DNA of 64,000 nt from Methylobacterium organophilum (GTDB taxonomy: Bacteria > Pseudomonadota > Alphaproteobacteria > Rhizobiales > Beijerinckiaceae): assembly GCF_022179465.1 (NCBI RefSeq), contig NZ_BPQV01000006.1, forward strand, positions 186,001-250,000, in the 5' to 3' direction. Position numbers and translations under genes: made by a program. The notes below the pieces were generated by a model. That model saw only the letters and a program-made list of their open reading frames with translations, was not told where the DNA came from and did not search any database. This document shows, piece after piece, positions 1 to 64,000 of the stretch (position 1 is its first letter; each line of letters opens with the position of its first letter).

Positions 1-849
1 CCACGCATTCGCAGCGTAATCGAATGTGCCGGTGTCAATAAGGGCCCAGTTGAGGAAGTCGGTTCGTGGGTCGTGGGCGTACCTGTTGGTGTCGAAGACA
101 TCAGCGACGCTGAACTTCCCTAACGTCAGCACGATCCTGTCGGCCTGCCGCGACCCGCCGAGCTGGTTCAGATCTGGATCGACCCTCTCGGTTTCGCCTC
201 CCAAGCCGATTATCTGGCGGATGAAAGCGCGGTGAAGCTTCACGTAGGGGGTGATGCTGCCGACCTTGTAAGCTTCCCCGTTTGGGAAACCAGCGACACC
301 AAGCGTGGTACTGAGACCAAAACCCTGATCGACCTCCGGGTTTAACCAAATCTCTGCCCCGGGCCACAGCCGCATACCCGCGTAGAGCGTGAAATCGAAG
401 GTCTCCTTAATCTGCCCTTTGGCGTTGAGGCTGTTCGGCCCACGGTAGGGCGAGCGAAACCGAGAATTGCCCTGTGTGACGAAGGTGGTCTGGGCGCGAA
501 TGGCCCAGTCTTCTTCGACGAAAGCATCTGACACCGGAGCGTCCGAAGAGGGCGAACGCGACGTATCCTTCATCTCCGATCCGGCAGAATTCCAAACCGC
601 GTCGCCGGTCCGAAAGATCGGGATGCTGGGTCCGCTGCCCGTGGTCAGCTTGAAGTCGGAGCCGCTGTCGGAAGCGTCAGCGCCGCCCTTTGCGTTGAGA
701 TGGTCGCCGAACCAATCGACGAAGGTCGGCCTCGACGGCATCGAGCGACCGAGCGGGAGGTCAGCCGTTCGACCGAACTCAACCGACATCAGCAACAGGG
801 TCAGCGCACCCATAGCGGCTGCAGGGAGGGCGCAACACCGGGTAGGCAT
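1..849 (-). CDS. Carbohydrate porin, OprB-like (3' part missing at window edge)
   Basis: The reverse strand is open from an ATG at 849 to the left edge, giving 283 residues without a stop, so the C-terminal part lies outside the window. A signal peptide ends near residue 29 (SVEFGRTA). The body has porin-like features: WAIRAQTTFVTQGN near 114, the segment GAEIWLNPEVDQGFG, then TLGKFSVADVFDTN and NWALIDTGTFDYAANAW. These are characteristic of the carbohydrate-selective porin family of Hyphomicrobiales. It would form an outer-membrane beta-barrel for passive solute entry. No strong ribosome binding site is visible before 849, so the start may be a few codons off. Family call is from recognised motifs, not from a search. 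Confidence 0.8.
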   Translation of the reverse strand, partial: MPTRCCALPAAAMGALTLLLMSVEFGRTADLPLGRSMPSRPTFVDWFGDHLNAKGGADASDSGSDFKLTTGSGPSIPIFRTGDAVWNSAGSEMKDTSRSPSSDAPVSDAFVEEDWAIRAQTTFVTQGNSRFRSPYRGPNSLNAKGQIKETFDFTLYAGMRLWPGAEIWLNPEVDQGFGLSTTLGVAGFPNGEAYKVGSITPYVKLHRAFIRQIIGLGGETERVDPDLNQLGGSRQADRIVLTLGKFSVADVFDTNRYAHDPRTDFLNWALIDTGTFDYAANAW

Positions 850-919
850 CGTGAATGCGGGCCCGAATTGATTAGCTGTTGCTATACCGTAAGCGGTGTG
901 CTCAGGCCACGAGGAATGC

Positions 920-1411
920 TCAATCCGCTGCAGCAACTGCAGTGTCCTGCTGGTGCCCGACCTCAAGCCGGATGCTCCGGCTTGCCATAAGGATTTCGCA
1001 CAGGAAGCCTGCAATGGCGGCGATCGTGAAGGCCAGAGCCAGTCCAAAACAACCGTAGAGCACCGTCTCCGTTGTCGCGTTCCTCAACTCGCCGATGAAA
1101 AGCACCATGGCTGCGATGCCCGTCAGGAACCCCGCCAAAGCCACGAGGCACACAGCTCCGTCGAGCAGGAGGGATCTCCGCTGCAATTGCGACAGCTGAC
1201 GCGCCAGCCTTTTGGTCTCGCGGGAAGGCCCCTTCTTAAGATCCTGGGAGAGGTCACGGACTTGGTCCCCGATCCGGCCGTGGCGCGTTGCGAAAACGTT
1301 GAGCAAGGTCGCCAGGGCCGAGAGTAGAAAGATCGGGGTCAAGGCGACTTGGATGATGTGAGACAGATTGTCGAGGGCAACAGCAGTCGGATTTGGCATG
1401 CCGAGGCTCAT
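920..1411 (-). CDS. DUF2721 family membrane protein
   Basis: About 163 residues. The N-terminal helix (NLSHIIQVALTPIFLLSALA) followed by LLNVFATRHGRI, a charged cytoplasmic stretch rich in Arg/Lys/Gln, and two more hydrophobic helices near the C-terminus fit the DUF2721 layout of three transmembrane segments with a cytosolic loop. Function of the family is unknown. The reading frame extends upstream to a TTG at 1513, but that extension is Arg-rich and unlike the family; ATG at 1411 or 1399 are better starts, neither with a convincing ribosome binding site. It stands alone between the porin and flgC. Confidence 0.65.
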   Translation of the reverse strand: MSLGMPNPTAVALDNLSHIIQVALTPIFLLSALATLLNVFATRHGRIGDQVRDLSQDLKKGPSRETKRLARQLSQLQRRSLLLDGAVCLVALAGFLTGIAAMVLFIGELRNATTETVLYGCFGLALAFTIAAIAGFLCEILMASRSIRLEVGHQQDTAVAAAD

Positions 1412-1621
1412 AGGCAAAGCAGGCCTTGGATACCAGGGCCGATCGCGGGCGGTTTGACGCTTCGCCACGTGCAGCCCTGCAGAGCGCGGTCGCGACGCCA
1501 TCCACTGAACCAACGCGCCGTGATTAACCGGCCATTAACCGCAATCCCTAACCCTTCCTTCAGGATTTTGCGAGTCGCGCCGGCATCGATCGTCCGCTCG
1601 CCGGATCAGGGGAGAGAACAG

Positions 1622-2026
1622 ATGGCCGGGAGCGAGGGCGTCTCTGGATCCGCCATTGCGGCGGCAGGCCTGCGGGTGCAGCAGGGCCGCCTGCGCGTCA
1701 TGACCGAGAACCTCGCCAACGCAAACAGCACCGCGAGCACGCCCGGCGGCGACCCCTACCGGCGCAAGATCGCGGTGTTCGAGCCGGTCGGGGCCGATGC
1801 CGAGCCGACCGGTCGCGTCGTGCGCGACACCAGCCCGTTCCGCTCAATCTCCAGCCCCGGGCACCCCGCTGCCGACGCGCAGGGCATTCTGAAGCTGCCC
1901 AACGTCAATCCTGCCACCGAGATGGCCGGGTTGCGCGCGGCGATGGGCGCCTACGAATCCAATCTGAAGGTGATCGCGACGCTCGACGACCTCAACAGGC
2001 GCACCGTCGACCTGCTGAAGATCTGA
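1622..2026 (+). CDS. flgC: Flagellar basal-body rod protein FlgC, orphan copy
   Basis: 134 residues, the normal length for FlgC. FlgC is one of the proximal rod proteins of the flagellar basal body and is exported by the flagellar type III system. Diagnostic parts are the N-terminal helix with RVMTENLANANSTAST, the PGGDPYRRK segment, PNVNPATEMA, and the C-terminal heptad helix ending VDLLKI. The ATG at 1622 is preceded by GGGGAGA at a good distance; an upstream extension of the frame is not FlgC-like. FlgC is normally encoded next to flgB and fliE; here the neighbours are a DUF2721 protein and a phospholipase D, and a lone flgB lies 13.5 kb away. Confidence 0.9.
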   Translation: MAGSEGVSGSAIAAAGLRVQQGRLRVMTENLANANSTASTPGGDPYRRKIAVFEPVGADAEPTGRVVRDTSPFRSISSPGHPAADAQGILKLPNVNPATEMAGLRAAMGAYESNLKVIATLDDLNRRTVDLLKI

Positions 2027-2032
2027 GGAGCG

Positions 2033-3568
2033 TCATTCGCTTGAGACGCCCGTTCGTTCGGCTCCGCGGCGCAGCGGATGCGCGCGGCGCCGATCGGCGA
2101 GCGCGTGCAGCACGGCTCTCCAGACCGGCTCGGGCTGCTCGGGGTCCAGAAGCTCGCCCTCGCTCAACGGCTGCACGGCTCCTGCGGCTGATGCGTCCAG
2201 GGGAACCAGTGTACGCCCGGTGTCGCAGCGTAGCGCCTCGATCGCCGCAATCAGCGAACCCGAGCGCGCCAGGGTGCGGGCGATGTCGTCCGGTGGAACA
2301 CCGAGGTGCTCGCCGAGAAGCGCATCGCGCAAGCCGAGGATCTCTGCCGCGACGGCTCGATCGGTCGCATGGCCAGGCACGGCTTCGACGGCCAGATCGC
2401 ATTCCGTATCGAGGCCCATCGAGCGGTTGTTCAGGTTGGACGAGCCGATCTTCAGCAGGCAGTCGTCGACGATCAGCACCTTGGCATGCACGTAGATCGG
2501 CTGCCCGGCTGCGGTCACCGGACGATAGATGCGGAAGCGTCCGAAGCGGTCCGCGCCGCGGATACGCGCCAGAACACGGCCGCGTCCCCGTCCCATGGCC
2601 GCTTCCTCGAGCCAGCCCATGGCACGCTCGGGATTGATCACGACGATCTCGGGCCCGTCCGGCTCCCTCAGACGGGATGCCATGGCCTCGGCGATGCAGC
2701 GTGCGGCGAAGTACTGACTCTCAATATAGATCGTGTGTCGCGCGGCTGCGATGGCGGCGAGGTAGAGTTGCTCGATCTCGTGCACGTTGGGGCGGCCGTG
2801 AAAGGGCGGCGCGGTCCGGGCGATCCCCACCTGCACGTCGCGCAGAAGCGGCCTCAGCCCGTCGGGCCAGGGGTCTTGCGTAGATGGACCGGGCGGCGCG
2901 ATCCGCTCGCCGGTAGCATAGTGCCAGCGCTCGCGCGCAAGGTCACCGAGGGCTGACGCGGCCGCGCCGTCGACCGCGACGGTGGCGTCGTGGAACGGCG
3001 CGTAGGCGCGTCCCGACGGGCGCACCCGGCGCGTGTCCTGGTCGGCATGGTCGCGGGTGTCCCAGCGGTCGTCCGTCATGTCGATGCCGCCGCAGAAAGC
3101 GAGCGCGTCGTCGATCACCACGATCTTCTGGTGATGCGAGGCTCCGGGCGGGTGGGCACTGTCGAGCCGGAACTGGAAGCCGCGGGCCCGCATCGAGTTC
3201 AGAAGGTAGAGCGGCGTCGTGCCGCGCGCCAGCGTGCCGAGGACCCCTAAATTCCACTGCAGCACGCGGATGCTCAGCTCCGGCCGGCGCCGGCCGAGTT
3301 CGGACAGGAACGGGCCGAGTTCCTCCGGCAGGCCCGGCAGCGGGTGGTCGGGGTCGAGCTTGATGCGGGTGTCGAACTCCCAGCCGATGAACAAAACCGC
3401 GTGGCGGGCGCGCAGGAGGGCGCTGCGCAGATGCGCGAAGTAGGCGGCGGCATCCACGATTGGGGCAAAGCGCGCCGCAGGCTCGACGCGCCAGCAGGTC
3501 AGGCCGGACTGCAGCAGCTTCGCCCCGCCCGTGAGCGGGACCGATGCCGTATGGGGCGGATGATGCAT
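2033..3568 (-). CDS. Phospholipase D-like / cardiolipin synthase-type protein
   Basis: 511 residues from ATG 3568. Two HKD motifs are visible: HHQKIVVIDDALAFCGGID in the first half and HAKVLIVDDCLLKIGSSN in the second, each H-x-K-x4-D followed by a GGxx or GSxN element, so both catalytic halves appear intact. Enzymes of this type hydrolyse phosphodiesters or transfer phosphatidyl groups at the membrane. No signal peptide or transmembrane helix is obvious. It is divergent from a DedA/VTT-domain gene starting at 3734; PLD and VTT domains are frequently adjacent or fused in proteobacteria, which supports a lipid role. The open frame extends to 3994 but overlaps the DedA gene antisense, so the shorter start is preferred. 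Confidence 0.85.
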   Translation of the reverse strand: MHHPPHTASVPLTGGAKLLQSGLTCWRVEPAARFAPIVDAAAYFAHLRSALLRARHAVLFIGWEFDTRIKLDPDHPLPGLPEELGPFLSELGRRRPELSIRVLQWNLGVLGTLARGTTPLYLLNSMRARGFQFRLDSAHPPGASHHQKIVVIDDALAFCGGIDMTDDRWDTRDHADQDTRRVRPSGRAYAPFHDATVAVDGAAASALGDLARERWHYATGERIAPPGPSTQDPWPDGLRPLLRDVQVGIARTAPPFHGRPNVHEIEQLYLAAIAAARHTIYIESQYFAARCIAEAMASRLREPDGPEIVVINPERAMGWLEEAAMGRGRGRVLARIRGADRFGRFRIYRPVTAAGQPIYVHAKVLIVDDCLLKIGSSNLNNRSMGLDTECDLAVEAVPGHATDRAVAAEILGLRDALLGEHLGVPPDDIARTLARSGSLIAAIEALRCDTGRTLVPLDASAAGAVQPLSEGELLDPEQPEPVWRAVLHALADRRRAHPLRRGAERTGVSSE

Positions 3569-3733
3569 CGGCGCGTTTGGTCCCCGGGATGGCGGCCCGC
3601 TGCATCGTCGCGCTGCAACAGGGCGCGGGCAGCGCTTTGGTGTCTGCGTATGAACCCGCCCCCCACTTAGTGCGTTCCCGATCCGACCTGCGGCGGCAAG
3701 GCTTCTGCAGGTGCCGCTTGCGAGGAGGTTGCG

Positions 3734-4345
3734 CTGGTCGACTGGATCGTAGCCGCGATCGAGCGGACCGGCTATCTCGGCGTCTTCCTGCTGATGCTGA
3801 TCGACAACATCTTCCCGCCGATCCCCTCTGAGGTGATCATGCCGCTGGCAGGCTTTGCCGCGGCGCGCGGCCAGCTCAGCCTCGTCGGCGTGTTCCTCGC
3901 CGGCACGGCCGGATCGCTCTCCGGCGCGCTGGTCTGGTACGGCGTGGGGCGCTGGCTCGGACGCGAGCGCTTGCGGCGCTTCGCGGCCCGGCACGGGCGC
4001 TGGCTCACCCTGAGCCCGGCGGAGGTCGATCGGGCCGGCGCCTGGTTCGCCCGGCGCGGCGGCGTCACCGTCCTAGTCGGTCGCGTCGTCCCGGGCGTGC
4101 GCAGCCTGATCTCGGTGCCGGCCGGGGTGGCCGGTATGCCGCTCACGCCCTTTCTGGCCTACTCGGCTCTCGGCACGATCGTCTGGACCGGGCTGCTGAC
4201 GGCGGCCGGCTACGGGCTTGGCGAGAACTACCGCAGCGTGGGCCGCCTCATCGAGCCGATCGGCAACGGCGTGCTGGTCCTGGCGCTCGTGCTCTACCTC
4301 TATCGTGTCGCCACCTTCGGACGCCGGAGCGGCGTTCGGGGCTGA
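3734..4345 (+). CDS. DedA family (VTT domain) membrane protein with probable CTG start
   Basis: About 203 residues. The sequence LIDNIFPPIPSEVIMPLAGF and the later GRVVPGVRSLISVPAGVAGM are the hallmark DedA motifs (E/P-rich re-entrant loop and the G-x-V-P-G-x-R motif). DedA proteins are inner-membrane transporters or lipid scramblases linked to polyprenyl-phosphate and phospholipid turnover. The first ATG (3794) falls inside the first transmembrane helix; the residues before it (VDWIVAAIERTGYLGVFLL) are normal DedA N-terminus and the frame is open back to a stop at 3668. A GAGGAGG ribosome binding site at 3722-3728 sits five bases before CTG 3734, so CTG is the likely start; no in-frame ATG, GTG or TTG is available upstream. 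Confidence 0.8.
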   Translation: MVDWIVAAIERTGYLGVFLLMLIDNIFPPIPSEVIMPLAGFAAARGQLSLVGVFLAGTAGSLSGALVWYGVGRWLGRERLRRFAARHGRWLTLSPAEVDRAGAWFARRGGVTVLVGRVVPGVRSLISVPAGVAGMPLTPFLAYSALGTIVWTGLLTAAGYGLGENYRSVGRLIEPIGNGVLVLALVLYLYRVATFGRRSGVRG

Positions 4346-4442
4346 GGCGCGGCAGAAACAGTCCTTTGCCGGCGTGATCGCGCGACGCTCGCTTCAGCGG
4401 AACGCGAACAGGCAGGCCGTGACATGACGTAGAGGAGTTCGC

Positions 4443-5744
4443 GTGAAACGCTTTCTGATCCTGGTTGCCGTCGCGGTCATGGCCACCCTCCCGGCCCTCC
4501 TGCTGCGCGCGACGGGCTGGCGGCCCAGCCCGGTCCTCGATGCCGCCGCCTTCGGCAGCGCCATTCTGGCGGCGGGCTTCCTGCTGTCTTGGGGAGCGGA
4601 GACGGCCGAGCAGCATATCGCGCAAGGCCTGATCCTGGCCGTGGTCGCCCTGGTGACCGTGCTGCCGGAATACGCGGTCGATCTCTATTAAGCCTACAAG
4701 GCCGGGCTCGAGGGTCCGGGGTCGCAATACGTTCATTACGCCGCCGCCAACATGACCGGCGCCAACCGGTTGCTCGTCGGCTTGGCCTGGCCCCTGATGG
4801 TGTTCCTGCATTGGACGAAGGACCGGCACCGCGCGGTCGATCTTGCCCCTGTCAATGCCGTCGAGATGGGCTTCCTGCTGCTTGCCAGCCTCTACGCCTT
4901 CGTGATCCTGTTCAAGCGCAGCATTTCCGTCGTGGATTTCGCCGTGCTCGCGGCCATCTTTGCGGCCTACGTCTGGCGCGTGCGCAACCTTCAGAAGAGC
5001 GACAATCCGGACGAGGCGGAGGAGCCGGGGCCAGCTGCCGCTCTAAACGCCTTGTCTCCCGGCCAGCAATGGGCCGCGATCGGGGCTCTGGTGGCCGTGG
5101 CCTGCGGCGTCATCCTCGCCTCGGCCGAACCCTTCGCCGAGGCCATGGTGGGCACCGGCCGGGCGATCGGGCTCAACGAGTTTCTGCTGATCCAGTGGCT
5201 GGCGCCCCTGGCCAGCGAGGCGCCGGCCATCTCGGTGGCGGTGCTGTTCGTGCTGGCCAACCGCGCCGGCGACGGGCTGATCGCCATGATCAGCGACAAG
5301 ATCAACCAGTGGACGCTGCTCGTCGGCATGCTGCCGCTCGCCCTGAGCGTCGGCGCGGGCGCGATGAGCCCCCTGCCGCTCGATGCGCGCCAGGGCGAGG
5401 AGTTCTTCCTGACAGCGGCCCAGTCGCTGCTCGGCATCGCGCTCCTGCTGCGCCTGCGCCTCGGCCTCTGGTCCGCGCTGGCTCTGGCCGGGCTGTTTGC
5501 CGTGCAGGTCGGGCTCGCCTTCGTCTACCGCAACGACGAGGCGCGCACGATCGCGACGCTGACCTGGCTCGCCTGGGTCTATCTCGGCCTAGCCGGCCTT
5601 CTGTTCCTGATCAACGGACGCCGCCTTGTGGCCTTGGTGCGCAGCGCTCTCACCGGTCAGCCGTCTGAGGATCTCTCGGATGGCACACGAACCGACCTGG
5701 AGCCATCGGCAGACGAGAGCCGCGTCCCGTCTACGGCCCGCTGA
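4443..5744 (+). pseudogene. Sodium/calcium-type (CaCA) antiporter interrupted by a TAA codon
   Basis: A GTG at 4443 with GAGGAG upstream opens a frame that stops at TAA 4689-4691 after 82 residues. The same frame then continues to 5744 with perfectly matching protein: EYAVDLY, stop, AYKAGLEGPGSQYVHYAAAN. The C-terminal half holds the second alpha-repeat (LASEAPAISVAVLF, later NQWTLLVGMLPL). A full protein of about 433 residues with around ten transmembrane helices would exchange cations across the inner membrane. A one-base change from a sense codon such as TTA or TAC explains the break. A downstream restart at ATG 4752 would lack the first alpha-repeat and is unlikely to work. A sequencing error cannot be excluded. 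Confidence 0.8.
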
Positions 5745-5791
5745 TCGGAGCGGTCCGGGCGGAGCCGACAACTCCGCCCAGCCCTGCCGAC

Positions 5792-6382
5792 CTACTTGCT
5801 CGGCATGATCTTTCCGTCCGCCCCGACCCTGATCTTCTGCGACTGGCTGCCGGTCATCACCGTGATCTTGTACTGCACGCTGCTGGCCTCACGCTCGACC
5901 TCGGCCTCGGCCGCCTTGCCGCCTGCCTTCTGCTCGGCGGTCGCGACCGCCTGCTTCAGGCTCGTGGGGGCGTTCTGCACGTCGGACGGCTTCAGGCGGA
6001 TGAAGTAGCTCTCGATCGGGTGGTTGTCGCTCTTGGTCACCTGCCCCGTGGTCGCGTCGATGTGGTGGTCGGTGAGCTTACCATCGCTGCCGAGCACCTT
6101 GATTTCAAAGTACGGTTTGCCGTTCCCGCTCTCGAAGTCCGCCTCGATCGCGCGACCAGGTCCCTTGCTCTCGGCCGTGTCGAGCGCCTGGGCGAGCGAG
6201 ACCTTGGCGGTCTGCAAACCTTCGTGCTCACGCTCCTTGTGACCGGTCGTGCCGTGGGCAGGTTGCGCAGCACCCGGAGGGGCAGCCGCAGGGGCCGGCG
6301 CCTGGGTAGGCGGGCTCGTCTGGGCCGCAGCAAATCCGGAAAGGAAGAGGAGCGGAGCGAGGGAAAGGGCGATCCGGGACAT
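5792..6382 (-). CDS. Secreted PepSY-domain protein
   Basis: 196 residues. ATG 6382 has AGGAG just upstream and opens a signal peptide (SLAPLLFLSGFAAAQ) with cleavage near residue 21. A Pro/Ala-rich linker follows, then PepSY-like repeats: ALDTAESKGPGRAIEADFE...GKPYFEIKVLGSDG and a second unit QAVATAEQKAGGKAAEAEVE...VQYKITVM. PepSY domains are small periplasmic modules thought to bind or inhibit proteases or sense peptides. The protein is probably periplasmic. Stand-alone gene, convergent with the antiporter pseudogene. Confidence 0.8.
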   Translation of the reverse strand: MSRIALSLAPLLFLSGFAAAQTSPPTQAPAPAAAPPGAAQPAHGTTGHKEREHEGLQTAKVSLAQALDTAESKGPGRAIEADFESGNGKPYFEIKVLGSDGKLTDHHIDATTGQVTKSDNHPIESYFIRLKPSDVQNAPTSLKQAVATAEQKAGGKAAEAEVEREASSVQYKITVMTGSQSQKIRVGADGKIMPSK

Positions 6383-6673
6383 GGCGTCTCCTGTAGCTTG
6401 GTGGGCAGCCGCAAAGCTGTGCGGCCTTAACGCAGGAGTGATTGGACGGTTCGCGACGGCGGCTCTCCCGTGCAACGTTGGACGCAAATCCGGCTTGGCG
6501 GCACTCTACGCTCTGCTGTGCGTTCAGACTTGGATCCGGTGTCGGGGGCAGTTCCGAGCGCGAGCACGGCCGGCGACACTGCGACAAGCCGGGCTGGTGA
6601 GGAAGGCGGTTGCAGGCGTACCATGGCGTGGATCGCACCCGCCAACCCGAACGCTGCTGAGGAAGGTTCGTCC

Positions 6674-7087
6674 GTGAGATCGCAGATGCCGAATGCCTAC
6701 CACCACGCCCCCGTTGCCGGCCTCCTCATGCTCGCTCTGGCCGCACCTGGAGCGCAGGCACAGGGCGCGCGGGCTCAACCGCTGGATGCCTACGAGGCTG
6801 CGCACGGCGTCAAGGGCTCGCAAGTCGCGTCATTGATCACGCGCATCGTCGAGCGCCAGTTGCTGGCGATCCCGGGCGTGCGCTCCGTCCACGACCTGCA
6901 CGTGCGCTCGATCAGCTCTGGCATCGACGCCATGAGCGCGCATGTCGTCGTGACCGACATGGCCGAGGCCGCGCGCATCCTCAAGGCGGTGCAGCAGGTC
7001 ATGGCGGCCGAGTTCGACACGCGCCACGTCACCGTGCAGGTCGAGAACGAGGTCCTGCAGGAAGAGGAAAAGGTCCGGAAGACCTGA
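6674..7087 (+). CDS. Signal peptide fused to a CDF transporter C-terminal domain
   Basis: 137 residues from GTG 6674 (GAGGAAGG eight bases upstream). Residues 1-30 are a clean signal peptide ([17 protein letters not shown]). The rest is the cytoplasmic metal-sensing domain of cation diffusion facilitators: [20 protein letters not shown], then [14 protein letters not shown] and [17 protein letters not shown]. It aligns residue for residue with the C-terminus of the complete CDF exporter at 24720-25634 (IPGVAGVHDLHVWTITSGLD). No transmembrane helices remain. Either a deletion fused an exported leader to the tail of a CDF gene, or it is a true periplasmic metal-binding domain. The otherwise conserved Trp of the HVWT motif is Arg here. 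Confidence 0.7.
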
Positions 7088-7109
7088 GTGCCTATCGCAG
7101 GCCACGGCC

Positions 7110-7241
7110 ATGCCTTCCCGGATCGAGGACTATGCCCTGATCGGCGGCTGCGAGGCGGCCGCGCTCGTGGCGCGCGACGGCTCGATCGACTGGCTGTGCT
7201 GGCCGCGGTTCGACGCGTCCGCGTGCTTTCCAGCATCATAA
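7110..7241 (+). pseudogene. N-terminal remnant of a GH15 glucoamylase/trehalase-like protein
   Basis: A 43-codon frame begins [20 protein letters not shown] and continues [20 protein letters not shown] before an immediate TAA. This is the very recognisable amino terminus of bacterial glycoside hydrolase family 15 proteins (about 600 residues). Homology stops after ACF, so at least nine tenths of the gene is missing. It cannot be functional. The breakpoint near 7229 marks a deletion or rearrangement end between this point and the Gly-His-rich gene that follows. Confidence 0.8.
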
Positions 7242-7285
7242 TTTGATCAAGTTCGCTTGACCGTACGCTGAGGCTCTGCCGAGGT

Positions 7286-7762
7286 CTAGTCGCAGACGCG
7301 AACCCGGCGGATGTAGGTTCCGCCATAAGCTCCGATGAAGCGCCGCCGCACGAGGTGACAGTCACCGCCGTAATAGGCCGGATAACCATACCCGTAAGCC
7401 GCAGGGTAGCCGTATCCGTAGTAGGCCGGGCTCGCGGCCAAAGCTCCGAGCGCAAAACCACCGAGCAGACCCGCTGCACCGTAACCGAAGTGGCCGTGGC
7501 GACGGTAGCCATAATGGCCTCCATAGCCCCCGTGCCCACCGTAGTAGCCATGGCGCAGCCCATGACCACCGAACCCGCCGTGACCACCGAACCCGCCGTG
7601 ACCACCGAACCCGCCGTGACCACCGAACCCGCCATGACCACCGAACCCGCCATGACCGCCATGGTGCTGCGCAGCTGCCGGGATAGATCCCACAAAGCTA
7701 CCGGTCAGCAACGCAAGCGCGGCGTAACCGGTGATACGGGCCACTCTGAACCTGACGTGCAT
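7286..7762 (-). CDS. Gly/His/Tyr-rich secreted repeat protein
   Basis: 158 residues. ATG 7762 is preceded by GAGGAAAA. The N-terminus is a signal peptide (ALALLTGSFVGSIPAAAQ), followed directly by tandem HGGFGG hexapeptides, a Tyr/Gly/His-rich section, one hydrophobic helix (GLLGGFALGALAA) and a C-terminal tail with Cys residues (GGDCHLVRRR...RVRVCD). The layout is common among uncharacterised secreted proteins of methylobacteria. Histidines could bind metals but no function is known. A second Gly-His-rich secreted protein lies at 12425-12721. Confidence 0.75.
   Translation of the reverse strand: MHVRFRVARITGYAALALLTGSFVGSIPAAAQHHGGHGGFGGHGGFGGHGGFGGHGGFGGHGGFGGHGLRHGYYGGHGGYGGHYGYRRHGHFGYGAAGLLGGFALGALAASPAYYGYGYPAAYGYGYPAYYGGDCHLVRRRFIGAYGGTYIRRVRVCD
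7564..7653. repeat. Five tandem 18-bp units inside the Gly-His-rich gene
   Basis: Five contiguous copies of an 18-bp unit (GACCACCGAACCCGCCRT on the plus strand) differ only at one position, GT in the first three and AT in the last two. They encode HGGFGG on the minus strand and stay in frame, so copy-number change would shorten or lengthen the protein by six residues without breaking it. Confidence 0.9.
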
Positions 7763-8156
7763 GGCACATTTTCCTCATTGAGCATCACCCAGGGACATAG
7801 GTCATCTGCCGGATGGTAGCTCGCCGCACCCCTCTTGAGCAGGCCTGGGCAGTCGTGAATTAACGGCGGTGGCGCAGCAAGGTTCCCAGGGGTAGGAGTG
7901 GGGCATTGTGCCGATGCTTGGCTTCTGATCGAGTATCGTTGAACTATCATCGGGCGCAAATGGTCGTGGCTTGAGCGACACTCAAACTTCAGCTCGGGCA
8001 AGTGCTGGCGGGAGAGTGAGTCGCAGCTTGGCGATTCGTGACGTACAACGATGTCGGACAAACTGACGGCATAGCGGTCGCGCATGTGGCGCTGAGCACA
8101 AGACCAATGGCGCAGAGTCGGTCTCACTGATTCCGGCTTTGGGTCTTGAGGCAAAA
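7763..8156. other. Intergenic region, no supported gene
   Basis: About 390 bases between divergent promoters of the Gly-His-rich gene (minus) and the frameshifted gene at 8157 (plus). Open frames exist on the minus strand but are Cys/Ser/His-rich without recognisable motifs or ribosome binding sites. I see no RNA gene or clear repeat here. Confidence 0.4.
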
Positions 8157-8573
8157 ATGTTCAGGATAATGCTGATGCGCTGCAAGCTCTCAAAGCACAT
8201 CGTTGCCGCCGTGGCTCTCGCTGGCCTGACCGCCGTGCCCACGAACAACCTGGCAGCATCTTTAGATCTCGGCATGCTGACGCGATTGCTCGCGCCGGCC
8301 GGTCTCATGCTGATGGTGGGAAATGTCTGCGCCGCGCGCGATCCCTCCTTCCTGGCCGAGACGGCCGGCAAGCGGGGAGACCTTCGCTTCTACGCGCAGG
8401 AGGTGAAGAACGAAGTGTCAGCCAAGGGATCCCCGAGGATGAGGTCCTGCTCGTCCTGAGACAAGCGGCCGATGTCGCCAAGGCAACCGCGCTGACGGCC
8501 ATCGAAGACTTACACTCCGACAACCCGGACGCCGAGCTGTCCGCCACCAATGGCTGGTGCGACACGATCGTGA
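8157..8573 (+). pseudogene. Small secreted hypothetical protein, frameshifted
   Basis: ATG 8157 opens MFRIMLMRCKLSKHIVAAVA, a signal-peptide-like start, and runs through NVCAARDPSFLAETAGKRGD to VKNEVSAKG near 8430. The frame then becomes Ser/Arg-rich and stops at 8459, whereas the next frame continues sensibly as IPEDEVLLVLRQAADVAKAT and AIEDLHSDNPDAELS. A single missing base around 8430-8436 (in AAGGGATCCCC) explains this. The end is uncertain because the second frame runs antisense into the porin gene. Family not recognised. Confidence 0.5.
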
Positions 8574-8656
8574 GATCCCTCGTGTTGACACCCTGGGCTG
8601 CCTGGACTCGCCGACGACATCATGCGCGCACGACGAATCGGCATCGCAAGTGCCGT

Positions 8657-10168
8657 TCAGTAGCGGATTGTCGCGCGCAGGCCAAACACGGCCGCATTCC
8701 GGATCCGCCGCCCGTACGGGTCGCGCGGATTAGCGATGCCGCCACTTGGCCGGAACACGTACTGGAAGTCCGGCTGCACGGTAACGCCGGGCCCGAGGAT
8801 GGCTTGGTAGCTGACCTCCAGCAAGGCCTCGCTGCTGCGCCTCGGGCTAGGCGCGCCACCGAACAGAAGGGTGTCGCGATCAAATCCTCGAGCGCTCTTC
8901 GAGATGCGCTCGACAGCAAAAGCTATGCCGATCGTATCGTCCGAACGGCCGGGCAGCAGACCCTTATAGCCGATCCCGGCATCGAGGTAGAGGTCGAGCA
9001 GATTGCGACCCGAGGGCGAACCGGACAGGCGCACGAACACGCTGGCGCCATCGTTCGGGTCGTCGGGCTCCCGGTAGATGGTCTGATCGACGATGCCGTA
9101 GATGCCACTATTGCCCCGGAAGCGGCGCGCAAGGCCGCTGCTGGATGGGTTCGCAAGCGAGCCTCCGCTCCGATCGAAGCGTGGGCTGCCGAAGCGACCG
9201 AAATGATGCCAGCCGCCGAGCGTCACGGTGCCCGGCTCGACGTTGTCGTCGGCCTCGAGGCCGTAGGCATACGCGGCCTCCGCGATCACCAGGGCAGGGT
9301 CGTTCGTGCGGAAATTCGTGCCGGTGCGGTTGCGCCGCTGCGGATCGGGGCGGTTGTCGGGGCGCAGCGGTCCCGCCGGGTCACCATCGTAGATGCCGGC
9401 TTGCAGCGAGAAATTCCGGTTCGGCACGTACTTCGCCCGCACGGCCGGAACGGCAAGCGGATAGATCGGTCCGCCGCTCGGAATGACGGAGGCCATGATG
9501 TTGGGCCAGCCGAAGGTCGAATTGAGGAACAGGGTTCCGGTTTGGCTGACCGCGAACTCCGTGTCGGTCGCGAGTTGGCCGACCCTGATCCCGAGTTGGC
9601 CGTCGAAAAACCTCTGCTCGACCCAGAGTTCGTAGAGGCGCGAGGATGGTAGCGCCTCGATCGCGCTGACCGACATGAAGTTGTTGACGAAATAGCGTGA
9701 CAGGCCGGTGCCGTGAATCTGGTAGAGGTTGGTGTGGAAAGCCGCGCCGTGCCAACCCATCAGGGTGTCCAGGTCGGCATCGAACTGGAAGTCGAGACGG
9801 CCCGCGGCGATGCCGCCGCGCCGTGCGCCGCCGGTGACGTTGCCGAAGCTCTCGCCGACATAGGTGAGGCTATACGCGATACCCCTCGTCCTCAGGAAGC
9901 TGCGGGCACCAAATGGATCGCCGTACGGCTCCAGCGGATCCTGGATCGAGGTGTTCAGGTTAGCGGAAGGCCTGGCCGAGAAGTCGGGCTGCGCCACCGA
10001 GGTCTGGGGATCGTTGCCGGCACCCCCGGGTCGGCCACGGAAGTTCGGTTCGAACGCGATCCGTGCCGCCTCCTCGGGAGGCGTTTGGGCCCATGCCGCC
10101 TGGGTAGCCATAGCCAGGGCCAGCCATAGGACGAGGGGACGCTGCAAGGGCTGCATGGGGACGATCAT
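8657..10168 (-). CDS. Carbohydrate porin, OprB family
   Basis: About 503 residues. A signal peptide (PLVLWLALAMATQAAWAQ) leads a Pro-rich linker and then an OprB-type barrel: YSLTYVGESFGNVTGG, RLDFQFDADLDTLMGW, AAFHTNLYQIHGTGLS, ELWVEQRFFDGQLGIRVGQL and the closing strand GLRATIRY at the C-terminus. OprB porins let sugars and other small neutral molecules cross the outer membrane. ATGs at 10168, 10156 and 10207 are all possible; none has a strong ribosome binding site. It is the second OprB-like porin in the window after the partial one at the left edge. It lies upstream of, and is convergent with, the frameshifted gene at 8157. Confidence 0.85.
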   Translation of the reverse strand: MIVPMQPLQRPLVLWLALAMATQAAWAQTPPEEAARIAFEPNFRGRPGGAGNDPQTSVAQPDFSARPSANLNTSIQDPLEPYGDPFGARSFLRTRGIAYSLTYVGESFGNVTGGARRGGIAAGRLDFQFDADLDTLMGWHGAAFHTNLYQIHGTGLSRYFVNNFMSVSAIEALPSSRLYELWVEQRFFDGQLGIRVGQLATDTEFAVSQTGTLFLNSTFGWPNIMASVIPSGGPIYPLAVPAVRAKYVPNRNFSLQAGIYDGDPAGPLRPDNRPDPQRRNRTGTNFRTNDPALVIAEAAYAYGLEADDNVEPGTVTLGGWHHFGRFGSPRFDRSGGSLANPSSSGLARRFRGNSGIYGIVDQTIYREPDDPNDGASVFVRLSGSPSGRNLLDLYLDAGIGYKGLLPGRSDDTIGIAFAVERISKSARGFDRDTLLFGGAPSPRRSSEALLEVSYQAILGPGVTVQPDFQYVFRPSGGIANPRDPYGRRIRNAAVFGLRATIRY

Positions 10169-10359
10169 TCTTGGGACACACGCCGCCGGCGCAGGGCAGA
10201 TCCTCATGCATAGCCCCACTTTGATGACGCTACGCCAGTCGCTGGTCTGCCGTCCCGCACCAGTATCTTGAAGCTCATCGCCTCGGGCGCACCACCTGAT
10301 CTCCTGCCTTACGGTCAAGATTTGCCGCCCAAGAACGCGATGCACAAATGGCCGAGGGC

Positions 10360-11835
10360 TCACTCGTCTACGCGCAGGGGTTGCCCGCTGTCGACTGGCA
10401 GGCGAGCCGCGATGACCTCCTGCCGCGTCGGCAGACTGCGCGTGTCCCAGCCACCCCCTAAGGCCCGGATCAGCGCAATGGCCGTGGTGAAGCGGCTGGC
10501 CTGGACCTGCAGTGCTGCGACGCGGTTGCTCAACTCCAGCGCCTGCGCGGTCACCACCGTGGTGTAGTTTTGTGTGCCCGCCCGGTACTCGTTGAGCGCG
10601 ATCTCCACGGCGCGGCTGGCGGACGCCACGGCAGCCTGCCGCACCACCTGCTGCCGTGCCAGAATGCGCACTCCTGCCAAGCCGTCCTCAACCTCACGGA
10701 ACGCCGTCAGCACCGTCTGCCGGTACATCGCGACGGCCGCCTCATAGGCGGCCCGCGCCGCCTGCTGGGCGGCCGAGCGGGCGCCGCCGTCGAACAAGAC
10801 CTCCGTTGCGGCCCCGGTCACCGACCAGAACTGGTTCTCGGCCGCAAACAGCGCAGCGGTCGGATCGCCGGAGAGGCCCCCTGAACCCGACAGGCTCACG
10901 CTCGGGTAGAAGGCCGCCACAGCGACGCCGATCTGCTCGCTCTGCGCCTGCACCAAGCGCTCGGCTTGGGCCACATCCGGGCGCCGCTCCAGCAGCGTCG
11001 AGGGCACGCTCACGGGTATGCTGGGCGGCCGTGCGGCGAGTTGCCCGCGTGGGATCGTGATCTCCGAGGGAGGCCGGCCGCTCAGGACCGCGATGGCATG
11101 CGCGAAGGTCGCCTGGTCCAGCTCAACCGCGATGCTCAAGGCCTCGGTTGTCTGGAGCTGGGTCTGCGCGGTGATCACGTCCGAGCGGGCGGCGACACCG
11201 GCCGCGTACTGGTTCTGGGTGATCGCTAGGCTGCGCTTGTAGCCCGCGACGGTGTCGTTCAGGAGCCGCCGGAGCGACTCCTGATAGCGCAGCTGGAAAT
11301 AGTTCGTGGCGAGTTCCGCTTGGCTCGTGAGGCGCACGAGCGCGAGGCCGGCAGCGCTGGCCTGAGCGGAGGCCGTGCCGCTCTCGATCTGGCGGCGAAT
11401 GCGGCCGAACAGGTCGAGCTCCCAACTGGCCGAGCCTTGCAGGGTCAGGGTGGTCTCTGCCTCGTTGCCACTCCCGGATTGCCGGATGCTGGGTGCACCG
11501 ATCATGGTCGGGAAGAGCTGGGCGCGCGCCTGCCGGACCACGGCTCTGGCCTGCTCGTACCGAGAGATTGCTTGGCGCAGGGTCTGGTTGTCGACGTCGA
11601 TGGCGCGGATCAGGCCGTCGAGGACCGGATCGCGGAAGACCGACCACCAGTCGCCGCGCGGGACCGCGTCGCTCGGCCTGGCCGCCCGCCAACCTGGCTC
11701 AGGGGAGCCGGAGGCTTCCTTGAAAGCCAGCGGGGTCTCGGCCGAGGGACGCGCATAGTCCGGTCCGACGAGGCAGGCCGAGGTCAGGCCGGCAAGCGTC
11801 ATCGCACCGACGAGGCGCAAGCCCAGCGCACCCAT
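10360..11835 (-). CDS. RND efflux outer-membrane lipoprotein, NodT/OprM family
   Basis: 491 residues. ATG 11835 follows GCAGGTG. The signal sequence ends in a lipobox LTSAC, so the mature protein would start with acylated Cys. Family landmarks include VGPDYARPS, DWWSVFRDPVLDGLI, ASWELDLFGRIRR, VPSTLLERRPDVAQAE and the C-terminal ALIRALGGGWD. Trimers of this family form the outer-membrane channel of tripartite multidrug or metal efflux pumps. No inner-membrane pump or adaptor is adjacent, so its partner must be elsewhere; the czcB-czcA pair at 18-22 kb lacks its own outer-membrane component and is one candidate (inference). Confidence 0.9.
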   Translation of the reverse strand: MGALGLRLVGAMTLAGLTSACLVGPDYARPSAETPLAFKEASGSPEPGWRAARPSDAVPRGDWWSVFRDPVLDGLIRAIDVDNQTLRQAISRYEQARAVVRQARAQLFPTMIGAPSIRQSGSGNEAETTLTLQGSASWELDLFGRIRRQIESGTASAQASAAGLALVRLTSQAELATNYFQLRYQESLRRLLNDTVAGYKRSLAITQNQYAAGVAARSDVITAQTQLQTTEALSIAVELDQATFAHAIAVLSGRPPSEITIPRGQLAARPPSIPVSVPSTLLERRPDVAQAERLVQAQSEQIGVAVAAFYPSVSLSGSGGLSGDPTAALFAAENQFWSVTGAATEVLFDGGARSAAQQAARAAYEAAVAMYRQTVLTAFREVEDGLAGVRILARQQVVRQAAVASASRAVEIALNEYRAGTQNYTTVVTAQALELSNRVAALQVQASRFTTAIALIRALGGGWDTRSLPTRQEVIAARLPVDSGQPLRVDE

Positions 11836-11992
11836 CACCTGCGGGGCCGCCGGGTGGCGGCTGGCGGGTCCTGGAGGGCCCCGGTGTCGCGTGTGGACCG
11901 GCCGGGCAACCTGACAATCTCGGCCATGACGTCCAGCGTCCTCCCTTGCATCAGCGTTCCGACCGTTGAGCACGGTCCACGCGGTGTTCGCC

Positions 11993-12220
11993 TCAATGGC
12001 GGCGCGCCACATCGCGGTTCGCCCGGATCCAGTGGGGCGAGAGGATGTCGCCCTCTTCGGTCACGATCCAGGGCCTCGCCTCCGAGTCGTGCAGCGCGTC
12101 CACAGCCGCGGAGAGCGCCTCGCGCAAGGTTGCGAACGCCCGGCCCTGTCGGGTCTGTGCCGTCCCTGCTCCAAGCCAGATCGTCAGCTCAGCCCGTTTG
12201 TCGAGGTCGTCGGCCGTCAT
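11993..12220 (-). CDS. Small hypothetical protein, 75 residues
   Basis: ATG 12220 has AGGAG at good spacing. The protein MTADDLDKRAELTIWLGAGT continues to a motif RPWIVTEEGDILSPHWI. It has no membrane segment and mixed charge, consistent with a small soluble cytosolic protein. Such short proteins are common in methylobacteria, but I do not recognise a named family. It lies just upstream of the NodT gene on the same strand, about 160 bases away. Confidence 0.55.
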   Translation of the reverse strand: MTADDLDKRAELTIWLGAGTAQTRQGRAFATLREALSAAVDALHDSEARPWIVTEEGDILSPHWIRANRDVARRH

Positions 12221-12424
12221 GCGTGGCTCCTGCCGTGTTGCGCGGAGCTAACGCCGGCAAGTGGCATCCGTTGGGCGGGCATGTTGCGGCTGTGCGTCCG
12301 GTGTGGCCGCAAGCGCGAGCTGTCCGGCGGTCGCACATTCCGTTCAGGTGCAGTTCAAAGGCGCACGCCTAGCCTGAGGACACGACGACACGATGCCCGT
12401 GCCGTTCATCAGGAGACAATGCAC

Positions 12425-12721
12425 ATGACAGATGCGCCTCGCTTCGGAGCGGCCCTGACCGCCGGTCTGTTCGCCTTGGCGGTCGGTATCGGCTTCGTGT
12501 CGCTGTCGGACCCGGCCGCCGCTCAGGGTCATGGCTATGGCCAATCCCGTGGGCACGGCGGATCCTACAGCCGCCACGGCGGCTTCGGTCGGCCCGGCTA
12601 TTCCGGGGGCCATGGACGCTCTTACGGCCGCCATGGAGGTTCTGGTCGCGGCTTTGGGTATGGAGGAGGTCACAGACGCTCCTCCGGCGGCCATGGCGGT
12701 TACGGAGGACAGGGCCACTGA
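12425..12721 (+). CDS. Secreted Gly/His/Arg/Ser-rich protein
   Basis: 98 residues from ATG 12425 with AGGAG nine bases before; a second in-frame ATG at 12419 is too close to the ribosome binding site. The signal peptide (GLFALAVGIGFVSLSDPAAAQ) is followed by about 60 residues made of GHGGSYSRHGGFGR-like imperfect repeats. Low-complexity, probably periplasmic or surface exposed. Function unknown; it resembles in composition the protein at 7286-7762. Confidence 0.65.
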   Translation: MTDAPRFGAALTAGLFALAVGIGFVSLSDPAAAQGHGYGQSRGHGGSYSRHGGFGRPGYSGGHGRSYGRHGGSGRGFGYGGGHRRSSGGHGGYGGQGH

Positions 12722-12998
12722 CCCTGCTTCGCTCCCAAGCGGACCATGCGCGCCACGGTCGGCGCGACCGAGCCGGTGTTGATGAGAGCGCCCCGGAACA
12801 AGGCAGAGCGGGGAGCGTCCGGTGAAAACGTGGCACGGCCGCCCAGCATCGTCGCGACTGCCGACGTCACGGAGGCGCCTGCTAGGTCCTCGCCGTAATC
12901 CAGAGTGTATCGGGATATCCGCTCGGCGTCAGTGAGGATCGGGATCCCAATTCGAACTTGAGCGTTAGTGCTCGCGGCTAAGACTAAGGGAGGTCGTG

Positions 12999-13238
12999 AT
13001 GACAATGAAAATGCCTACGGTTTTGCTGTTGACCGCAGCGCTTACGCTCGCACCGGCGGCAGCCATGGCTCAGCACATTGACGTCAATCCAGGCGGGGTG
13101 CAGGTGCCGGGAGGCTCACACGGGCCCCACGTCGTGGAGGAGCACCGCGATGGCGGCCACCAAGAGCGCCGGGAAGGGCGCCACGAGGAGCGTCGTGAAG
13201 GTCACGAACGTAGCACGCACCATGAAGAGCGTCACTGA
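12999..13238 (+). CDS. Small secreted His/Arg/Glu-rich protein
   Basis: 79 residues from ATG 12999, preceded by GGGAGGTC. The signal peptide (TVLLLTAALTLAPAAAMAQ) gives a short mature protein whose C-terminal 35 residues repeat RREGRHEERREGHE-like units. The charge pattern suggests an extended, metal- or polyanion-binding tail, but this is a guess. The gene stands alone. Confidence 0.6.
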   Translation: MTMKMPTVLLLTAALTLAPAAAMAQHIDVNPGGVQVPGGSHGPHVVEEHRDGGHQERREGRHEERREGHERSTHHEERH

Positions 13239-13343
13239 GGACGGCTGATCGGGAAGTCGGCAGATATTGCCCGCGCCGCGTACGCGATGTAAAAACAAGC
13301 TTGGTACCGGTGCATCAAAATATCCAATACCTGCGAGCTGAAA

Positions 13344-13712
13344 CTAAGTTTTTGGACCACGGAGGCGGCGATATAAAGCGCGCGCCGCGTCCATGTAGTC
13401 CTGGTCCTGATTTTTGGCGCAGAAGGCTCGCAGGAAATCTACTTGCTCCTGCAGCGGAAAGGATGGAGGCGTGAGATCAAGTCCCTCGTCCACGCCCTGA
13501 GGAGCCCGGATAAGCGCTCCGCTCATGAAGCCCTGTGCCCATGCGAAGTAATCACGCTGAAGCGCAGGATTTTCTCCTATCTCCTGATTGAAGTGGGCGC
13601 AGGTCGAGGCGCCAAGGCCAACGATCTTGACGGTATCGGCCGTAGCAGGACTTGATAACAGAATGCCAATCGCCGACGTGACGCTCAGGATCGGAATACT
13701 CGTTCGGTTCAT
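13344..13712 (-). CDS. Secreted hypothetical protein, possibly Rap1a-like
   Basis: 122 residues with a signal peptide (LSVTSAIGILLSSPATA). The mature part has TCAHFNQEI, an aromatic-rich YFAWAQGFMSGALIRA helix and FLRAFCAKN, with two Cys that could form a disulfide. The arrangement (Cys, WxxGFxxG helix, FL..xC) recalls the small helical periplasmic Rap1a/HdeA-like proteins, but the match is only structural impression. The ribosome binding site is weak. It ends some 370 bases from the IS66 element. Confidence 0.6.
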   Translation of the reverse strand: MNRTSIPILSVTSAIGILLSSPATADTVKIVGLGASTCAHFNQEIGENPALQRDYFAWAQGFMSGALIRAPQGVDEGLDLTPPSFPLQEQVDFLRAFCAKNQDQDYMDAARALYRRLRGPKT

Positions 13713-13971
13713 CTCATGATCTTGAAGTGGCGTTCATCGAACGTCAACCGAAGCGCCCCGCCCCGGCCCAGGTTTTTGCCCAGCCCCGCTCGAGCGCCCC
13801 GGCATACCGTAGCGCCTCAACCGTAATATCTACGTCAAGACCTTCCCACGAACGATCGGCCGTCGAGGCGATGGCATCGCAACGGCTCACTAGAGATGTT
13901 TGGTCCCGCTGTGTGGTGATACAACTGATGCCGCATGGAGGGACGCGCTATGGGACAGGTTCTCCACGGCA

Positions 13972-15392
13972 GTAATTACTCACGCCCGTAGTGGCTGTGT
14001 TCAGGCGCCGACGGTCTTGAGGATGGTGCCGAAGGGGCTGGCGCCTGTGAGGCGTGCGGTATCGACGACGGTTCGGATATCGGCTTCGCCCTCGGCGGCC
14101 CACATGGCGCGGTAGCCGTTGGTCATCTTCCGCTGGACGACGGTCGGGCGCAGCAGCCGTTCCGAGCCGTTGTTGGTCGGCTCGACCTGGCCGGGATGGG
14201 CGAGGAAGACCAGAAGTTGGTCGCGGGCGCGGCCGATCTTGGCCTGCAGACCGCGCGTCAGGTCGCAGCGGCTTGGTTCGGCGAGGATGGCGCCGAGCTG
14301 CCGCTCCAAAGTTCGGCGCTTGGCGGCCCGCGTCGAAGTGGCCAAGTCGGTGACGCGCTCGGCCAGCGCGAACACGGATTGCAGCCAGAGTTGCAGGCGC
14401 CAGGGCACAGGGTCGTCGCTGGTCTCGACGACGTAGGCGACGTCGCGGGCGAGATGGGCGAGGCAGGTCTGGTGCTGGGCCGCATGGCCCTGCTGGGCGG
14501 TGTAGCGGTCCGAGATCCAGACCGAGGGCCGGTGCCCATCCATCATCGCCCGCACCACGACGGCGCCCCGCGTCGGGGAGGCCGTGTGCACCACCGCGTC
14601 AGTCGAGTGGAAGACCCAGTGGTAGGCGTTGCTGCCTTGGATGCCCACGCCGGTCTCGTCCGACGCAACGACGGCGGCACGGCGCAGCATCGCGACGGCG
14701 GCCTCGCGACCGGAATGGAAGCGGCCCTGCGCACGGCGGAGCAGGTTCATCAGGCCGCCCTGGCTGAGCCTCAGTCCGAACAGGTCGGACAGCGCCGCCT
14801 GCAGCCGCTCGTAGGAGAGCGCCTGGAAGGTCTTGAGATAGGTCGCCACCGCATGCAGCCGTGGCCCGAACGGGGTGTCGCGCGCCGCCTCCGGCACCGG
14901 CGCGACCATCCGTGCTCCGCAGGACGGACAGTGCACGGCAAGACGCCGATGCTGCGTCACCACCGGTGCGACCTCCGGCAGCTCGATCCGCTCAGACAGG
15001 CTGACGACCTCGGCCGACAGCTCCCTGTGAAGAGCGCCACCGCAGCACGAGCAGCGGTCGGGGCGATGATCGACCACCGCATCGGGATCGTCGGTCATGA
15101 CGCGGCTGTGACCCTCGTGACCAGGCTTGGCGCCACCGGGCCTGGATTGCTCGCGCCGGTCCTTGTGATCGGTCGCCGGCGGCTTCGAGGAGGTGCGCGA
15201 GGTCTTCTCCGGTCGCTGCAGCCGCAGCACCAGCTCGATCAGTTCCTCGCGGCTCAACCGCTCAAGATCGCTGCGGCCCATCCCACGAAGGAATCAGCGA
15301 AATCCAACCTGCGCAAGAGGGTGAGGTCCACGCGATGCGAGGCGAAGCGGCACGCGCCAACTCGCGCCCGGACATACCCCGTGGGTAATTAC
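13972..15392 (-). mobile_element. IS66-family element, single-transposase type
   Basis: Imperfect terminal inverted repeats are GTAATTACTCACG at 13972-13984 and GTAATTACCCACG (as read on the minus strand) at 15380-15392. They enclose one transposase gene and little else, about 1.42 kb in all. There are no tnpA/tnpB accessory genes, so it resembles the short IS66 subgroup. The eight bases outside each end (CCACGGCA and CTTCAAGG) do not match, so no target duplication is seen; the element may have been inherited through a rearrangement. Confidence 0.75.
14001..15281 (-). CDS. IS66 family transposase
   Basis: 426 residues. A short N-terminal helix (LSREELIELVLRLQR), a Pro/Lys-rich linker, then a zinc-finger CSCCGGALH and CPSCGARM, followed by the catalytic core with DETGVGIQGSNAYHWVF (first Asp), DRYTAQQG (second Asp) and NNGSERLLRPTVVQRKM (Glu), the usual DDE triad of IS66. 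It appears full length and could be active. It catalyses transposition of the element between the repeats at 13972 and 15392. Confidence 0.92.
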   Translation of the reverse strand: MGRSDLERLSREELIELVLRLQRPEKTSRTSSKPPATDHKDRREQSRPGGAKPGHEGHSRVMTDDPDAVVDHRPDRCSCCGGALHRELSAEVVSLSERIELPEVAPVVTQHRRLAVHCPSCGARMVAPVPEAARDTPFGPRLHAVATYLKTFQALSYERLQAALSDLFGLRLSQGGLMNLLRRAQGRFHSGREAAVAMLRRAAVVASDETGVGIQGSNAYHWVFHSTDAVVHTASPTRGAVVVRAMMDGHRPSVWISDRYTAQQGHAAQHQTCLAHLARDVAYVVETSDDPVPWRLQLWLQSVFALAERVTDLATSTRAAKRRTLERQLGAILAEPSRCDLTRGLQAKIGRARDQLLVFLAHPGQVEPTNNGSERLLRPTVVQRKMTNGYRAMWAAEGEADIRTVVDTARLTGASPFGTILKTVGA

Positions 15393-15509
15393 CTTCAAGG
15401 CGCATCGGCAAACTCCACCAGGGCTGCCACTCGCACCAAGCTTCGCCAGCTTCGGACAAGGCTGCACTCATAGGCCTTGAAGTCCCGGAGATGCGGATTG
15501 GAGTTTGAA

Positions 15510-15896
15510 GTGACAGGCGTCTATCTCTTTGATCTTGTGTCGCAGCAGGCTCGCTACCTTGCGGTCCGTCAGTCCATGATTGCTGGCAATGTCGCCAACG
15601 CGAATACACCGGATTACAAAGCGCGTGACGTCCTGCCCTTCGCCGAAGTCATGGCCCGCACGGCTACGGCTAGCCTGTCGACGACAGCAAGCGGCCACCT
15701 GAACGCAGCAGACCCACCATTTAGCGCAACGAAGATCAAGGCTTCCGATGCCTGGGACGCGCTTTCGACCTCAAGCTCCGTCAGCCTCGAGCAGGAAATG
15801 CTCAAGGCCAGCGAGGTCAGCCGAGACCATTCCCTGAATATAGCGATCACGAAGGCATTCGACCGCATGTTGATGTTGAGTCTGAAGGGCTCCTGA
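15510..15896 (+). CDS. flgB: Flagellar basal-body rod protein FlgB, orphan copy
   Basis: 128 residues from GTG 15510, with GGAG ten bases upstream; earlier in-frame TTG is not FlgB-like. Landmarks are VYLFDLVSQQARYLAVRQSM, AGNVANANTPDYKARDVLPF and a C-terminal helix LNIAITKAFDRMLMLSLKGS. FlgB is the most proximal rod protein. Its usual partners flgC, fliE and flgG are not adjacent; an IS66 element ends 117 bases before it and a methyltransferase follows on the other strand. Together with the flgC at 1.6 kb it looks like a split, second rod set or a decaying flagellar locus. Confidence 0.9.
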   Translation: MTGVYLFDLVSQQARYLAVRQSMIAGNVANANTPDYKARDVLPFAEVMARTATASLSTTASGHLNAADPPFSATKIKASDAWDALSTSSSVSLEQEMLKASEVSRDHSLNIAITKAFDRMLMLSLKGS

Positions 15897-16106
15897 CGAT
15901 CTTTTCTTATCTTTCCCACAAATCTGGACAAGCGCTTTCTGAATGACCAGCGGATAAACTTGCGCGACGAACGCAGCAGCCGAGTGCGTGATGCGAGTCA
16001 GGCTCATCGGCGAGAGGCAACCAGACGAAACCAGAGCCTACCTTCCAGCCATGATTGAACTCGCACGGTATCCTTTTGAAGCGTTCACCTGCTCGACTGC
16101 ATGATC

Positions 16107-16835
16107 TCACTGCTTCCGGCTGCGGACCAGGGCCATTCGGCCGATCCAGATGGGATGCTCCGATACGCGGCGCACGCCCGTGAAGCCCGCCTCCGACAGG
16201 AACTTCGGCCATGTCCCCGACGTATGGGATCTGGTCGCCTCCGCACCATAGAGCAGCTGGGTGATTCGCAAGATCACATCTTCTCGCGAGGCCTTCGGCC
16301 GGTCGATGTCCGCCGCTAAGACGATGCCGCCCCTTCGAACGATCCGACGAAGCTCTCGCAAGTTATTGATTTTGTCCTCCGGTTCAAGACCATGTAAATT
16401 GAGAACCAACATGGCCTTGTCGAACTGACCTGCACTGAACGGCGTTCTTCTCGCATCCTCGAACGTCATAGCTTTGTAGTTGGGTAAGTTCATGCTAGAT
16501 GCGCGCTTGAACGCTTTCGCGATCCGACGCCGATTGAACTCCACCGCAGTGAATTCGGTGTCTGGGAAGCGATCCGCATAATACAATGCGCGCAAGACGC
16601 TTCCAGGGCCACAGTCGAGAATGCATTCGCCGGGCCTTGGTACGAGTGCCTCCGAAAGTGGGACATACCATTTTGGGTCATCCAGAAGACAGGCATCGAC
16701 CAGCATGCGGAAAGTCCCCGAGAGCCATTGGCCACGGACTTGCCGGCTGGCCGACACCTGAGTGTGTATGAGATCGGTTTGGCTCTTGGCATACAAGAAG
16801 CCTGTCGTGCTCTTGCCAGCCTGCACCTTCAGCAT
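16107..16835 (-). CDS. Class I SAM-dependent methyltransferase
   Basis: 242 residues. Motif I is ECILDCGPGSVLRALYYAD (SAM-binding glycine loop), followed by the acidic end of strand 2 (TEFTAVEFN), motif post-I and MLVLNLHGLEPEDK at motif IV, then LRRIVRRGGIVLAADIDRP as motif VI. The fold is therefore a complete Rossmann methyltransferase; the substrate is unknown. The N-terminal 60 residues are mainly helical. G+C is visibly lower than in the metal genes that follow, hinting at separate origin. It overlaps the end of a TolC-like pseudogene upstream by a few bases. Confidence 0.75.
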   Translation of the reverse strand: MLKVQAGKSTTGFLYAKSQTDLIHTQVSASRQVRGQWLSGTFRMLVDACLLDDPKWYVPLSEALVPRPGECILDCGPGSVLRALYYADRFPDTEFTAVEFNRRRIAKAFKRASSMNLPNYKAMTFEDARRTPFSAGQFDKAMLVLNLHGLEPEDKINNLRELRRIVRRGGIVLAADIDRPKASREDVILRITQLLYGAEATRSHTSGTWPKFLSEAGFTGVRRVSEHPIWIGRMALVRSRKQ

Positions 16836-17389
16836 TCCCGTCGGGCAGAGAAGGGCGCTCTATCGGAGCAAATTTCAACGCCGGCGTCCGAGACCAGCCT
16901 CTCGACCTTGGCCTGCATTACCTTGCTCTGCTCCTCGGCAGCCATCCGTCGGTCGCACGCCGTCCAGAGATCCTTGACCTGATCGAATAAGCCTGTGCCC
17001 GTTGAACAGCGGGGTAACTCCGTGAAGCGCAGGGTCTCGCACTGGCTGAGCACGTTTGACTCCGCGCGCCGGCTGCTGTTGCCGATCTGAACATCGTTGA
17101 ACAGGGTTTGGTTTACGGTGAGCGCCGCCCCACTCGGACGTGTGGTCTGCTTCAAGCCCCTGCCGGCCAGGTTCTTTCCGCCGACGAAACCCCTATGCCG
17201 GCCTGGACGGCCACGGTCGGGCGGTAGCCTGCCCGCACCCAGGCCATGGTCTCGTCGGTCGCCCGCACACCCGCGCAGCCCGTATTGGCCTGCGGATTGA
17301 CACTGTAGACCCGCACGAGCGCTCTCCAGCGTCTCGGCCCGAACGCAGATGGCCGCTGCCCCGATCGCCGTCAGCGCGGCTAATCCCAT
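16829..17389 (-). pseudogene. TolC-family outer-membrane channel, frameshifted and chimeric
   Basis: From ATG 17389 a signal peptide (GLAALTAIGAAAICVRAETL) is readable. TolC N-terminal sequence then continues in another frame (LVRVYSVNPQANTGCAG, then MAWVRAGYRPTVAVQAG) and returns to the first frame as LAGRGLKQTTRPSGAALTV and FNDVQIGNSSRRAESNVL. So two shifts are needed. After that the protein no longer resembles TolC: CETLRFTELPRCSTGTGLFD and DLWTACDRRMAAEEQS look like the tail of another gene. The result is a non-functional fusion of a TolC start and an unknown tail. Confidence 0.6.
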
Positions 17390-17511
17390 GGCAACGGGCC
17401 GATGCCTCACCGGCAGCCCGTCTGGCACGAGCAATGCGCTCTGGAGGTGGCAATCGTCCTCCCTCTGCGAACTCGGGGCATGCGAACCGGTTCGGCGAGG
17501 CGGCATAGGCA

Positions 17512-18135
17512 TCATGGGGTCGTCGCCTTGTGCAAGGCGGAGGTGTGAACGGTGGCAGGATGGCCCGCGCCGGCTTCGTGCGCCGCGGAGCATTTTTCGT
17601 ACTGATCGCCGGTGGCGATCATGATCAGCCGCTTGCGGCCGCCATCGACGGAACGAACTGCCAGGAGCGTGTGTCCGCCGGACCAGACCACAGTCTCCGG
17701 TCTACCATCCTTGACGGGTTCGCCGTGGCGCCGGACCCCTTCCTGGTAGATGGGCTCGTAGCGTGCGGAGAGTTCGGCTTCCGGGAAGTCTCGGCTGACC
17801 CAGATGACCTGCTGCAGGCCTTCGTCCCGGCAGATCTCAAGGACGACCTGCTGCGTGTCCGGCCCGGAAGCCGGCGGCTGCCCATGAAAGTAGAACAGGG
17901 CCGTGATGTTGGCCTCCCGATCCGCCATAGACGGCTTCGGCACCGTCGTCACAGGCCCCCAGGACAACCCAAATGGAGCCTCCGCGGCCTGCGCCAAGGC
18001 CGTGCTGCCCAGCGAGAGCAGTGCCATCGCGAAGATGGGGCGGATCCCTCTCGAACCCGCCCGGCCTTCTGATGCGGCACGGTCCGGACCGGATCTGTGA
18101 CTTCGCCCAAGACGTAGGGGCTTCTGAGGGGACAT
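17512..18135 (-). CDS. Secreted hypothetical protein following czcA (paralog of 28832-29365)
   Basis: 207 residues; the start lies seven bases after the czcA stop, so it is almost certainly co-transcribed with the pump. An Arg-rich leader precedes a signal helix (FAMALLSLGSTALAQAAEA). The mature part has APFGLSWGPVTTVPKPSM, REANITALFYF, VVLEICRDEGLQQVIWVSRD and ARYEPIYQEGVRRHG. The same landmarks recur in the protein at 28832-29365. The predicted location is periplasmic. Family not recognised, but two copies flanking metal-resistance genes suggest a metal-related role (inference). Confidence 0.75.
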   Translation of the reverse strand: MSPQKPLRLGRSHRSGPDRAASEGRAGSRGIRPIFAMALLSLGSTALAQAAEAPFGLSWGPVTTVPKPSMADREANITALFYFHGQPPASGPDTQQVVLEICRDEGLQQVIWVSRDFPEAELSARYEPIYQEGVRRHGEPVKDGRPETVVWSGGHTLLAVRSVDGGRKRLIMIATGDQYEKCSAAHEAGAGHPATVHTSALHKATTP

Positions 18136-18142
18136 GATCGCC

Positions 18143-21100
18143 TCACTCCGCGGCCGGCCTGAGCGGCGGATAGGCGCGATCCCTGGTCGCGTCCTTCACG
18201 GAGGATTTCGGGGTCTCCTTGCCGCCGAAGCGCGCGTAGAGCGCCGGCAGCACGATAAGCGTCAGTAGGGTCGCGCTGATCAGGCCGCCGATGACCACGG
18301 TGGCGAGCGGCCGCTGCACCTCAGCCCCCGTCTCAGTAGCCAAGGCCATCGGCACGAACCCGAGCGAGGCGACCAGAGCGGTCATCGCCACGGGCCGCAA
18401 TCGGGTCATGGCGCCCTCCAGGATCGCCTCGCGCTTCGGCCGCCCCTCGGCGATGAGCTGCTTGATGAAGGTCAGCATCACGAGGCCGTTGAGCACCGCC
18501 ACGCCCGACAGGGCGATGAACCCCACCGCGGCCGGGACGGAGAACGGCATGCCGCGCAGCCACAAGGCCGCGATGCCGCCGGTCAGCGCCAGGGGCACCG
18601 CGCTGAACACCAGGAGCGCGTCCCGCGGTGAGCCAAGCGCCGAATAGAGCAACAGGAAGATCAGGAAGAAGCAGACCGGAACCACGATCATCAAGCGCTG
18701 CCGGGCCGAGGCGAGGTTCTCGAACTGCCCGCCCCAAGCAACATAGTAGCCGGCCGGCAGCTGCACCTGTTGCGCAACCTTGGCCTGCGCCTCGGCCACG
18801 AGCGAGCCGATATCGCGCCCGCGCACGTTGGCGGTCACGACGACGCGGCGTTTGCCGTTCTCGCGGCTGATCTGGTTCGGCCCCTCCGTGACGGAAAAGC
18901 TCGCCACCTGCTTCAGCAGCACCGAGGCGGCCCGCCCGTTCGGGCCGGGCGGGAGCGCGACGGGCAGGTTCTCCAGCGCCTCGCGATCCTCGCGGACCTT
19001 GTCGGTCAGGCGCACCACGATGGGAAAGCGCCGGTCGCCCTCGAACACCACGCCGGCTTCCCGCCCGCCAATCGCCGCGCCGATCACCTCCTGGATCGCC
19101 CCCGTGCTGAGGCCTAAGCGCGCGGCCTCAGCCTTGTTGATCCTGATCTCCAGGAAGGGCAGGCCCTGCGTCTGCTCGACCTTGACGTCCTCGGCGCCCG
19201 CCGTCCCCTTCAGGATGGCCGCGATCTGGTTGGCCACCTTGAGCATCGGCTCGAACTCCTCGCCGAACACCTTCACGGCGAGGTCGCCACGGGTACCGGC
19301 CAGGAGCTCGTTGAAGCGCAGCTGGATCGGTTGCGAGAACTCGAACACGTTGCCGGCCAAGGCGCCGGCGGCTTTCTCAATCTGCTCCTGCAGCTCGGCC
19401 TTGGACAACTCTGGGTCCGGCCACTCCTCCTGGGGTTTGAGGATCACGAAGGTGTCCGAGGAGTTCTGCGGCATCGGGTCGGAGGCGACCTCGGCCGTAC
19501 CCGTCTTCGAGAAGACGTAGGCCACCTGCGGGAACTTCGAGACCGCCTGCTCGATCTTGAGCTGCATGGCCTGGGACTGGGACAGCGAGGTCGAGGGGAT
19601 GCGCAGCGCGTTCATGGCGATGCTCTTCTCGTCGAGCGTCGGGATGAACTCCGCGCCGAGCCGGGTGAACAACACGCCGGCCCCGGCGAGCAGCAGGAGC
19701 GAGCCTAGGATGAACGCCATCGGGGCCCGCACAGCCCCGGCCAGGGCCGGGCGATACGCCGCCTTGAACCCCCGGATGATGAGGTTGTCCGTCTCGGTGA
19801 CCTTGCCGGTGATCACGATGGCGATCATGGCCGGCACGAAGGTGAGCGAGAGAACGAAGGCCGCGACCAACGCGATGATGACGGTCAGCGCCATCGGCTC
19901 GAACATCTTGCCCTCGACGCCCGTGAAGGTGAGGAGCGGCACGTAGACGAGGATGATGATGGCCTGCCCGAACAGCGACGGCTTGATCATCTCCTCGGCC
20001 GAGGCCCGCACCGTGGCGAGCCGCTCCTCGAGCTCCAGCTTGCGCCCAAGTTCGTGCTGCTTCTCCGCCAAGTGCCGGAGCGAGTTCTCGGCGATGATCA
20101 CGGCGCCGTCGACGATGAGGCCGAAGTCGAGGGCGCCCAGGCTCATCAGGTTGGCCGAGATCTTCGCCTCGACCATGCCGGTCATGGTCATCAGCATGGC
20201 GACCGGGATGACCAGCGCCGTGATGATGGCGGCTCGGATATTGCCGAGCAGCAGGAACAGGATGACGATGACGAGCGTCGCGCCCTCGGCGAGGTTCCGG
20301 GCCACCGTCTTGATGGTGGCCTCGACCAGCAGCGTCCGGTTGAGGACCGTCTGCACCTCGATCCCGGGCGGCAGCGACTTGCGGATCTCGTTCATCTTGG
20401 CGTCGACGGCCGCCGCCACCGTGCGGCTGTTCTCGCCGATCAGCATCAGGGCCGTGCCGACGACGACTTCCCGGCCGTTCTCGCTGCCCGAGCCGGTGCG
20501 CAGGTCACGTCCGATCCGCACCTCGGCGATGTCGCGGATGCGCACCGGAACGCCGCCGCGGGTGGTGACGACGACGTTGGCGATCTCGTCCATGCTCTCC
20601 AGGCGTCCGGCCGCGCGCACGACATAGCCCTCGCCGTTGTCCTCCAGGTAGCGCGCACCCTGGTTGGCGTTGTTGGCCTGGAGCGCCCGGGCGACGTCGC
20701 CGAACGAGAGGTCGAGGGCGGTCAGCTTCGCGGGATCGGGCTGGACGTGGTACTGCTTCTCGTAGCCGCCGATGCCGTCGACGCCGGCCACGCCCGGGAC
20801 GGTCTTGATCTGAAGGCGGATGATCCAGTCCTGGATCGTGCGGAGATAAGCTGATCTCTCCAGCTCGGTCGTGAGGCGCTGCCCCTCCGGGGTCAGGTAG
20901 CTGCCGTCGGATTGCCAGCCCGGCTTACCGTCGAGGACGGGCGCTTTCTCGCCGGCTTTCTTGTAGTTCACTGTCCACATGTAGATCTCGCCCAGGCCAG
21001 TCGAGACCGGGCCCATCTGCGGCTCGGCCCCGGGCGGCAGGTCACTCTTGACCTGGTTGAGGCGCTCGGCGACCTGCTGCCGGGCGAAGTAGATGTCGAG

Positions 21101-21400
21101 CTTCTCGTTGAAGACGGCGGTGACCTGCGAGAAGCCGTTGCGCGACAGCGAGCGGGTGTATTCGAGCCCCTTGATGCCAGCGAGCGCGGTCTCGACCGGG
21201 TAGGTGACCTGCTTCTCGATGTCGACGGGTGAGTAGGAGGGCGCGACCGTGTTGATCTGCACCTGGTTGTTGGTGATGTCCGGCACCGCGTCGATGGGCA
21301 GCTTGGTCAGCGAGAACACACCGAAGCCGGCGGCGAGCAGCGACAGCAGCACCACGAGCCAGCGCTGGTGGACCGAGAAGTCGAGGATGCGACTGATCAT
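18143..21400 (-). CDS. czcA: HME-RND heavy-metal efflux pump, CzcA type
   Basis: 1085 residues, the usual length of heavy-metal RND pumps. The N-terminal helix is followed by PIDAVPDITNNQVQI and the first periplasmic porter region; transmembrane helix 4 carries ALDFGLIVDGAVIIAEN around residues 423-439, matching the DFGxxxDGAxxxxEN motif of pumps for divalent cations (Zn, Co, Cd, Ni) rather than the copper/silver CusA pattern. The second half repeats the fold and ends in a charged cytoplasmic tail. It is the proton-driven inner-membrane component of a tripartite exporter. It lies 15 bases after czcB. No czcC-type outer-membrane gene is adjacent. Confidence 0.92.
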   Translation of the reverse strand: MISRILDFSVHQRWLVVLLSLLAAGFGVFSLTKLPIDAVPDITNNQVQINTVAPSYSPVDIEKQVTYPVETALAGIKGLEYTRSLSRNGFSQVTAVFNEKLDIYFARQQVAERLNQVKSDLPPGAEPQMGPVSTGLGEIYMWTVNYKKAGEKAPVLDGKPGWQSDGSYLTPEGQRLTTELERSAYLRTIQDWIIRLQIKTVPGVAGVDGIGGYEKQYHVQPDPAKLTALDLSFGDVARALQANNANQGARYLEDNGEGYVVRAAGRLESMDEIANVVVTTRGGVPVRIRDIAEVRIGRDLRTGSGSENGREVVVGTALMLIGENSRTVAAAVDAKMNEIRKSLPPGIEVQTVLNRTLLVEATIKTVARNLAEGATLVIVILFLLLGNIRAAIITALVIPVAMLMTMTGMVEAKISANLMSLGALDFGLIVDGAVIIAENSLRHLAEKQHELGRKLELEERLATVRASAEEMIKPSLFGQAIIILVYVPLLTFTGVEGKMFEPMALTVIIALVAAFVLSLTFVPAMIAIVITGKVTETDNLIIRGFKAAYRPALAGAVRAPMAFILGSLLLLAGAGVLFTRLGAEFIPTLDEKSIAMNALRIPSTSLSQSQAMQLKIEQAVSKFPQVAYVFSKTGTAEVASDPMPQNSSDTFVILKPQEEWPDPELSKAELQEQIEKAAGALAGNVFEFSQPIQLRFNELLAGTRGDLAVKVFGEEFEPMLKVANQIAAILKGTAGAEDVKVEQTQGLPFLEIRINKAEAARLGLSTGAIQEVIGAAIGGREAGVVFEGDRRFPIVVRLTDKVREDREALENLPVALPPGPNGRAASVLLKQVASFSVTEGPNQISRENGKRRVVVTANVRGRDIGSLVAEAQAKVAQQVQLPAGYYVAWGGQFENLASARQRLMIVVPVCFFLIFLLLYSALGSPRDALLVFSAVPLALTGGIAALWLRGMPFSVPAAVGFIALSGVAVLNGLVMLTFIKQLIAEGRPKREAILEGAMTRLRPVAMTALVASLGFVPMALATETGAEVQRPLATVVIGGLISATLLTLIVLPALYARFGGKETPKSSVKDATRDRAYPPLRPAAE

Positions 21401-21415
21401 GGCGAGCGTCCCGTC

Positions 21416-22699
21416 TCAGTCGTGGTGCTCGGCTTCGCCCTTGCCGAGCTCAGCCTTGAGGAGGAAGGTGTTCTTAACGGCGATCTCCTCACCCGGGGTC
21501 AAACCGGCAATAATCTCGACCGACTCATCGTCCGATTTGCCCGTTTTGACATCACGTCGCTCGAAGCCGTCCGCGGTGCGCACGAAGGCGACCTTCTCAT
21601 TACCCATGCTCTGGAGTGCGTCGCGGGGCACCTTCACCTTGGCGCTGTCCTGGCCGACCTGGATTTCGGCCGAGACGAAGGTGCCCGGCCGCCAGCTGAA
21701 ATCCTGGTTGGGCAGCGCCGCGATCACGCGGGCCGAGCGGGTCTCAGCGTTCAGGATCGGGCTGACGAAGATGATCTTGCCCTTTGCCCGCTGGCCCGCA
21801 TCCTCGTCTCGGGGGGCGATCAGAACCTCCGCGCCTTCCCGAACCTTGGCGAGATCCGTGGTCGGCACCGCGAGCTCTACCCAGACTGTGGAGAGGTCGG
21901 CGACTGTGTAGAGGTCGGCCGGGTCACCCTGACCGCCCACCGTCGTCCCGACGTCGACCTTGCGCTCAACGACGCGTCCAGTCAGCGGCGAGCGCAACTC
22001 GTATCGACGCAGGCTCGACTGGTTCGGGGTAGCCTCATCCCGCTTCTGCGCCGCCGCAACCTCATCCGCGTTGAGCCCCAGAGCGGAGAGCTTCTGCCGG
22101 GCTAGGTTCAGGCGCAGCTGCGTTTCGGAATAGGTAGCTCGTGCTTGAAGGAACGTGGCCTCGGCTGAGATCCGCTTATCCCAGAGCGCCTGCTGCCGGT
22201 CGTAGTTGGTCTTCTCCAACTCGGCGCGCACCGATGCCGTCAGATACTCACTCTTGGCATCTGCCACCTCGCGGCTGTCGAGGACGGCGACGACTTCGCC
22301 CTTCTTCACGGGATCGCCCAGACGCTTGAGCATCTCCGCTACGGTGCCGACGACCCGGGCGGGGACCCGCGCGACCCGGTCGATGTCCGGCGTGATTGTG
22401 CCGGGCGCCATCAGGTGCCGTGAGAGCACACCGCCCTCGACCGATGCGACCGCGATCTCCTGGTTGGTGATCTGCTCGGGCGACATCTTGATCTGCCCCT
22501 CGGCGGCATGGTCCTCCGCCTTCTCGCCGGCCGGCTTCTCGGCTTCGGCCTTCGGAGCCGCTGGGTTTTCCGGAACGGGCTCCGTCTTCATCAGGCCCGT
22601 CGCCGCCAAGGCTCCCTGGATGACCTGAGACACGCGCGGGACGGCACCGCCGATCGCGACGCCCACCGCCAGAACTATCAAAATGAGAATGGCACGCAT
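21416..22699 (-). CDS. czcB: RND periplasmic adaptor subunit, CzcB-like
   Basis: 427 residues from ATG 22699 with GAGGTC upstream. One N-terminal membrane helix (AILILIVLAVGVAIGGAV), a Glu/Ala/Pro-rich linker, then the membrane-fusion-protein core: GTITPDIDRVARVPARVVGT, lipoyl-like half GDPVKKGEVVAVLDS, an alpha-hairpin rich in Gln/Leu, RSPLTGRVVERKVDVGTTV and a C-terminal beta domain. It would bridge the CzcA pump to an outer-membrane channel. Acidic/His clusters at the C-terminus (GEAEHHD) may contact metal. Confidence 0.9.
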   Translation of the reverse strand: MRAILILIVLAVGVAIGGAVPRVSQVIQGALAATGLMKTEPVPENPAAPKAEAEKPAGEKAEDHAAEGQIKMSPEQITNQEIAVASVEGGVLSRHLMAPGTITPDIDRVARVPARVVGTVAEMLKRLGDPVKKGEVVAVLDSREVADAKSEYLTASVRAELEKTNYDRQQALWDKRISAEATFLQARATYSETQLRLNLARQKLSALGLNADEVAAAQKRDEATPNQSSLRRYELRSPLTGRVVERKVDVGTTVGGQGDPADLYTVADLSTVWVELAVPTTDLAKVREGAEVLIAPRDEDAGQRAKGKIIFVSPILNAETRSARVIAALPNQDFSWRPGTFVSAEIQVGQDSAKVKVPRDALQSMGNEKVAFVRTADGFERRDVKTGKSDDESVEIIAGLTPGEEIAVKNTFLLKAELGKGEAEHHD

Positions 22700-22838
22700 G
22701 ACGCTGACCTCGACCGGGTCTTCGGGTGTCGACTGCGCGACGGCGCGCAGTCGATCGGTCCCAAACCCCACATGACCTCAACGCCCGGCACCTGGGTCAG
22801 GCTCGAGCGACGAACACCCACCGCAGCGGTGGGACGGG

Positions 22839-23183
22839 TCAGACTCGGGGCGGTCTGCGGAGCGGGGAGGCGGGACGGGAGGCGAGCGGCTCGGTCTGGA
22901 CGCGATAGACGACTCTGTCAGCCGTCCGAACCGGCTCGAACGTGACCGGCTCGGCCCGCATCACTTGGTGACATCCGCAGTGAACGTGGAGCAGAATGCC
23001 CGCATCCGCTGGGTCGCTAGAGCTTGTGTGATCCGCAGCCGACTGCGACGACAGCGTCAGCAGACCATCGCTCTGGATGGGGCTCGGTGCCGCGGCAGTT
23101 TCAGAGGTGATGATGGAGAAAGCGAACACGAAGGCCACCAGGCACGCCACGGCAGCGCGCAGCAGGCGCGCCGAGTCGCTCAT
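22839..23183 (-). CDS. Small secreted protein upstream of czcBA
   Basis: About 114 residues. The hydrophobic start (AAVACLVAFVFAFSIITSE) is a signal peptide or membrane anchor, followed by a Ser-rich linker and the motif LLHVHCGCHQV, a His/Cys cluster suited to metal binding. The final third is Arg/Pro-rich. It precedes czcB by 140 bases on the same strand and is probably part of the same transcript. An alternative start at 23207 adds eight residues. The family is unassigned; small His/Cys periplasmic proteins often accompany Czc/Cus pumps. Confidence 0.6.
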   Translation of the reverse strand: MSDSARLLRAAVACLVAFVFAFSIITSETAAAPSPIQSDGLLTLSSQSAADHTSSSDPADAGILLHVHCGCHQVMRAEPVTFEPVRTADRVVYRVQTEPLASRPASPLRRPPRV

Positions 23184-23295
23184 CCAAGGGTACCGCAGGC
23201 TCGTCATCGCAGCCCTGATCTACGATCGACCGCAAGCAAGCACAAGGTATGCACCCCTCTGGCCGGAATGAGACACTTCGTCGCCTGAGACTGCT

Positions 23296-23868
23296 TCAAG
23301 CGTCCCTGCCGGGAAATGACGGATTGGCTGCCCCTTTCCGGTCCGGCACGGCGCCCGACGAACGCGCGGCCGTATCGGTTTTCGGCTCCTCTGGATCGGT
23401 TTCGGATCCTCTACCGTTGGCATCGCCCCCACCGTGGTGGGCGGCCTGCTTCAGCGGCACGAGGTAGCGCAGCGTCAGATAGGTGACGAGGCTCAGGATG
23501 GCGGCGATGTCATAGAGGCCGTAGCCCACCGCCGCCCCGAGTGCGCCCGTGGCCCACAGGCTGGCGGCGGTCGCGGTGCCGGAGGCACGCCCGGCATGCT
23601 TCAGGATCGCACCGCCGCCGATGAAGCCAACGCCCGTGATCACGCCTTCCAGGATGCGGGCCTGTCCCGTCGAGTCCGCCCCGAGCACGCGGATCGCGAC
23701 CAGCACGAAGCCGCAGGCGGCAACCGCGACGAGGGGAAAGGTGCGGATGCCGGCCGAGCGCTCCTCCTGCTCGCGGTCCCACCCGATCGGCGCCGCGAGC
23801 GCGTAGGCGATCGCGAGATCGACGAGATGGGATGCCACCTCCCAGAGGCTGAAGGCCGTGAACTTCAT
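23296..23868 (-). CDS. MgtC/SapB family membrane protein
   Basis: 190 residues. LAAPIGWDREQEERSAGIRTF is the conserved first-loop motif of MgtC/SapB proteins, followed by VTGVGFIGGGAILKH and GTATAASLWATGALGAAVGYG. Four to five transmembrane helices precede a hydrophilic C-terminal tail. Family members occur with Mg2+ limitation and acid or metal stress; MgtC itself modulates the F-ATPase in pathogens, which need not apply here. It lies between the Czc genes and a ZIP transporter, on the same strand. Confidence 0.88.
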   Translation of the reverse strand: MKFTAFSLWEVASHLVDLAIAYALAAPIGWDREQEERSAGIRTFPLVAVAACGFVLVAIRVLGADSTGQARILEGVITGVGFIGGGAILKHAGRASGTATAASLWATGALGAAVGYGLYDIAAILSLVTYLTLRYLVPLKQAAHHGGGDANGRGSETDPEEPKTDTAARSSGAVPDRKGAANPSFPGRDA

Positions 23869-23962
23869 CGACGTGACGGTTCTTTCTCGATAGCGTTGCG
23901 CGGTGCGCCCCACGGGCAAAGGTAGCTTTCAGCATGATCGCCGATGCGCGAGCCGGCACGAC

Positions 23963-24649
23963 TCAGGTGGCGATCTCCTCGATCACCAGCATGCCGAGGA
24001 AGCCTATGAAGAACATCGCGGTAGTCCAGGGTTGCTCGGGTACGGCATGCGCCTCCACGAGCAGCTCTTCGGTGACGAGATAGAGCAGCGCGACGAGCGC
24101 GAAGGCGAAGAAGCCGGCGAGATAGGGTCCGGGCAGCGCACCGATCGGCGTGCCCAGAAGTGCGCCCATCGGCAGCAGGAGCGCGAGACCGGCCACGGTA
24201 CCGACCACACGTCCCGCGGATCCGCTCGTTTGTTTCAGCTTGGAGGCGACCGCGATCCCGAGAAACAGCACCTCGAGCGTGAGTGCGCCCGTCAGCAACA
24301 GGCCCTGCTTCGCCCCGGCCGCGAAGCCGATGCCGAGGACCAGGCCGTCGATCAGGATGTCGATCCCGACCGTCGCGATGAGCCCGGTCGACCCCTTCGC
24401 CTTCTCTCCCAGGCGCTTGACCAGGAGCATCAGGGCGACACCGAGGGCTCCGCCGACGATCACCGCGATCGGGGATTGCTGATGCTTGAGGTCGGGCAGG
24501 ATCTCGCCCGCGACCGCGGCGAACAGGACGCCCGCGGCGAGATGCTGGACGGCGCTGGTGACCGCCGGGCCAGGCTGACGCACGGCGGCGACGGCGGCCC
24601 CTAGTACCGTCGCGAGGGCTGGGATGAGCGTGTAGGCCCAAGCTGACAT
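23963..24649 (-). CDS. ZIP family metal transporter
   Basis: 228 residues and about eight hydrophobic segments. Helix 2 has VQHLAAGVLFAAVAGEILPD and a later helix VGIDILIDGLVLGIGFAAG, matching the paired metal-site helices of ZIP proteins, although the metal-binding His/Glu of helix 5 are largely replaced by Asp and Gly, so the specificity or even activity is uncertain. The helix near the C-terminus carries VTEELLVEAHAVPEQPW. ZIP proteins usually import Zn, Fe or Mn. The open frame runs upstream to 24844 but ATG 24649 begins the first helix. Confidence 0.75.
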   Translation of the reverse strand: MSAWAYTLIPALATVLGAAVAAVRQPGPAVTSAVQHLAAGVLFAAVAGEILPDLKHQQSPIAVIVGGALGVALMLLVKRLGEKAKGSTGLIATVGIDILIDGLVLGIGFAAGAKQGLLLTGALTLEVLFLGIAVASKLKQTSGSAGRVVGTVAGLALLLPMGALLGTPIGALPGPYLAGFFAFALVALLYLVTEELLVEAHAVPEQPWTTAMFFIGFLGMLVIEEIAT

Positions 24650-24719
24650 CGAAGTTCCGTATTCCTGGATTGCGACGGGGACACACCATCGGCGGCGGAG
24701 GCCGAGCGGCTCAGGTCCC

Positions 24720-25634
24720 TCAGATGCGCAGAGCCTTTTCCTCGGTTCGAAGCGCCGCATCCTCAATCTGGATCGTGACGTGATCGACCTTGAACTCGTC
24801 CGCCAGGATCTGCCGTGCGTGGCGCAGCACGCGGGCGGCGTCACCCGCCCCAGGCACCACCAAGTGCCCGCTCATCGCGTCGAGACCCGAGGTGATGGTC
24901 CAGACGTGCAGGTCGTGCACGCCGGCCACGCCTGGGATCTCGGCCAAGCGGCGCTCCAGCAGCACGACGTCAACCTGGGGCGGGGTGCCCTCCAGCAGGA
25001 TATGGGTGACCTGGCTGAGCAGACTCCAGGTGCGCGGCACGATAAACAGGCCGATGCCGGCTCCCACGATCGGGTCGGCCAGCCGCCAGCCCGTGACCAT
25101 CACGATCACCGCCGCCACGATCACCCCGAGCGAGCCGAGCATGTCGGAGAGCACCTCGAAGTAGGCGCCCTTGACGTTCAGGCTCTCCGACGAGCCGCCG
25201 GACAGGAGGCGCATGCTGATCAGGTTGACCACCAGGCCGACGGTCGCCACCGCCAGCATCGGGCCGCCGATGACCTCGGGCGGGTCGACGAAGCGGCGGT
25301 AGGCCTCGTAGAGGATGTAGATTGTGAGGACGAGGAGCACGACGGCGTTGGCCAGCGCCGAGAGCACCTCCGCGCGCAGGTAGCCGTAGGTCCGCTGCGG
25401 CGTCGCGGGCCGCTCGCCGAAGCGGATCGCCAGGAGTGCCAGCGCAAGACCTCCTGCGTCGGTGAGCATGTGGGCGGCATCGGCCAGGAGCGCGAGGCTG
25501 CCGGTCAGCAAGCCGCCGACCACCTCGGCGGCCATGTAGGTCAGGGTCAGCCCGAGCGCCCAGACCAAGCGCCCGCGGTGCCGCCCCGCGGCCGAGCCGC
25601 CGAGGGTTGCTCCATGATCATGCCCTGCACCCAT
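24720..25634 (-). CDS. Cation diffusion facilitator (CzcD-like) metal exporter
   Basis: 304 residues, full length. A His-rich N-terminus (GAGHDHG) leads six transmembrane helices; helix 2 has LLADAAHMLTDAGG (His/Asp metal site) and helix 5 has YFEVLSDMLGSLGVI. The C-terminal cytoplasmic domain carries IPGVAGVHDLHVWTITSGLD. CDF proteins exchange Zn, Cd or Co for protons across the inner membrane. Same strand and spacing as its neighbours, between the ZIP gene and the P-type ATPase. Confidence 0.92.
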   Translation of the reverse strand: MGAGHDHGATLGGSAAGRHRGRLVWALGLTLTYMAAEVVGGLLTGSLALLADAAHMLTDAGGLALALLAIRFGERPATPQRTYGYLRAEVLSALANAVVLLVLTIYILYEAYRRFVDPPEVIGGPMLAVATVGLVVNLISMRLLSGGSSESLNVKGAYFEVLSDMLGSLGVIVAAVIVMVTGWRLADPIVGAGIGLFIVPRTWSLLSQVTHILLEGTPPQVDVVLLERRLAEIPGVAGVHDLHVWTITSGLDAMSGHLVVPGAGDAARVLRHARQILADEFKVDHVTIQIEDAALRTEEKALRI

Positions 25635-25828
25635 TCCGGTTCCTCTTTCCTGAGCGGACGATCACAGCGTCCCGGTGACGCGGGCGGCGGAGCAAAAAGA
25701 TGCGTCGACACCCTGACGATCACGGCCTGATGGCTCGCCGCGGCGCCGGCATTCCTCGGGGCAGCGAACCGGCCCAACCGCCGCTCCTCCAGCGATGAGC
25801 CCGGACTGCGGGGCAGGGACGCACGCGC

Positions 25829-28174
25829 TCACGCCGCGGGCTCGAGAGCCTCGCTCGGCTGCGCCGTGTCGCCCCCGCCCTGCGTGCCGCCGGAACCGAA
25901 GAACCCGAGCAGGCGCAGCGCGTTCGCGGTGACGATCACGGTGGCCCCCGTATCGGCCAGGATGGCGATCCACAAGCCCGTCAGCCCGAGCACGCTCGTG
26001 ACCAGGAACACCGCCTTGAGCCCCAGCGCGACGGCGATGTTCTGGCGGATGTTGGCCATGGCGGCCCGCGCCAAGCGGATCATCTCCACGACGTCGTAGG
26101 TGTGGCTCCTCAGGAGCGCGCCGTCGGCGGTCTCCAGGGCCACGTCGGTGCCCGAACCCATGGCGATACCCACGCTCGCCGCCGCCAGTGCAGGTGCATC
26201 GTTGATACCGTCGCCCACCATCATGACCCGGCCCCCCACCCCGAGCGCCCGGATCACCGCGACCTTGTCATCGGGCATCTGCTCGGCGCGGAACTCCAGA
26301 CCGAGCGCGCTCGCGATCGCCGCACCGGTGCGCGCGTTGTCGCCTGTGAGCATGATCGGACGGATGCCGAGATCCTGTAGGGCTGCAAGAGCCGACTTCG
26401 CGTCGAGACGCGGCTCGTCGCGCAGGGCGATCAGCCCCACCAAACGGCCGCCCACCACGAGCGCCGTGACGGTTTTGCCCTCCGCTTCAAGCGCGGCGCT
26501 CCGCTCGCTCGCCCCGGCCGGCCAGGTCGTACCGCCTTCGGCAAAGCGCGGAGCACCGAGAAAGATCTCCTGCCCGCCGAGCGAGCCGGTCACGCCCTGA
26601 CCCGGAACGGCCCTGACCCCGTCGGCGGGCTGGATCCGGCAGCCCGTCGTCCTGGCCCACTCCACGATCGCGACGGCGAGCGGATGGTTCGATCCGGTCT
26701 CGACGGCCGCAGCCAGCCGCAGCACCTCAGCCTCGCTACCGGAATAGACCGCGACGTCCGTCACCCGCGGCGCTCCTTCGGTCAGCGTGCCTGTCTTGTC
26801 GAAGGCGATGACCTGCGTATTCGCCGCCGCCTCGATCACGGCGCCCCCCTTCATCAGCAAGCCGCGGCGCGCGCCGGCCGACAGGGCCGATGCGATCGAG
26901 GCCGGCACCGAGATCACGAGCGCGCACGGGCAGCCGATCAGCAGGAGCGCGAGCCCGCGATAGACCCAGGTCGACCAAGCCCCCCCGAACAGGAGCGGCG
27001 GCACCAGAACGACGAGGAGGGCGAGGCCGACGATGAGCGGCATGTACCAGCGCGAGAAGCGGTCGATGAAGCGCTCCGTCGGCGCGCGCGCCTCCTGCGC
27101 CTCCTCGACGAGGCGGATGATGCGCGCGATCGTGTTATCCTCGGCGGCCTTGGCGACGCGCACCCGGAGTGCCGCCTCGCGGTTGATCGAGCCCGCGAAG
27201 ACGCCGTCCCCCGCCCCTTTGGTGCTCGGGAAGGATTCCCCCGTCACAGGAGACTCATCGATGCCGGACGTGCCGGAGAGGATGACGCCGTCGGCCGGGA
27301 TGCGATCGCCCGGTCGCACCAGCACTGTCTGGCCGATCGTGAGCGAGGCGGCCGGCACGTCTCGGGCGATGCCGTTCTCCTCGACCAACGCTGTTTTCGG
27401 GACGAGTTCGCCGAGCGCCCGGATGCCGGCGCGGGCTCGGTCGGCCGCCACGCCCTCCAGCACCTCGCCGACCGCGAACAGGAACACGACGAGGGCGCCT
27501 TCCTCCGCGGCGCCGATGAACAGGGCGCCGGCAGCGGCGATCGACATCAGCATCTCGATCGTGAACGGCATGCCGGCGCGCGCGGCCGCGATGGCGCGCT
27601 GGGCGACCGGCGTGACCCCGACCAGCGTCGCGCCCACGAATGCCCAGAAGGCCAGCGCGGGAACGCTGAGCTTGATCGTCCAAGCCAGGGCGAGCATGGC
27701 GCCGGTGAACAGGACCAGACGGCCCTTGCTGGCCTGCCACCAAGGCCTGTCAGCGCTCTCGCCATGTGCGTGCCCTTGCTTTGCGAGAACGCCGTCATGC
27801 TGGTCTGCCGCCGTCAGGGGTGCCTGCTCGTCCTGGTCACAGCCCGGCTCACCACAGCCGTGTGCTGCGTTCGCATCGCGGCGGCCGAGCAGCTCGTGCT
27901 CGGGACCGGAAGTGAGGGATGGCGGCAATTTGCGCGTGAGCGTGTAGCCGAGGCCGGCCACGCGTTTCTCGACGGTCCTTGAGGAGATCTGGGTCTGATC
28001 GATCGTGGCGGTCAGGGTCTCGGTGATCGTCGAAGCCCTGACGTCGCTGACGCCCGGCAACTTGGCCAACGCCGTTTGGATCTTGCCGACGCAGCTGGCG
28101 CAATCCATCCCCTCGACCTTCCAGGTGAAGGTCGAACCGTTCTCGCGCGCGGCGTCCGCACTGTGTCCCGTCAT
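25829..28174 (-). CDS. P1B-type heavy-metal ATPase (Zn/Cd/Pb type)
   Basis: 781 residues. An N-terminal HMA domain has GMDCASC (residues 22-28). A His/Cys/Asp-rich linker (about 105-140: HGCGEPGCDQDE, DQHDG, HAHGES) is an extra candidate metal site. Catalytic landmarks: TGES 311-314, CPC 415-417 in the transport helix, DKTGT 459-463 with the phosphorylated Asp, SNHPLAV near 495, and MVGDGINDAPAL before the last helix pair. The pump exports soft divalent cations using ATP. About 195 non-coding bases separate it from the CDF gene. Confidence 0.93.
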   Translation of the reverse strand: MTGHSADAARENGSTFTWKVEGMDCASCVGKIQTALAKLPGVSDVRASTITETLTATIDQTQISSRTVEKRVAGLGYTLTRKLPPSLTSGPEHELLGRRDANAAHGCGEPGCDQDEQAPLTAADQHDGVLAKQGHAHGESADRPWWQASKGRLVLFTGAMLALAWTIKLSVPALAFWAFVGATLVGVTPVAQRAIAAARAGMPFTIEMLMSIAAAGALFIGAAEEGALVVFLFAVGEVLEGVAADRARAGIRALGELVPKTALVEENGIARDVPAASLTIGQTVLVRPGDRIPADGVILSGTSGIDESPVTGESFPSTKGAGDGVFAGSINREAALRVRVAKAAEDNTIARIIRLVEEAQEARAPTERFIDRFSRWYMPLIVGLALLVVLVPPLLFGGAWSTWVYRGLALLLIGCPCALVISVPASIASALSAGARRGLLMKGGAVIEAAANTQVIAFDKTGTLTEGAPRVTDVAVYSGSEAEVLRLAAAVETGSNHPLAVAIVEWARTTGCRIQPADGVRAVPGQGVTGSLGGQEIFLGAPRFAEGGTTWPAGASERSAALEAEGKTVTALVVGGRLVGLIALRDEPRLDAKSALAALQDLGIRPIMLTGDNARTGAAIASALGLEFRAEQMPDDKVAVIRALGVGGRVMMVGDGINDAPALAAASVGIAMGSGTDVALETADGALLRSHTYDVVEMIRLARAAMANIRQNIAVALGLKAVFLVTSVLGLTGLWIAILADTGATVIVTANALRLLGFFGSGGTQGGGDTAQPSEALEPAA

Positions 28175-28239
28175 GAGATCCTCCTGCTCCCCGGCAGCCT
28201 AGAACCTTTAGCCGCTAGAGGAGCAAGGAGCGGTCGGTC

Positions 28240-28476
28240 TCAGCCTTGGCTCTGCCACTGCGTCATGACCTCTTGGCTCGACCTGCTGAGGTGCACATGC
28301 GCGTCGACGCGCTCGACCCAGGCGAGCGGGATGAGGTGATGCGCGCCGTGCGCGGCCGGATCGTTCCGGGTCAGCTTGATCTGATCGGATCCCTGCATGT
28401 GGTCGACGGTGCCGACATGGTGCCCATCGGACGCCTTGACCTCCATGTGCTCTTTGATCTGGCTTGCATCGATCAT
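28240..28476 (-). CDS. DUF2171 domain protein
   Basis: 78 residues from ATG 28476, with GAGGAG upstream. MIDASQIKEHMEVKASDGHH, then VGTVDHMQGSDQIKLTRNDP and HHLIPLAWVERVDAHVHLSR are the complete DUF2171 pattern, a small beta-barrel related to PRC domains. The function is unknown; it is typically a stress-associated small cytosolic protein of alphaproteobacteria. It lies about 65 bases upstream of the ATPase start on the same strand. Confidence 0.85.
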   Translation of the reverse strand: MIDASQIKEHMEVKASDGHHVGTVDHMQGSDQIKLTRNDPAAHGAHHLIPLAWVERVDAHVHLSRSSQEVMTQWQSQG

Positions 28477-28831
28477 GACGTATCTCCTCGACCTGAGACG
28501 GCTGACACATGGTATGAGGGGAGACGCTCGACGAGCGCCTCGCGCGCTAGGCGGCCATCTTCCGGCAGCTCTCGGCGCAAGTCCGATACCGTTCGAGGCC
28601 GATGAGAACACCGTCTCGCCCTGGAACCGGGGATAGCGACGAGAGAACCAGCGCTGCAAGGAATGGTTGCGCACAGTCGTGCTCGAGCCCAACATCGATG
28701 ATCTCGGAGTATTCCCGCGGGGGGTCTCGTGCTCGGTCCGGAAGAGCCGCTCGAGATCGCAATCCATGATTCAGTCGCGCGCCAGCGACGACGTGCGGGG
28801 ACGTCGCGGATCAACGGAGGGAGAGACGACG
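28477..28831. other. Divergent intergenic region
   Basis: About 355 bases separate the DUF2171 gene (minus) from the secreted-protein gene (plus). It should hold both promoters. I see no gene, tRNA or hairpin with a T-tract; a GGAGGGAGAG ribosome binding site lies at the right end. Confidence 0.4.
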
Positions 28832-29365
28832 ATGAGACGCAGCGCCCTGTCGACCCTGCTTTGGCTCGGCTGCCTGCACGGAGCCCATGCTCAGGAAGCC
28901 CCATTTGGCCTGTCCTGGGGACCCGTCGACACGGTGCCGAAGCCCTCGATGGTCGACCGCGAAGCGAACATCACGGCGCTGACCTACTTCCACGACCGTC
29001 CGCTGGCCGCGGGCATCGATACGGACGAGGTCATCCTGGAAGTCTGCCGGGACGAGGGCCTGCAGCAGGTCATCTGGCTCAGCCGTCCGCTCTCGGAGGC
29101 CGAACTGCCGTCGCGCTACGAGGCCATCTACCGGGAGGGCGTGCGGCGGTACGGTCAGCCGCAAACCGAGCCGGGTGCCGAGACTGTGTCGTGGCCGTCT
29201 GGACGCGCGCTCCTGGCCGTCAGGAAGGCTGTTCCCGGCGAGCGGCGCTTGACCATGCTGGCCAGGGGCGACCACTACGAGGCGTGCTCGGTCGCCCACC
29301 AGGCGGCCACAGGCCACCCGGCCTCCCGGCACGCGTCGGACCTAATCCTCGGGCAGACCCCGTGA
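28832..29365 (+). CDS. Secreted hypothetical protein, paralog of 17512-18135
   Basis: 177 residues from ATG 28832 after GGAGGGAGAG. The signal peptide (ALSTLLWLGCLHGAHAQ) is followed by APFGLSWGPVDTVPKPSM, REANITALTYF, VILEVCRDEGLQQVIWLSR and SRYEAIYREGVRRYG, the same blocks as the protein downstream of czcA. Identity between the two looks well above half across 150 residues. Probably periplasmic. The two copies lie at opposite ends of the metal island and on opposite strands. Confidence 0.8.
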   Translation: MRRSALSTLLWLGCLHGAHAQEAPFGLSWGPVDTVPKPSMVDREANITALTYFHDRPLAAGIDTDEVILEVCRDEGLQQVIWLSRPLSEAELPSRYEAIYREGVRRYGQPQTEPGAETVSWPSGRALLAVRKAVPGERRLTMLARGDHYEACSVAHQAATGHPASRHASDLILGQTP

Positions 29366-30251
29366 AGCAGGTCGCGATCATCCGCACCGGGCCTACGATG
29401 GCGGCCGATCCACAAACCGCCGAGATAATCGGGCTCGGTGCGACGCCATATGCGGCCTTGATCGGACAATCGCCGCCTTGGTGCCCGGACATGACGATGC
29501 GGCCTGAGCCCGGGGCTTCATGAGCGGTGCGCCGCAGTGGGCTTCGTCAGCGGACGACGATCGGCCGACCTGCGGGCCCCGTCCTCCTTTCGAGAGCAAG
29601 CCGGTTCCCGCAAACCTGTCCCGCCGGGATCATCCCGGACGGGACGACATGGACGCCACGCACGCCCTCCAGCGCAGGCTTCGAGGCCGGGGGGTGGCGC
29701 CCGTACCGGTCGCCCCGCGCCAGCTGTGCTGCGCAGCCGAGAAGCTCACAAGTGGCATCGAACCGTCATCGGCCGTCGATAAAACAGGCGCACCCGGAGA
29801 TTGCCGCCTGTTTCGGCGGTGACGCGCCCCTGACCGAACCCGCGGCATTCGGGGAACGATCGATCGCGCGCACGACCACGATGCGTTTCGAATGTCGCCC
29901 CATTCGCCCGCACGCGGGTTCGCAGTCGTGATTACGGCCGATGGGAAGAGCGGCATGGCTGCCGTCGCTGCGAGCAACCCACACGCTATGCCGCTTGAAT
30001 TCTGGAAGTTCGGCCTCTCCCCGTCCCGCTCCATAGGCGTGGCGAGGGGCGTGAGGGCGGTGTCTACCTCGGTGGTACGCGTGGCTATCTCATCGGCCGG
30101 GGTCGTCAGCTCAACCCGAACCCGGCGGCGGGCTTGCACGAAGCCGCTCGTCCATGGTTAGCAGCGCGGCCAAGTTTGGGCGGATGCCGCATCGTGTCCT
30201 GGTCACCGCATCGCTAGTCCGGGTTCGGTTCACGCATGTGGAGGCGGCACG
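29366..30251. other. Long stretch without a supported gene
   Basis: Almost 900 bases. A 53-codon frame (29362-29523) overlaps the previous stop as GTGA but has no recognisable content. Other frames are short, Arg/Ala-rich and lack ribosome binding sites. The stretch begins the transposon-rich section and may be decayed sequence; no RNA gene is recognised. Confidence 0.4.
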
Positions 30252-30662
30252 ATGAGCCGGTGGAGACAGGCCGCAGGACGCCTCCGCGCAGGTGCAGGGG
30301 TTGCGACGTTGCTCGCTGGCGTGTCCACCGGCGCCCACGGGGCCAATCTCGCCACGCCGACGCCACACGACGCGACGCACCTGCCCTCCTTCGGTGCCTG
30401 GGCGGGCGGCTATATCGGATGGCAGGGCAGCGCCGGTGACGCCTTCGGCAGCTTCGGCTTCGGTTCCGGCATGATCGGCCGCCGTTCGGTGCCGGAATTC
30501 CGCACCGGGGATGCCACGGGCCGCAACGATGCCGGGCGCGATGCGACCACCGCGCTCGGCGGCCTGTTCGGCGGGTATGCTTGGCAGAGCGGCCCGTTCG
30601 TGTATGGCCTTGAAGCCGACGTTGACGCCTCGAACCTGGAGCGGCCCGTGTCCAGGTGCTGA
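30252..30662 (+). pseudogene. Outer-membrane beta-barrel protein, truncated N-terminal part
   Basis: ATG 30252 opens a signal peptide (RAGAGVATLLAGVSTGAHGA) and the first strands of an Omp25/Omp31-like porin: AWAGGYIGWQGSAGDAFG, then TTALGGLFGGYAWQSGPFVY and GLEADVDASNLE. Homology ends abruptly with ERPV, and the frame stops three codons later at the junction with an unrelated fragment. Only about 130 of an expected 230-280 residues remain, so no barrel can form. Confidence 0.7.
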
Positions 30663-30826
30663 TCGCCCAGCAGGGCTACCTCTCGGCCCTGGTCACTTCG
30701 GCGGGCGCGCGCGCCACCCAGTACGCCGACACCGCCGCCCTGTTCGTGGCGCTCGGCGGCGGCTGGTGGAACCGGGCCGACGTGGCCCCGCCCCCGCCCG
30801 AGAAGGACCCGCTCAAGTTCCTGTGA
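30650..30826 (+). pseudogene. C-terminal remnant of an RND outer-membrane efflux protein
   Basis: In a different frame from the preceding gene, 58 codons read VQVLIAQQGYLSALVTSAGA, then YADTAALFVALGGGWWNRAD and a Pro/Lys tail ending DPLKFL. This is the standard carboxy end of NodT/OprM-type proteins; compare ALIRALGGGWD in the intact gene at 10360-11835. There is no start codon of its own. The join with the truncated beta-barrel gene at 30650 marks a deletion that fused two unrelated genes. Confidence 0.75.
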
Positions 30827-31162
30827 AGGGGCTCTCCCGCGGGACCGGCCAGCCGTCCGCCTCGGGGTCCGCCCGAGCCCAAATCGCACGCCGACGGTCG
30901 GGCAGGGCATCCACGCGACTGAGCCGACGCGGCTCAGATCCCCTCGCCAGCTCATGCTGGGCGGTTCTGTCCATGAACGCCGGGCCCGGTGTCGGCCTCG
31001 GGAGGTCGGTCATGTGATGGCTCACGAACGGTCGCGGGCGTGGCGCGTCGGTGCCGAGCCCAAGGTCCGGCCCATGGGATTCCGTCAGGGGCATGGATTG
31101 GATCCCCGGCCCCGGACGTTTCCTTCCGATCCAGGAGGGTAACGATGGTAAGCGTCAGGCTT
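30827..31162. other. No supported gene
   Basis: About 335 bases of GC-rich sequence between the efflux remnant and the IS66 remnant. Open frames on both strands are Arg/Pro-rich and unconvincing. Nothing further recognised. Confidence 0.4.
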
Positions 31163-31393
31163 TCACACGTTTGCTGCCGGTTTGACGGCGGTCGACCAGT
31201 TCCAAGGCAGGAGTACGTCGAGATCTCGGGCCGGATGACCGCTGCTCATCCGGGTCAACACGTCGGTGAGGTAGGCATAGAGCTCGACGCCGTTGAGCTT
31301 GGCCGTCTCGATCAAAGAAGCGATGACGGCCCACCGCGCTCCGCCGCCATCTGAACCGGCGAACAGGTAGTTCTTGCGCCCGACCGCCATCAC
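31163..31393 (-). pseudogene. IS66 transposase C-terminal fragment
   Basis: 76 codons: AVGRKNYLFAGSDGGGARWA, SLIETAKLNGVELYAYL, TDVLTRMSS and DVLLPWNW. This is the IS66 C-terminal element, from a longer subgroup than the intact IS66 at 14 kb, which lacks this tail. The rest of the transposase is absent. It sits beside a truncated serine recombinase, so this is a heap of mobile-element debris. Confidence 0.85.
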
Positions 31394-31464
31394 CCGTTCA
31401 TTCTGCCCATGTCGGGCAGGAAGCGGAGGTTCGTTATCGCGGGCACCCCCATTCCGGCCGGAAG

Positions 31465-31866
31465 GTGCTGGTGCGCCGGGTCGAGCAGCGGACGTACGGC
31501 CCGATTCTCCTGGTGCAAGCGCCTTCCGGCGTTGTGATCGTCATGGCCGGATGGATGTTCGACCCGGTTCACTGCGCCGGCATGACGTCCGGGTCTCCGC
31601 GCGTCGATGTCACGGCGCTGATCGAGCTGGCGCGGCTGTTGAGTGGGGCAGACAGCCCCGCAAAGTTCCGGAGCGATGTCGGCATCGTTCCGGAGGCACA
31701 GGATGGAACCTTTCAAGCGGCCGGCCGCGGTGCCGGATCGGCAGATCAGCTTCCTCTTCGAACAGGACGGGCTGGAGGGCCTGAGCGCTCAGGAACGCGA
31801 CACGGTCGTCGCAATGCTGGCGCAGATCCTCATGCAGGCCGGCGGCCTCGGCGTCGAGGAGCTTGA
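31465..31866 (+). CDS. Hypothetical recombinase-associated ORF (uncertain)
   Basis: The first part reads LVRRVEQRTYGPILLVQAPS and GVVIVMAGWMFDPVHCAGM, resembling small proteins (DUF5372-like) that precede transposon-borne serine recombinases. After about 95 residues the sequence becomes Arg/Gly-rich and overlaps the next gene, so the real end is uncertain. No good start codon is visible; it may be a fragment cut at its 5' side by the IS66 remnant. Confidence 0.35.
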   Translation: MLVRRVEQRTYGPILLVQAPSGVVIVMAGWMFDPVHCAGMTSGSPRVDVTALIELARLLSGADSPAKFRSDVGIVPEAQDGTFQAAGRGAGSADQLPLRTGRAGGPERSGTRHGRRNAGADPHAGRRPRRRGA

Positions 31867-31882
31867 CGATGACGAGCGCTGA
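31703..31882 (+). CDS. Small recombinase-associated protein
   Basis: 59 residues from ATG 31703 with GGAGG upstream. MEPFKRPAAVPDRQISFLFE and a helix LSAQERDTVVAMLAQILMQA end in an acidic tail (VEELDDDER). Its stop overlaps the start of the truncated recombinase, as expected for translational coupling. Similar short ORFs precede serine recombinases in alphaproteobacterial transposons; the function is unknown. Confidence 0.5.
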   Translation: MEPFKRPAAVPDRQISFLFEQDGLEGLSAQERDTVVAMLAQILMQAGGLGVEELDDDER

Positions 31883-32072
31883 GCTGCTCCCGCCAGCCAT
31901 CCTGAAGCGAACGGCGGTCGTCTATGTGCGGCAGTCGACGCAATCCCAGGTCATGACCAATCTCGAGAGCAAACGGCGCCAGTACAATCTGGTCGATGTC
32001 GCCCGCCAGCGCGGCTTTGTCGACGTCGAGGTCATCGACGATGATCTCGGCCGGTCGGCGAGCGGACTTTAG
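31869..32072 (+). pseudogene. Serine recombinase, N-terminal 67 residues only
   Basis: ATG 31869 opens a resolvase catalytic domain: RTAVVYVRQSTQSQVM (nucleophile Ser in VRQST), NLESKRRQYNLVDVARQRGF and VDVEVIDDDLGRSASG. The frame stops immediately after SASGL, whereas such proteins run to 500-700 residues. Sequence downstream belongs to an IS110-family element, so that insertion, or a deletion with one end there, removed the rest. No continuation is found on the far side of the element. Confidence 0.8.
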
Positions 32073-33540
32073 CAACATCACCGCGCCGACGCGCCCGAAC
32101 AAAGCCCCGCTTCCGTTTGCCAGCGCCCTGGGCCTACGCGCTCTGCCACGCCGCATGAATGGCCAAAGATACCATGCAGGGAGCTGGAGATTGGATCACT
32201 CTCCGGTTCTCTGACCTTGGACCGGAGTTGGCCATGCTTGATCGTGAACAGATCCAGACAAACCTGCCTGAGGTTGCTGTGTTCGTCACGCTGGAACTCA
32301 GCAAGTCGGCATGGCTCCTGGCCGCCCAGGCCGTCCCGAGCGGGAAGACCTCTGCACACCGGGTGAGCGGCGGCGACGTGGAGGGCCTGCTCGCCTTGCT
32401 GCGCCGCCTGCAGGCTCGCGAACAGCGCAGCTCCGGCCGAGAGGTCGCGATCATCCTCGGCTACGAGGCCGGATACGACGGCTTCTGGCTGCAGCGCCGC
32501 CTCGCGGCCGAGGCAATCACCTGCTTCGTCATGGATCCCGGCAGCCTCCAGGTCGACCGCCGCGCGCGACGGGCCAAGACCGACCGGCTCGACGCGGCCA
32601 TGCTGCTCCGGGCCCTGATGGCGTGGTGCCGCGGCGATCACGCCGCCTGCCGCATGGTGCAGGTGCCCTCGGTCGAGCGCGAGGATGCGCGGCGCACTCA
32701 TCGCGAGCGCCAGCGCCTGATCGCGGAGCGGGTGCAGCACGTCAACCGGATCAAGGGCCTGCTCGCCACCCAGGGCGTCTACACGTTCCAGCCGCTGCGA
32801 CGCGACCGTTGGGAGCGGTTGAAGGAGGTGCGCACCGGCGACGGGCGCGACCTGCCTCAGCGCCTGCGCGGCGAGATCGAGCGCGAGTTCCGGCGGCTGG
32901 AACTCGTGCTCGAACAGGTTGCGGCCGCCGAGGCCGAGCGCGATGCCGCCGTGGCGGATCCGGCCGTCACGGACGCCGACGCCGAGAAGGTGGCGCGTCT
33001 GGCCCGGCTCGGTGGCATCGGCACCGAGCTGGCCACGGTGCTGGTGCGCGAGGCGCTGTACCAGCCGTTCGCCAACCGCAAGCAAATGACCGCCTATTCC
33101 GGGCTCACGCCGAACCCGTACGCCAGCGGCGACCGACAGCGCGACCAGGGCATCTCAAAGGCCGGGAACCCACTCCTGCGGAAGTCGATGGTCGAGCTGG
33201 CGTGGCTGTGGCTGCGCTATCAGCCGGGCAGCGGGCTCGCCCGCTGGTTCGTCGAGCGGTTCGGCACCGGACGCGGGCGCATCCGCAAGATCACCGCGGT
33301 GGCGCTGGCGCGCAAGCTGCTGGTCGCCCTGTGGCGCTATCTCGCCACCGGGCTGGTTCCAGAGGGCGCGCGCCTGAAAGCGGCCTGAGGATCAAGGTTC
33401 GTCCGCCGGGCCGGTCCACGGCATGTCGGACGAGTGGGGGCAGGCGTGTGACCGGAGCTCGACGGGGTTTGCTGCCGTCGCCAAAGATGGGTCCCGCCGC
33501 CTTCAGCCGGTTCGCCTCGCATGAGGCATCTTGGTCAGGA
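32070..33540 (+). mobile_element. IS110-family insertion element (ends approximate)
   Basis: One transposase gene flanked by non-coding stretches. The left end is set by where recombinase homology stops (about 32068); the right end is not defined because the family has no clear inverted repeats and no target duplication. IS110 elements encode a structured guide (bridge) RNA in the non-coding part next to the transposase; the 5' leader 32073-32233 is where it would lie for the IS110 group, but I cannot fold it here. Confidence 0.65.
32234..33388 (+). CDS. IS110 family transposase
   Basis: 384 residues from ATG 32234 (or 409 from ATG 32159). The DEDD/RuvC-like N-terminus shows LGYEAGYDGFWLQRRL and the diagnostic SLQVDRRARRAKTDRLDA; the C-terminal Tnp_20 domain shows GGIGTELATVLVRE, RKQMTAYSGLTPNPYASG and ISKAGNPLLRKSMVELAW, including the conserved Ser region. 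Full length, so possibly active. It would catalyse guide-directed recombination of the element. Confidence 0.9.
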   Translation: MLDREQIQTNLPEVAVFVTLELSKSAWLLAAQAVPSGKTSAHRVSGGDVEGLLALLRRLQAREQRSSGREVAIILGYEAGYDGFWLQRRLAAEAITCFVMDPGSLQVDRRARRAKTDRLDAAMLLRALMAWCRGDHAACRMVQVPSVEREDARRTHRERQRLIAERVQHVNRIKGLLATQGVYTFQPLRRDRWERLKEVRTGDGRDLPQRLRGEIEREFRRLELVLEQVAAAEAERDAAVADPAVTDADAEKVARLARLGGIGTELATVLVREALYQPFANRKQMTAYSGLTPNPYASGDRQRDQGISKAGNPLLRKSMVELAWLWLRYQPGSGLARWFVERFGTGRGRIRKITAVALARKLLVALWRYLATGLVPEGARLKAA

Positions 33541-33799
33541 ACGTTCTGTTCCGCCGGACACGAGTGGATCCGCGAGCCCGGCGCTCGCACGACATCCCGG
33601 CTCCCCCGCCCGTCCGAAACGTCGATCACCGACCCCCTTGCGGAAATGCCTCATACGAGAGTTTGGATGAAGGACCGGCCGCGCTGCGGGCACCTTCAAA
33701 CGTAAGTGCCGGCGCTCCGTCTTGCAGCTCCCGCACAAACTGCATAACCTGTACGCGTGGACGCTCGTTAGAGCGCTGGCAGCAATAGCTTTTTTGGTT
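33389..33799. other. Right flank of the IS110 element and integration-site flank
   Basis: About 400 bases with no supported gene. The first part is presumably the right end of the IS110 element; the last 50 bases (from about 33755) include D-arm-like sequence (GCTCGTTAGAGCGCTGGC) that could be a degenerate 5' half of the tRNA remnant that follows. Confidence 0.4.
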
Positions 33800-33824
33800 G
33801 CAGGTTCGAGTCCTGCCGGGCCCA
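33800..33824 (+). tRNA. tRNA 3' end remnant (integration site)
   Basis: GCAGG, TTCGAGT, CCTGC form a perfect T-arm with its seven-base loop, followed by CGGGCCC and discriminator A, i.e. the 3' acceptor strand of a tRNA with 5' GGGCCCG. No matching 5' half or anticodon arm can be assembled upstream and CCA is not present. It directly abuts the integrase stop codon, the standard arrangement of an attachment site left when an element enters a tRNA gene. The amino-acid identity cannot be given. Confidence 0.65.
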
Positions 33825-33825
33825 C

Positions 33826-35880
33826 TTATCCCCGAGAGATGGAGCGTCTGCGGGCTCTTGCGAATGGCGGCCGCTCTTTTGCGGAGACCCACGGGAGCAG
33901 CTGTATTGGCTTCTGCGCTAGATGGTTGGTGACCGCTGGAACCTTTTTCAGCTCCTCCAGCATCAATGCCAGAGCTGTCGGATCGCAATAACGCTCGTCT
34001 GTTTCACCGGACCCGGCGTGTCCAAGGATGTCGGCTCTGATTTCCGTGTGAACGCGGGCTTGCTTAAGATTGTTGCCGAGCGAATGTCTGAAGGAGTGGA
34101 TGACCTTTTTACGTTCTGCTTCGTTTGAGATCGCTTTTCGAAGTCCGCTGCTAAATTCATCGTAGAGGCGATCGCCGAGCGGCGAGCTTGAGTTTGGCGA
34201 TTTTAGATCCGGAAACACGAGTCCGTATCCGAGTGCGCGAACAGCTTTGACGTAGTCCAAAAACCCGAGGCGGAGCACCTCTGGGTGCAAAGCGACAAAC
34301 CGAATAGATTGAACGTTCTTAAGACGACGCGTTTCGTTGAATCGAAAAGCAAGGTATGCAATCCCGCTTGCCTCCTCCACGTCGTCGACATGAAGTCCTG
34401 CAATTTCCTCTCGTCTCGCGCCTGTATAATAGAGTAAAATAATTGCGAAGTACAAAGCGCGATGGAATACCTGATCGCCGGTGGTAAACGGATCGCGCCA
34501 CGAACGACAGCCTGTGAAGCAGGGCAGTCGGAAGATCGCCGCAACATCGTCGTTGCTAAGAGATGGTCGCCGGTTACGTGCCCTGTCCCGCTTGCGGGCG
34601 CGAAGGAGCGCGAGATCGATGCTCGCATCAATCGCGAGGCCCTGCGCTTTGAGAAATGTTACAAGCTGTCCGAGGAAAGTCAGGTGACGGTTGATGGTAT
34701 CCCCGACGATGCCTCGTTTGTTGGTTGGAAGCTTGGCGCCAATCTCACGCAGTTCGGCAGTGCTGCGTTCGGCATCACGAGGGCTCTTACCATACGACGG
34801 CGAGACGGACCGCAAAAGATCAACTAATTCGGCAAAATGGCTCTGCCGAAGATCAGTCACACGGATGAGGCCGTTCTCGACGAGTAGCTTGGCGAACAGG
34901 GCAAAAATCTGACGCGCCTGGTGCTGTGTTTTTGCATCCCAGGTTTCGTCACGAGCGCGCCCGGCGATCATCGCCTCCCCGAACGCTATGATTGGATGCA
35001 TCCCCTTCTGATGAGGCTCTTGGTCCGTCGTATCCAGCGCGAGGTCCGGGCTTGCTGACACGATTGCAACGCCTGTCGGCATTTGAGGGACGGCATCAGC
35101 GTTTGATTGCGAACGAGCTGTACTCACGGTTGCCGTCGAGCCTGTGGCCTCCGGCGGCACCTGCGCTTCCCTCAGCAGGATCGCGTCGCGCAGTGTGACC
35201 TCTTCGATCCGAAGACCATCGTAGCGGCGCTCAGTTGCAAAGGCCGCCGCGGACATACCGCGGAAGGCAATCTCCTGAGCTAGAGACAAGTTAGTCATGG
35301 TCGGTGCGACCGCTTGGTTTGCGAGCAGCCCTTCCAGCCGAGCGCGAGGCATCAGGTGGCCGTTCTGGCGCACCATCGCGGCCAGCGTCGCCCGTGCTTC
35401 CTCAATGTCGAGGTCATTCAGCCCGTCGCGACGCATCTCATCAGCCAACGGAGTATCAATGGTCGCTGCCGCGCCGCGCGCTCCAAGGATACGCAGGATC
35501 CATCCCATACGCCGATCGGCACGCCGGCTCGCCTCAGGATCGAAGTCCGGTTCTGCACGTTCTGCCGCAGCGATCCGGTCGAGTTTTTCGAGGTGGGCCA
35601 ATAGGCTTTCGCGAAAGATGCCGTCGAGCTGGCGGCGGCTCATGATGAGATCGGGTTCGGGCTCGCTCATGGCGCGATGAAAAAGCTGATCGGAATGAGC
35701 CGTGAGCTGGCTCGCGAGGAAGCGTGCCCTGGCTGGGTCGCGCGTGCCTAGGCTTACCACGAGCTGCCTGGAACGGCAGAATCGGATCAGCGGCAGCGGG
35801 ATCCGGCGGCGCCAGGAATAGCTCCCACCGCGCCTGTAAGCATGAGCGATAGCCGGCACCGGACACCTCGTGTGAGACAC
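33826..35880 (-). CDS. Tyrosine-type site-specific integrase (large, phage/ICE type)
   Basis: 684 residues from GTG 35880. The N-terminus (YRRGGSYSWRRRIPLPLI) is the DUF6538-like arm of large alphaproteobacterial integrases, followed by a core-binding domain. The catalytic domain has YYTGARREEIAGLHVDD (first Arg), VIHSFRHSLGNNLKQA (His-x-x-Arg), DILGHAGSGETDERY (His and the C-terminal Tyr). All catalytic residues are present. The stop codon adjoins a tRNA 3' end, so it is the integrase of a genomic island; G+C is lower than the surroundings. Confidence 0.9.
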   Translation of the reverse strand: MSHTRCPVPAIAHAYRRGGSYSWRRRIPLPLIRFCRSRQLVVSLGTRDPARARFLASQLTAHSDQLFHRAMSEPEPDLIMSRRQLDGIFRESLLAHLEKLDRIAAAERAEPDFDPEASRRADRRMGWILRILGARGAAATIDTPLADEMRRDGLNDLDIEEARATLAAMVRQNGHLMPRARLEGLLANQAVAPTMTNLSLAQEIAFRGMSAAAFATERRYDGLRIEEVTLRDAILLREAQVPPEATGSTATVSTARSQSNADAVPQMPTGVAIVSASPDLALDTTDQEPHQKGMHPIIAFGEAMIAGRARDETWDAKTQHQARQIFALFAKLLVENGLIRVTDLRQSHFAELVDLLRSVSPSYGKSPRDAERSTAELREIGAKLPTNKRGIVGDTINRHLTFLGQLVTFLKAQGLAIDASIDLALLRARKRDRARNRRPSLSNDDVAAIFRLPCFTGCRSWRDPFTTGDQVFHRALYFAIILLYYTGARREEIAGLHVDDVEEASGIAYLAFRFNETRRLKNVQSIRFVALHPEVLRLGFLDYVKAVRALGYGLVFPDLKSPNSSSPLGDRLYDEFSSGLRKAISNEAERKKVIHSFRHSLGNNLKQARVHTEIRADILGHAGSGETDERYCDPTALALMLEELKKVPAVTNHLAQKPIQLLPWVSAKERPPFARARRRSISRG

Positions 35881-36298
35881 GCATGTGCAACACCGATGTG
35901 TGCCGACGCCTCCCGCTTCAGCGGGAAATCGTTCGAATTCAGAGACTTACGGGGGAATTTGGCTGGGGCGCCAGGATTCTCAGCCAAAACCGGAGGGGTA
36001 CGACATCAAGGGGTTAGGCCCTCGATCACCCGTCTCGCGCGGCATCGGACCTAGGGAATGGACCATCGGATTGGACCCTGGTCAACGCTCGGTTTTGAGC
36101 GCTCCAAAGCCTCTGAAAATCGGCGCCAGATCCGCAAAGCGCCAGTAGCAGAACCGGGCTCAATGCCTGCAACCGGCCGTTTGGCCCAAAAGCTACTGTG
36201 TAGTACCTACGATTTTTCGGGACATGCGATACTGTCCGCGGCGCCTAATAACAAGTAATCGGCCAACTCTAAAAGTGCATCAGTTCGAGAAATGGATA
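35881..36298. other. Region upstream of the integrase, no supported gene
   Basis: About 420 bases with lower G+C. Short plus-strand frames have no recognisable features. It likely contains the integrase promoter; no repeats or tRNA seen. Confidence 0.4.
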
Positions 36299-37320
36299 TT
36301 ATCCCAGGTAGAATGGCCAAAACAGACGCGATACCAGGGATTTGATCGCGTCGCCATCCTCGTCGAACACGTAGAGTAGCTCGTCCTTAGATAGAGACAT
36401 GCGCTCGACTAATCGATCGATATTCGCGCCATCGCGACGGGCATTGCGAACCAATTTAAGGAGACGCTTGTTGATATCCCAACTATCCGACACGTAGGGG
36501 AGATGGCGTTCGAGCAACGCCCGTCCTCGAGCTGAAAAACCATTGTCGAGCGCTACTTTACGCAGCCGCGGAAGAATGTCCGCGATAATCTTCATCGACT
36601 TGACGGGACTCCATCGACACAGGACCAGGAGATAGACGTCGAGATCGGCCCGTTCTGCCTCGGTTGCGCCCGGACCGGCTCGGCTGGCGGCTTCGACGAA
36701 CGTCGACGGTTCAACCCCGTGTTCTGTCGAGAAGTCGATCAGCGCGACCGCGTGGCCGACCTGCTTGGATCCTTTCAGCTCGGCAAGCCCGCTTGCGATC
36801 ACCTCCCGGGCCCGCGAAGAGAAGAACGGTCTCCATTTCTCGTGCAGGCCGCCCTTCGTCGAAAGCCCAATGGCTTCCACAAAAGCTTCGGAGGCGCGGC
36901 GTTCCAGGAAGGCGAAGGACTGCTTCGAAGGCGGACGGCTCATAAGACTTGCAATCAAGTGGCCTACGGCCGCCCTGCCTTTCGCAACGTCCAGGAGAGT
37001 TAAGATGCCGTCTTCATCCAGACGTGCCGCATCGAAATTCTCGATGAGCTGGGGTCGCATGGTTAGCACGCCCATGACAAAGGGTATCGGGACCGCTTCA
37101 TCCAAGAGAGCGCACGGCTCTATTACGCGTGAGACCGCTTCCGCGACAGCCACGGCGTCCTCGACATTCAGATCTGGGACCGATCCTAGAGCGATCGCGG
37201 CCTGCTTCAGATCGCGCTGGTTGAGCATCCCAACCGTCGTTTCGAGCTCCTCGCGCTTGACCAGTCCGCTTGAGAGTGCCTGTCCACGCACTGCGAGCGT
37301 CACGAAGTCCCTGCCGCTTA
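36299..37320 (-). pseudogene. Unknown island protein, N-terminus cut off by IS5-family insertion
   Basis: About 340 codons of an all-helical, soluble protein: LSGRDFVTLAVRG at the break, then EELETTVGMLNQRDLKQAAI, PFVMGVLTMRPQLIENFDAA, RAREVIASGLAELKG, DVYLLVLCRWSPVKSMKII and a C-terminal SRLFWPFYLG. No family recognised. The insertion with TTA duplication lies at its amino side, and beyond it the frame continues only about 13 codons before another IS, so the original start is lost. Leu-rich helical repeats and island location are compatible with a regulatory or defence ATPase tail, but that is speculation. Confidence 0.6.
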
Positions 37321-38181
37321 GAGCGCCTAACAGAACCGTTTGATTTGGTTGAGTGTGATGAGGCTCGCTGCGAGGCTGGTGAAGGCCTCGTAGATGTCGC
37401 TGCGCCGCTCGTAACGGATGGGTAGGCGGCGGAAGCGGTTGAACCAAGCGTGAGTGCGCTCCACCACCCAGCGGCGGCGGCCGAGCCGCTCGCTGCTCTC
37501 GATGCCTTTGCGGGCGATACGCGGCACGATCCCGCGCGCCCGGCATTCCTGGCGTCGAGCCTTGGCATCGTAGGCCTTGTCGGCGTGCACCTTGCCAGGT
37601 CGTCGACGCGGGCGGCCGCGCCGACCATTGCGCAGGGGCGGGATGGCGTCGAGCGTCGAGGCCATCATCACGCTGTCGTGCCGGTTGGCCCCGCTCAGGC
37701 AGAAGCCGAGCGGCGTGCCGCGCGCATCGGTGACGAGGTGGCGCTTCGTGCCTGGCTTGCCCCGGTCCGTCGGGTTCGGGCCGGTGGTAGAGCCCCCTTT
37801 TTGGCCGGAACAGACGCACTGTCCAGGCTGGCCCGGCTCCAGTCGATCTGCCCGGCCGCGTGCAGCCGCTCCAGCAGCACCTGATGCAACTGCGCCCAGA
37901 CACCTGCCTCCTGCCAGTCGCGCAAGCGGCGCCAGCAACTCATCCCGCAGCCGCAGCCCATCTCGGCAGGCAGCATCTCCCAGGGCAAGCCTGAGCGCAG
38001 CACAAACAGGATGCCGGTGAGCGCCGCCCGGTTCTCGATCGGACGGCGCCCACCCTTCGGACGCGGCCGGGGCGGCGGCAGAACCGGCGCAATCGCAAGC
38101 CAGAGATCATCGGGTAGAAGCGGACGAGCCATACCCATCAACGCCCCCGCACGCGATCCGTGCCCGTTCTGTTAGGCGCTC
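37321..38181 (-). mobile_element. IS5-family element with intact ends and TTA target duplication
   Basis: 861 bp. The ends are perfect inverted repeats GAGCGCCTAACAGAAC at 37321-37336 and its complement at 38166-38181. A three-base duplication TTA lies directly outside at 37318-37320 and 38182-38184, as in the IS427-type subgroup. The clean duplication indicates a recent insertion into the gene at 36299. Confidence 0.85.
37327..38141 (-). CDS. IS5-family (IS427-type) transposase made by frameshifting
   Basis: Two overlapping frames: the first from ATG 38141 (MARPLLPDDLWLAIAPVLPP, WRRLRDWQEAGVWAQLH, SLDSASVPAKKGALP) and the second ending at 37327 (GPNPTDRGKPGTKRHLVTDA, ANRHDSVMMASTLDAI, ADKAYDAKARRQECRARG and VVERTHAWFNRFRRL with the catalytic Glu). 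They join at a slippery run AAAAAGGGGG around 37796-37805, so a programmed frameshift yields one protein of about 270 residues with a full DDE triad. Confidence 0.82.
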
Positions 38182-38246
38182 TTAAGGTTTGGGTCTACCG
38201 GATTGGTCTGAGTTCTGATTCAAGGCTGCTTTTTGGGAGAGCCGCC

Positions 38247-39019
38247 TTGCCGTGCCCCCCTGACCCGGATGCCCTGACGGACGAGCAGTGGGCTCGGCTT
38301 GCACCGCTGATGCCGGGCGGCCGCAAAGGCAAGCGCGGACCCCGCACCAACAACCGCCTGTTTCTCGATGCCCTGATCTAGATGGCACTGTCGGGTGGAC
38401 GGTGGAAGGATCTGCCTGAGCGCTTCGGCAAGGCCGGGACGGTCAAGCGGCGCTATTACGATTGGATGGCCCGGGGTGTTCTCACCGACATCCTGGCGGC
38501 CCTGGCCGAGGAGGCGGACTTGGAATGGGTCTGCCTCGATGCCACCATCGTGCGCGCCCATGCCCAGGCCGCCGGGGCGCGCCGGGAAAAGGGGGCTCTG
38601 ATGCCCAGGGCCTGGGTCGCTCCCGCGGCGGCCTGAGCACCAAGATCCATCTGGTCCGTGATGCGCTCGGCAATCCGGTGCGCCTGCTGGCCGGTCCGGG
38701 TCAGCAGGGCGAGGTGCTGCGCGCGGCCGAGTTGATCGAGGGCCTGGCCTGTGGCCATGTCATCGCCGACCGCGCCTACGATGCCGAGCACTTCCACGAC
38801 ACCGTGCTGGACGCCGCGGCGATCCCCGTGGTCCCGCCACGGCCCAACCGGCACCGGCCTCACGCGTACGATCGCATCCTCTACGAGGAGCGCAATCTGG
38901 TCGAGCGCTGCTTTGCCAAGCTCAAGCAGTTCCGCCGTGTCGCCACCCGCTACGACAAGCTGCTTTGCAACTTCACTGGCTTCGTCACCCTCGCTGCTAT
39001 CTGTATCTGGATCAGATAG
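38247..39019 (+). pseudogene. Second IS5-family transposase, decayed
   Basis: Reads PCPPDPDALTDEQWARLAPL, then an in-frame TAG at 38379-38381 where the family has Trp, then MALSGGRWKDLPERFGKAG and EWVCLDATIVRAHAQAAGAR. Near 38600 the frame shifts to LGRSRGGLSTKIHLVRD, HVIADRAYDAEHFHDTV and NLVERCFAKLKQFRRVATRYDK. The C-terminus is complete. The shift may be the programmed one, but the TAG makes the copy non-functional. Inverted repeats could not be defined. Confidence 0.8.
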
Positions 39020-39034
39020 TTAAATCCTCACCAC

Positions 39035-39259
39035 AGCCTAGTCGGTGATGCCTGCGACAACGCCATGGCCGAGAGCTTCTTCTCGACCCTGGAATGCAAA
39101 CTGCTCGCCCGCCGGCGTTTCCACTCCCGGCCCGAGGCCCGCTCGGCCCTCTTCAGCTACCTCCAGGGCTTCTACAACGAGAGCCGTCCTCACACAGTCC
39201 TCGGGTGGCTGACACCCCAGGAATTCGCCTTGGCGGCGGCCCAGCAGGCTGCCGAATGA
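39035..39259 (+). pseudogene. IS3-family transposase C-terminal fragment
   Basis: 74 codons: SLVGDACDNAMAESFFSTLE, then ARRRFHSRPEARSALFSYLQ, FYNESRPHTVLGWLTPQEFA. These are the last catalytic Glu block and C-terminus of IS3-type OrfB (rve domain). It starts within a few bases of the end of the preceding IS5 remnant; the first two thirds of OrfB and all of OrfA are missing. The 186 bases after it hold nothing recognisable. Confidence 0.85.
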
Positions 39260-39445
39260 GACCCGGAAGCTCACCTTTCGGCTGGACCAAAGCGACGGGG
39301 GGACGTCAGTGCGCCGCACTGCACATCCCGAGCTGTGACGCAACCATTCGTGTCTATGTCCCCGACGGCGAGATCTTGGATCGCGGAGGCGCCGGTCATG
39401 TCGACATCCCAGGATTTGGCGGCGTTGGGTAGGTGGCGAGGCCGA

Positions 39446-40369
39446 TCAGGCGTGGCAGCTGTCGCGTGCGGCGGTGATCACAGCAGCCGTCAGGCAACCG
39501 AGGCCCACGATGAGGACGATGTCGAGCCGCTCGCCGAGCAGTAGGGCGGAGGACAGAATCCCGATGGCCGGAACCGCCAGGGTCACGTTCGATAGGGTGA
39601 CGCTGCTGATCCGCCGTCCGACCTCCGCGGAGATCACGAAGCAGAACGATGTCGCCACCGGCCCGATAAAGGCGAGCAGCCCCACGAGGCGCGGCGACCA
39701 GACCACGTTGAGGGGGCCCTCGATTGCGTAGGCGGCGGCGGCGAGGGGAATCGCGGCGAAGGCCATCTGCCAGGGCGCGAGATCGAGCGGATGCATGCTC
39801 CAGCGATGGTGGCGGACATGCAGGATCACGACGGCCCAGCACGCGGCGCAGACCAGCAGAAGGGCATTGCCGAGGAGAATGTCGGGATTGGTCCAGTCCA
39901 TGCCGAACGGCGAGCACACGACGGCGACACCGGTGAGGCCACAGCCGATCGCGGCCGTCTGGGCCTGCGAGGGACGCTCGCGCAAGAATAGCCACGCCCC
40001 GAGCATGACCCAGACCGGGGTGGTATAGGCGAGCAGGGCTGCGCGGCCCGCATCGGTGTGCCGCATGGCGACCAATCCGAGGGCGGTGAAGGCCATCATC
40101 TGCAGGCCTCCGATGCTGGCGAGCACCGGCCAGTCGGCGCGCGCCGGCAGCCGCAGACGCCCGTTGAAGGCCAGCACCCCGAAGAGGGCCGCCCCTGCGG
40201 TCGAGAAGCGCAAGGTGGCGAGCCAGAGCGGCTTGATCTCGCCGAGGCAGAGCTTCATCGCCGGCCAGCTCAGGCCCCAGAGCACGACCATGAGCCCGAG
40301 CCAGACACCGTTCGGCACGGCCACGCGGGCTCGGATCGGTGCGACGGCGGGGGACATCGAATCAGCCAT
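39446..40369 (-). CDS. DMT-family (EamA) transporter
   Basis: 307 residues with ten hydrophobic helices in two EamA repeats. WLGLMVVLWGLSWPAMKLCL and LRFSTAGAALFGVLAF open repeat one; TDAGRAALLAYTTPVWVML, ACWAVVILHVRHHRW and SSVTLSNVTLAVPAIGILSS follow; ALLLGERLD is the conserved closing motif. Such proteins often export amino acids or metabolites. It is divergent from an Lrp/AsnC regulator with a candidate operator between them, the typical layout for a regulated amino-acid exporter. It is next to the amino-compound catabolic operon. Confidence 0.9.
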   Translation of the reverse strand: MADSMSPAVAPIRARVAVPNGVWLGLMVVLWGLSWPAMKLCLGEIKPLWLATLRFSTAGAALFGVLAFNGRLRLPARADWPVLASIGGLQMMAFTALGLVAMRHTDAGRAALLAYTTPVWVMLGAWLFLRERPSQAQTAAIGCGLTGVAVVCSPFGMDWTNPDILLGNALLLVCAACWAVVILHVRHHRWSMHPLDLAPWQMAFAAIPLAAAAYAIEGPLNVVWSPRLVGLLAFIGPVATSFCFVISAEVGRRISSVTLSNVTLAVPAIGILSSALLLGERLDIVLIVGLGCLTAAVITAARDSCHA

Positions 40370-40462
40370 GGCAAGGGTCTCGCGGGCCGCAACGAAAGGA
40401 GCGGCGGCACGGGTTTTTTATCGCCACGCAGGCGGAATTTTCGTCTCGATGCTTCTCATTGG

Positions 40463-40487
40463 CGGCAATGATCGGTATAAATTGCCG
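40463..40487. promoter_or_regulatory. Inverted repeat, candidate Lrp operator
   Basis: CGGCAAT at 40463-40469 and ATTGCCG at 40481-40487 form a seven-base perfect inverted repeat with an 11-base AT-rich spacer, 26 bases before the lrp start and in the divergent promoter region shared with the EamA gene. Lrp-family regulators bind such AT-centred dyads near their own gene. The assignment is by position and symmetry only. Confidence 0.4.
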
Positions 40488-40512
40488 GCACTCAACATCA
40501 CATCGGAATAAA

Positions 40513-41001
40513 ATGCCTCAGAAACCGGCGGACCTCGATGCGTCCAGCCTGCGTATCCTCGAACGCCTGCAGCAGGACAGCGAGGTCAGCGTCGCGGATC
40601 TGGCCGAGGAGATTGGGCTCTCCACCTCGCCGTGCTGGCGCCGCATCAACGACCTTAAGGCCAGCGGCATCATCCGCCGCTGCGTCGCGGTCGCGGATCC
40701 GATGGCGCTCGGCCTCGCGGTCAACGTCTTCGTGCACGTCTCTCTGGAGAAGCAGACCCAGGCCGCACTCAAAGCCTTCGACGATGCGGTCCGCAATCGT
40801 CCCGAAGTGATGGAATGCTACCTGATGAGCGGCGAAGCCGATTACATGCTGCGCGTCGTCGTCGAGGACCTCGCGCAGTATCAGCAACTCGTGCTCAATC
40901 ACCTGACCCGGATTCCGGGCGTGGCGAATATTCGATCCAGCTTCGCGCTCGGGCAGGTGAAGTACACCACCGCCCTGCCATTGGGTCATCTGTATCGCTG
41001 A
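40513..41001 (+). CDS. Lrp/AsnC family transcriptional regulator
   Basis: 162 residues. The N-terminal winged helix reads LDASSLRILERLQQDSEVSV, ADLAEEIGLSTSPCWRRIND and LKASGIIRRCVAV; the C-terminal RAM ligand domain has PEVMECYLMSGEADYMLRVV and IPGVANIRSSFALGQVKYTT. Members bind amino acids and control transport or catabolic genes. ATG 40513 begins the HTH helix directly. It likely controls the divergent EamA exporter and itself. Confidence 0.92.
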   Translation: MPQKPADLDASSLRILERLQQDSEVSVADLAEEIGLSTSPCWRRINDLKASGIIRRCVAVADPMALGLAVNVFVHVSLEKQTQAALKAFDDAVRNRPEVMECYLMSGEADYMLRVVVEDLAQYQQLVLNHLTRIPGVANIRSSFALGQVKYTTALPLGHLYR

Positions 41002-41242
41002 AGCGGCCGGCGCGCGAAGGTCAGACCTGCGCGGGAAGGCTTGGTGGATCGCCGGTCGAAGATCGGACGGCTGCCCTGTCTCGACGTGCCGGCTTGGCGG
41101 AAGCCGTTCGTCGTCTGATGAACGGTGATTCCGAAAGGATCGCCTTCGGATGTCGTGCCGTGCCTGAGAATTCACCCAGGGCTCTGCCCTGGATCGACGA
41201 AGGTTCGCCCTTCGACATCCAGGTTTCTGCAACGTGTGAGAA

Positions 41243-42916
41243 CTACATGTTCGGGTAGTTCGGCCCGCCCGGGCCCTCGGGGGTGACCCAGGTGATGTTC
41301 TGGTTGGGATCTTTGATGTCGCAGGTCTTGCAGTGGACGCAGTTCTGCGCGTTGATCTGGTAGCGCAGGCCGTCGCGGGCGGAGGCGTCCTCCACCCATT
41401 CGTAGACGCCGGCCGGGCAGTAGCGGCCGGAGGGGCCGCCATAGACGTCGTGCTCGGAGCGCTTCTGGAGCTCGCTGTCCGTCACCTTGAGGTGAGGCGG
41501 CTGGTCCTCCTCGTGGTTGGTGTTCGAGAGGTAGACCGAGGAGAGCCGGTCGAAGGTGAGCTTGCCGTCGGGCTTCGGGTAGGTGATCGGCGTCACCTCG
41601 GAGAGCGGCTTCAGGCAGGCATGGTCCGGCTTGCCGTGTTTGAGGGTGCCGAACAAAGAGGTGTCCGCGAGGGCATTGGTCCACATGTCGAGGCCGCCGA
41701 GCCCGACCCCGGCCAGGGTGCCGTATTTCGACCAGAGCGGCTTGACGTTGCGCACCGGCTTGAGGTCGCGCCCGATCGCGCTGCCGCGCCAGCCCTCCTC
41801 GTAGGCGGTCAGCTCGTCGCCCTGACGGCCCGCCGCGATCGCCGCGAAGATGGCGTCGGCCGCCTGGATGCCGGACAGGATCGCGTTGTGCGAGCCCTTG
41901 ATGCGCGGCACGTTCACGAAGCCGGCCGAGTCGCCGACCAGGCAGCCGCCGGGGAAGACGAGCTTGGGCACCGATTGCCAGCCGCCCTCCATGATGGCGC
42001 GCGCGCCGTAGCCGATGCGCTTGGCCCCCTCGAAGGTCTCGCGGATCATCGGGTGGGTCTTGAAGCGCTGGAACTCCTCGAACGGCGACAGGGTCGGGTT
42101 CTCGTAGTTCAGGTGCGTGACGAAGCCGACCGAGAGCAGGTTGTCGTCGAAATGGTAGAGCCAGGAGCCGCCGCCGGCCTTGTTGGGCAGGGGCCAGCCC
42201 ATGGTGTGCTGGACGAGGCCGGGCTCGAACTTCGCGTCGCTGAGCTGCCAGAGCTCCTTGATGCCGATGCCGTATTTCTGGTGGTCGCTGTGGCGGTTGA
42301 GCTGGAAGCGCTCGATCAGGGTCTTGGTGAGCGAGCCGCGGGCGCCCTCGCCGAAGACCGTGTATTTGGCGCGCAGCTCCATGCCGCGGGTGAAATCGGC
42401 GCGCGGCGCACCGTCGCGGCCGATGCCGAGATCGCCGGTGGCGATGCCGGTCACGGCGCCCTTGTCGTCGTAGAGCACCTCGGAGGCCGGGAAGCCCGGA
42501 TAGATCTCGACGCCGAGGCCCTCCGCCTTCGCGCCCAGCCACTTCACCGTGTTGGAGAGCGAGCCGACGAAGTTGCCGTGGTTCGACAGGAGCTTGGGAA
42601 AGAACAGGTTCGGCAGGCGGACGCCGCTGTTCTTGGTGAGGTAGAGGAACTCGTCACGCTCGACCGCGGTCTTGAGCGGGCGTTCGGGATCCGTGCGCCA
42701 GTCGGGCAGCAGGGCGTCGAGGCCGATCGGGTCGACCACGGCGCCCGACAGGATATGCGCGCCGACCTCGCCGCCCTTCTCCACCACGACGACGGAGATC
42801 TCCTCGCCCTTCTCCGCGGAGAGCTGCTTGAGGCGGATCGCGGCGGCGAGGCCCGCGGGCCCCGCACCCACCACCACCACGTCGAAATCCATCCCCTCGC
42901 GTTCGGGAAGCGCCAT
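41243..42916 (-). CDS. Electron-transfer flavoprotein-ubiquinone oxidoreductase
   Basis: 557 residues, full length for bacterial ETF-QO. N-terminal FAD site DVVVVGAGPAGLAAAIRLKQ, then GAHILSGAVVDPIGLDALLP, DLGIGRDGAPRADFTRGMEL, FPGGCLVGDSAGFVNVPRI, and the C-terminal 4Fe-4S binding region with YCPAGVYEW and NCVHCKTCDIKDPNQNITWV. It passes electrons from ETF, reduced by flavin dehydrogenases such as dimethylglycine or sarcosine dehydrogenase, to ubiquinone at the inner membrane. It is the last gene of the seven-gene operon, 35 bases after the oxidase; it is normally a solitary housekeeping gene, so its inclusion here is notable. Confidence 0.95.
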   Translation of the reverse strand: MALPEREGMDFDVVVVGAGPAGLAAAIRLKQLSAEKGEEISVVVVEKGGEVGAHILSGAVVDPIGLDALLPDWRTDPERPLKTAVERDEFLYLTKNSGVRLPNLFFPKLLSNHGNFVGSLSNTVKWLGAKAEGLGVEIYPGFPASEVLYDDKGAVTGIATGDLGIGRDGAPRADFTRGMELRAKYTVFGEGARGSLTKTLIERFQLNRHSDHQKYGIGIKELWQLSDAKFEPGLVQHTMGWPLPNKAGGGSWLYHFDDNLLSVGFVTHLNYENPTLSPFEEFQRFKTHPMIRETFEGAKRIGYGARAIMEGGWQSVPKLVFPGGCLVGDSAGFVNVPRIKGSHNAILSGIQAADAIFAAIAAGRQGDELTAYEEGWRGSAIGRDLKPVRNVKPLWSKYGTLAGVGLGGLDMWTNALADTSLFGTLKHGKPDHACLKPLSEVTPITYPKPDGKLTFDRLSSVYLSNTNHEEDQPPHLKVTDSELQKRSEHDVYGGPSGRYCPAGVYEWVEDASARDGLRYQINAQNCVHCKTCDIKDPNQNITWVTPEGPGGPNYPNM

Positions 42917-42951
42917 CGTTCCGGAAGTCCCCTGTTCGTCGCCTGCGCCGG

Positions 42952-44082
42952 TCAGCGTCCGGCTGCCCAGGCCGGCAGATCGGCGGCGCTGCGCTCTCCC
43001 GCGATGACCCGGGCGACGCCCTCACCCATCAGAGGACCGAACTTGAAGCCATGCCCGGAACAGGCGCTGAGCACGTAGCCTTTCGCTCCGATCGCCTTGG
43101 CGATGAACGCCTCGTCCTCCGTGACCGTGTAGAAGCACGCCTTGCGCTCCAGCACCGTGTACCGGTCGAAATCCCGGTAGGAGAGGCGTGCCGCGGCATA
43201 CAGGCGGGCCACGTCCTCGTCGGTGGCGAGCCGGTTCCCGTCGGGATCGCCCTGGCGCGTGAATTGGTGATCGCCGAGCTTCAGACGGGTACCGGGCCGG
43301 GGCGGCAGGGTATAGGTCCCGCTCTCTAGGCCGAGATCGATGAAGATCGGCGCGCGTGCCCAGGCATCCGCGAGCTCGACCGGCGGCGCCACGAAGGCCA
43401 CGGCCTGACGGGAGGCGACGGCGACGCCCCGGAGGTCCGGCACGAGGCGATCGACCCACGCGCCCGCGGCGACGACCACGGCGTCCCCGCGATGCACCTG
43501 TGCGCCGACCCTCACGCTGGCCTGCTCCGCATCCACCTCCGTGACCGGCGAGCCCGGATGGAAGCGCACGCCCCGAGCGGCGAGGTGGACCACGAGATCG
43601 GTGAGGATCCGGATCGGGAACAGCATGCCCGCGCCATCTGCCTCGTAGGCGCCGGTGACGCCCTCGGGCTCGATCATCGGATAGCAGTCCGCGAGAGCGC
43701 CGAGGGGAATGTCGCGATAGCCGATTTCGAGCTCGTCCATGCTCGTCCGGCTCCCCTGGAACCACGTGACGGGCTCGCGCATCAGCACCACGAGAGGCAG
43801 CGCCTCGAAATGCCGGACGCCGAGATCGGACCAGAGCGCCTCGTAGGCCGCGAAGGCCTCCGGCATCAGGCGTGCGTAGCCGGGGAAATCGCCGTAGGCG
43901 TGCCGCGTGATGCGGTGCTCGTCGTAGGACGAAGCCATCGCGTGCGGGATCTGTCCCTGCTCGAACACCTCCACGGAGAAGCCGCGCCGGACGAGGGCCC
44001 AGGCCGTCGACAGGCCAGCGATGCCGCTGCCCACGACCAGCACCTTGCCGCGCCGGGCCGAGCCCTGCGGTTCCTGTATCAT
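42952..44082 (-). CDS. Monomeric sarcosine / N-methyl-amino-acid oxidase
   Basis: 376 residues from ATG 44082. N-terminal dinucleotide fold KVLVVGSGIAGLSTAWALVR; MASSYDEHRITRHAYGD is the flavin-contact loop of monomeric sarcosine and N-methyltryptophan oxidases; Cys316 in ERKACFYTVTEDE occupies the position of the covalent-FAD cysteine. The C-terminus has SACSGHGFKFGPLMGEGVAR. The enzyme would oxidatively demethylate a secondary N-methyl amine, giving formaldehyde and H2O2. Sixth gene of the operon, 35 bases after the preceding gene. Confidence 0.9.
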   Translation of the reverse strand: MIQEPQGSARRGKVLVVGSGIAGLSTAWALVRRGFSVEVFEQGQIPHAMASSYDEHRITRHAYGDFPGYARLMPEAFAAYEALWSDLGVRHFEALPLVVLMREPVTWFQGSRTSMDELEIGYRDIPLGALADCYPMIEPEGVTGAYEADGAGMLFPIRILTDLVVHLAARGVRFHPGSPVTEVDAEQASVRVGAQVHRGDAVVVAAGAWVDRLVPDLRGVAVASRQAVAFVAPPVELADAWARAPIFIDLGLESGTYTLPPRPGTRLKLGDHQFTRQGDPDGNRLATDEDVARLYAAARLSYRDFDRYTVLERKACFYTVTEDEAFIAKAIGAKGYVLSACSGHGFKFGPLMGEGVARVIAGERSAADLPAWAAGR

Positions 44083-44117
44083 CGCGCTCTCTTTCGCTGA
44101 AGAAGGGGTCGGGGATC

Positions 44118-45290
44118 TCAGGCCGCCGCTGCGGCCGTCGGCGTGAGCCAGCCCTGGCGCTCGCGCCAATCGGGGGCGAGGTTGCGGAAGCGGTGCAGGC
44201 CGAGCTTCTCGATGTCGGTGAACGAGCAGCGCCCGTCGAGGACGAGGTCGCGGATCGCGTGGCCGCTGGCCGGCGACAATCCGAACCCGACGCCGGACAT
44301 GGTGCAGACCGTGACGTTGCCGGGATCGGCGGGCCGGTCGATCACCGGACGCCCATCCGGCGTGTTCTCGATGATGCCGGCCCACGAGCGGATGACGCGG
44401 ACATGGGCCGCCTTCGGGAACAGGTCGGCGAGGCGCCGCGACAGGTTGGCGAGGAGGGGCGAGCTCGGACGGGCGAACGGGCCGTCCGGCTCCACGTCGA
44501 GCCATTCATGCGGGCCGCCGCCATAGGCGAGGTTGCCGCGCAGCGTCTGACGCCCGTACAGGCCGTTGCCGTCGCAGCCCCCGATGCGCATGAGCGGCAG
44601 GGGCTCGGTGACGATCATCTCGGCGCGGGCCGAGGCCAGGGGCAGCCGGATCCCGGCCGGGGCCAGCAGCGCCTCGCTCTGCGGTCCCGCGGCCACCACG
44701 ACGTGGTCGCATGCGATGAAGCCCCGCGGGGTCTCGACGCCTGCGGCCTTGCCGCCGCGCAGGACGATGCGCTGAGCCGGGCAGTGCTGCAGGATGCGCC
44801 CCCCGAGATCCTGCAGCGCCCAGGCATAGGCCTGCACCGTGCGCTGCGGGTTGGCATGGCCGCCGCCATGGACGTGGATCGCGCCGACGGCGTTGTCGCC
44901 GGCAAGCGGGATCGCTTCGCGGCAGGCTTGCGGGTCGAGTTCGTCGACGCGGATCCCGTGTTGGCGGATGATCTCGGCGATGCGCCGGTACTGGGCCCAT
45001 TGCCGGTCGGTCACCGCGAGGATGATCCGCTCGCGGCGGTACTCGGTGGGGTAGCCGAGAAGCGCGTCCATCTGCGGCCACAGTCGCTGCTCCTCAAGGA
45101 AGAGCGGGCTCTGGTAGTGGGAGCAGCCGCCGCCGTTCCGGCCGGAGGCCTCCCAGCCGACCACCCCCTTGTCGAGGACGACCACGTCGACGCCAGAGCG
45201 GGCGAGCCACCAGGCGGCGCTGAGACCCGTGACGCCGGCACCGACGACGACGACGGATGCGCCGGAGGGCAGAGCGATCTGTTCGTTCAT
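44118..45290 (-). CDS. FAD-dependent amino-acid/opine dehydrogenase, small subunit (OoxB/HcnC-like)
   Basis: 390 residues from ATG 45290. FAD motif ASVVVVGAGVTGLSAAWWLA, then GVVGWEASGRNGGGCSHYQS, the DAO-family ARAEMIVTEPLP strand and C-terminal GRPVIDRPADPGNVTVCTMS followed by GFGLSPASGHAIRDLVLDG. It belongs to the D-amino-acid oxidase/DadA superfamily. Its start lies eight bases after the OoxA-like gene, the same pairing found in opine oxidase (OoxA/OoxB), hydrogen cyanide synthase (HcnB/HcnC) and heteromeric proline/amino-acid dehydrogenases. The subunit would hold the substrate-oxidising FAD. Confidence 0.88.
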   Translation of the reverse strand: MNEQIALPSGASVVVVGAGVTGLSAAWWLARSGVDVVVLDKGVVGWEASGRNGGGCSHYQSPLFLEEQRLWPQMDALLGYPTEYRRERIILAVTDRQWAQYRRIAEIIRQHGIRVDELDPQACREAIPLAGDNAVGAIHVHGGGHANPQRTVQAYAWALQDLGGRILQHCPAQRIVLRGGKAAGVETPRGFIACDHVVVAAGPQSEALLAPAGIRLPLASARAEMIVTEPLPLMRIGGCDGNGLYGRQTLRGNLAYGGGPHEWLDVEPDGPFARPSSPLLANLSRRLADLFPKAAHVRVIRSWAGIIENTPDGRPVIDRPADPGNVTVCTMSGVGFGLSPASGHAIRDLVLDGRCSFTDIEKLGLHRFRNLAPDWRERQGWLTPTAAAAA

Positions 45291-45298
45291 GGTCCGTC

Positions 45299-46906
45299 TC
45301 ACAGGTGCATGTTGCCGCCGAGATACTCGGCCTCGCGGGGCGTCCCGATATCGGCATAGGGCACCCATTGGGTCGGGATGCCGAACCAGACGTCCCAATG
45401 CTCGCGCATCGCCGGGATCTCTTCGATGCGGCCGAGCAGGCCGAGGGTCAGGGGGCGGACCGGCGCGCGGTAGCCGGCGAGGGGCACGCCGGCGAGGTCG
45501 CGGTCGCCGCCGATCGCCAGCATCATCGCCACCTGCTCCCGGCAGCGCCGAGCCTGGCAGGGGCCCATGCAGGCGCGGGTCAGCCGCTTGATCTGGTCCT
45601 GGTTCACGGGACCGTCACGCAGGAGGCTGCCGAGGTCGCGTTTCTCGACCGCCGCCGGGGCAGGTCCGAGATAGCGGGGCGGCCGCACACCCAGGAGATC
45701 GCCGCGGGAGACCTCTTCGCATTGGCAGGCCAGAACCTCGGGCGAACCGACCGCGAGCAGAGCCCGCATCCAGTCGAGCCGGTAGGGGTGACGGTCCCGC
45801 GTCGGCCGGACGGCGGCGGGCTCCGTCGCCTCGACCGTGCGTCCGAGGGAGCGAAGCGCAGCGCGCGCGGCGAGCCGGCCCTGTGCCTCCGCCGGTGCGA
45901 TCTCCCCCGGGGACGCGTCCGACAGGCCGGCGCAGTCGCCCGCGACGAAGACCTCCGGCCGCGACGTCGCCGCACCATCGAGCTGGGGCACGTAGCCGCC
46001 GCGGGCGCCGTCGAATTCGAGCGTCGCGCCGACGACGTCGAGGAGTTCGACGTTCGGGATCCTGTCGACCGCGAGGCAGATGGTGTCGCAGGCGATCCGC
46101 CGCTCCGCGCCATCGGGGCCGCGAAGCACCGCGCCGGTCGTTCCGAACGGCCCGCGCTCGGCGGCGCGGATCACGTGACCGGTCAGGATCTCGACGCCGC
46201 GGGCGGCGAGCCCGGCGCAATCGGTCTCGGGCGCCTCGCGCACCTCGACCAGGGCGCAGACGGTGAGGCCGCGGGCGAGGGCCAGTTCAGCCGTCTGCAC
46301 GGCGAGGCTGCCGCTGCCCAGGATGAGGATGCGCCCGCCCTCGAAGGCGTCGTAGCGGGCGAGAAGCGCGTGCAGGGCCTGGGCGCCCATGATGCCGGGC
46401 TGATCGACGCCCTCGAAGAACAGGACGAGGTCGCGCGCGCCGGCGGCGAGGATCAGCCGATCGAAGCCGCACAACCAGGTGTCCGTCTCGTTCGCGAGGC
46501 CGACCACCGGTCCGGGGAGCGTCTGTGCGCCGGGACCGGGCGCGAAGGCGCCCCAGGCCTGGACGCCGAGGGCGACGTCGACGCCCGCCTCGAACGCCTC
46601 TTCCAGGCGCGGATTGCTGGAGAAGACCTGCTCCAGCATCCGCTCCGTGTTGTGGACCGCGGCCCCCGCCCGCCCGCCGTAGAACAGCGGCACGTCCATG
46701 CCGATGAGCTCGCCGGACAGCGGGTTCTCGTCCACCAGCTTGACCTGGGCACCGTGGGCGGCCGCCTCGATCGCCGCGGCGACGCCGGCGGGGCCTGCGC
46801 CGACGACCAGGATCTCGACATGCTCACGGGCAGCGGGAAATTTCCCGTGGAGCGATTTCAGGTCGACCTGCGCGGCAGGAACCCCGGCGATGATGGTGTC
46901 GTCCAT
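45299..46906 (-). CDS. Amino-acid/opine dehydrogenase, large subunit (OoxA/HcnB-like)
   Basis: 535 residues. N-terminal FAD-binding fold VEILVVGAGPAGVAAAIEAA, second nucleotide fold GGRILILGSGSLAVQTAELA, and PEVFVAGDCAGLSDASPGEI. The C-terminal quarter has cysteine motifs CQCEEVSRGDLLGV (about residue 407) and CMGPCQARRCREQVA (about 456), the BFD-like 2Fe-2S site typical of OoxA/HcnB. It would pass electrons from the partner flavin subunit toward the respiratory chain. It follows the PLP gene by 15 bases and precedes OoxB by eight. Confidence 0.88.
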   Translation of the reverse strand: MDDTIIAGVPAAQVDLKSLHGKFPAAREHVEILVVGAGPAGVAAAIEAAAHGAQVKLVDENPLSGELIGMDVPLFYGGRAGAAVHNTERMLEQVFSSNPRLEEAFEAGVDVALGVQAWGAFAPGPGAQTLPGPVVGLANETDTWLCGFDRLILAAGARDLVLFFEGVDQPGIMGAQALHALLARYDAFEGGRILILGSGSLAVQTAELALARGLTVCALVEVREAPETDCAGLAARGVEILTGHVIRAAERGPFGTTGAVLRGPDGAERRIACDTICLAVDRIPNVELLDVVGATLEFDGARGGYVPQLDGAATSRPEVFVAGDCAGLSDASPGEIAPAEAQGRLAARAALRSLGRTVEATEPAAVRPTRDRHPYRLDWMRALLAVGSPEVLACQCEEVSRGDLLGVRPPRYLGPAPAAVEKRDLGSLLRDGPVNQDQIKRLTRACMGPCQARRCREQVAMMLAIGGDRDLAGVPLAGYRAPVRPLTLGLLGRIEEIPAMREHWDVWFGIPTQWVPYADIGTPREAEYLGGNMHL

Positions 46907-46921
46907 TGCGGGCTTGCTCCT

Positions 46922-48181
46922 TCAGACGGCGTCGAGCGCCTGGACGAGGTCGGCGATCAGGTCGTCGGCATGCTCGATGCCGACCGAGATGCGCAGGGTG
47001 CCGTCATCGACGCCGACCTCCTCGCGCCGGTCGCGTGGGACCGAGTAGTGGGTGGTGGTGGCGGAGTGGCAGATCAGGGTCTCGGTCCCGCCGAGGCTGA
47101 CCGCCATGCGGATCAGGCTCAGCCGGTCGAGCATGCGGAAGGCCTCGGCCTCCCCGCCGTGGATGCGGAAGGAGAAGGTCGAGCCGGTGCCGGAGCATTG
47201 GCGTGCCAGGAGCGCCCCGGCCGGCGTGTCGGGATCGGCATGGCCGAGGAAGGAGACCGAGCGGATCTTGGGGTGCAGGCTCAGGAAGTCTGCGATCTTC
47301 CGGGCATTCGCGCAGGCCCGCTCGGTGCGCAGGTGCAGCGTCTCGAAGGAGCGCAGCAGGCCGGCGCAGACATGCGGGTCCGGGTGGCTCCCGAGCAGTG
47401 TGCGCAGCTTCTTGAGGCGATCGATCAGCACAGCCGATCCGCTGACGCCGCCGGCCAGGAGGTCGCTGTGGCCGCCCGCATATTTCGTGAGCGAGGTGAT
47501 GCAGAGGTCGGCTCCGTGCTCCAGCGGCGACTGGAGGAAGGGCCCGAGGAAGGTGTTGTCCACGCTGATGAGCGGCCGGCGCCCCTGCTTCAGCCGGACC
47601 GCCTCGGCGATCTCCGAGAGCAGTGCGATGTCGCTGACGGAGCCCGTCGGGTTGGCCGGCGTCTCGCAGTGGATCAGCCCGAGCGAGCCGGTCTGGAGCA
47701 CGCGCTCGGCCTCGGCTCGGATCGCGGCCCCGTCGAGGCCGTCCTTGAACCCGAATGCCTTGATCCCGAAGGCGGCGAGTTCCCCGTAGAGGAGGCCGTC
47801 GGTGCCGCCGTAGAGCGGGCGAGAATGCAGGACCGTGTCGCCGGGCCGCAGGAAGGCGAGCATCACGGCGCTGATCGCGGCCATGCCGCTGCCGAACACC
47901 GCTGCGTCCGCCCCCTTGTCGAGGGCGGCAAGACGGCGCTCGACCATGGTCAGGTTCGGATGCCCGAGGCGGGCATAGATGTAGCCCGGATCCTCGTCAT
48001 CCGGCATCGGCACGCCGTCGAAATAGGCGCGGTGTACGTCCTTCGCGTGCTGGGCCGAGCGGTAGAGATAGGTCGAGGAGGGAAAGATGGGCGGCTTGGC
48101 GGCCCCTCGATAGGCGTGCGGGTCGTAGCCATGCGTGATCGTCACCGTTTCGGGACGCAGGATGCGATCTGGAGGGCTCAT
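46922..48181 (-). CDS. Cystathionine gamma-synthase/lyase-family PLP enzyme
   Basis: 419 residues. The PLP lysine lies in LCITSLTKYAGGHSDLLAGG (about residue 230). Other landmarks: YIYARLGHPNLTMVERRLAA, AVFGSGMAAISAVMLAFLRP, HCETPANPTGSVSDIALL and AVSLGGTETLICHSATTTHY. The family includes cystathionine lyases and methionine gamma-lyase, which eliminate or replace gamma substituents of amino acids. Start 48181 overlaps the stop of the upstream reductase by ATGA, indicating translational coupling. Its presence in this operon suggests a substrate with a gamma leaving group, such as a methionine- or homoserine-type skeleton (inference). Confidence 0.92.
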   Translation of the reverse strand: MSPPDRILRPETVTITHGYDPHAYRGAAKPPIFPSSTYLYRSAQHAKDVHRAYFDGVPMPDDEDPGYIYARLGHPNLTMVERRLAALDKGADAAVFGSGMAAISAVMLAFLRPGDTVLHSRPLYGGTDGLLYGELAAFGIKAFGFKDGLDGAAIRAEAERVLQTGSLGLIHCETPANPTGSVSDIALLSEIAEAVRLKQGRRPLISVDNTFLGPFLQSPLEHGADLCITSLTKYAGGHSDLLAGGVSGSAVLIDRLKKLRTLLGSHPDPHVCAGLLRSFETLHLRTERACANARKIADFLSLHPKIRSVSFLGHADPDTPAGALLARQCSGTGSTFSFRIHGGEAEAFRMLDRLSLIRMAVSLGGTETLICHSATTTHYSVPRDRREEVGVDDGTLRISVGIEHADDLIADLVQALDAV

Positions 48182-49233
48182 CACGATACTTTCAGGGTGA
48201 CGGGGCCTTGCGGATGGGCGCAGCAGGCGAGGATGTCCCCGTCCGCGATCTCCTCGTCGGAGATGCCGCCGGCATGGGTCATGCTGACCTCGCCGGAGAC
48301 CTTGCGGACGCGGCAGGTGCCGCAGATCCCCTGGCGGCAGGAGTTCGGAATCCGCACGCCGACGCGCAGCGCGGCGTCGAGCAGGCTCTCGCCCGACCGC
48401 ACCATCGCCTCGCGGCCGGAGGGCAGGAAGCGGGCAAGCTGTTCCGCCCCCGCCGCCTCCGAGGGCAGGACAGCCGGCGGCGCGGCCGTCGGAGCTTCGG
48501 TGCCGAAGCTCTCCTGATGGAAGCGGGCTGTCGCCGCCCCGGTCGTCCGGTGCGCGGCGGCGACGGCGCTCATGAAGGCGCCGGGCCCGCAGGCGAAGAC
48601 CTCCGCGTCGCGAAGGCTCGGAATCAGCGTGGTCCAGAACCCGGCTTCCGGCCGCCCGGCCAGGATGCCGGGCTCGGGGGCGCCGCGCGTGACGATCCAG
48701 TCGAGCCGCCAAGTGCCGATTCGGTGGGCGAGGTCGGTCAGCTCCTCCCGGAAGAGCAGGTCCTCACGGGTGCGCCCCACATGGACATGGTGAACGGGCA
48801 CCCGGAGGTCCCGGTCGGCGAGCCAGCGCAGGATCGCGGCCATCGGCGTCGCTCCGCTGCCGGCCGAGACCAGCACGAGCGGACGGTCCGGCGCCGCCGC
48901 CAGCCGGAAGCTGCCGGCGGGCGGACGCGACTCCAGACTCATGCCCGGCGCGAGGCTGTCGTGCAGCCAGCGCGTCGCCCGCCCGCCTGCCTGAGCCTTG
49001 ATGGTCAGGTCGACGCCGTCGCCGCGCAGCGGCGAACTCGCGATGGTGAAGCTGCGCCAAGCCGCTTCGTCCCCGAGCGGTACCGCGATGGTGAGGAACT
49101 GCCCCGGATCGAACACGATCCGGGACCCCGAAGCCGGCACGAAGCGGAACGTCTTGACGCCCGGCGCCTCGTCGCGGATCGCCGCGCAGACGAGGCGATC
49201 TCCGCCACCCCGCCAGATGGCCTGCATGTCCAT
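48181..49233 (-). CDS. Rieske oxygenase reductase with C-terminal 2Fe-2S ferredoxin
   Basis: 350 residues. An FAD-binding fold (FDPGQFLTIAVPLGDEAAW, RSFTIASSP) is followed by the NAD domain (LVLVSAGSGATPMAAILRWL, EVFACGPGAFMSAV) and a C-terminal plant-type 2Fe-2S domain, CRQGICGTCRVRKVSGE with the last Cys in DILACCAHP. The order FNR-ferredoxin matches reductases of glycine-betaine and stachydrine demethylases (GbcB-like). It feeds electrons from NAD(P)H to the oxygenase 24 bases upstream. Confidence 0.9.
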   Translation of the reverse strand: MDMQAIWRGGGDRLVCAAIRDEAPGVKTFRFVPASGSRIVFDPGQFLTIAVPLGDEAAWRSFTIASSPLRGDGVDLTIKAQAGGRATRWLHDSLAPGMSLESRPPAGSFRLAAAPDRPLVLVSAGSGATPMAAILRWLADRDLRVPVHHVHVGRTREDLLFREELTDLAHRIGTWRLDWIVTRGAPEPGILAGRPEAGFWTTLIPSLRDAEVFACGPGAFMSAVAAAHRTTGAATARFHQESFGTEAPTAAPPAVLPSEAAGAEQLARFLPSGREAMVRSGESLLDAALRVGVRIPNSCRQGICGTCRVRKVSGEVSMTHAGGISDEEIADGDILACCAHPQGPVTLKVS

Positions 49234-49257
49234 GGTTCGCCCGCCGCCGAGGGTTGC

Positions 49258-50466
49258 TCAGGCGTTCGCTTCGACGAAGCTGCGGGCCTTGTTGCAGTAC
49301 CAGTCGACGAAGCGGCGGACGAGCTCCTCGGCCTCCTCCGAATACGGACCCGGCCGGTATCCCGCGCCGTTGACGCCCCGCTGATTGTTCTCCGCGAGGT
49401 CGCGGTCCTGCATGTTGGTCGTCGTCCAGAGACGGATCAACTCGTCGACCTTGTAGTCGACACCCTCCTCGGCATCCTTGTGGACGAGCCACTTCGAGGT
49501 GACGACCGTCTCCTGCGGTCCGGTCGGCATGGCCGAGAACATGAACACGAAATCGCCGACTGCGTGGGCGAAGCTGTGCGGCTCCAGCGCCCAGCGCATC
49601 GAGCCGATGTCGCCGCCGCCAGCCTCGCACATCAGCTTCGAGACGCAGGCCCGCCCGTCCTCCGACATCGAGGTGCAGCCCTCGTTCAGAGGGAAGCGCA
49701 TGGCTTGGAACCAGTCGCCCTCGATGGGGCCGACCGGCAGACCGACCTCCTGCATGCGAGCGTTGAAGGCGGCGAGCTTCGGATCACCGTTGTAGTCGAA
49801 GTTCCGGCTCGTCCCGGTCGGGAAGGTGAAGGACAGCTCCGGATGCTTGGCATCGCAGTGGTAGCACTCGCGACCATTCTCCATCACGAGCTTCCAGTTC
49901 GCCCGCTCGACGAGGGTGCTCTGGTGCGCGAGCTTGGCGTTGGCGAGGTCGTGGGGAGCGAGCAGCGGCGTCAGGCCGTCGCGGAAGGCGCTGAAATCGG
50001 GCGGCGTGTCAGCGATGCAGGCATAGATGGTGCCCGCGACCAGCTCGACATGGATCGGCACCAGGGCGTGCTCGGACGGATCGAAGCTCTCCTGCATGCG
50101 GCCGGCATGGAGAAGCTTGCCATCGAGGCCGTAGGTCCACTGGTGGTAGGGGCAGACGAGGCGCGCGGACTTTCCGTGGCCATGCTCGCAGATCTGCGCC
50201 CCCCGGTGACGACACGAATTGAAGAAGCCGCGCACGTCGCCGTTTCGGTCGCGCACCACGACGACGGGAGTCTCGCCGATCTTGGTGGCGATATAGTTGC
50301 CCGGCTCCGAGATCTCGGTCTCAAACCCGATCATGATCCATGAGCGGCCGTAGATGGCGTCGAGATCGAAGCGATAGATCTCGGGATCATTATAGAAAGA
50401 CTGCGGCAGAGTATAACCTGGACGGCGTTCGTCGAGAAGAGCGCGGATCCGCTTGAGGTCGTACAT
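49258..50466 (-). CDS. Rieske non-heme iron oxygenase, quaternary-amine demethylase-like
   Basis: 402 residues from ATG 50466, which has GGAG in front; the frame extends to a GTG at 50499 without one. The Rieske cluster is FFNSCRHRGAQICE (C85, H87) and LVCPYHQWTYGLDG (C105, H108). The mononuclear iron site is in ENGRECYHCDAKHPELSFTF (two His). The family includes glycine-betaine, stachydrine and carnitine oxygenases that remove N-methyl groups as formaldehyde. First gene of the seven-gene operon. The exact substrate cannot be read from the sequence. Confidence 0.9.
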   Translation of the reverse strand: MYDLKRIRALLDERRPGYTLPQSFYNDPEIYRFDLDAIYGRSWIMIGFETEISEPGNYIATKIGETPVVVVRDRNGDVRGFFNSCRHRGAQICEHGHGKSARLVCPYHQWTYGLDGKLLHAGRMQESFDPSEHALVPIHVELVAGTIYACIADTPPDFSAFRDGLTPLLAPHDLANAKLAHQSTLVERANWKLVMENGRECYHCDAKHPELSFTFPTGTSRNFDYNGDPKLAAFNARMQEVGLPVGPIEGDWFQAMRFPLNEGCTSMSEDGRACVSKLMCEAGGGDIGSMRWALEPHSFAHAVGDFVFMFSAMPTGPQETVVTSKWLVHKDAEEGVDYKVDELIRLWTTTNMQDRDLAENNQRGVNGAGYRPGPYSEEAEELVRRFVDWYCNKARSFVEANA

Positions 50467-50499
50467 GGGTGTCTCCGGAATGTGCGGAGACGTTGCCAC

Positions 50500-50733
50500 A
50501 AGCTTCCCGACTTAGAAAAACTCCATTTTGGAATGTCGGTATCGAATTTAAGCAATTGCAAGATGCTATCGCAAAATTGAGGATGCTTATCAGTAAAGCT
50601 CATTTGCCAGGCAGAATTTCACTGCATGGCGGCAAATAGTGCAGCGCCTGCCCTTAAGTTGGGCGATGCAGGCATCTTGCTTGTCCTCCGCAGGAGGCAG
50701 GCCGGTTGCGCCTCGCCGCACTAAGAGGATTCG
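50500..50733. promoter_or_regulatory. Divergent promoter region of the catabolic operon and LysR gene
   Basis: This AT-rich 230-base gap separates the Rieske oxygenase (minus) from the lysR gene (plus) and must drive both directions. Near 50563-50592 two similar blocks GATGCTATC and GATGCTTATC lie 18 bases apart, and AATTTAAGCAATTG (around 50547) contains a T-N11-A type partial dyad; LysR regulators bind such sites. This is positional inference. Confidence 0.4.
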
Positions 50734-51672
50734 ATGATCGATCGACGCTGGCTCCCGCTGAATGCCCTGAGGGCCTTCGAGGCCGTTGGGAAGCATCTGA
50801 GCTTCACCGCAGGAGCCCAGGCCCTTCACGTGACCCAGAGCGCACTCAGCCGTCACGTCGCCAGCCTCGAGGTTCTGCTCGAATGCAAGCTCGTCGAGCG
50901 CAAGCCGCACGGGCTCATCCTCACCCCGGCGGGGGCCGCGCTCCTGCCGACGATCAGCAAGTCCTTCGACCGTCTCCAGGACACGATGAACGAGATCCTG
51001 CGAGACGGTAGCGGACTCGTGCGGACGCTGCGGGTCCACATGCCGCCGTCCTTCCTGCAGCACATGGCGATTCCGATGCTGCGGGATTTTAGACGGGAAT
51101 TCCCCAACATTCCTGTCGACGTCTCCAGCTCTTCTGTCACCGGCGTCCCGTCGCGCGATCTCGACATCGCCGTGATCTACGACCGGCCCCGCCAGGGCGA
51201 CGCGATTCGCGACCTGCTCTGGACGGTCCGCGTGACGCCGCTCTGCTCGCCCGAACTCGCCCGGGACAGCGAAGGGCTCGACCTCGCCGCCTTTCTCGCC
51301 GCCAACGAATTGCTGCATGTCCGCCTCGACGGCCAGCCACGCGGCTTCCTGTGGGACGCTTTCGCCGCGCAGGCTGGGATCGGGCTCAATACGGAGCGGG
51401 GCCTCGCCTTCGACACGGCCAGCCTCGCCGTCCAATACGCCCTCTCGGGGGCCGGCGTGGTCCTGGCCGACATCCATATGTTCGCCGACCTGATTGCCAG
51501 CGGCCAGCTCGTGCAGCCCTACGACACCGTCTGCGAGGACGGGCACGGCTACTACCTCACCTTCCATCCCGAAGACGTGACGGAGCCGGGCATCGCCCTG
51601 TTCCGCGCCTGGATGATCGAGCGATTCACGGGACCCGCGAAGAGCGGAGCGCACCCTGTGAAAGACCTTTGA
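50734..51672 (+). CDS. LysR-family regulator, GcvA-like
   Basis: 312 residues. The HTH is LPLNALRAFEAVGKHLSFTA, GAQALHVTQSALSRHVASLE and LVERKPHGLILTPAGAALLP, with the substrate-binding domain following (VHMPPSFLQHMAIPMLRDFR, DLDIAVIYDRPRQGDAIR). LysR regulators usually activate the divergent operon in response to its substrate. It is divergent from the Rieske oxygenase operon and 29 bases before the binding-protein gene, so it may control both. Confidence 0.93.
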   Translation: MIDRRWLPLNALRAFEAVGKHLSFTAGAQALHVTQSALSRHVASLEVLLECKLVERKPHGLILTPAGAALLPTISKSFDRLQDTMNEILRDGSGLVRTLRVHMPPSFLQHMAIPMLRDFRREFPNIPVDVSSSSVTGVPSRDLDIAVIYDRPRQGDAIRDLLWTVRVTPLCSPELARDSEGLDLAAFLAANELLHVRLDGQPRGFLWDAFAAQAGIGLNTERGLAFDTASLAVQYALSGAGVVLADIHMFADLIASGQLVQPYDTVCEDGHGYYLTFHPEDVTEPGIALFRAWMIERFTGPAKSGAHPVKDL

Positions 51673-51700
51673 CAGCACGAACCGAGACAGGGGGAGCGGT

Positions 51701-53320
51701 ATGTTCAGGTTGAAGACGTTGAGCGGTCGCCCGCAACATCCGGCGATCGAGGATCTCTGCCACAGTCTCGACAGGGGGCTGATCGGGCGGCGCGACTTCC
51801 TGCGCACCGCGGCCTGGCTCGGCGTGTCCGCGGCGAGCGCCGCCGCCTTCGCGGGGCGGACGACGGTCGCCGCGGCGGCCGAGGCGCCCAAGCGCGGCGG
51901 CAGCGTCCGGTTCGCCTGTCAGATCCAGGAGATGCAGGATCCGGCCGCATCCACCTATTTCGAGGCGGCCAACGTCTTCCGGAACGTGATCGAGTATCTG
52001 ACCAAGGTCGATGCCGACAACGTCGTCCATCCCTATCTCGCCGCGAGCTGGGATCCTTCGGCCGATCTGAAGACCTGGACCTTCCGGCTGCAGCCGAACG
52101 TCAAGTGGTCGAACGGCGATGCCTTCACCAGCGCGGATGTGGCGGCCAATTTCCGCCGCTGGATCGGGCCGGCCTCGAAATCCTCCAACAAGACGACCTT
52201 CGCCGCCCTGCGGGACATCGAAATCCTCGGGCCGCTCGAACTGCGCCTGCATCTCGACCGGCCCCTGCTCGCCCTGCCGGAGATGCTCTACGCGCCGAAC
52301 ACGCCGATCATGCACCGCGACTTCGAGAAGATGGGCGGGGATTGGAGCAAGAACCCGATCGGCACGGGCCCTTATCGCTTGGCCGAGTTCCAGGTCGGAC
52401 AGAAGGCGACCCTGGTGCGGCGCACCGAATATTGGGGCGAGATGCCCTATCTCGACGAGATCCGCTTCATCGACCTCGGCACGGATATCTCGACCCATCT
52501 CGCGGCCCTGGCCGCGCAGCAGGTCGACATGCTCTACCGCATCAACGTCTCGGATCTCGACCTCGCCAAGCGCCTGAGCGACGTGCAGATCCTCACCGGC
52601 CGCGCCGCGCAGACCCCGGTGATGCGCATGCAGGTCGACCAGAAGCCCTTCGACGACATCCGCGTGCGCCAAGCCGTGGTGCTGGCCTGCGACAACAGCC
52701 GCATCCTCGACGTGGCCATTCGCGGGGCCGGCGTGATCGGCGACAATTGCCACGTCGCTCCCTTCCAGCCCGAATACGCGCCCGTTGCCGCGCCCAAGCG
52801 CGACGTGGAGAAGGCGAAGCACCTGCTGCGGGAGGCGGGCCATGCGAACGGGCTCGATCTCGCGATCGCCGTCGGCAACACGCAGGGCGTCTGGGAGCAG
52901 AACACGGCCCAGGTGCTGCAGCAGCAATGCGCCGAGGCCGGCATCCGGGTGAAGCTCGACGTCATGCCGGCCGCGCAGTACTGGCCGATCTGGAACAAGG
53001 TTCCGTTCGGGCTGACCTACTGGGCCCACCGCCCCCTCGCCGTGCAGACCCTGGACCTGGCCTATCGCGGCGGCGCGGCCTGGAACGAGACGCATTTCGC
53101 GGATCCGGCCTTCGACGCAGCCCTCGACAACGCCATGGGCATTGTCGATCCGCAGGCCCGCAAGGCCGCTATGGTCTCGGTCGAGACGATCCTGCGCGAC
53201 GCGGCGCTCATGGTGCAGCCGTTCTGGATGAACAAGTACACGGCGGTCGCGAGCCGTGTCCGCGGCTACGCGCTCAATCCGAGCGACTGCTTCGATCTCC
53301 ACAAGGTCTGGCTCGCCTGA
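51701..53320 (+). CDS. ABC transporter substrate-binding protein, dipeptide/opine type, Tat-exported
   Basis: 539 residues. A twin-arginine signal is clear: GRRDFLRTAAWLGVSAASAA (Arg30-Arg31). The mature protein is SBP_bac_5: KRGGSVRFACQIQEMQDPAA, VHPYLAASWDPSADLKTWTF, LQPNVKWSNGDAFTSADVAA and NPIGTGPYRLAEF. It captures peptide-, opine- or amine-sized substrates in the periplasm and hands them to the permeases encoded next. The gene opens the transport part of the operon after lysR. Confidence 0.93.
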   Translation: MFRLKTLSGRPQHPAIEDLCHSLDRGLIGRRDFLRTAAWLGVSAASAAAFAGRTTVAAAAEAPKRGGSVRFACQIQEMQDPAASTYFEAANVFRNVIEYLTKVDADNVVHPYLAASWDPSADLKTWTFRLQPNVKWSNGDAFTSADVAANFRRWIGPASKSSNKTTFAALRDIEILGPLELRLHLDRPLLALPEMLYAPNTPIMHRDFEKMGGDWSKNPIGTGPYRLAEFQVGQKATLVRRTEYWGEMPYLDEIRFIDLGTDISTHLAALAAQQVDMLYRINVSDLDLAKRLSDVQILTGRAAQTPVMRMQVDQKPFDDIRVRQAVVLACDNSRILDVAIRGAGVIGDNCHVAPFQPEYAPVAAPKRDVEKAKHLLREAGHANGLDLAIAVGNTQGVWEQNTAQVLQQQCAEAGIRVKLDVMPAAQYWPIWNKVPFGLTYWAHRPLAVQTLDLAYRGGAAWNETHFADPAFDAALDNAMGIVDPQARKAAMVSVETILRDAALMVQPFWMNKYTAVASRVRGYALNPSDCFDLHKVWLA

Positions 53321-53409
53321 TGCCGTCGCCGGTGCGGCCTGCCGCACCGACCCATGCCCCGAACCCGCCTCCGCCGAACCGCCGGCGGAGCGGCACGAAG
53401 GAATGCCTC

Positions 53410-54405
53410 ATGATGCGCGCCGGCCTGACCCGCCTGTCCGAGATCGCCCTGACGATGCTCGCGGTCTCGTTCACGGTCTACTTTCTCCTCGAACTCGACG
53501 CGGACGATGTGGCCGTGAAGATGCTCGGGCAGTTTTCGACAGCCGCCCAGCGGGTCCAGTGGCTGCGCGAGCACGGCTACGATCAGCCCTTCCTCGCGCG
53601 GTACGTCCAATGGCTCCAGCGCTTCCTCTCCGGGGACTGGGGCCAATCCCTGCATTACCAAGTCCCCGTGTTCGACCTCGTCACGGAGCGCCTCGCCGCT
53701 ACGGCCATCCTCGGCGGGGCGACGCTGGTGTTGATGGTGCCCATCGGCCTCGGCCTCGGCATCCTCTCTGGGACGCGGGAAGGATCCCTCGCCGATCGTC
53801 TCATCTCGGTCTTCAGCATCGTGACGACGTCGGTGCCGGAATTCGCAAGCGCCGTCTTCCTGTCGGGCCTGCTGGTCTTCTGGCTCGGCCTGCTCCCGGG
53901 CGCCAGCACGATGACCGGGGGCTTCTCCCTGCGCGAACTGGTGATGCCCCTCCTCGTCCTCGTCCTCTACGCGGCCGGCTATCTCGCGCGGGTCACCCGC
54001 GCGGCCGTGGCCGAGGTCATGACGGCGCCCTACGTGCGAACCGCCCGGATGAAGGGCGCTGATCCGCGCCGGATCGTCCTGCGGCACGTGCTGCGCAACG
54101 CCCTCGTGGCGCCCGTCACCGTGATCATGCTGCAGATCCCGTGGCTGCTCTCGGGCGTGATCGTGGTCGAGGTCTTCTTCGCGTATCGCGGCTTCGGCTC
54201 GCTCCTCTACGAGGCCGGACTGAACAGCGACATCGACGTGATCGAGGCCTGCGCGATGATCAGCGTGTTCGTCGTCGTCACGACCCAGCTCGCCTCCGAT
54301 CTCGTGAACACGTGGCTCAATCCGCGGACACGGCCCGTCCGCGAGAGACGCCCGGCTGCGACCATCCGCAGGCTCTCCCTTTTGAAGAAGATGGAGGTGG
54401 TCTGA
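53410..54405 (+). CDS. ABC transporter permease, DppB/OppB type
   Basis: 331 residues from ATG 53410, after GAAGGA. A membrane N-terminus (LTMLAVSFTVYFLLEL) is followed by the periplasmic segment and five further helices. The EAA loop reads VRTARMKGADPRRIVLRHVL. First of two permeases; its stop overlaps the ATG of the second (TGATG), so they are translated together. Confidence 0.93.
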   Translation: MMRAGLTRLSEIALTMLAVSFTVYFLLELDADDVAVKMLGQFSTAAQRVQWLREHGYDQPFLARYVQWLQRFLSGDWGQSLHYQVPVFDLVTERLAATAILGGATLVLMVPIGLGLGILSGTREGSLADRLISVFSIVTTSVPEFASAVFLSGLLVFWLGLLPGASTMTGGFSLRELVMPLLVLVLYAAGYLARVTRAAVAEVMTAPYVRTARMKGADPRRIVLRHVLRNALVAPVTVIMLQIPWLLSGVIVVEVFFAYRGFGSLLYEAGLNSDIDVIEACAMISVFVVVTTQLASDLVNTWLNPRTRPVRERRPAATIRRLSLLKKMEVV

Positions 54406-55271
54406 TGCGCGCGCTCCTCGCTCTCCGCCATCGGCCCCTGGGTTCGATCGGCGGCCTCGTCGTCCTGTTCTGGCTGGTTTGCGCCCTGCTGGCCCCCTGG
54501 CTCGCGCCCCACGATCCGCTGCACAGCTTCGTCCCCCTGCAGACACCGCTCTCCCGCGGCTCCGACGGCACGTTCTTCCTTCTCGGGACCGACATCCTCG
54601 GCCGGGACATCTTCGCGCGGCTGATCTACGGCGCGCGCTCCGTGGTGATCTGGTCGGGGCTCGCCACCGGTACCGCCTACCTTCTCGGCATCGCCACCGG
54701 CCTCGTCGCGGGGTTCTATCGCGGTCCCCTCGACCGGGCGCTCTCGTTCGGCGCGAACGTCATCCTCTCCTTCCCCATCCTCGTTCTCTACCTCGTGGTG
54801 ATCACCCGGTTCGGGGCGTCGGGCCTGAACATCATCCTGGCCGTGACCTTCGCGAGCTCGCCGGCGATCTTCCGGATCGTGCGGGCGCTCACCCTCGACA
54901 TGCGCACGCGCGACTTCGTCGAGGCCTCCGTGACCCAGGGCGAGAGCGGGCTGCGGATCATGGCCATCGACATCCTGCCCAACGTCACGGGGCCGCTCGT
55001 GGTCGATGCCTGTCTGCGGCTCGGCTACACGGCGATCACCATCGGCGTCCTTGGCTTCCTCGGACTCGGCCTGCCCCCGCCCACTCCGGACTGGGGCGGC
55101 ATGGTCAACGAGGGGCGCAGCCTCGCCATCGCCTTCCCCCACCTCATCCTCTTCCCCTGCATCGCGATCTCCTCGCTGATGCTCGGCCTCTCCCTGCTGG
55201 CCGACGCCCTGCGCGAGGGCGGCCGAGGGCCGGTCTCGGAAGAGGTGGCCGCCCCCGCCGTGCCGGTCTGA
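54405..55271 (+). CDS. ABC transporter permease, DppC/OppC type
   Basis: 288 residues, overlapping the previous stop by one base. The N-terminal helix GSIGGLVVLFWLVCALLAPW and HDPLHSF, then LGTDILGRDIFARLIYGARS are the OppC pattern; the EAA loop is DFVEASVTQGESGLRIMAID. GFLGLGLPPPTPDWGGMVNE is the usual C-terminal landmark. It pairs with the preceding permease to form the channel. Confidence 0.93.
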   Translation: MRALLALRHRPLGSIGGLVVLFWLVCALLAPWLAPHDPLHSFVPLQTPLSRGSDGTFFLLGTDILGRDIFARLIYGARSVVIWSGLATGTAYLLGIATGLVAGFYRGPLDRALSFGANVILSFPILVLYLVVITRFGASGLNIILAVTFASSPAIFRIVRALTLDMRTRDFVEASVTQGESGLRIMAIDILPNVTGPLVVDACLRLGYTAITIGVLGFLGLGLPPPTPDWGGMVNEGRSLAIAFPHLILFPCIAISSLMLGLSLLADALREGGRGPVSEEVAAPAVPV

Positions 55272-55384
55272 CCCGCCCGGATCTGGGGAGCGCGCCTTCG
55301 GGCCACTCTCCACGCTTGCCCCAACCCGTCAGTGGGGTGGTTCGCCCCACACATTCCTCCCTGCCGTCGAGCCGGAAACGCCCT

Positions 55385-56986
55385 ATGCTGGAGCCCGTTC
55401 TCTCCATCCAAGACCTCACGGTCCGGCTGCCGCGTGGTGCGGACCGACCCTTCGCCGTCGAAGGCGCGAGCCTCACCGTCAACCGAGGCGAGATCGTCTG
55501 CATCGTCGGCGAATCGGGCTCCGGCAAGTCCATCCTCTCGAGCGCCATCATGGGCGCGATCCCGCTCGGTCTCACGGCCGCCGGAGGGCGCATCCTGTTC
55601 GGGGACGAGGACATGCTGCGCCTGCCGGATGAGCGCCTCCGCCGGATCCGCGGCTGCGGCATCGCCATGATCTTCCAGGAGCCGATGGCCTCGCTGAACC
55701 CGGCCATGACGGTGGCCGCGCAGATCGGCGAGATGTTCGAGATCCACGAGCCGACCCTGTCCCGGGCCGAGATCCGAGAGCGCGTTCTCGGCCTCCTGCG
55801 CGATGTGCAACTGCCCGATCCGGAGGCGATGATGCACCGCCTGCCGCACCAGCTCTCCGGCGGCCAGTGCCAGCGCGTGGTGATCGCCATGGCGCTCAGC
55901 CTGCACCCTCGCCTGCTCATCGCCGACGAGCCGACCACAGCCCTCGACGTGACCACACAGGCCCAGATCCTGAACCTCGTCCGCGGCCTGCGGGACCGGA
56001 AGGAGCACGGCATCCTGTTCATCACGCACGATTTCGGCGTCGTCGCCGACATCGCCGACCGGGTGGTGGTGATGCGGCATGGCCGCATCGTCGAGCAGGG
56101 AACGGCAGAAGCGATCCTGAGCCATCCCTCCGATCCCTACACGCGCGCCTTGCTCGCGGCCGTGCCGAGCGGGACGATGCGCCGCGACATCGTCGCGAAG
56201 GGCTATCCGATCCTCTCGGTCCGCGCCTTGTCCAAGCGCTACGGCCAGATGCAGGCGCTCGACCGGATCGATCTCGAGGTGCTCAAAGGCCAGACGGTCG
56301 CGATCGTCGGTGAGTCCGGTTCGGGCAAGAGCACCCTTGCGCGCAGCATCATCCGCCTGATCCAGCCGACCAGCGGCCAAGTCGTCATCGAAGGGCGCGA
56401 CTTCGCGCATCTGAGCGGACGGGAGCTGAACGCGAGCCGGCGCTTCATTCAGATGATCTTCCAGGACCCCTTCGGCTCGCTCAACCCGCAGCGCACCGTG
56501 GGCAGCATCCTGGAACGGGCCGGGTGCCTCGGCGGTCTCAACCGAGCCGAGGCAAAAGCGCAGGCCGAACGCCTTGTGCGCGAGGTCGGCTTGCCGGTTA
56601 CCGTGCTGGCGCGCAAGCCCGGTGCCTTCTCCGGCGGCCAGCGGCAGCGCATCGGCATCGCCCGGGCGCTCGCGATGCGGCCCAAGATCATCATCGCGGA
56701 CGAGAGCGTATCCGCCCTGGACGTGTCGATCCAGAAGCAGGTGCTCGATCTTCTCGACGGTTTACGCGCGCGCACCGAAACGACCATGCTCTTCATCACG
56801 CATGACCTTCGGGTGGCCGCACAGATCGCCGACACCGTCATCGTCATGCGGCGCGGCCAGATCGTCGAAAGCGGCAGCCCGAGCGCGGTGCTCTCGGCAC
56901 CGAAACACGCCTATACCCGCGAACTCGTCGCAGCGATCCCAGGGCGGGCTTTCCACGCGGCGAAGCTGAAGGCGCCGGCCTCCTGA
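55385..56986 (+). CDS. ABC transporter with two fused ATPase domains (DppD-DppF type)
   Basis: 533 residues. Two complete ATPase halves: Walker A GESGSGKS at 42-49 and again near residue 313; signatures LSGGQCQRVVIAMALSLHPR and FSGGQRQRIGIARALAMRP; Walker B LLIADEPTTALD and IIIADESVSALD, where the second has Ser in place of the usual Pro. Such fusions replace separate DppD and DppF subunits and occur in peptide/glutathione-type importers. About 110 bases separate it from the permease. Confidence 0.93.
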   Translation: MLEPVLSIQDLTVRLPRGADRPFAVEGASLTVNRGEIVCIVGESGSGKSILSSAIMGAIPLGLTAAGGRILFGDEDMLRLPDERLRRIRGCGIAMIFQEPMASLNPAMTVAAQIGEMFEIHEPTLSRAEIRERVLGLLRDVQLPDPEAMMHRLPHQLSGGQCQRVVIAMALSLHPRLLIADEPTTALDVTTQAQILNLVRGLRDRKEHGILFITHDFGVVADIADRVVVMRHGRIVEQGTAEAILSHPSDPYTRALLAAVPSGTMRRDIVAKGYPILSVRALSKRYGQMQALDRIDLEVLKGQTVAIVGESGSGKSTLARSIIRLIQPTSGQVVIEGRDFAHLSGRELNASRRFIQMIFQDPFGSLNPQRTVGSILERAGCLGGLNRAEAKAQAERLVREVGLPVTVLARKPGAFSGGQRQRIGIARALAMRPKIIIADESVSALDVSIQKQVLDLLDGLRARTETTMLFITHDLRVAAQIADTVIVMRRGQIVESGSPSAVLSAPKHAYTRELVAAIPGRAFHAAKLKAPAS

Positions 56987-57327
56987 GCCGAGCCTGCGCT
57001 GGCCAAGGAATCGCTCCCGGCGCTTCGCCGCCGGGGAACGCGGCGGGGCGGAGATAGGCTCTGCCCGTCTGCGAAAGATCGACTCGGATGACCATAAATG
57101 ACCGACCGCCGTGGCGGATCGGAAAGAAATGATCGCGCGCTGAGCGCAAAGCCTCCGGTTTAATCGACGCTCGTCCCAATTTTTCGGCAATGATAAAAAG
57201 TCATACCGTTTTAAGGATTTGTTTCTTGGAGCAATTCGATTTTGGATTCTAAATTTTATCGCCAACCGTTTGAATAAAAACAAATCAATACGGAAGGGCA
57301 TAAATCAAAGACTTGGGGTGCTCCGAA
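56987..57327. other. AT-rich leader before the porin gene
   Basis: About 340 bases that become strikingly AT-rich from 57160 onward, in contrast to the rest of the window, and directly precede the porin ATG. It probably contains the porin promoter and an untranslated leader. No coding frame is supported and I could not identify a clear -35/-10 pair or riboswitch. Confidence 0.45.
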
Positions 57328-58692
57328 ATGCAGGACAGGGTCGGTACTCATTGGCTTGCCCGAGCCGTCGTTACAAGCGGCCTCGCCATTCTCGGTAGCG
57401 GCCTCGCGCACGCTCAGCAGCAAGAACTCGACGCGGAGCCGAGCCGCGTGAACCGCGCACAGAGGGTGACCGTCCCCGAACCGCGGCGGAAGAAGATCCC
57501 CGCGTCGGCGCCGAACCCCGTCGCTCCGCTGGCGGCTCCCTCCGTAGTCGACGGGAAATGGACGTTCGGCGGCGCGATCCGCGCCCGAATCGATGCGAAT
57601 TTCGATGCTACGAACGCTCGAACCGGCGCGCCCGATACCCGGAGCTATTTCGGCTTCGACACGCTGATCGTGAAAGCGGCTTACGATTCCAGCACGTTGT
57701 TCGGAGCCGCCCAATACCGCTTCTACGGTGGTGCCTATCCCTACACGCGCGAGTCCGGCTACAAGAGTACTTTTGGAGAGTTCAACTTCCTGCAGTTCGC
57801 CTATGCCGGCGTCAAACTCTCTCCGGAGGATAGCATCTCCGTTGGCCTGCAACAGGTGCCGTTCGGATTGGTGCCTTACTTCAGTACGACGTTTTTCGAG
57901 ACGGTGGGTTTTGTCGCCGGGCTGGAGGAGGTTTACAATACAGGCCTGAAGTTCTCTCACGTCGAAAAGGACTTCAATTACCAGCTTGGTTATTTTCCCG
58001 CAGACGGCGGGAATTACTTCGGCATCAGCCGCGAGGCCTCGCGGTACTCGACCAACGTCGTCAAGGCCGATAGCTACGTGGCAGGTGGCTCCAACAACGT
58101 CGAGCAGCACATGCTGGTCGGGCGAGGCGAGTACACCTTCTTCCGGAACGAGGCCGTAACGGCGACAGTCGGCGCCTCGATCTGGCACTCAAGCATCTAC
58201 AATTACGACACCGGCACTTACGGCTCCAAACAGCAGGAGGCCCTCCATTTCGTCGGGACGTACGGGCCTTGGACCTTGCGTGCGATCGGTGCGCGGGTTG
58301 ATATCGACCCACGGAACCCTGGGGGGCGTAACAGCCTGATCACCATCGGCAGCTACGATGGCTCGTACAATCTGGCAACAAAGGCGTTCTTCTTCTCTGG
58401 AGATGTCTCGTACAAGTTTACGCCGACTGTTGGCCCGTTCACTGAGATTGTGCCCTACTTTAACTACAGCGCATACTACAAGGATCAACGCGCCTACCGC
58501 GACACGGAACGCTACATCGTCGGATCAGCCTGGACGATCCGCAACATCAGCGGCCTTTACGTTTACACGGAAATGCGCATTGGCCGGAATGATCCCTATA
58601 CAGGGGCTGGGCAATACACCCAGGGCCTGGCCGCAGGCGGCGACAACAAATTCAAGAAAAGCTTTTACGTCAACATCGGATATTATTTCTAA
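57328..58692 (+). CDS. Outer-membrane porin following the ABC importer
   Basis: 454 residues from ATG 57328. The signal peptide ends at GSGLAHAQ, followed by a Pro/Arg/Lys-rich segment and a beta-barrel with alternating aromatic strands: WTFGGAIRARIDANFDA, FNFLQFAYAGVKLSPEDSIS, VGLQQVPFGLVPYFSTTFFE, and a C-terminal NIGYYF ending in Phe as outer-membrane assembly requires. It would let the importer substrate into the periplasm (inference from context). A strong hairpin follows at 58811. Confidence 0.8.
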   Translation: MQDRVGTHWLARAVVTSGLAILGSGLAHAQQQELDAEPSRVNRAQRVTVPEPRRKKIPASAPNPVAPLAAPSVVDGKWTFGGAIRARIDANFDATNARTGAPDTRSYFGFDTLIVKAAYDSSTLFGAAQYRFYGGAYPYTRESGYKSTFGEFNFLQFAYAGVKLSPEDSISVGLQQVPFGLVPYFSTTFFETVGFVAGLEEVYNTGLKFSHVEKDFNYQLGYFPADGGNYFGISREASRYSTNVVKADSYVAGGSNNVEQHMLVGRGEYTFFRNEAVTATVGASIWHSSIYNYDTGTYGSKQQEALHFVGTYGPWTLRAIGARVDIDPRNPGGRNSLITIGSYDGSYNLATKAFFFSGDVSYKFTPTVGPFTEIVPYFNYSAYYKDQRAYRDTERYIVGSAWTIRNISGLYVYTEMRIGRNDPYTGAGQYTQGLAAGGDNKFKKSFYVNIGYYF

Positions 58693-58810
58693 TATGGTTA
58701 TATTTTTGTAATCAGATGGTCGTCCATGCCGATTTAATGGGTTGGCATTCTGTCGTGATCGACAATATAATGCTATGAGTTATTCATATTATGGGTTTTG
58801 CAGGCAGTTG

Positions 58811-58840
58811 CGGCCCTGGACGCTATATCGTCCAGGGCCG
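58811..58840 (+). terminator. 12-bp perfect hairpin after the porin gene
   Basis: CGGCCCTGGACG at 58811-58822 pairs exactly with CGTCCAGGGCCG at 58829-58840 around a six-base CTATAT loop. It is about 120 bases downstream of the porin stop. The sequence after it is GCATGCGGG, without the T-tract of an intrinsic terminator, so it may instead stabilise the transcript end. Confidence 0.55.
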
Positions 58841-58873
58841 CATGCGGGCATCAGTTTTCCGAAATAATACCCG

Positions 58874-59022
58874 TCATGCGATCTGCGCGCCGGGGACCGG
58901 CCGGCCAAAAAGGTAGCCCTGAACCTGTTTCAGCCCCTCCGCCCGGGCGAGGTGCCATGCGGCTCGGTCTCGGCGCCCTCCACGAGGGTGGTGATGCCCA
59001 GGCTCGTGCCGAGGCTGCCACT
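58874..59022 (-). pseudogene. EAL-domain (c-di-GMP phosphodiesterase) C-terminal remnant
   Basis: Reading on the minus strand, SLGTSLGITTLVEGAETE in one frame and WHLARAEGLKQVQGYLFGRP followed by VPGAQIA and a stop in another are consecutive pieces of the EAL domain C-terminus (usual form: LGITTLAEGVETEEQ ... GYLFGRP). A frameshift lies between them near 58965. The rest of the enzyme is missing beyond about 59022, close to the IS3 element. Confidence 0.75.
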
Positions 59023-59158
59023 GGCAGGTGATCGATGCGGACGGACACGATGTCGATGCGGTCCTCAGTACGTCGGTCCATAGCCGCTACCATCGACGGC
59101 CCACCGACCTACCGGTCAGCGGCAATGATCCTCCCTCGACATCGCGGACACAGGGAGA

Positions 59159-60012
59159 TCATTTCGCGGTCCTCTCGGCTTGCTCGGGGGTGAGATAGCC
59201 GATTGCCGAGTGGATGCGTTGCCGATTGTCGTAGCCCTCGATGTAAGAGAACAGATCGCGCCGCGCTTCATCCCGGGTCGCCCATCGTCGCTGATGGACG
59301 AGTTCGACCTTGAGGGTGTGGAAGAAGCTCTCCATCGGGGCGTTGTCGTAGCAGCAAGCCGTCCGGCTCATCGACGGCTTCGCCCCCATGCCGGCAAGCT
59401 GCCTCCGGTATGCCTCGGCCGCATACTGGCTGCCGCGATCCGAGTGGCAGATGAGCCCGGCGGCCGGCCGCTGCCGCTGGGCGGCCATCATCAATGCCGC
59501 TACGCTCAGCTCGGCGCGCATGTGATCGCGCATCGACCAACCGACGATCTTGCGCGTGGCCAGATCGAGGACGGCAGCCAAGTACAGCCAGCCCTCGCCG
59601 GTCGGCAGGTAGGTGATGTCGGCCAGCCAAACCGTGTTGGGCTGCGTGGCCGAGAAATCCTGCTTCAGGAGATTGGGGGCGCGATGGGGAGATCGTGACG
59701 GCTGTCAGTTGTGCAAGGCCGGAATCGACGCCCCGCCAGGACACGGATGCCATACCGGCGCATGAGACGCTCCACCCGCCCGCGGCTGACGGACCGGCCC
59801 TCGGCCCGCAGGGCGGCATGCACGCGCGGGGCACCGTAGCGCCGGTGGTGGGCGGCATGGATGCGCCGGACGTCGTCCAGGAGCTGGCGGTCGGAGACCG
59901 AGCGGGCGCTCTCAGGCCGTGACCACCAACCGTAGAAGCCACTGGGTGAGACTCCGAGCACGCGGCACTTGAGACGCACCGGCCAGGTCCGCGCATGCTG
60001 CTCGATGAAGGC
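59159..60012 (-). pseudogene. IS3-family OrfB, frameshifted and 5'-truncated
   Basis: Reads FAFIEQHARTWPVRLKCRVL, GVSPSGFYGWWSRPES, RRYGAPRVHAALRAEGRSV in one frame, breaks near 59690 at a C-run, and continues as LADITYLPTGEGWLYLAAVL, CHSDRGSQYAAEAYRRQLAG, DNAPMESFFHTLKVELVHQ and YNRQ-like C-terminus. The DDE residues are present but split by the shift. OrfA is missing; the 5' side joins an IS1182 fragment directly. Confidence 0.8.
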
Positions 60013-60376
60013 GAAGCGGCCGTGCCGGTTCTTCGAGAAGGTGGAGTGGTCCGGCACCCGGCCATCGAGCCCGAGCCGGCAGAACCAGCGGTAGGCGAGG
60101 TTGAGATGAACCTCCTGGCATAGGCGCCGCTCGGAGCGAGCCGAGGCAGTAGCCGATGAGCAGCATGCGGATCATCAGCTCGGGATCGACGGAGGGGCGG
60201 CCTGTGGAGGCGTAGAACGGTGCCAACGCACGGCGCAAGTCGCTGAGATCGACGAAGCGGTCGATGGAGCGCAGTAGATGGTCGGCGGGAACGTGGGTGT
60301 CGAGCGAGAACTCGTAGAACAGAGCGCCCTGCTCGACTTGCCGAGGACCCATCATCTGCTTCGATCCCTGCCTCAC
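60013..60376 (-). pseudogene. IS1182-family transposase N-terminal fragment, frameshifted
   Basis: MMGPRQVEQGALFYEFSLDT and PADHLLRSIDRFVDLSDLRR, then PSVDPELMIRMLLIGYCLG in one frame; after about 60140 the frame changes to HLNLAYRWFCRLGLDGRVPD and STFSKNRHGRF, where it meets the IS3 sequence. Typical IS1182 proteins have 450-500 residues, so only the first quarter remains. Non-functional. Confidence 0.8.
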
Positions 60377-60433
60377 AACGGCAGTGAATCACCTTAGAAA
60401 TGCCGCTGCAACAGCCGAGTTTTTCAACAAAAT

Positions 60434-60505
60434 CTGCCGCGAGGCGCCGGCCGCGACGGCATGGACCACGCGCTGACGCAGATCGACGGACAGGGCTGAT
60501 GACAT
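60434..60505 (-). pseudogene. IS630-family transposase N-terminal fragment
   Basis: 24 codons from ATG 60505, MSSALSVDLRQRVVHAVAAG then ASRQ, match the helix-turn-helix start of IS630-type transposases. At 60434 the sequence changes to TTGTTGAAAAACTCGG-type DNA, presumably the end of the IS1182 element that inserted here. Confidence 0.65.
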
Positions 60506-60576
60506 CGGCGCTCTCCTTCGCCGACCAACCCTTCACCTCGCTAGCCGTTTCATCACGCTCGGATGGTGCTCTAGCT

Positions 60577-60638
60577 ATCTGGATGCGAGACCTGTTGGCT
60601 TCGTCTTAGACGCCAAGAGGTCTCGCATCCAGGCAGAT
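60577..60638. repeat. Long inverted repeat upstream of LysR remnant
   Basis: GGATGCGAGACCT at 60581-60593 is the exact complement of AGGTCTCGCATCC at 60618-60630, extended by TTGGC/GCCAA (60595-60599 and 60612-60616). The stem is about 18 bp around a 12-base loop. The right arm is part of the LysR reading frame, so the left arm appears to be an inverted copy created at the insertion boundary, or an IS end. Confidence 0.7.
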
Positions 60639-61605
60639 AAGTCCCGCGGGAGAACTCCTAGCCAAGCACGCGCAGCGAATTCAAGTTTATACAGATCGAG
60701 TCGCGACAGAGATCCGCGAACTAAACGTTCTCACGCGATGATTGATCCGCATAGGAAGCTCGGAGGGATTTACTATTGGATTGCTGCCGCATATAATCCA
60801 GGAATTTCGACAGACATACCACGTAATACGATTTGAATTGACAGTTGGCTCCCCGGCTACGGTGGCGCGGCAAGTCGAACGTGGTGACATTGATTTGGGG
60901 CTTGCGTTTCCGACCGTGACGACTTCAGCCGTCGACGTCGTCTATCAATCGGTCGTCAAGATGGTGATAGCAGCTTCGATTGACCATCCACTCCCAAGTA
61001 GAAAGGAGGTAGATCTGCGCGATATATCGGCCTATCCGATTGCCTTGCCAGCGCGGAATACGACCCTGTGGCTCGCTTTCGAGTCTGCATGCCTCAGTGA
61101 AGGTCTATCGATCGAGACGGTCCTGGCCAAGAATGTGCTTGCGGTCCTCATCTCCTTTGTCCCAGATGGCCAAGCACTGGCTCCAATTGCAACGCTTTCG
61201 ATCGGATCGCAGCTGCGCGAAAACTCAATCGTTGTACTACCCTTGCGGACGAAAATAAATTGCGACCGTCGCATGCAGATGCGAATAATGCGTGATTGGC
61301 ATCTACTGAAGGCCTGCAAATACTTTATCAATCGTGTTTTAGGTATGCTCCCCCAAGGATCGGTCGATGATGTTCAGGACGGACTTGACCTGCTGGCTTT
61401 GGACCGGACTGATGAGTGCCTGTTTGAGCGCCTCTGCTGGTCGTCCCCATCTGTCTCGTGTGTCCACACATTTGGTTTGAGTCGAGCGGCTGGAGAACGA
61501 ACCTTCGATTGTTGTTCTCAAGGCTGCGCGGAATGCGCAAAACGTGCAGAACACCGGGAGCGCGCGCTCTTGCTCCCGGCGCTCATGACCGGGCAGCCTC
61601 ACTGA
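60616..61605 (+). pseudogene. LysR-family regulator lacking its DNA-binding domain, with an in-frame TGA
   Basis: The frame begins inside the linker helix: RGLASRQISPAGELLAKHAQ, RIQVYTDRVATEIRELNVLT, then TGA at 60739-60741 where the family has Gly, then LIRIGSSEGFTIGLLPHIIQ and the substrate domain (FELTVGSPATVARQVERGDI, DLGLAFPTVTTSAVDVV, YPIALPARNTTLWLAFESAC). The helix-turn-helix is missing and the sequence after about 61340 is not LysR-like. Not functional as a regulator. Confidence 0.75.
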
Positions 61606-63260
61606 ACCTTGCGGGCCGCCGTAACGAACTCGGGATGAGCGCGATAGTCGCTCCGGGTCCGGCCGGTGGCGTTGTGCCGCGGCGCCTCCGTGATACAGCC
61701 AAGATGGACTAGCCGCTCCAGCGCCTGTGTCCAGACGCGGTGGTCGCGGCCGGACGGCGCCCGCGGCGCTTCGCGCAAGGCTCGCGCGTTGAAGGTCGGG
61801 GCACCGACACGCTCGTCCTCGACGTGGCGGGCGATGAACCGGGCGATGTCGCGCAGGCCCCTGTCCGGGTCCGGACGTGCCTCGGCGCGTTCGAGCGCGC
61901 GCTCCGCGCTCGGCAGGTAATGCGTGTCGACCAGCGTCACCGCCGCGCGGACGCAGTCCTCGTTGAGGTATTGCGGGAAGCCGGCCTTGCCGGCGAGCAC
62001 GTGCTCGAAGATTGCAAGCACGAGGCCCAGTCTCAGCGACTGGGTCGTGGCACGGTTGTAGGTCGAGGCCAGCATCCCGTCCGTATCGTCCGCCGTTTTC
62101 GCCCAGCGGCGCGAGGCGACCTCAACCGCCCGCCGGCCGTGCTCGCTCAGGAGTACGGTGTGGCCGCCGAAGCGCTCGCGCGCGGCCGGCAGCGCCAGGA
62201 CATGGCGCAGCACCGCCTCGATCGGGGGCGCCGCCGCGGTGCCACGGGGTGCAAGTTCCGGATCGCGCTCGACCTGCGGGTAGCTGACCAGGCAGCGCGA
62301 AAGCAGGCCGTCATCCTCCCGGCCGATCAAAGCGCTGAGCTTGTCCGGGGTCACGCCGCCGCACAGGCTCAGTTGCAGAGCCGGGATCACCTGCGCACCT
62401 GTGGCGCGCTCCCGGACATAGGGGTCGCCGTCATAGGCCTGCAGCAGGGCCGAGCGGCCCTCGTCCGAACGCATCGTCGGGCCGCGCACGAGGCCGATCA
62501 CGTCAGGCTGCGCCAGCAGCAGTCCGCGCGGCTGGGCCGCGATGCGATCGAGGATGCCGGGCAGGGTCGTGCTGGTGCAGGTGTTCAGCGCCGCCGGCCT
62601 CATGGCCGCCTCGTCGCGCACCATGTAGGCGGAGAAGTCGGTCTCCGCCCGGTCGAGCCCGTCGCGGATCGCCCGCTGCGTGCGCCGTCTGACTTCGGCA
62701 CGGACCATCTGCGCCAGTTCCTCCTCGGCGGGGGCGGCCGCCGCGCGCTCCAGGGCCGCGATGCCGAGCGCGGTCAGCACGTGGACCGTCTTGCCCATCG
62801 CCACCGACTTGCCCATGCCGGCCGCGGCCACCATGAGGGTCCAGGCCACGCTGGGCTCGCGCCAATCGGCGCTCACCCAGAGATGGGCCGCCGTTCCGAC
62901 CGCCCCGGCCAGCGTGGCGACGGCGCTGGTGAACACGAAGGCCGGATGGGTCTTCTGGCCCCGGACCGCCGCATCCACGAACTGCCGCACCCCATCGGGC
63001 AGCGCCTCGATCGGGAAGCCCGGCGCCGGCAGCATCGTGGGCGCGAGGAAGGACAGGTCTGGATCGCGCGGAAACGCGGCCTTGCTCACCTCCGAGAACG
63101 CGGCGAATCTGTCACCGCCCGCGGAGACGGCAGCACGGTCGTCGGCGAGGCCGGCCACTCCTGCCTCGGGCCGGAGGGGGGCGCCGTCGGAGGACTGGAT
63201 TGCAGGGGCGAGGTCGGCCGGACGGTTCGGGTTGGGCCGGTCAGCTTGATCGAGGGTCAT
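61599..63260 (-). CDS. DUF3987 protein (plasmid/island primase-helicase-like)
   Basis: 553 residues. After a disordered N-terminus, DGVRQFVDAAVRGQKTHPAF leads an ATPase-like core with MVAAAGMGKSVAMGKTVHVL (Walker A), LLLAQPDVIGLVRGP (Walker B region) and a large DUF3987 domain (ALQLSLCGGVTPDKLSALIG, LLSRCLVSYPQVE). The family is common on plasmids and integrated elements, often beside replication or mobilisation genes. Its stop overlaps the LysR pseudogene by a few bases. Confidence 0.85.
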   Translation of the reverse strand: MTLDQADRPNPNRPADLAPAIQSSDGAPLRPEAGVAGLADDRAAVSAGGDRFAAFSEVSKAAFPRDPDLSFLAPTMLPAPGFPIEALPDGVRQFVDAAVRGQKTHPAFVFTSAVATLAGAVGTAAHLWVSADWREPSVAWTLMVAAAGMGKSVAMGKTVHVLTALGIAALERAAAAPAEEELAQMVRAEVRRRTQRAIRDGLDRAETDFSAYMVRDEAAMRPAALNTCTSTTLPGILDRIAAQPRGLLLAQPDVIGLVRGPTMRSDEGRSALLQAYDGDPYVRERATGAQVIPALQLSLCGGVTPDKLSALIGREDDGLLSRCLVSYPQVERDPELAPRGTAAAPPIEAVLRHVLALPAARERFGGHTVLLSEHGRRAVEVASRRWAKTADDTDGMLASTYNRATTQSLRLGLVLAIFEHVLAGKAGFPQYLNEDCVRAAVTLVDTHYLPSAERALERAEARPDPDRGLRDIARFIARHVEDERVGAPTFNARALREAPRAPSGRDHRVWTQALERLVHLGCITEAPRHNATGRTRSDYRAHPEFVTAARKVQ

Positions 63261-63512
63261 GGCGCACCTGAGCGGAAGTCGGTGCGGATCGCGTCGTCAC
63301 GCGACCCGCGGGGAAGTCGGCCGATGCGCAGAGGGTCGAGGACAGAAGGGCCGCCGGGCTAGCGATACAATGTAGGATAATTCGAGAATCCTCTTCGACC
63401 GCCATTATTCGCCGTTGTGCGTGTCTTTCCAGCAACAGATCGGGGTCAGGTTGGGATACCGCGACGCGCCGGTGTAAGGAGGGGGCAGCGTCCCCCGCCG
63501 GCTCCGCCGTCT

Positions 63513-64000
63513 TCAGCGTCCGAAGCTCGGTCCGTCCTCCGGGGCGAGGCCTGCCAGCGCCTTCTGGAGACGCGTGCACTCGGCACTCAGCGCGGCGATG
63601 CGCTCCCGGTCGGCCTCGCGGCCCTGCGCAAGGGCATCCGCCCGCCTGCGCGTCTCCATCAGCACTGACGCGAACCGCTCCAGCATCTCGGCCTGGATTG
63701 CGGTCCTCAGTTGCGCTTCCTCCTCCGCATAGGCCCGCTCCCGCTCCGCCTCGCGCATCCGGGCTTGCTTCACAAGGAGATGCTCGGTGCGCTCCAGCCG
63801 ACGCCGACGCGGTCCGACCCTGGCATGGCCGTAGCGCATGCTGAGCGCGGCATGGAACTCGTCCTGCAGGCGCTTCATCGCCTCCAGGTACGCTGCCCGC
63901 TGGCCGGCCTTGTCCCGCCCATCGGCCTCGGCCTGCTTCAGCGCGGCTCGCCCGGGATGGATCGCCTCCAGCGTCAGGCGGTTGCCCGGGCCGAGGGCCG
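63513..64000 (-). CDS. Coiled-coil protein, possible relaxase C-terminus (5' end outside window)
   Basis: The frame is open to the right edge, so the start is missing; about 161 residues are visible. It reads LGPGNRLTLEAIHPGRAALK, then AGQRAAYLEAMKRLQDEFHA, RYGHARVGPRRRRLERTEHL and a long Glu/Arg/Ala coiled coil, ending EDGPSFGR. The order (short beta motif, helix with F-H-A, G-x-R, Arg-rich strand) is like the central part of MobV-type relaxases, but the resemblance is weak. It is 250 bases upstream of the DUF3987 gene on the same strand. Confidence 0.5.
   Translation of the reverse strand, partial: ALGPGNRLTLEAIHPGRAALKQAEADGRDKAGQRAAYLEAMKRLQDEFHAALSMRYGHARVGPRRRRLERTEHLLVKQARMREAERERAYAEEEAQLRTAIQAEMLERFASVLMETRRRADALAQGREADRERIAALSAECTRLQKALAGLAPEDGPSFGR

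Follow-up and report, generated by a model that had tools for sequence, protein, structure and literature searches.

A seven-gene operon of Methylobacterium organophilum, with a divergent regulator and importer, may import and degrade a gamma-substituted betaine of 2-aminobutyrate, the likeliest candidates being homoserine betaine and the corresponding glyceryl ether (the DGTS head group); judging from the sequence, we give this reading about an even chance. The initial annotation of the operon, which had proposed catabolism of an undefined N-methylated or opine-like compound, is partly supported, and our best guess narrows the substrate to homoserine-type betaines. Many algae, mosses, ferns, and lichens, as well as some fungi, have betaine lipids in their membranes, and the osmolyte homoserine betaine occurs in dissolved form in the sea. 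In the literature searched, we found no bacterial gene set for the breakdown of the trimethylhomoserine unit.

Gene layout and genome-specific parts

The analysis covered a stretch of 64,000 nt (the window), in which a check of open reading frames and protein families located seven minus-strand genes and the divergent LysR and ABC transporter genes as described earlier (Table 1). The gaps between the seven genes, in the order from the Rieske oxygenase to ETF-QO, are 24, -1, 15, 8, 35, and 35 bases. The ATGA overlap given in the initial annotation is instead a one-base TGATG overlap at the junction of the reductase and PLP genes.

Table 1. Genes of the operon and of the divergent unit, with positions in the window
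Feature	Position	Strand	Family evidence
Rieske oxygenase alpha subunit, betaine-demethylase type (group Vb-like)	49258-50466	-	PF00355+PF00848
FAD/NAD/2Fe-2S reductase, GbcB/PaaE type	48181-49233	-	Fer2, FAD_binding_6, NAD_binding_1, NF058606
PLP enzyme, Cys/Met metabolism family, PRK07049 type	46922-48181	-	PF01053, NF005455
OxA, like part of sarcosine oxidase alpha / OoxA type	45299-46906	-	Pyr_redox_2 plus SO_alpha_A3
OxB, DAO-family FAD oxidoreductase, partner of OxA	44118-45290	-	DAO domain
MTOX / monomeric sarcosine-oxidase-like enzyme	42952-44082	-	PF01266, NF008425
ETF-QO (ETF-ubiquinone oxidoreductase), second genomic copy	41243-42916	-	PF05187, PF21162
LysR-family regulator, GcvA type	50734-51672	+	family match
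SBP_bac_5 substrate-binding protein, Tat-type signal	51701-53320	+	PF00496 254 bits
ABC permease, DppB/OppB type	53410-54405	+	PF00528
ABC permease, OppC type	54405-55271	+	PF00528, PF12911
Fused double ABC ATPase, oligopeptide type	55385-56986	+	PF00005 twice, PF08352
Outer-membrane-barrel-like protein, no family assigned ('porin')	57328-58692	+	no Pfam/NCBIfam/PDB match of note

Two of these genes are not conserved. ETF-QO carries the Fer4_ETF_QO domain (163 bits) and the ubiquinone-binding domain (138 bits) of its family, and shares 98.56% identity with the other copy in the genome (G000:C4) across 1669 bases. The two copies match across the coding sequence only, their mismatches are concentrated at the ends and in a single patch, and the pair looks like the product of gene conversion or of a gene-exact duplication. 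The gene is absent from all 86 related loci, and its position at the end of the operon was seen in this genome only; we therefore rejected ETF-QO as a conserved operon part, and with its near-identical second copy it can hardly be called "dedicated" to the pathway, as had been proposed. The name "porin", given earlier to the last gene of the divergent unit, is unverified by any family or PDB match and rests on a signal peptide, composition, and a C-terminal Phe, all read by eye. This gene had no tblastn match in the 86 related loci; it occurs in 2 of 80 family genomes, its own included, and has a 57% paralogue at G000:C6:327710-328933.

Conservation of the core and its neighbours

Since 80 loci were taken as the best 80 of 153 ranked by OxB similarity, the locus set favours operon members; the counts omit three loci (L032, L033, and L034) that repeat L088, L123, and (nearly) L119. 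The core order of Rieske, PLP, OxA, and OxB genes was found in 62 of 83 other loci, many of which are close relatives and so not independent cases. Of the remaining 21, 16 had less than 4.6 kb upstream of OxB and five had room but an incomplete core. Where enough upstream sequence was available, the Rieske, PLP, and OxA genes precede OxB in 59 of 64 loci. Because the core order recurs, and on a single strand in 62/62 cases, the grouping of these genes goes beyond chance. The neighbourhood analysis that the initial annotation had named as a possible refutation did not refute the core, and the recurring loci support a co-conserved catabolic core with regulator and importer; the conservation does not extend to ETF-QO or to the porin-like gene.

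The PLP gene is in place in 61 of the 64 loci with room upstream (the 59 full cores plus L090 and L114). L090 and L114 read LysR-PLP-OxA-OxB, with no Rieske match found in either locus. As a counter-case to the PLP linkage, L078 reads LysR-Rieske-OxA-OxB and has no PLP gene. A LysR cluster is present in 37/62 core loci and a reductase-related gene in 10/62. OxB of the window shares 63-71% identity with six orthologues and 83% with that of Lichenibacterium minor, its nearest named relative; the bacterium of the window is related to lichen-dwelling species.

The SBP_bac_5 protein, whose Tat-type signal (GRRDFLR) was read by eye, has orthologues of 56-67% identity adjoining the same operon in L081, L092, and L093, and the DppB/OppB-type permease is 64-67% identical in the same loci. 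The window importer is of the dipeptide type, and its solved relatives bind peptides, nickel, or, in the case of AgaA, an opine by name (presumably agropine). In 6 of the 62 core loci, a betaine-type OpuAC importer lies divergent to the operon instead; at E<=1e-10 it has a single solved relative, 7yle, which carries the label glycine betaine/proline binding.

Among other neighbours, C1-handling genes (PurU/AdhC/FghA) accompany 14/62 core loci, PurU is present in 11/62, and the one example of each that was tested passes its NCBIfam cut-off. An E1-type 2-oxoacid dehydrogenase, which scores below its NCBIfam cut-off, accompanies 10/62. It was not found in the window's genome at E<=1e-20, although this query had matches in 130 of the 385 genomes searched in the class; a Cys/Met PLP gene lies within about 1.5 kb in 6 of 30 E1-type loci, in one case as an 85-residue edge piece only. 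In L051, a PRK07049 relative directly precedes the E1-type gene, and Lrp, PLP, and E1 genes stand side by side. The E1 and hydrolase genes may be lineage neighbours, because they occur in a minority of loci, mostly from Sphingomonas. The TonB receptors of the loci score below their NCBIfam cut-offs. About 20 accessory proteins, singletons left out, were compared with family models, and no recurring glycerol- or sulfur-handling gene was seen; the names of other accessory clusters come from a reading of the sequence. Note that a luciferase-family monooxygenase adjoins L052.

Enzymes and candidate substrates

The Rieske oxygenase is the predicted first N-demethylase, and the adjoining reductase (233.5 bits with NF058606, cut-off 500) is predicted to serve it. 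The best NCBIfam match of the oxygenase is NF058607 (GbcA), at 441 bits with a cut-off of 670; since no Rieske copy in 21 genomes reached this cut-off, it discriminates poorly. The nearest solved chains are 3n0q, 3vca, and 4qup, the nearest being stachydrine demethylase chains. PMC10952381 and PMC7948474 describe Glu-Cys-x-x-Cys next to the mononuclear iron (E205, C206, and C209 of CntA) as a feature of group V/Vb, and ECYHC is found in the window (within ENGRECYHC) and in 62/62 Rieske reading frames longer than 350 residues in the loci. At the position of CntA Tyr203, 3n0q and the Stc2 chains have the Asn of clade Vb, whereas the window has Gly. Among the 59 full-length Rieskes of core loci, from which L055, L079, and L106 are excluded because they have no Rieske frame of more than 350 residues, this residue is Gly in 30 and Ala in 29, and it is Ala also in L078; in contrast, 20 Rieske paralogues in the 21 operon-bearing genomes have Asn in 18 cases, Phe in one, and Ser in one. 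An Ala/Gly pocket residue sets the operon Rieskes apart from Asn-type betaine demethylases.

OxA-OxB and the MTOX-like oxidase (182.8 bits with NF008425, cut-off 257) are the predicted second and third N-demethylases. The last oxidase is MTOX-like in 12 and SoxA in 34 of the 62 core loci, and in no locus were both found; the MTOX-like oxidase and the SoxA-type sarcosine oxidase are two alternative last demethylases. Among the 48 core loci for which 5 kb of downstream sequence was available, 9 showed neither. SoxB passes its NCBIfam cut-off, SoxA and SoxD fall below theirs, and SoxG had no NCBIfam match. The N-demethylation logic of the initial annotation is supported.

These enzymes might serve the ordinary route from glycine betaine through dimethylglycine and sarcosine to glycine, with the PLP enzyme doing an unrelated job, for example in methionine metabolism. 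Three demethylation enzymes, a sarcosine oxidase, and PurU are what such a breakdown needs, the GbcA match points the same way, the demethylation genes of L078 manage without a PLP gene, and in 4/21 genomes the operon Rieske is the only copy of its type (in the window's genome, it is the sole PF00848 match). Against this stand the constancy of the PLP gene and the presence in 17/21 genomes of a further Rieske of the same type, mostly with Asn in the pocket where the operon Rieskes have Ala/Gly, and we consider this route unlikely. Still less probable is catabolism of an opine or another secondary amine, with OxA-OxB as an OoxA/OoxB-type dehydrogenase and an opine carried by the Opp-type importer. 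The importer type, with AgaA among its relatives, and the architecture of the OxA-OxB pair would fit opine oxidation, but the first gene of the operon in the core loci encodes a Rieske of the quaternary-amine type, and this context argues for N-methyl substrates; the betaine-type importers and SoxA-type oxidases of other loci likewise weaken the earlier suggestion of an opine-like compound.

The PLP enzyme is predicted to be a gamma-lyase that acts on the demethylated amino acid. It scores 506 bits with NF005455 (PRK07049, cystathionine gamma-synthase family; cut-off 504), and all 66 operon sequences have Lys233, Tyr124, and Arg397, which we take to be the Schiff-base lysine, the stacking tyrosine, and the carboxylate-binding arginine of a fold-type I Cys/Met enzyme. 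In a quick tree, the operon enzymes form a single clade and the non-operon copies fall in others (L020, one of 15 non-operon PLP loci, was left out of the wide locus fetch). This separation and the recurring gene order rule out a chance neighbour. A gamma leaving group, as proposed in the initial annotation, is backed as the likely reason for the enzyme. To our knowledge, none of ergothioneine, hypaphorine, stachydrine, and carnitine would explain a gamma-lyase, and they were rejected as substrates on general knowledge.

The leaving group might carry sulfur, in which case methionine betaine or another S-alkyl homocysteine betaine would yield methanethiol and 2-oxobutyrate by the same logic. 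After 5ijg and 7swh, which have no assigned function, the nearest solved relatives of the PLP enzyme are methionine gamma-lyases; Val361 in place of Glu339 of human CGL fits a neutral side chain; and the E1-type gene of the loci is presumably similar to the one that accompanies methionine gamma-lyase in Pseudomonas putida. However, the window enzyme does not reach the cut-offs of the NCBIfam methionine gamma-lyase models, and at what we take to be the active-site positions Cys116, Lys240, and Asp241 (P. putida numbering), the operon sequences have Gly (65/66), Arg (66/66), and Thr (60/66). Moreover, no sulfur gene recurs among the neighbours scanned or read, where the monooxygenase beside L052 stands single, and methionine betaine is nearly absent from the searched literature, where one paper mentions it. 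The leaving group may carry sulfur, as suggested earlier, but the enzyme lacks residues typical of methionine gamma-lyase, and we rate a sulfur betaine as improbable. A beta-elimination or a sulfhydrylase-like gamma-substitution, with an end product other than 2-oxobutyrate, also seems to us rather improbable: beta-lyases, gamma-lyases, and synthases of the Cys/Met family are poorly separated by sequence, but an E1-type gene recurs near the operon and in L051 immediately follows a PLP relative, and no sulfur-assimilation gene recurs among the neighbours seen.

Proposed pathway and comparison with known systems

For a homoserine-type betaine, family and motif suggest that the Rieske oxygenase and reductase would convert the trimethylammonium group to a dimethylamino group with release of formaldehyde. 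OxA-OxB would remove the second methyl, and the MTOX-like oxidase, or heterotetrameric sarcosine oxidase in other bacteria, would remove the third to give a primary amine. Only after this third demethylation could the PLP enzyme form its external aldimine and expel the gamma substituent (water or glycerol), leaving 2-oxobutyrate and ammonia; some relatives have an E1-type 2-oxoacid dehydrogenase in addition. The recurring operon and this four-step prediction put the question within reach of a single mutant and of assays on a small number of purified proteins.

Homoserine betaine is described as a Trichodesmium osmolyte and a dissolved metabolite in PMC13403184 and PMC5864184. According to PMC9892843, DGTS is present in green algae, in lichens, mosses, and ferns, and in some of the fungi, and PMC11711679 reports an algal alpha/beta hydrolase that converts lyso-DGTS to glyceryltrimethylhomoserine. 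A bacterial pathway for the DGTS head group is conceivable though doubtful. In it, the lipid would first be deacylated by hydrolases; glyceryl-trimethylhomoserine would enter through an outer-membrane protein or TonB receptor and then an ABC or MFS importer; and once three enzymes had stripped the methyls, gamma-elimination by a dedicated PLP enzyme would cleave the glycerol ether. If true, the cystathionine gamma-lyase family would here be used to split an ether, and the pathway would return to use the nitrogen and carbon of membranes from algae, fungi, and lichens. The Ala/Gly Rieske and the operon clade of PRK07049 could serve as marker genes in metagenomes.

Several known systems resemble the operon in part. 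Stc2 and GbcA/GbcB (Rieske group Vb) share full-length homology, both domains, ECYHC, and an adjoining GbcB-type reductase with it, but the operon Rieske has Ala/Gly rather than Asn at the CntA-203 position and a recurring PLP partner. The breakdown of glycine betaine and sarcosine also involves heterotetrameric sarcosine oxidase and PurU, as in part of the core loci; in contrast, the operon has OxA-OxB, where that breakdown presumably uses DgcAB, and an extra PLP enzyme, which suggests a gamma-substituted substrate. Octopine/nopaline oxidase (OoxA-OoxB) and related two-gene amine dehydrogenases have the domains of OxA and OxB, but the operon pair stands beside a Rieske oxygenase and a further enzyme of N-demethylase type, the third of the set. 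Finally, methionine gamma-lyase with 2-oxobutyrate dehydrogenase E1 (presumably the mdeA-mdeB pair) is alike in its PLP family and in the E1-type gene near some operons, whereas the operon enzyme belongs to its own PRK07049 clade and is without the residues of the methionine gamma-lyase type.

Layout of the operon and its surroundings

In the genome concerned (5.06 Mb, 113 contigs), all operon genes and divergent genes were found where the initial annotation had placed them. In the 5' to 3' direction, the minus strand encodes a Rieske oxygenase, a GbcB/PaaE-type reductase, a PLP enzyme of the Cys/Met-metabolism family, OxA (a protein with Pyr_redox_2 and SO_alpha_A3 domains), its DAO-family partner OxB, an MTOX-like oxidase and ETF-QO. 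The intergenic gaps, in gene order, are 24, -1, 15, 8, 35 and 35 bases, the sole overlap being the single base of TGATG rather than the ATGA reported earlier. Divergent from the operon are a LysR regulator, a Tat-type SBP_bac_5 binding protein, two permeases, a double ATPase and an outer-membrane-like protein. This last protein, which had been called a porin, obtained no identification from family searches or a PDB sequence search; it has a 57% paralogue on the same contig, and a search of the 79 other genomes of the family gave a match (E<=1e-20) in a single one.

The transposase pieces just past the porin-like gene (rve and HTH_21 over the cut-off, DUF772 just under) are mobile-element debris at the cluster edge. 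Directly beyond the operon end lies an EamA-family exporter whose candidate substrates are amino acids, homoserine for instance.

Coordinates of features in the window and in related loci
Feature	Source	Position
EamA-family exporter, divergent from Lrp/AsnC regulator	window	39446-41001
ETF-QO, operon copy	window	41243-42916
ETF-QO, second copy	own genome, contig C4 (G000:C4), locus L175	5437-7105 of L175
Transposase pieces	window	59159-60376
LysR substrate-binding domain, ORF without DNA-binding domain	window	60742-61605
DUF3987 protein	window	61599-63260
Paralogue of porin-like protein	own genome, contig C6 (G000:C6), locus L186	327710-328933 of C6
Divergent Lrp, PLP gene and E1	locus L051	8798-13071

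Recurrence of the core genes

We define the core as the Rieske oxygenase, PLP enzyme, OxA and OxB in this order. When the PLP enzyme was searched against 199 genomes of the order, six relatives had identities of 59-64%, and the next ones were at most 50% identical. Among the 20 wide loci fetched, all six contained the operon and a divergent LysR, and Rieske, OxA, OxB and Sox (sarcosine oxidase) genes were found in none of the 14 lower-identity loci. In addition, named genomes were scanned with an OxB alignment, the best 80 of 153 loci were taken, and recurrence was counted over 83 loci after removal of three repeats. Rieske, PLP and OxA genes lie within four genes upstream of OxB in 62 of the 83 loci, always on a single strand (62/62), and the full core is present in 59 of the 64 loci with at least 4.6 kb upstream of OxB; thus, the core holds together under the co-conservation test proposed for the operon genes. 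Two of the five remaining loci with this much sequence (L090 and L114) retain LysR, PLP and OxA and show no Rieske gene, tblastn included, and the other three (L120, L127 and L130) belong to different clusters. Most of the 16 non-core loci that have a shorter upstream stretch are simply truncated; in one of the 16 (L078), LysR, Rieske, OxA and OxB are present and a PLP gene was not found.

Within the best 80 of 153 loci, hosts include Sphingomonas, Novosphingobium, Caulobacteraceae, Acidisoma, Methylobrevis, Rhodomicrobium, Rhizobium oryzicola and Arboricoccus, and the closest OxB among the named records found is that of Lichenibacterium minor (83%), which suggests that the window's organism is related to lichen-dwelling bacteria. 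The operon is sparse and accessory, since OxB (E<=1e-120) occurs in 6 of 398 genomes drawn across the phylum and is missing from all five further members of the window's genus that this sample included. Six of 60 genomes of the family have OxB, and locus L181 of genome G927 reads Rieske-PLP-OxA-OxB-Sox. OxA-OxB is a module that is also employed elsewhere, possibly in other N-alkyl pathways, because the 20 kb read at L173, L174, L182 and L183 contains the pair without Rieske and PLP genes; the pairs of L127 and L130 likewise have neither nearby. Some of these six pairs are accompanied by their own transporters and sarcosine oxidase. One in-frame TGA was reported within the OxB matches of two genomes (G831, L167; G082, L169).

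ETF-QO had been regarded as dedicated to the operon; instead, the operon copy is an addition seen only in this genome, with ETF-QO found in none of 86 related loci. The genome has two ETF-QO genes that are 98.56% identical over 1669 bases, and this near-identity, together with the absence from related loci, marks the operon copy as a local addition. The identical stretch ends almost exactly at the coding sequence, the flanks being unrelated, and the mismatches are clustered at both ends and in one inner patch; the copy appears to have arisen by gene-exact duplication, or to owe its likeness to gene conversion. Two ETF-QO matches per genome occur in five of 60 family genomes, the window's counted. 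The operon copy may add electron capacity, and it does not define the pathway.

Residues of the Rieske oxygenase and the PLP enzyme

Among solved structures, stachydrine demethylase chains and 3n0q are nearest to the Rieske oxygenase. According to PMC7948474 and PMC10952381, quaternary-amine Rieske oxygenases belong to group V, in which some members have a Cys pair next to the iron; in clade Vb, the one that demethylates, the CntA Tyr203 position is occupied by Asn. ECYHC is kept in all 62 Rieske ORFs of more than 350 aa in the loci. At the Tyr203 position, the 59 such ORFs from core loci are split between Gly (30) and Ala (29), the window having Gly; L078 has Ala, and the remaining two, L120 (Tyr) and L126 (Asn), do not fit the operon order and are encoded on the opposite strand. 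The GbcA model was also run against 21 operon-bearing genomes as an internal control; 17 of them contain additional Rieskes (E<=1e-80), and the 20 copies, all read at this position, have Asn (18), Phe (1) or Ser (1). We infer that the operon pocket is opened for a side chain larger than that of glycine betaine.

The PLP enzyme passes the PRK07049-type model NF005455 (506 bits, cut-off 504). A quick tree with 89 rows places the 66 copies found in OxB loci (the window and 65 others, 61 of them from core loci) in one clade (SH-aLRT 95), separate from 15 non-operon PRK07049-type relatives and eight other Cys/Met enzymes. All 66 retain the catalytic Lys, Tyr and Arg. At the positions of Cys116, Lys240 and Asp241 of methionine gamma-lyase, they have Gly (65/66), Arg (66/66) and Thr (60/66), and the enzyme has Val at the Glu339 position of human cystathionine gamma-lyase. 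By these signatures, the enzyme is not simply a methionine gamma-lyase, nor is it simply a cystathionine gamma-lyase. Gly, Arg and Val are also common to the non-operon relatives and are therefore features of the family rather than of the operon; H50, T229 and Y379 are among the near-fixed residues that differ from those relatives. Gamma-elimination is predicted from family and context.

Proposed pathway and substrate

PLP chemistry requires a primary amine, so three demethylating activities and one lyase can be read as one line: methyl groups would be removed in series (trimethyl to dimethyl to monomethyl to free amine), and the free amine would then be gamma-eliminated to 2-oxobutyrate. MTOX-like oxidases and heterotetrameric sarcosine oxidases are unrelated enzymes, either of which demethylates N-methyl amino acids, and alternation between them is what a third demethylation step predicts. 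Among the 62 core loci, the MTOX-like oxidase occurs in 12, SoxA in 34 and both together in none; with 5 kb downstream, 39 of 48 have one or the other. The SoxB representative scored over its model cut-off, those of SoxA and SoxD matched their own models best with scores below cut-off, and the SoxG cluster was named by position.

The original observation stands as far as the core is concerned, and its general idea, that the compound is N-methylated and bears a leaving group at the gamma position, gains support and can be made more specific. Two compounds known to be plentiful combine a trimethyl group on the alpha-amine with a substituent at the gamma position: homoserine betaine and glyceryl-trimethylhomoserine, the head group of the betaine lipid DGTS. 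We give this class an even chance of containing the substrate, and rate the DGTS form alone lower. Homoserine deamination is within reach of cystathionine gamma-lyases, and therefore a water or alkoxide leaving group is not far-fetched. PMC13403184 and PMC5864184 describe homoserine betaine as an osmolyte of Trichodesmium and, in dissolved form, as a metabolite that varies over the diel cycle. For DGTS, the sources named in PMC9892843 are green algae, lichens, mosses, ferns and some fungi, and PMC10132767 treats it as a phospholipid substitute. In PMC11711679, which concerns an algal lipase, a purified algal alpha/beta hydrolase converts lyso-DGTS to fatty acid and glyceryltrimethylhomoserine; the deacylated compound is therefore a natural product of such hydrolases. 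Among the matches listed from open-licence PMC text, none describes this operon or a set of bacterial genes that degrades either homoserine betaine or the head group of DGTS.

The importer adjoining LysR is of the OpuAC betaine type in six of 62 core loci and of the oligopeptide type in six; L081, L092 and L093 have close orthologues (56-67%) of the window's SBP_bac_5 protein. The only solved relative of the OpuAC protein at E<=1e-10 is 7yle, labelled glycine betaine/proline binding protein, and a permease of this type scores below cut-off against choline and ProW models. Near the operon, 14 of 62 core loci have one-carbon genes (PurU, AdhC or FghA), one representative of each having been confirmed. 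TonB-receptor clusters (26/62) and three kinds of hydrolase clusters (Peptidase_S15, PETase/PAF-AH-like and DUF3089; 17/62) are hints only, such genes being common in sphingomonads.

An E1-type 2-oxoacid dehydrogenase, aceE-like and under the aceE cut-off, is near the operon in 10 of 62 core loci. P. putida couples methionine gamma-lyase to an E1 of this type for 2-oxobutyrate use, and the arrangement in L051, where a PRK07049-type PLP gene immediately precedes an E1 of this kind and an Lrp gene is divergent, resembles a methionine gamma-lyase operon. The operon described here is probably a variant of known betaine-demethylation pathways.
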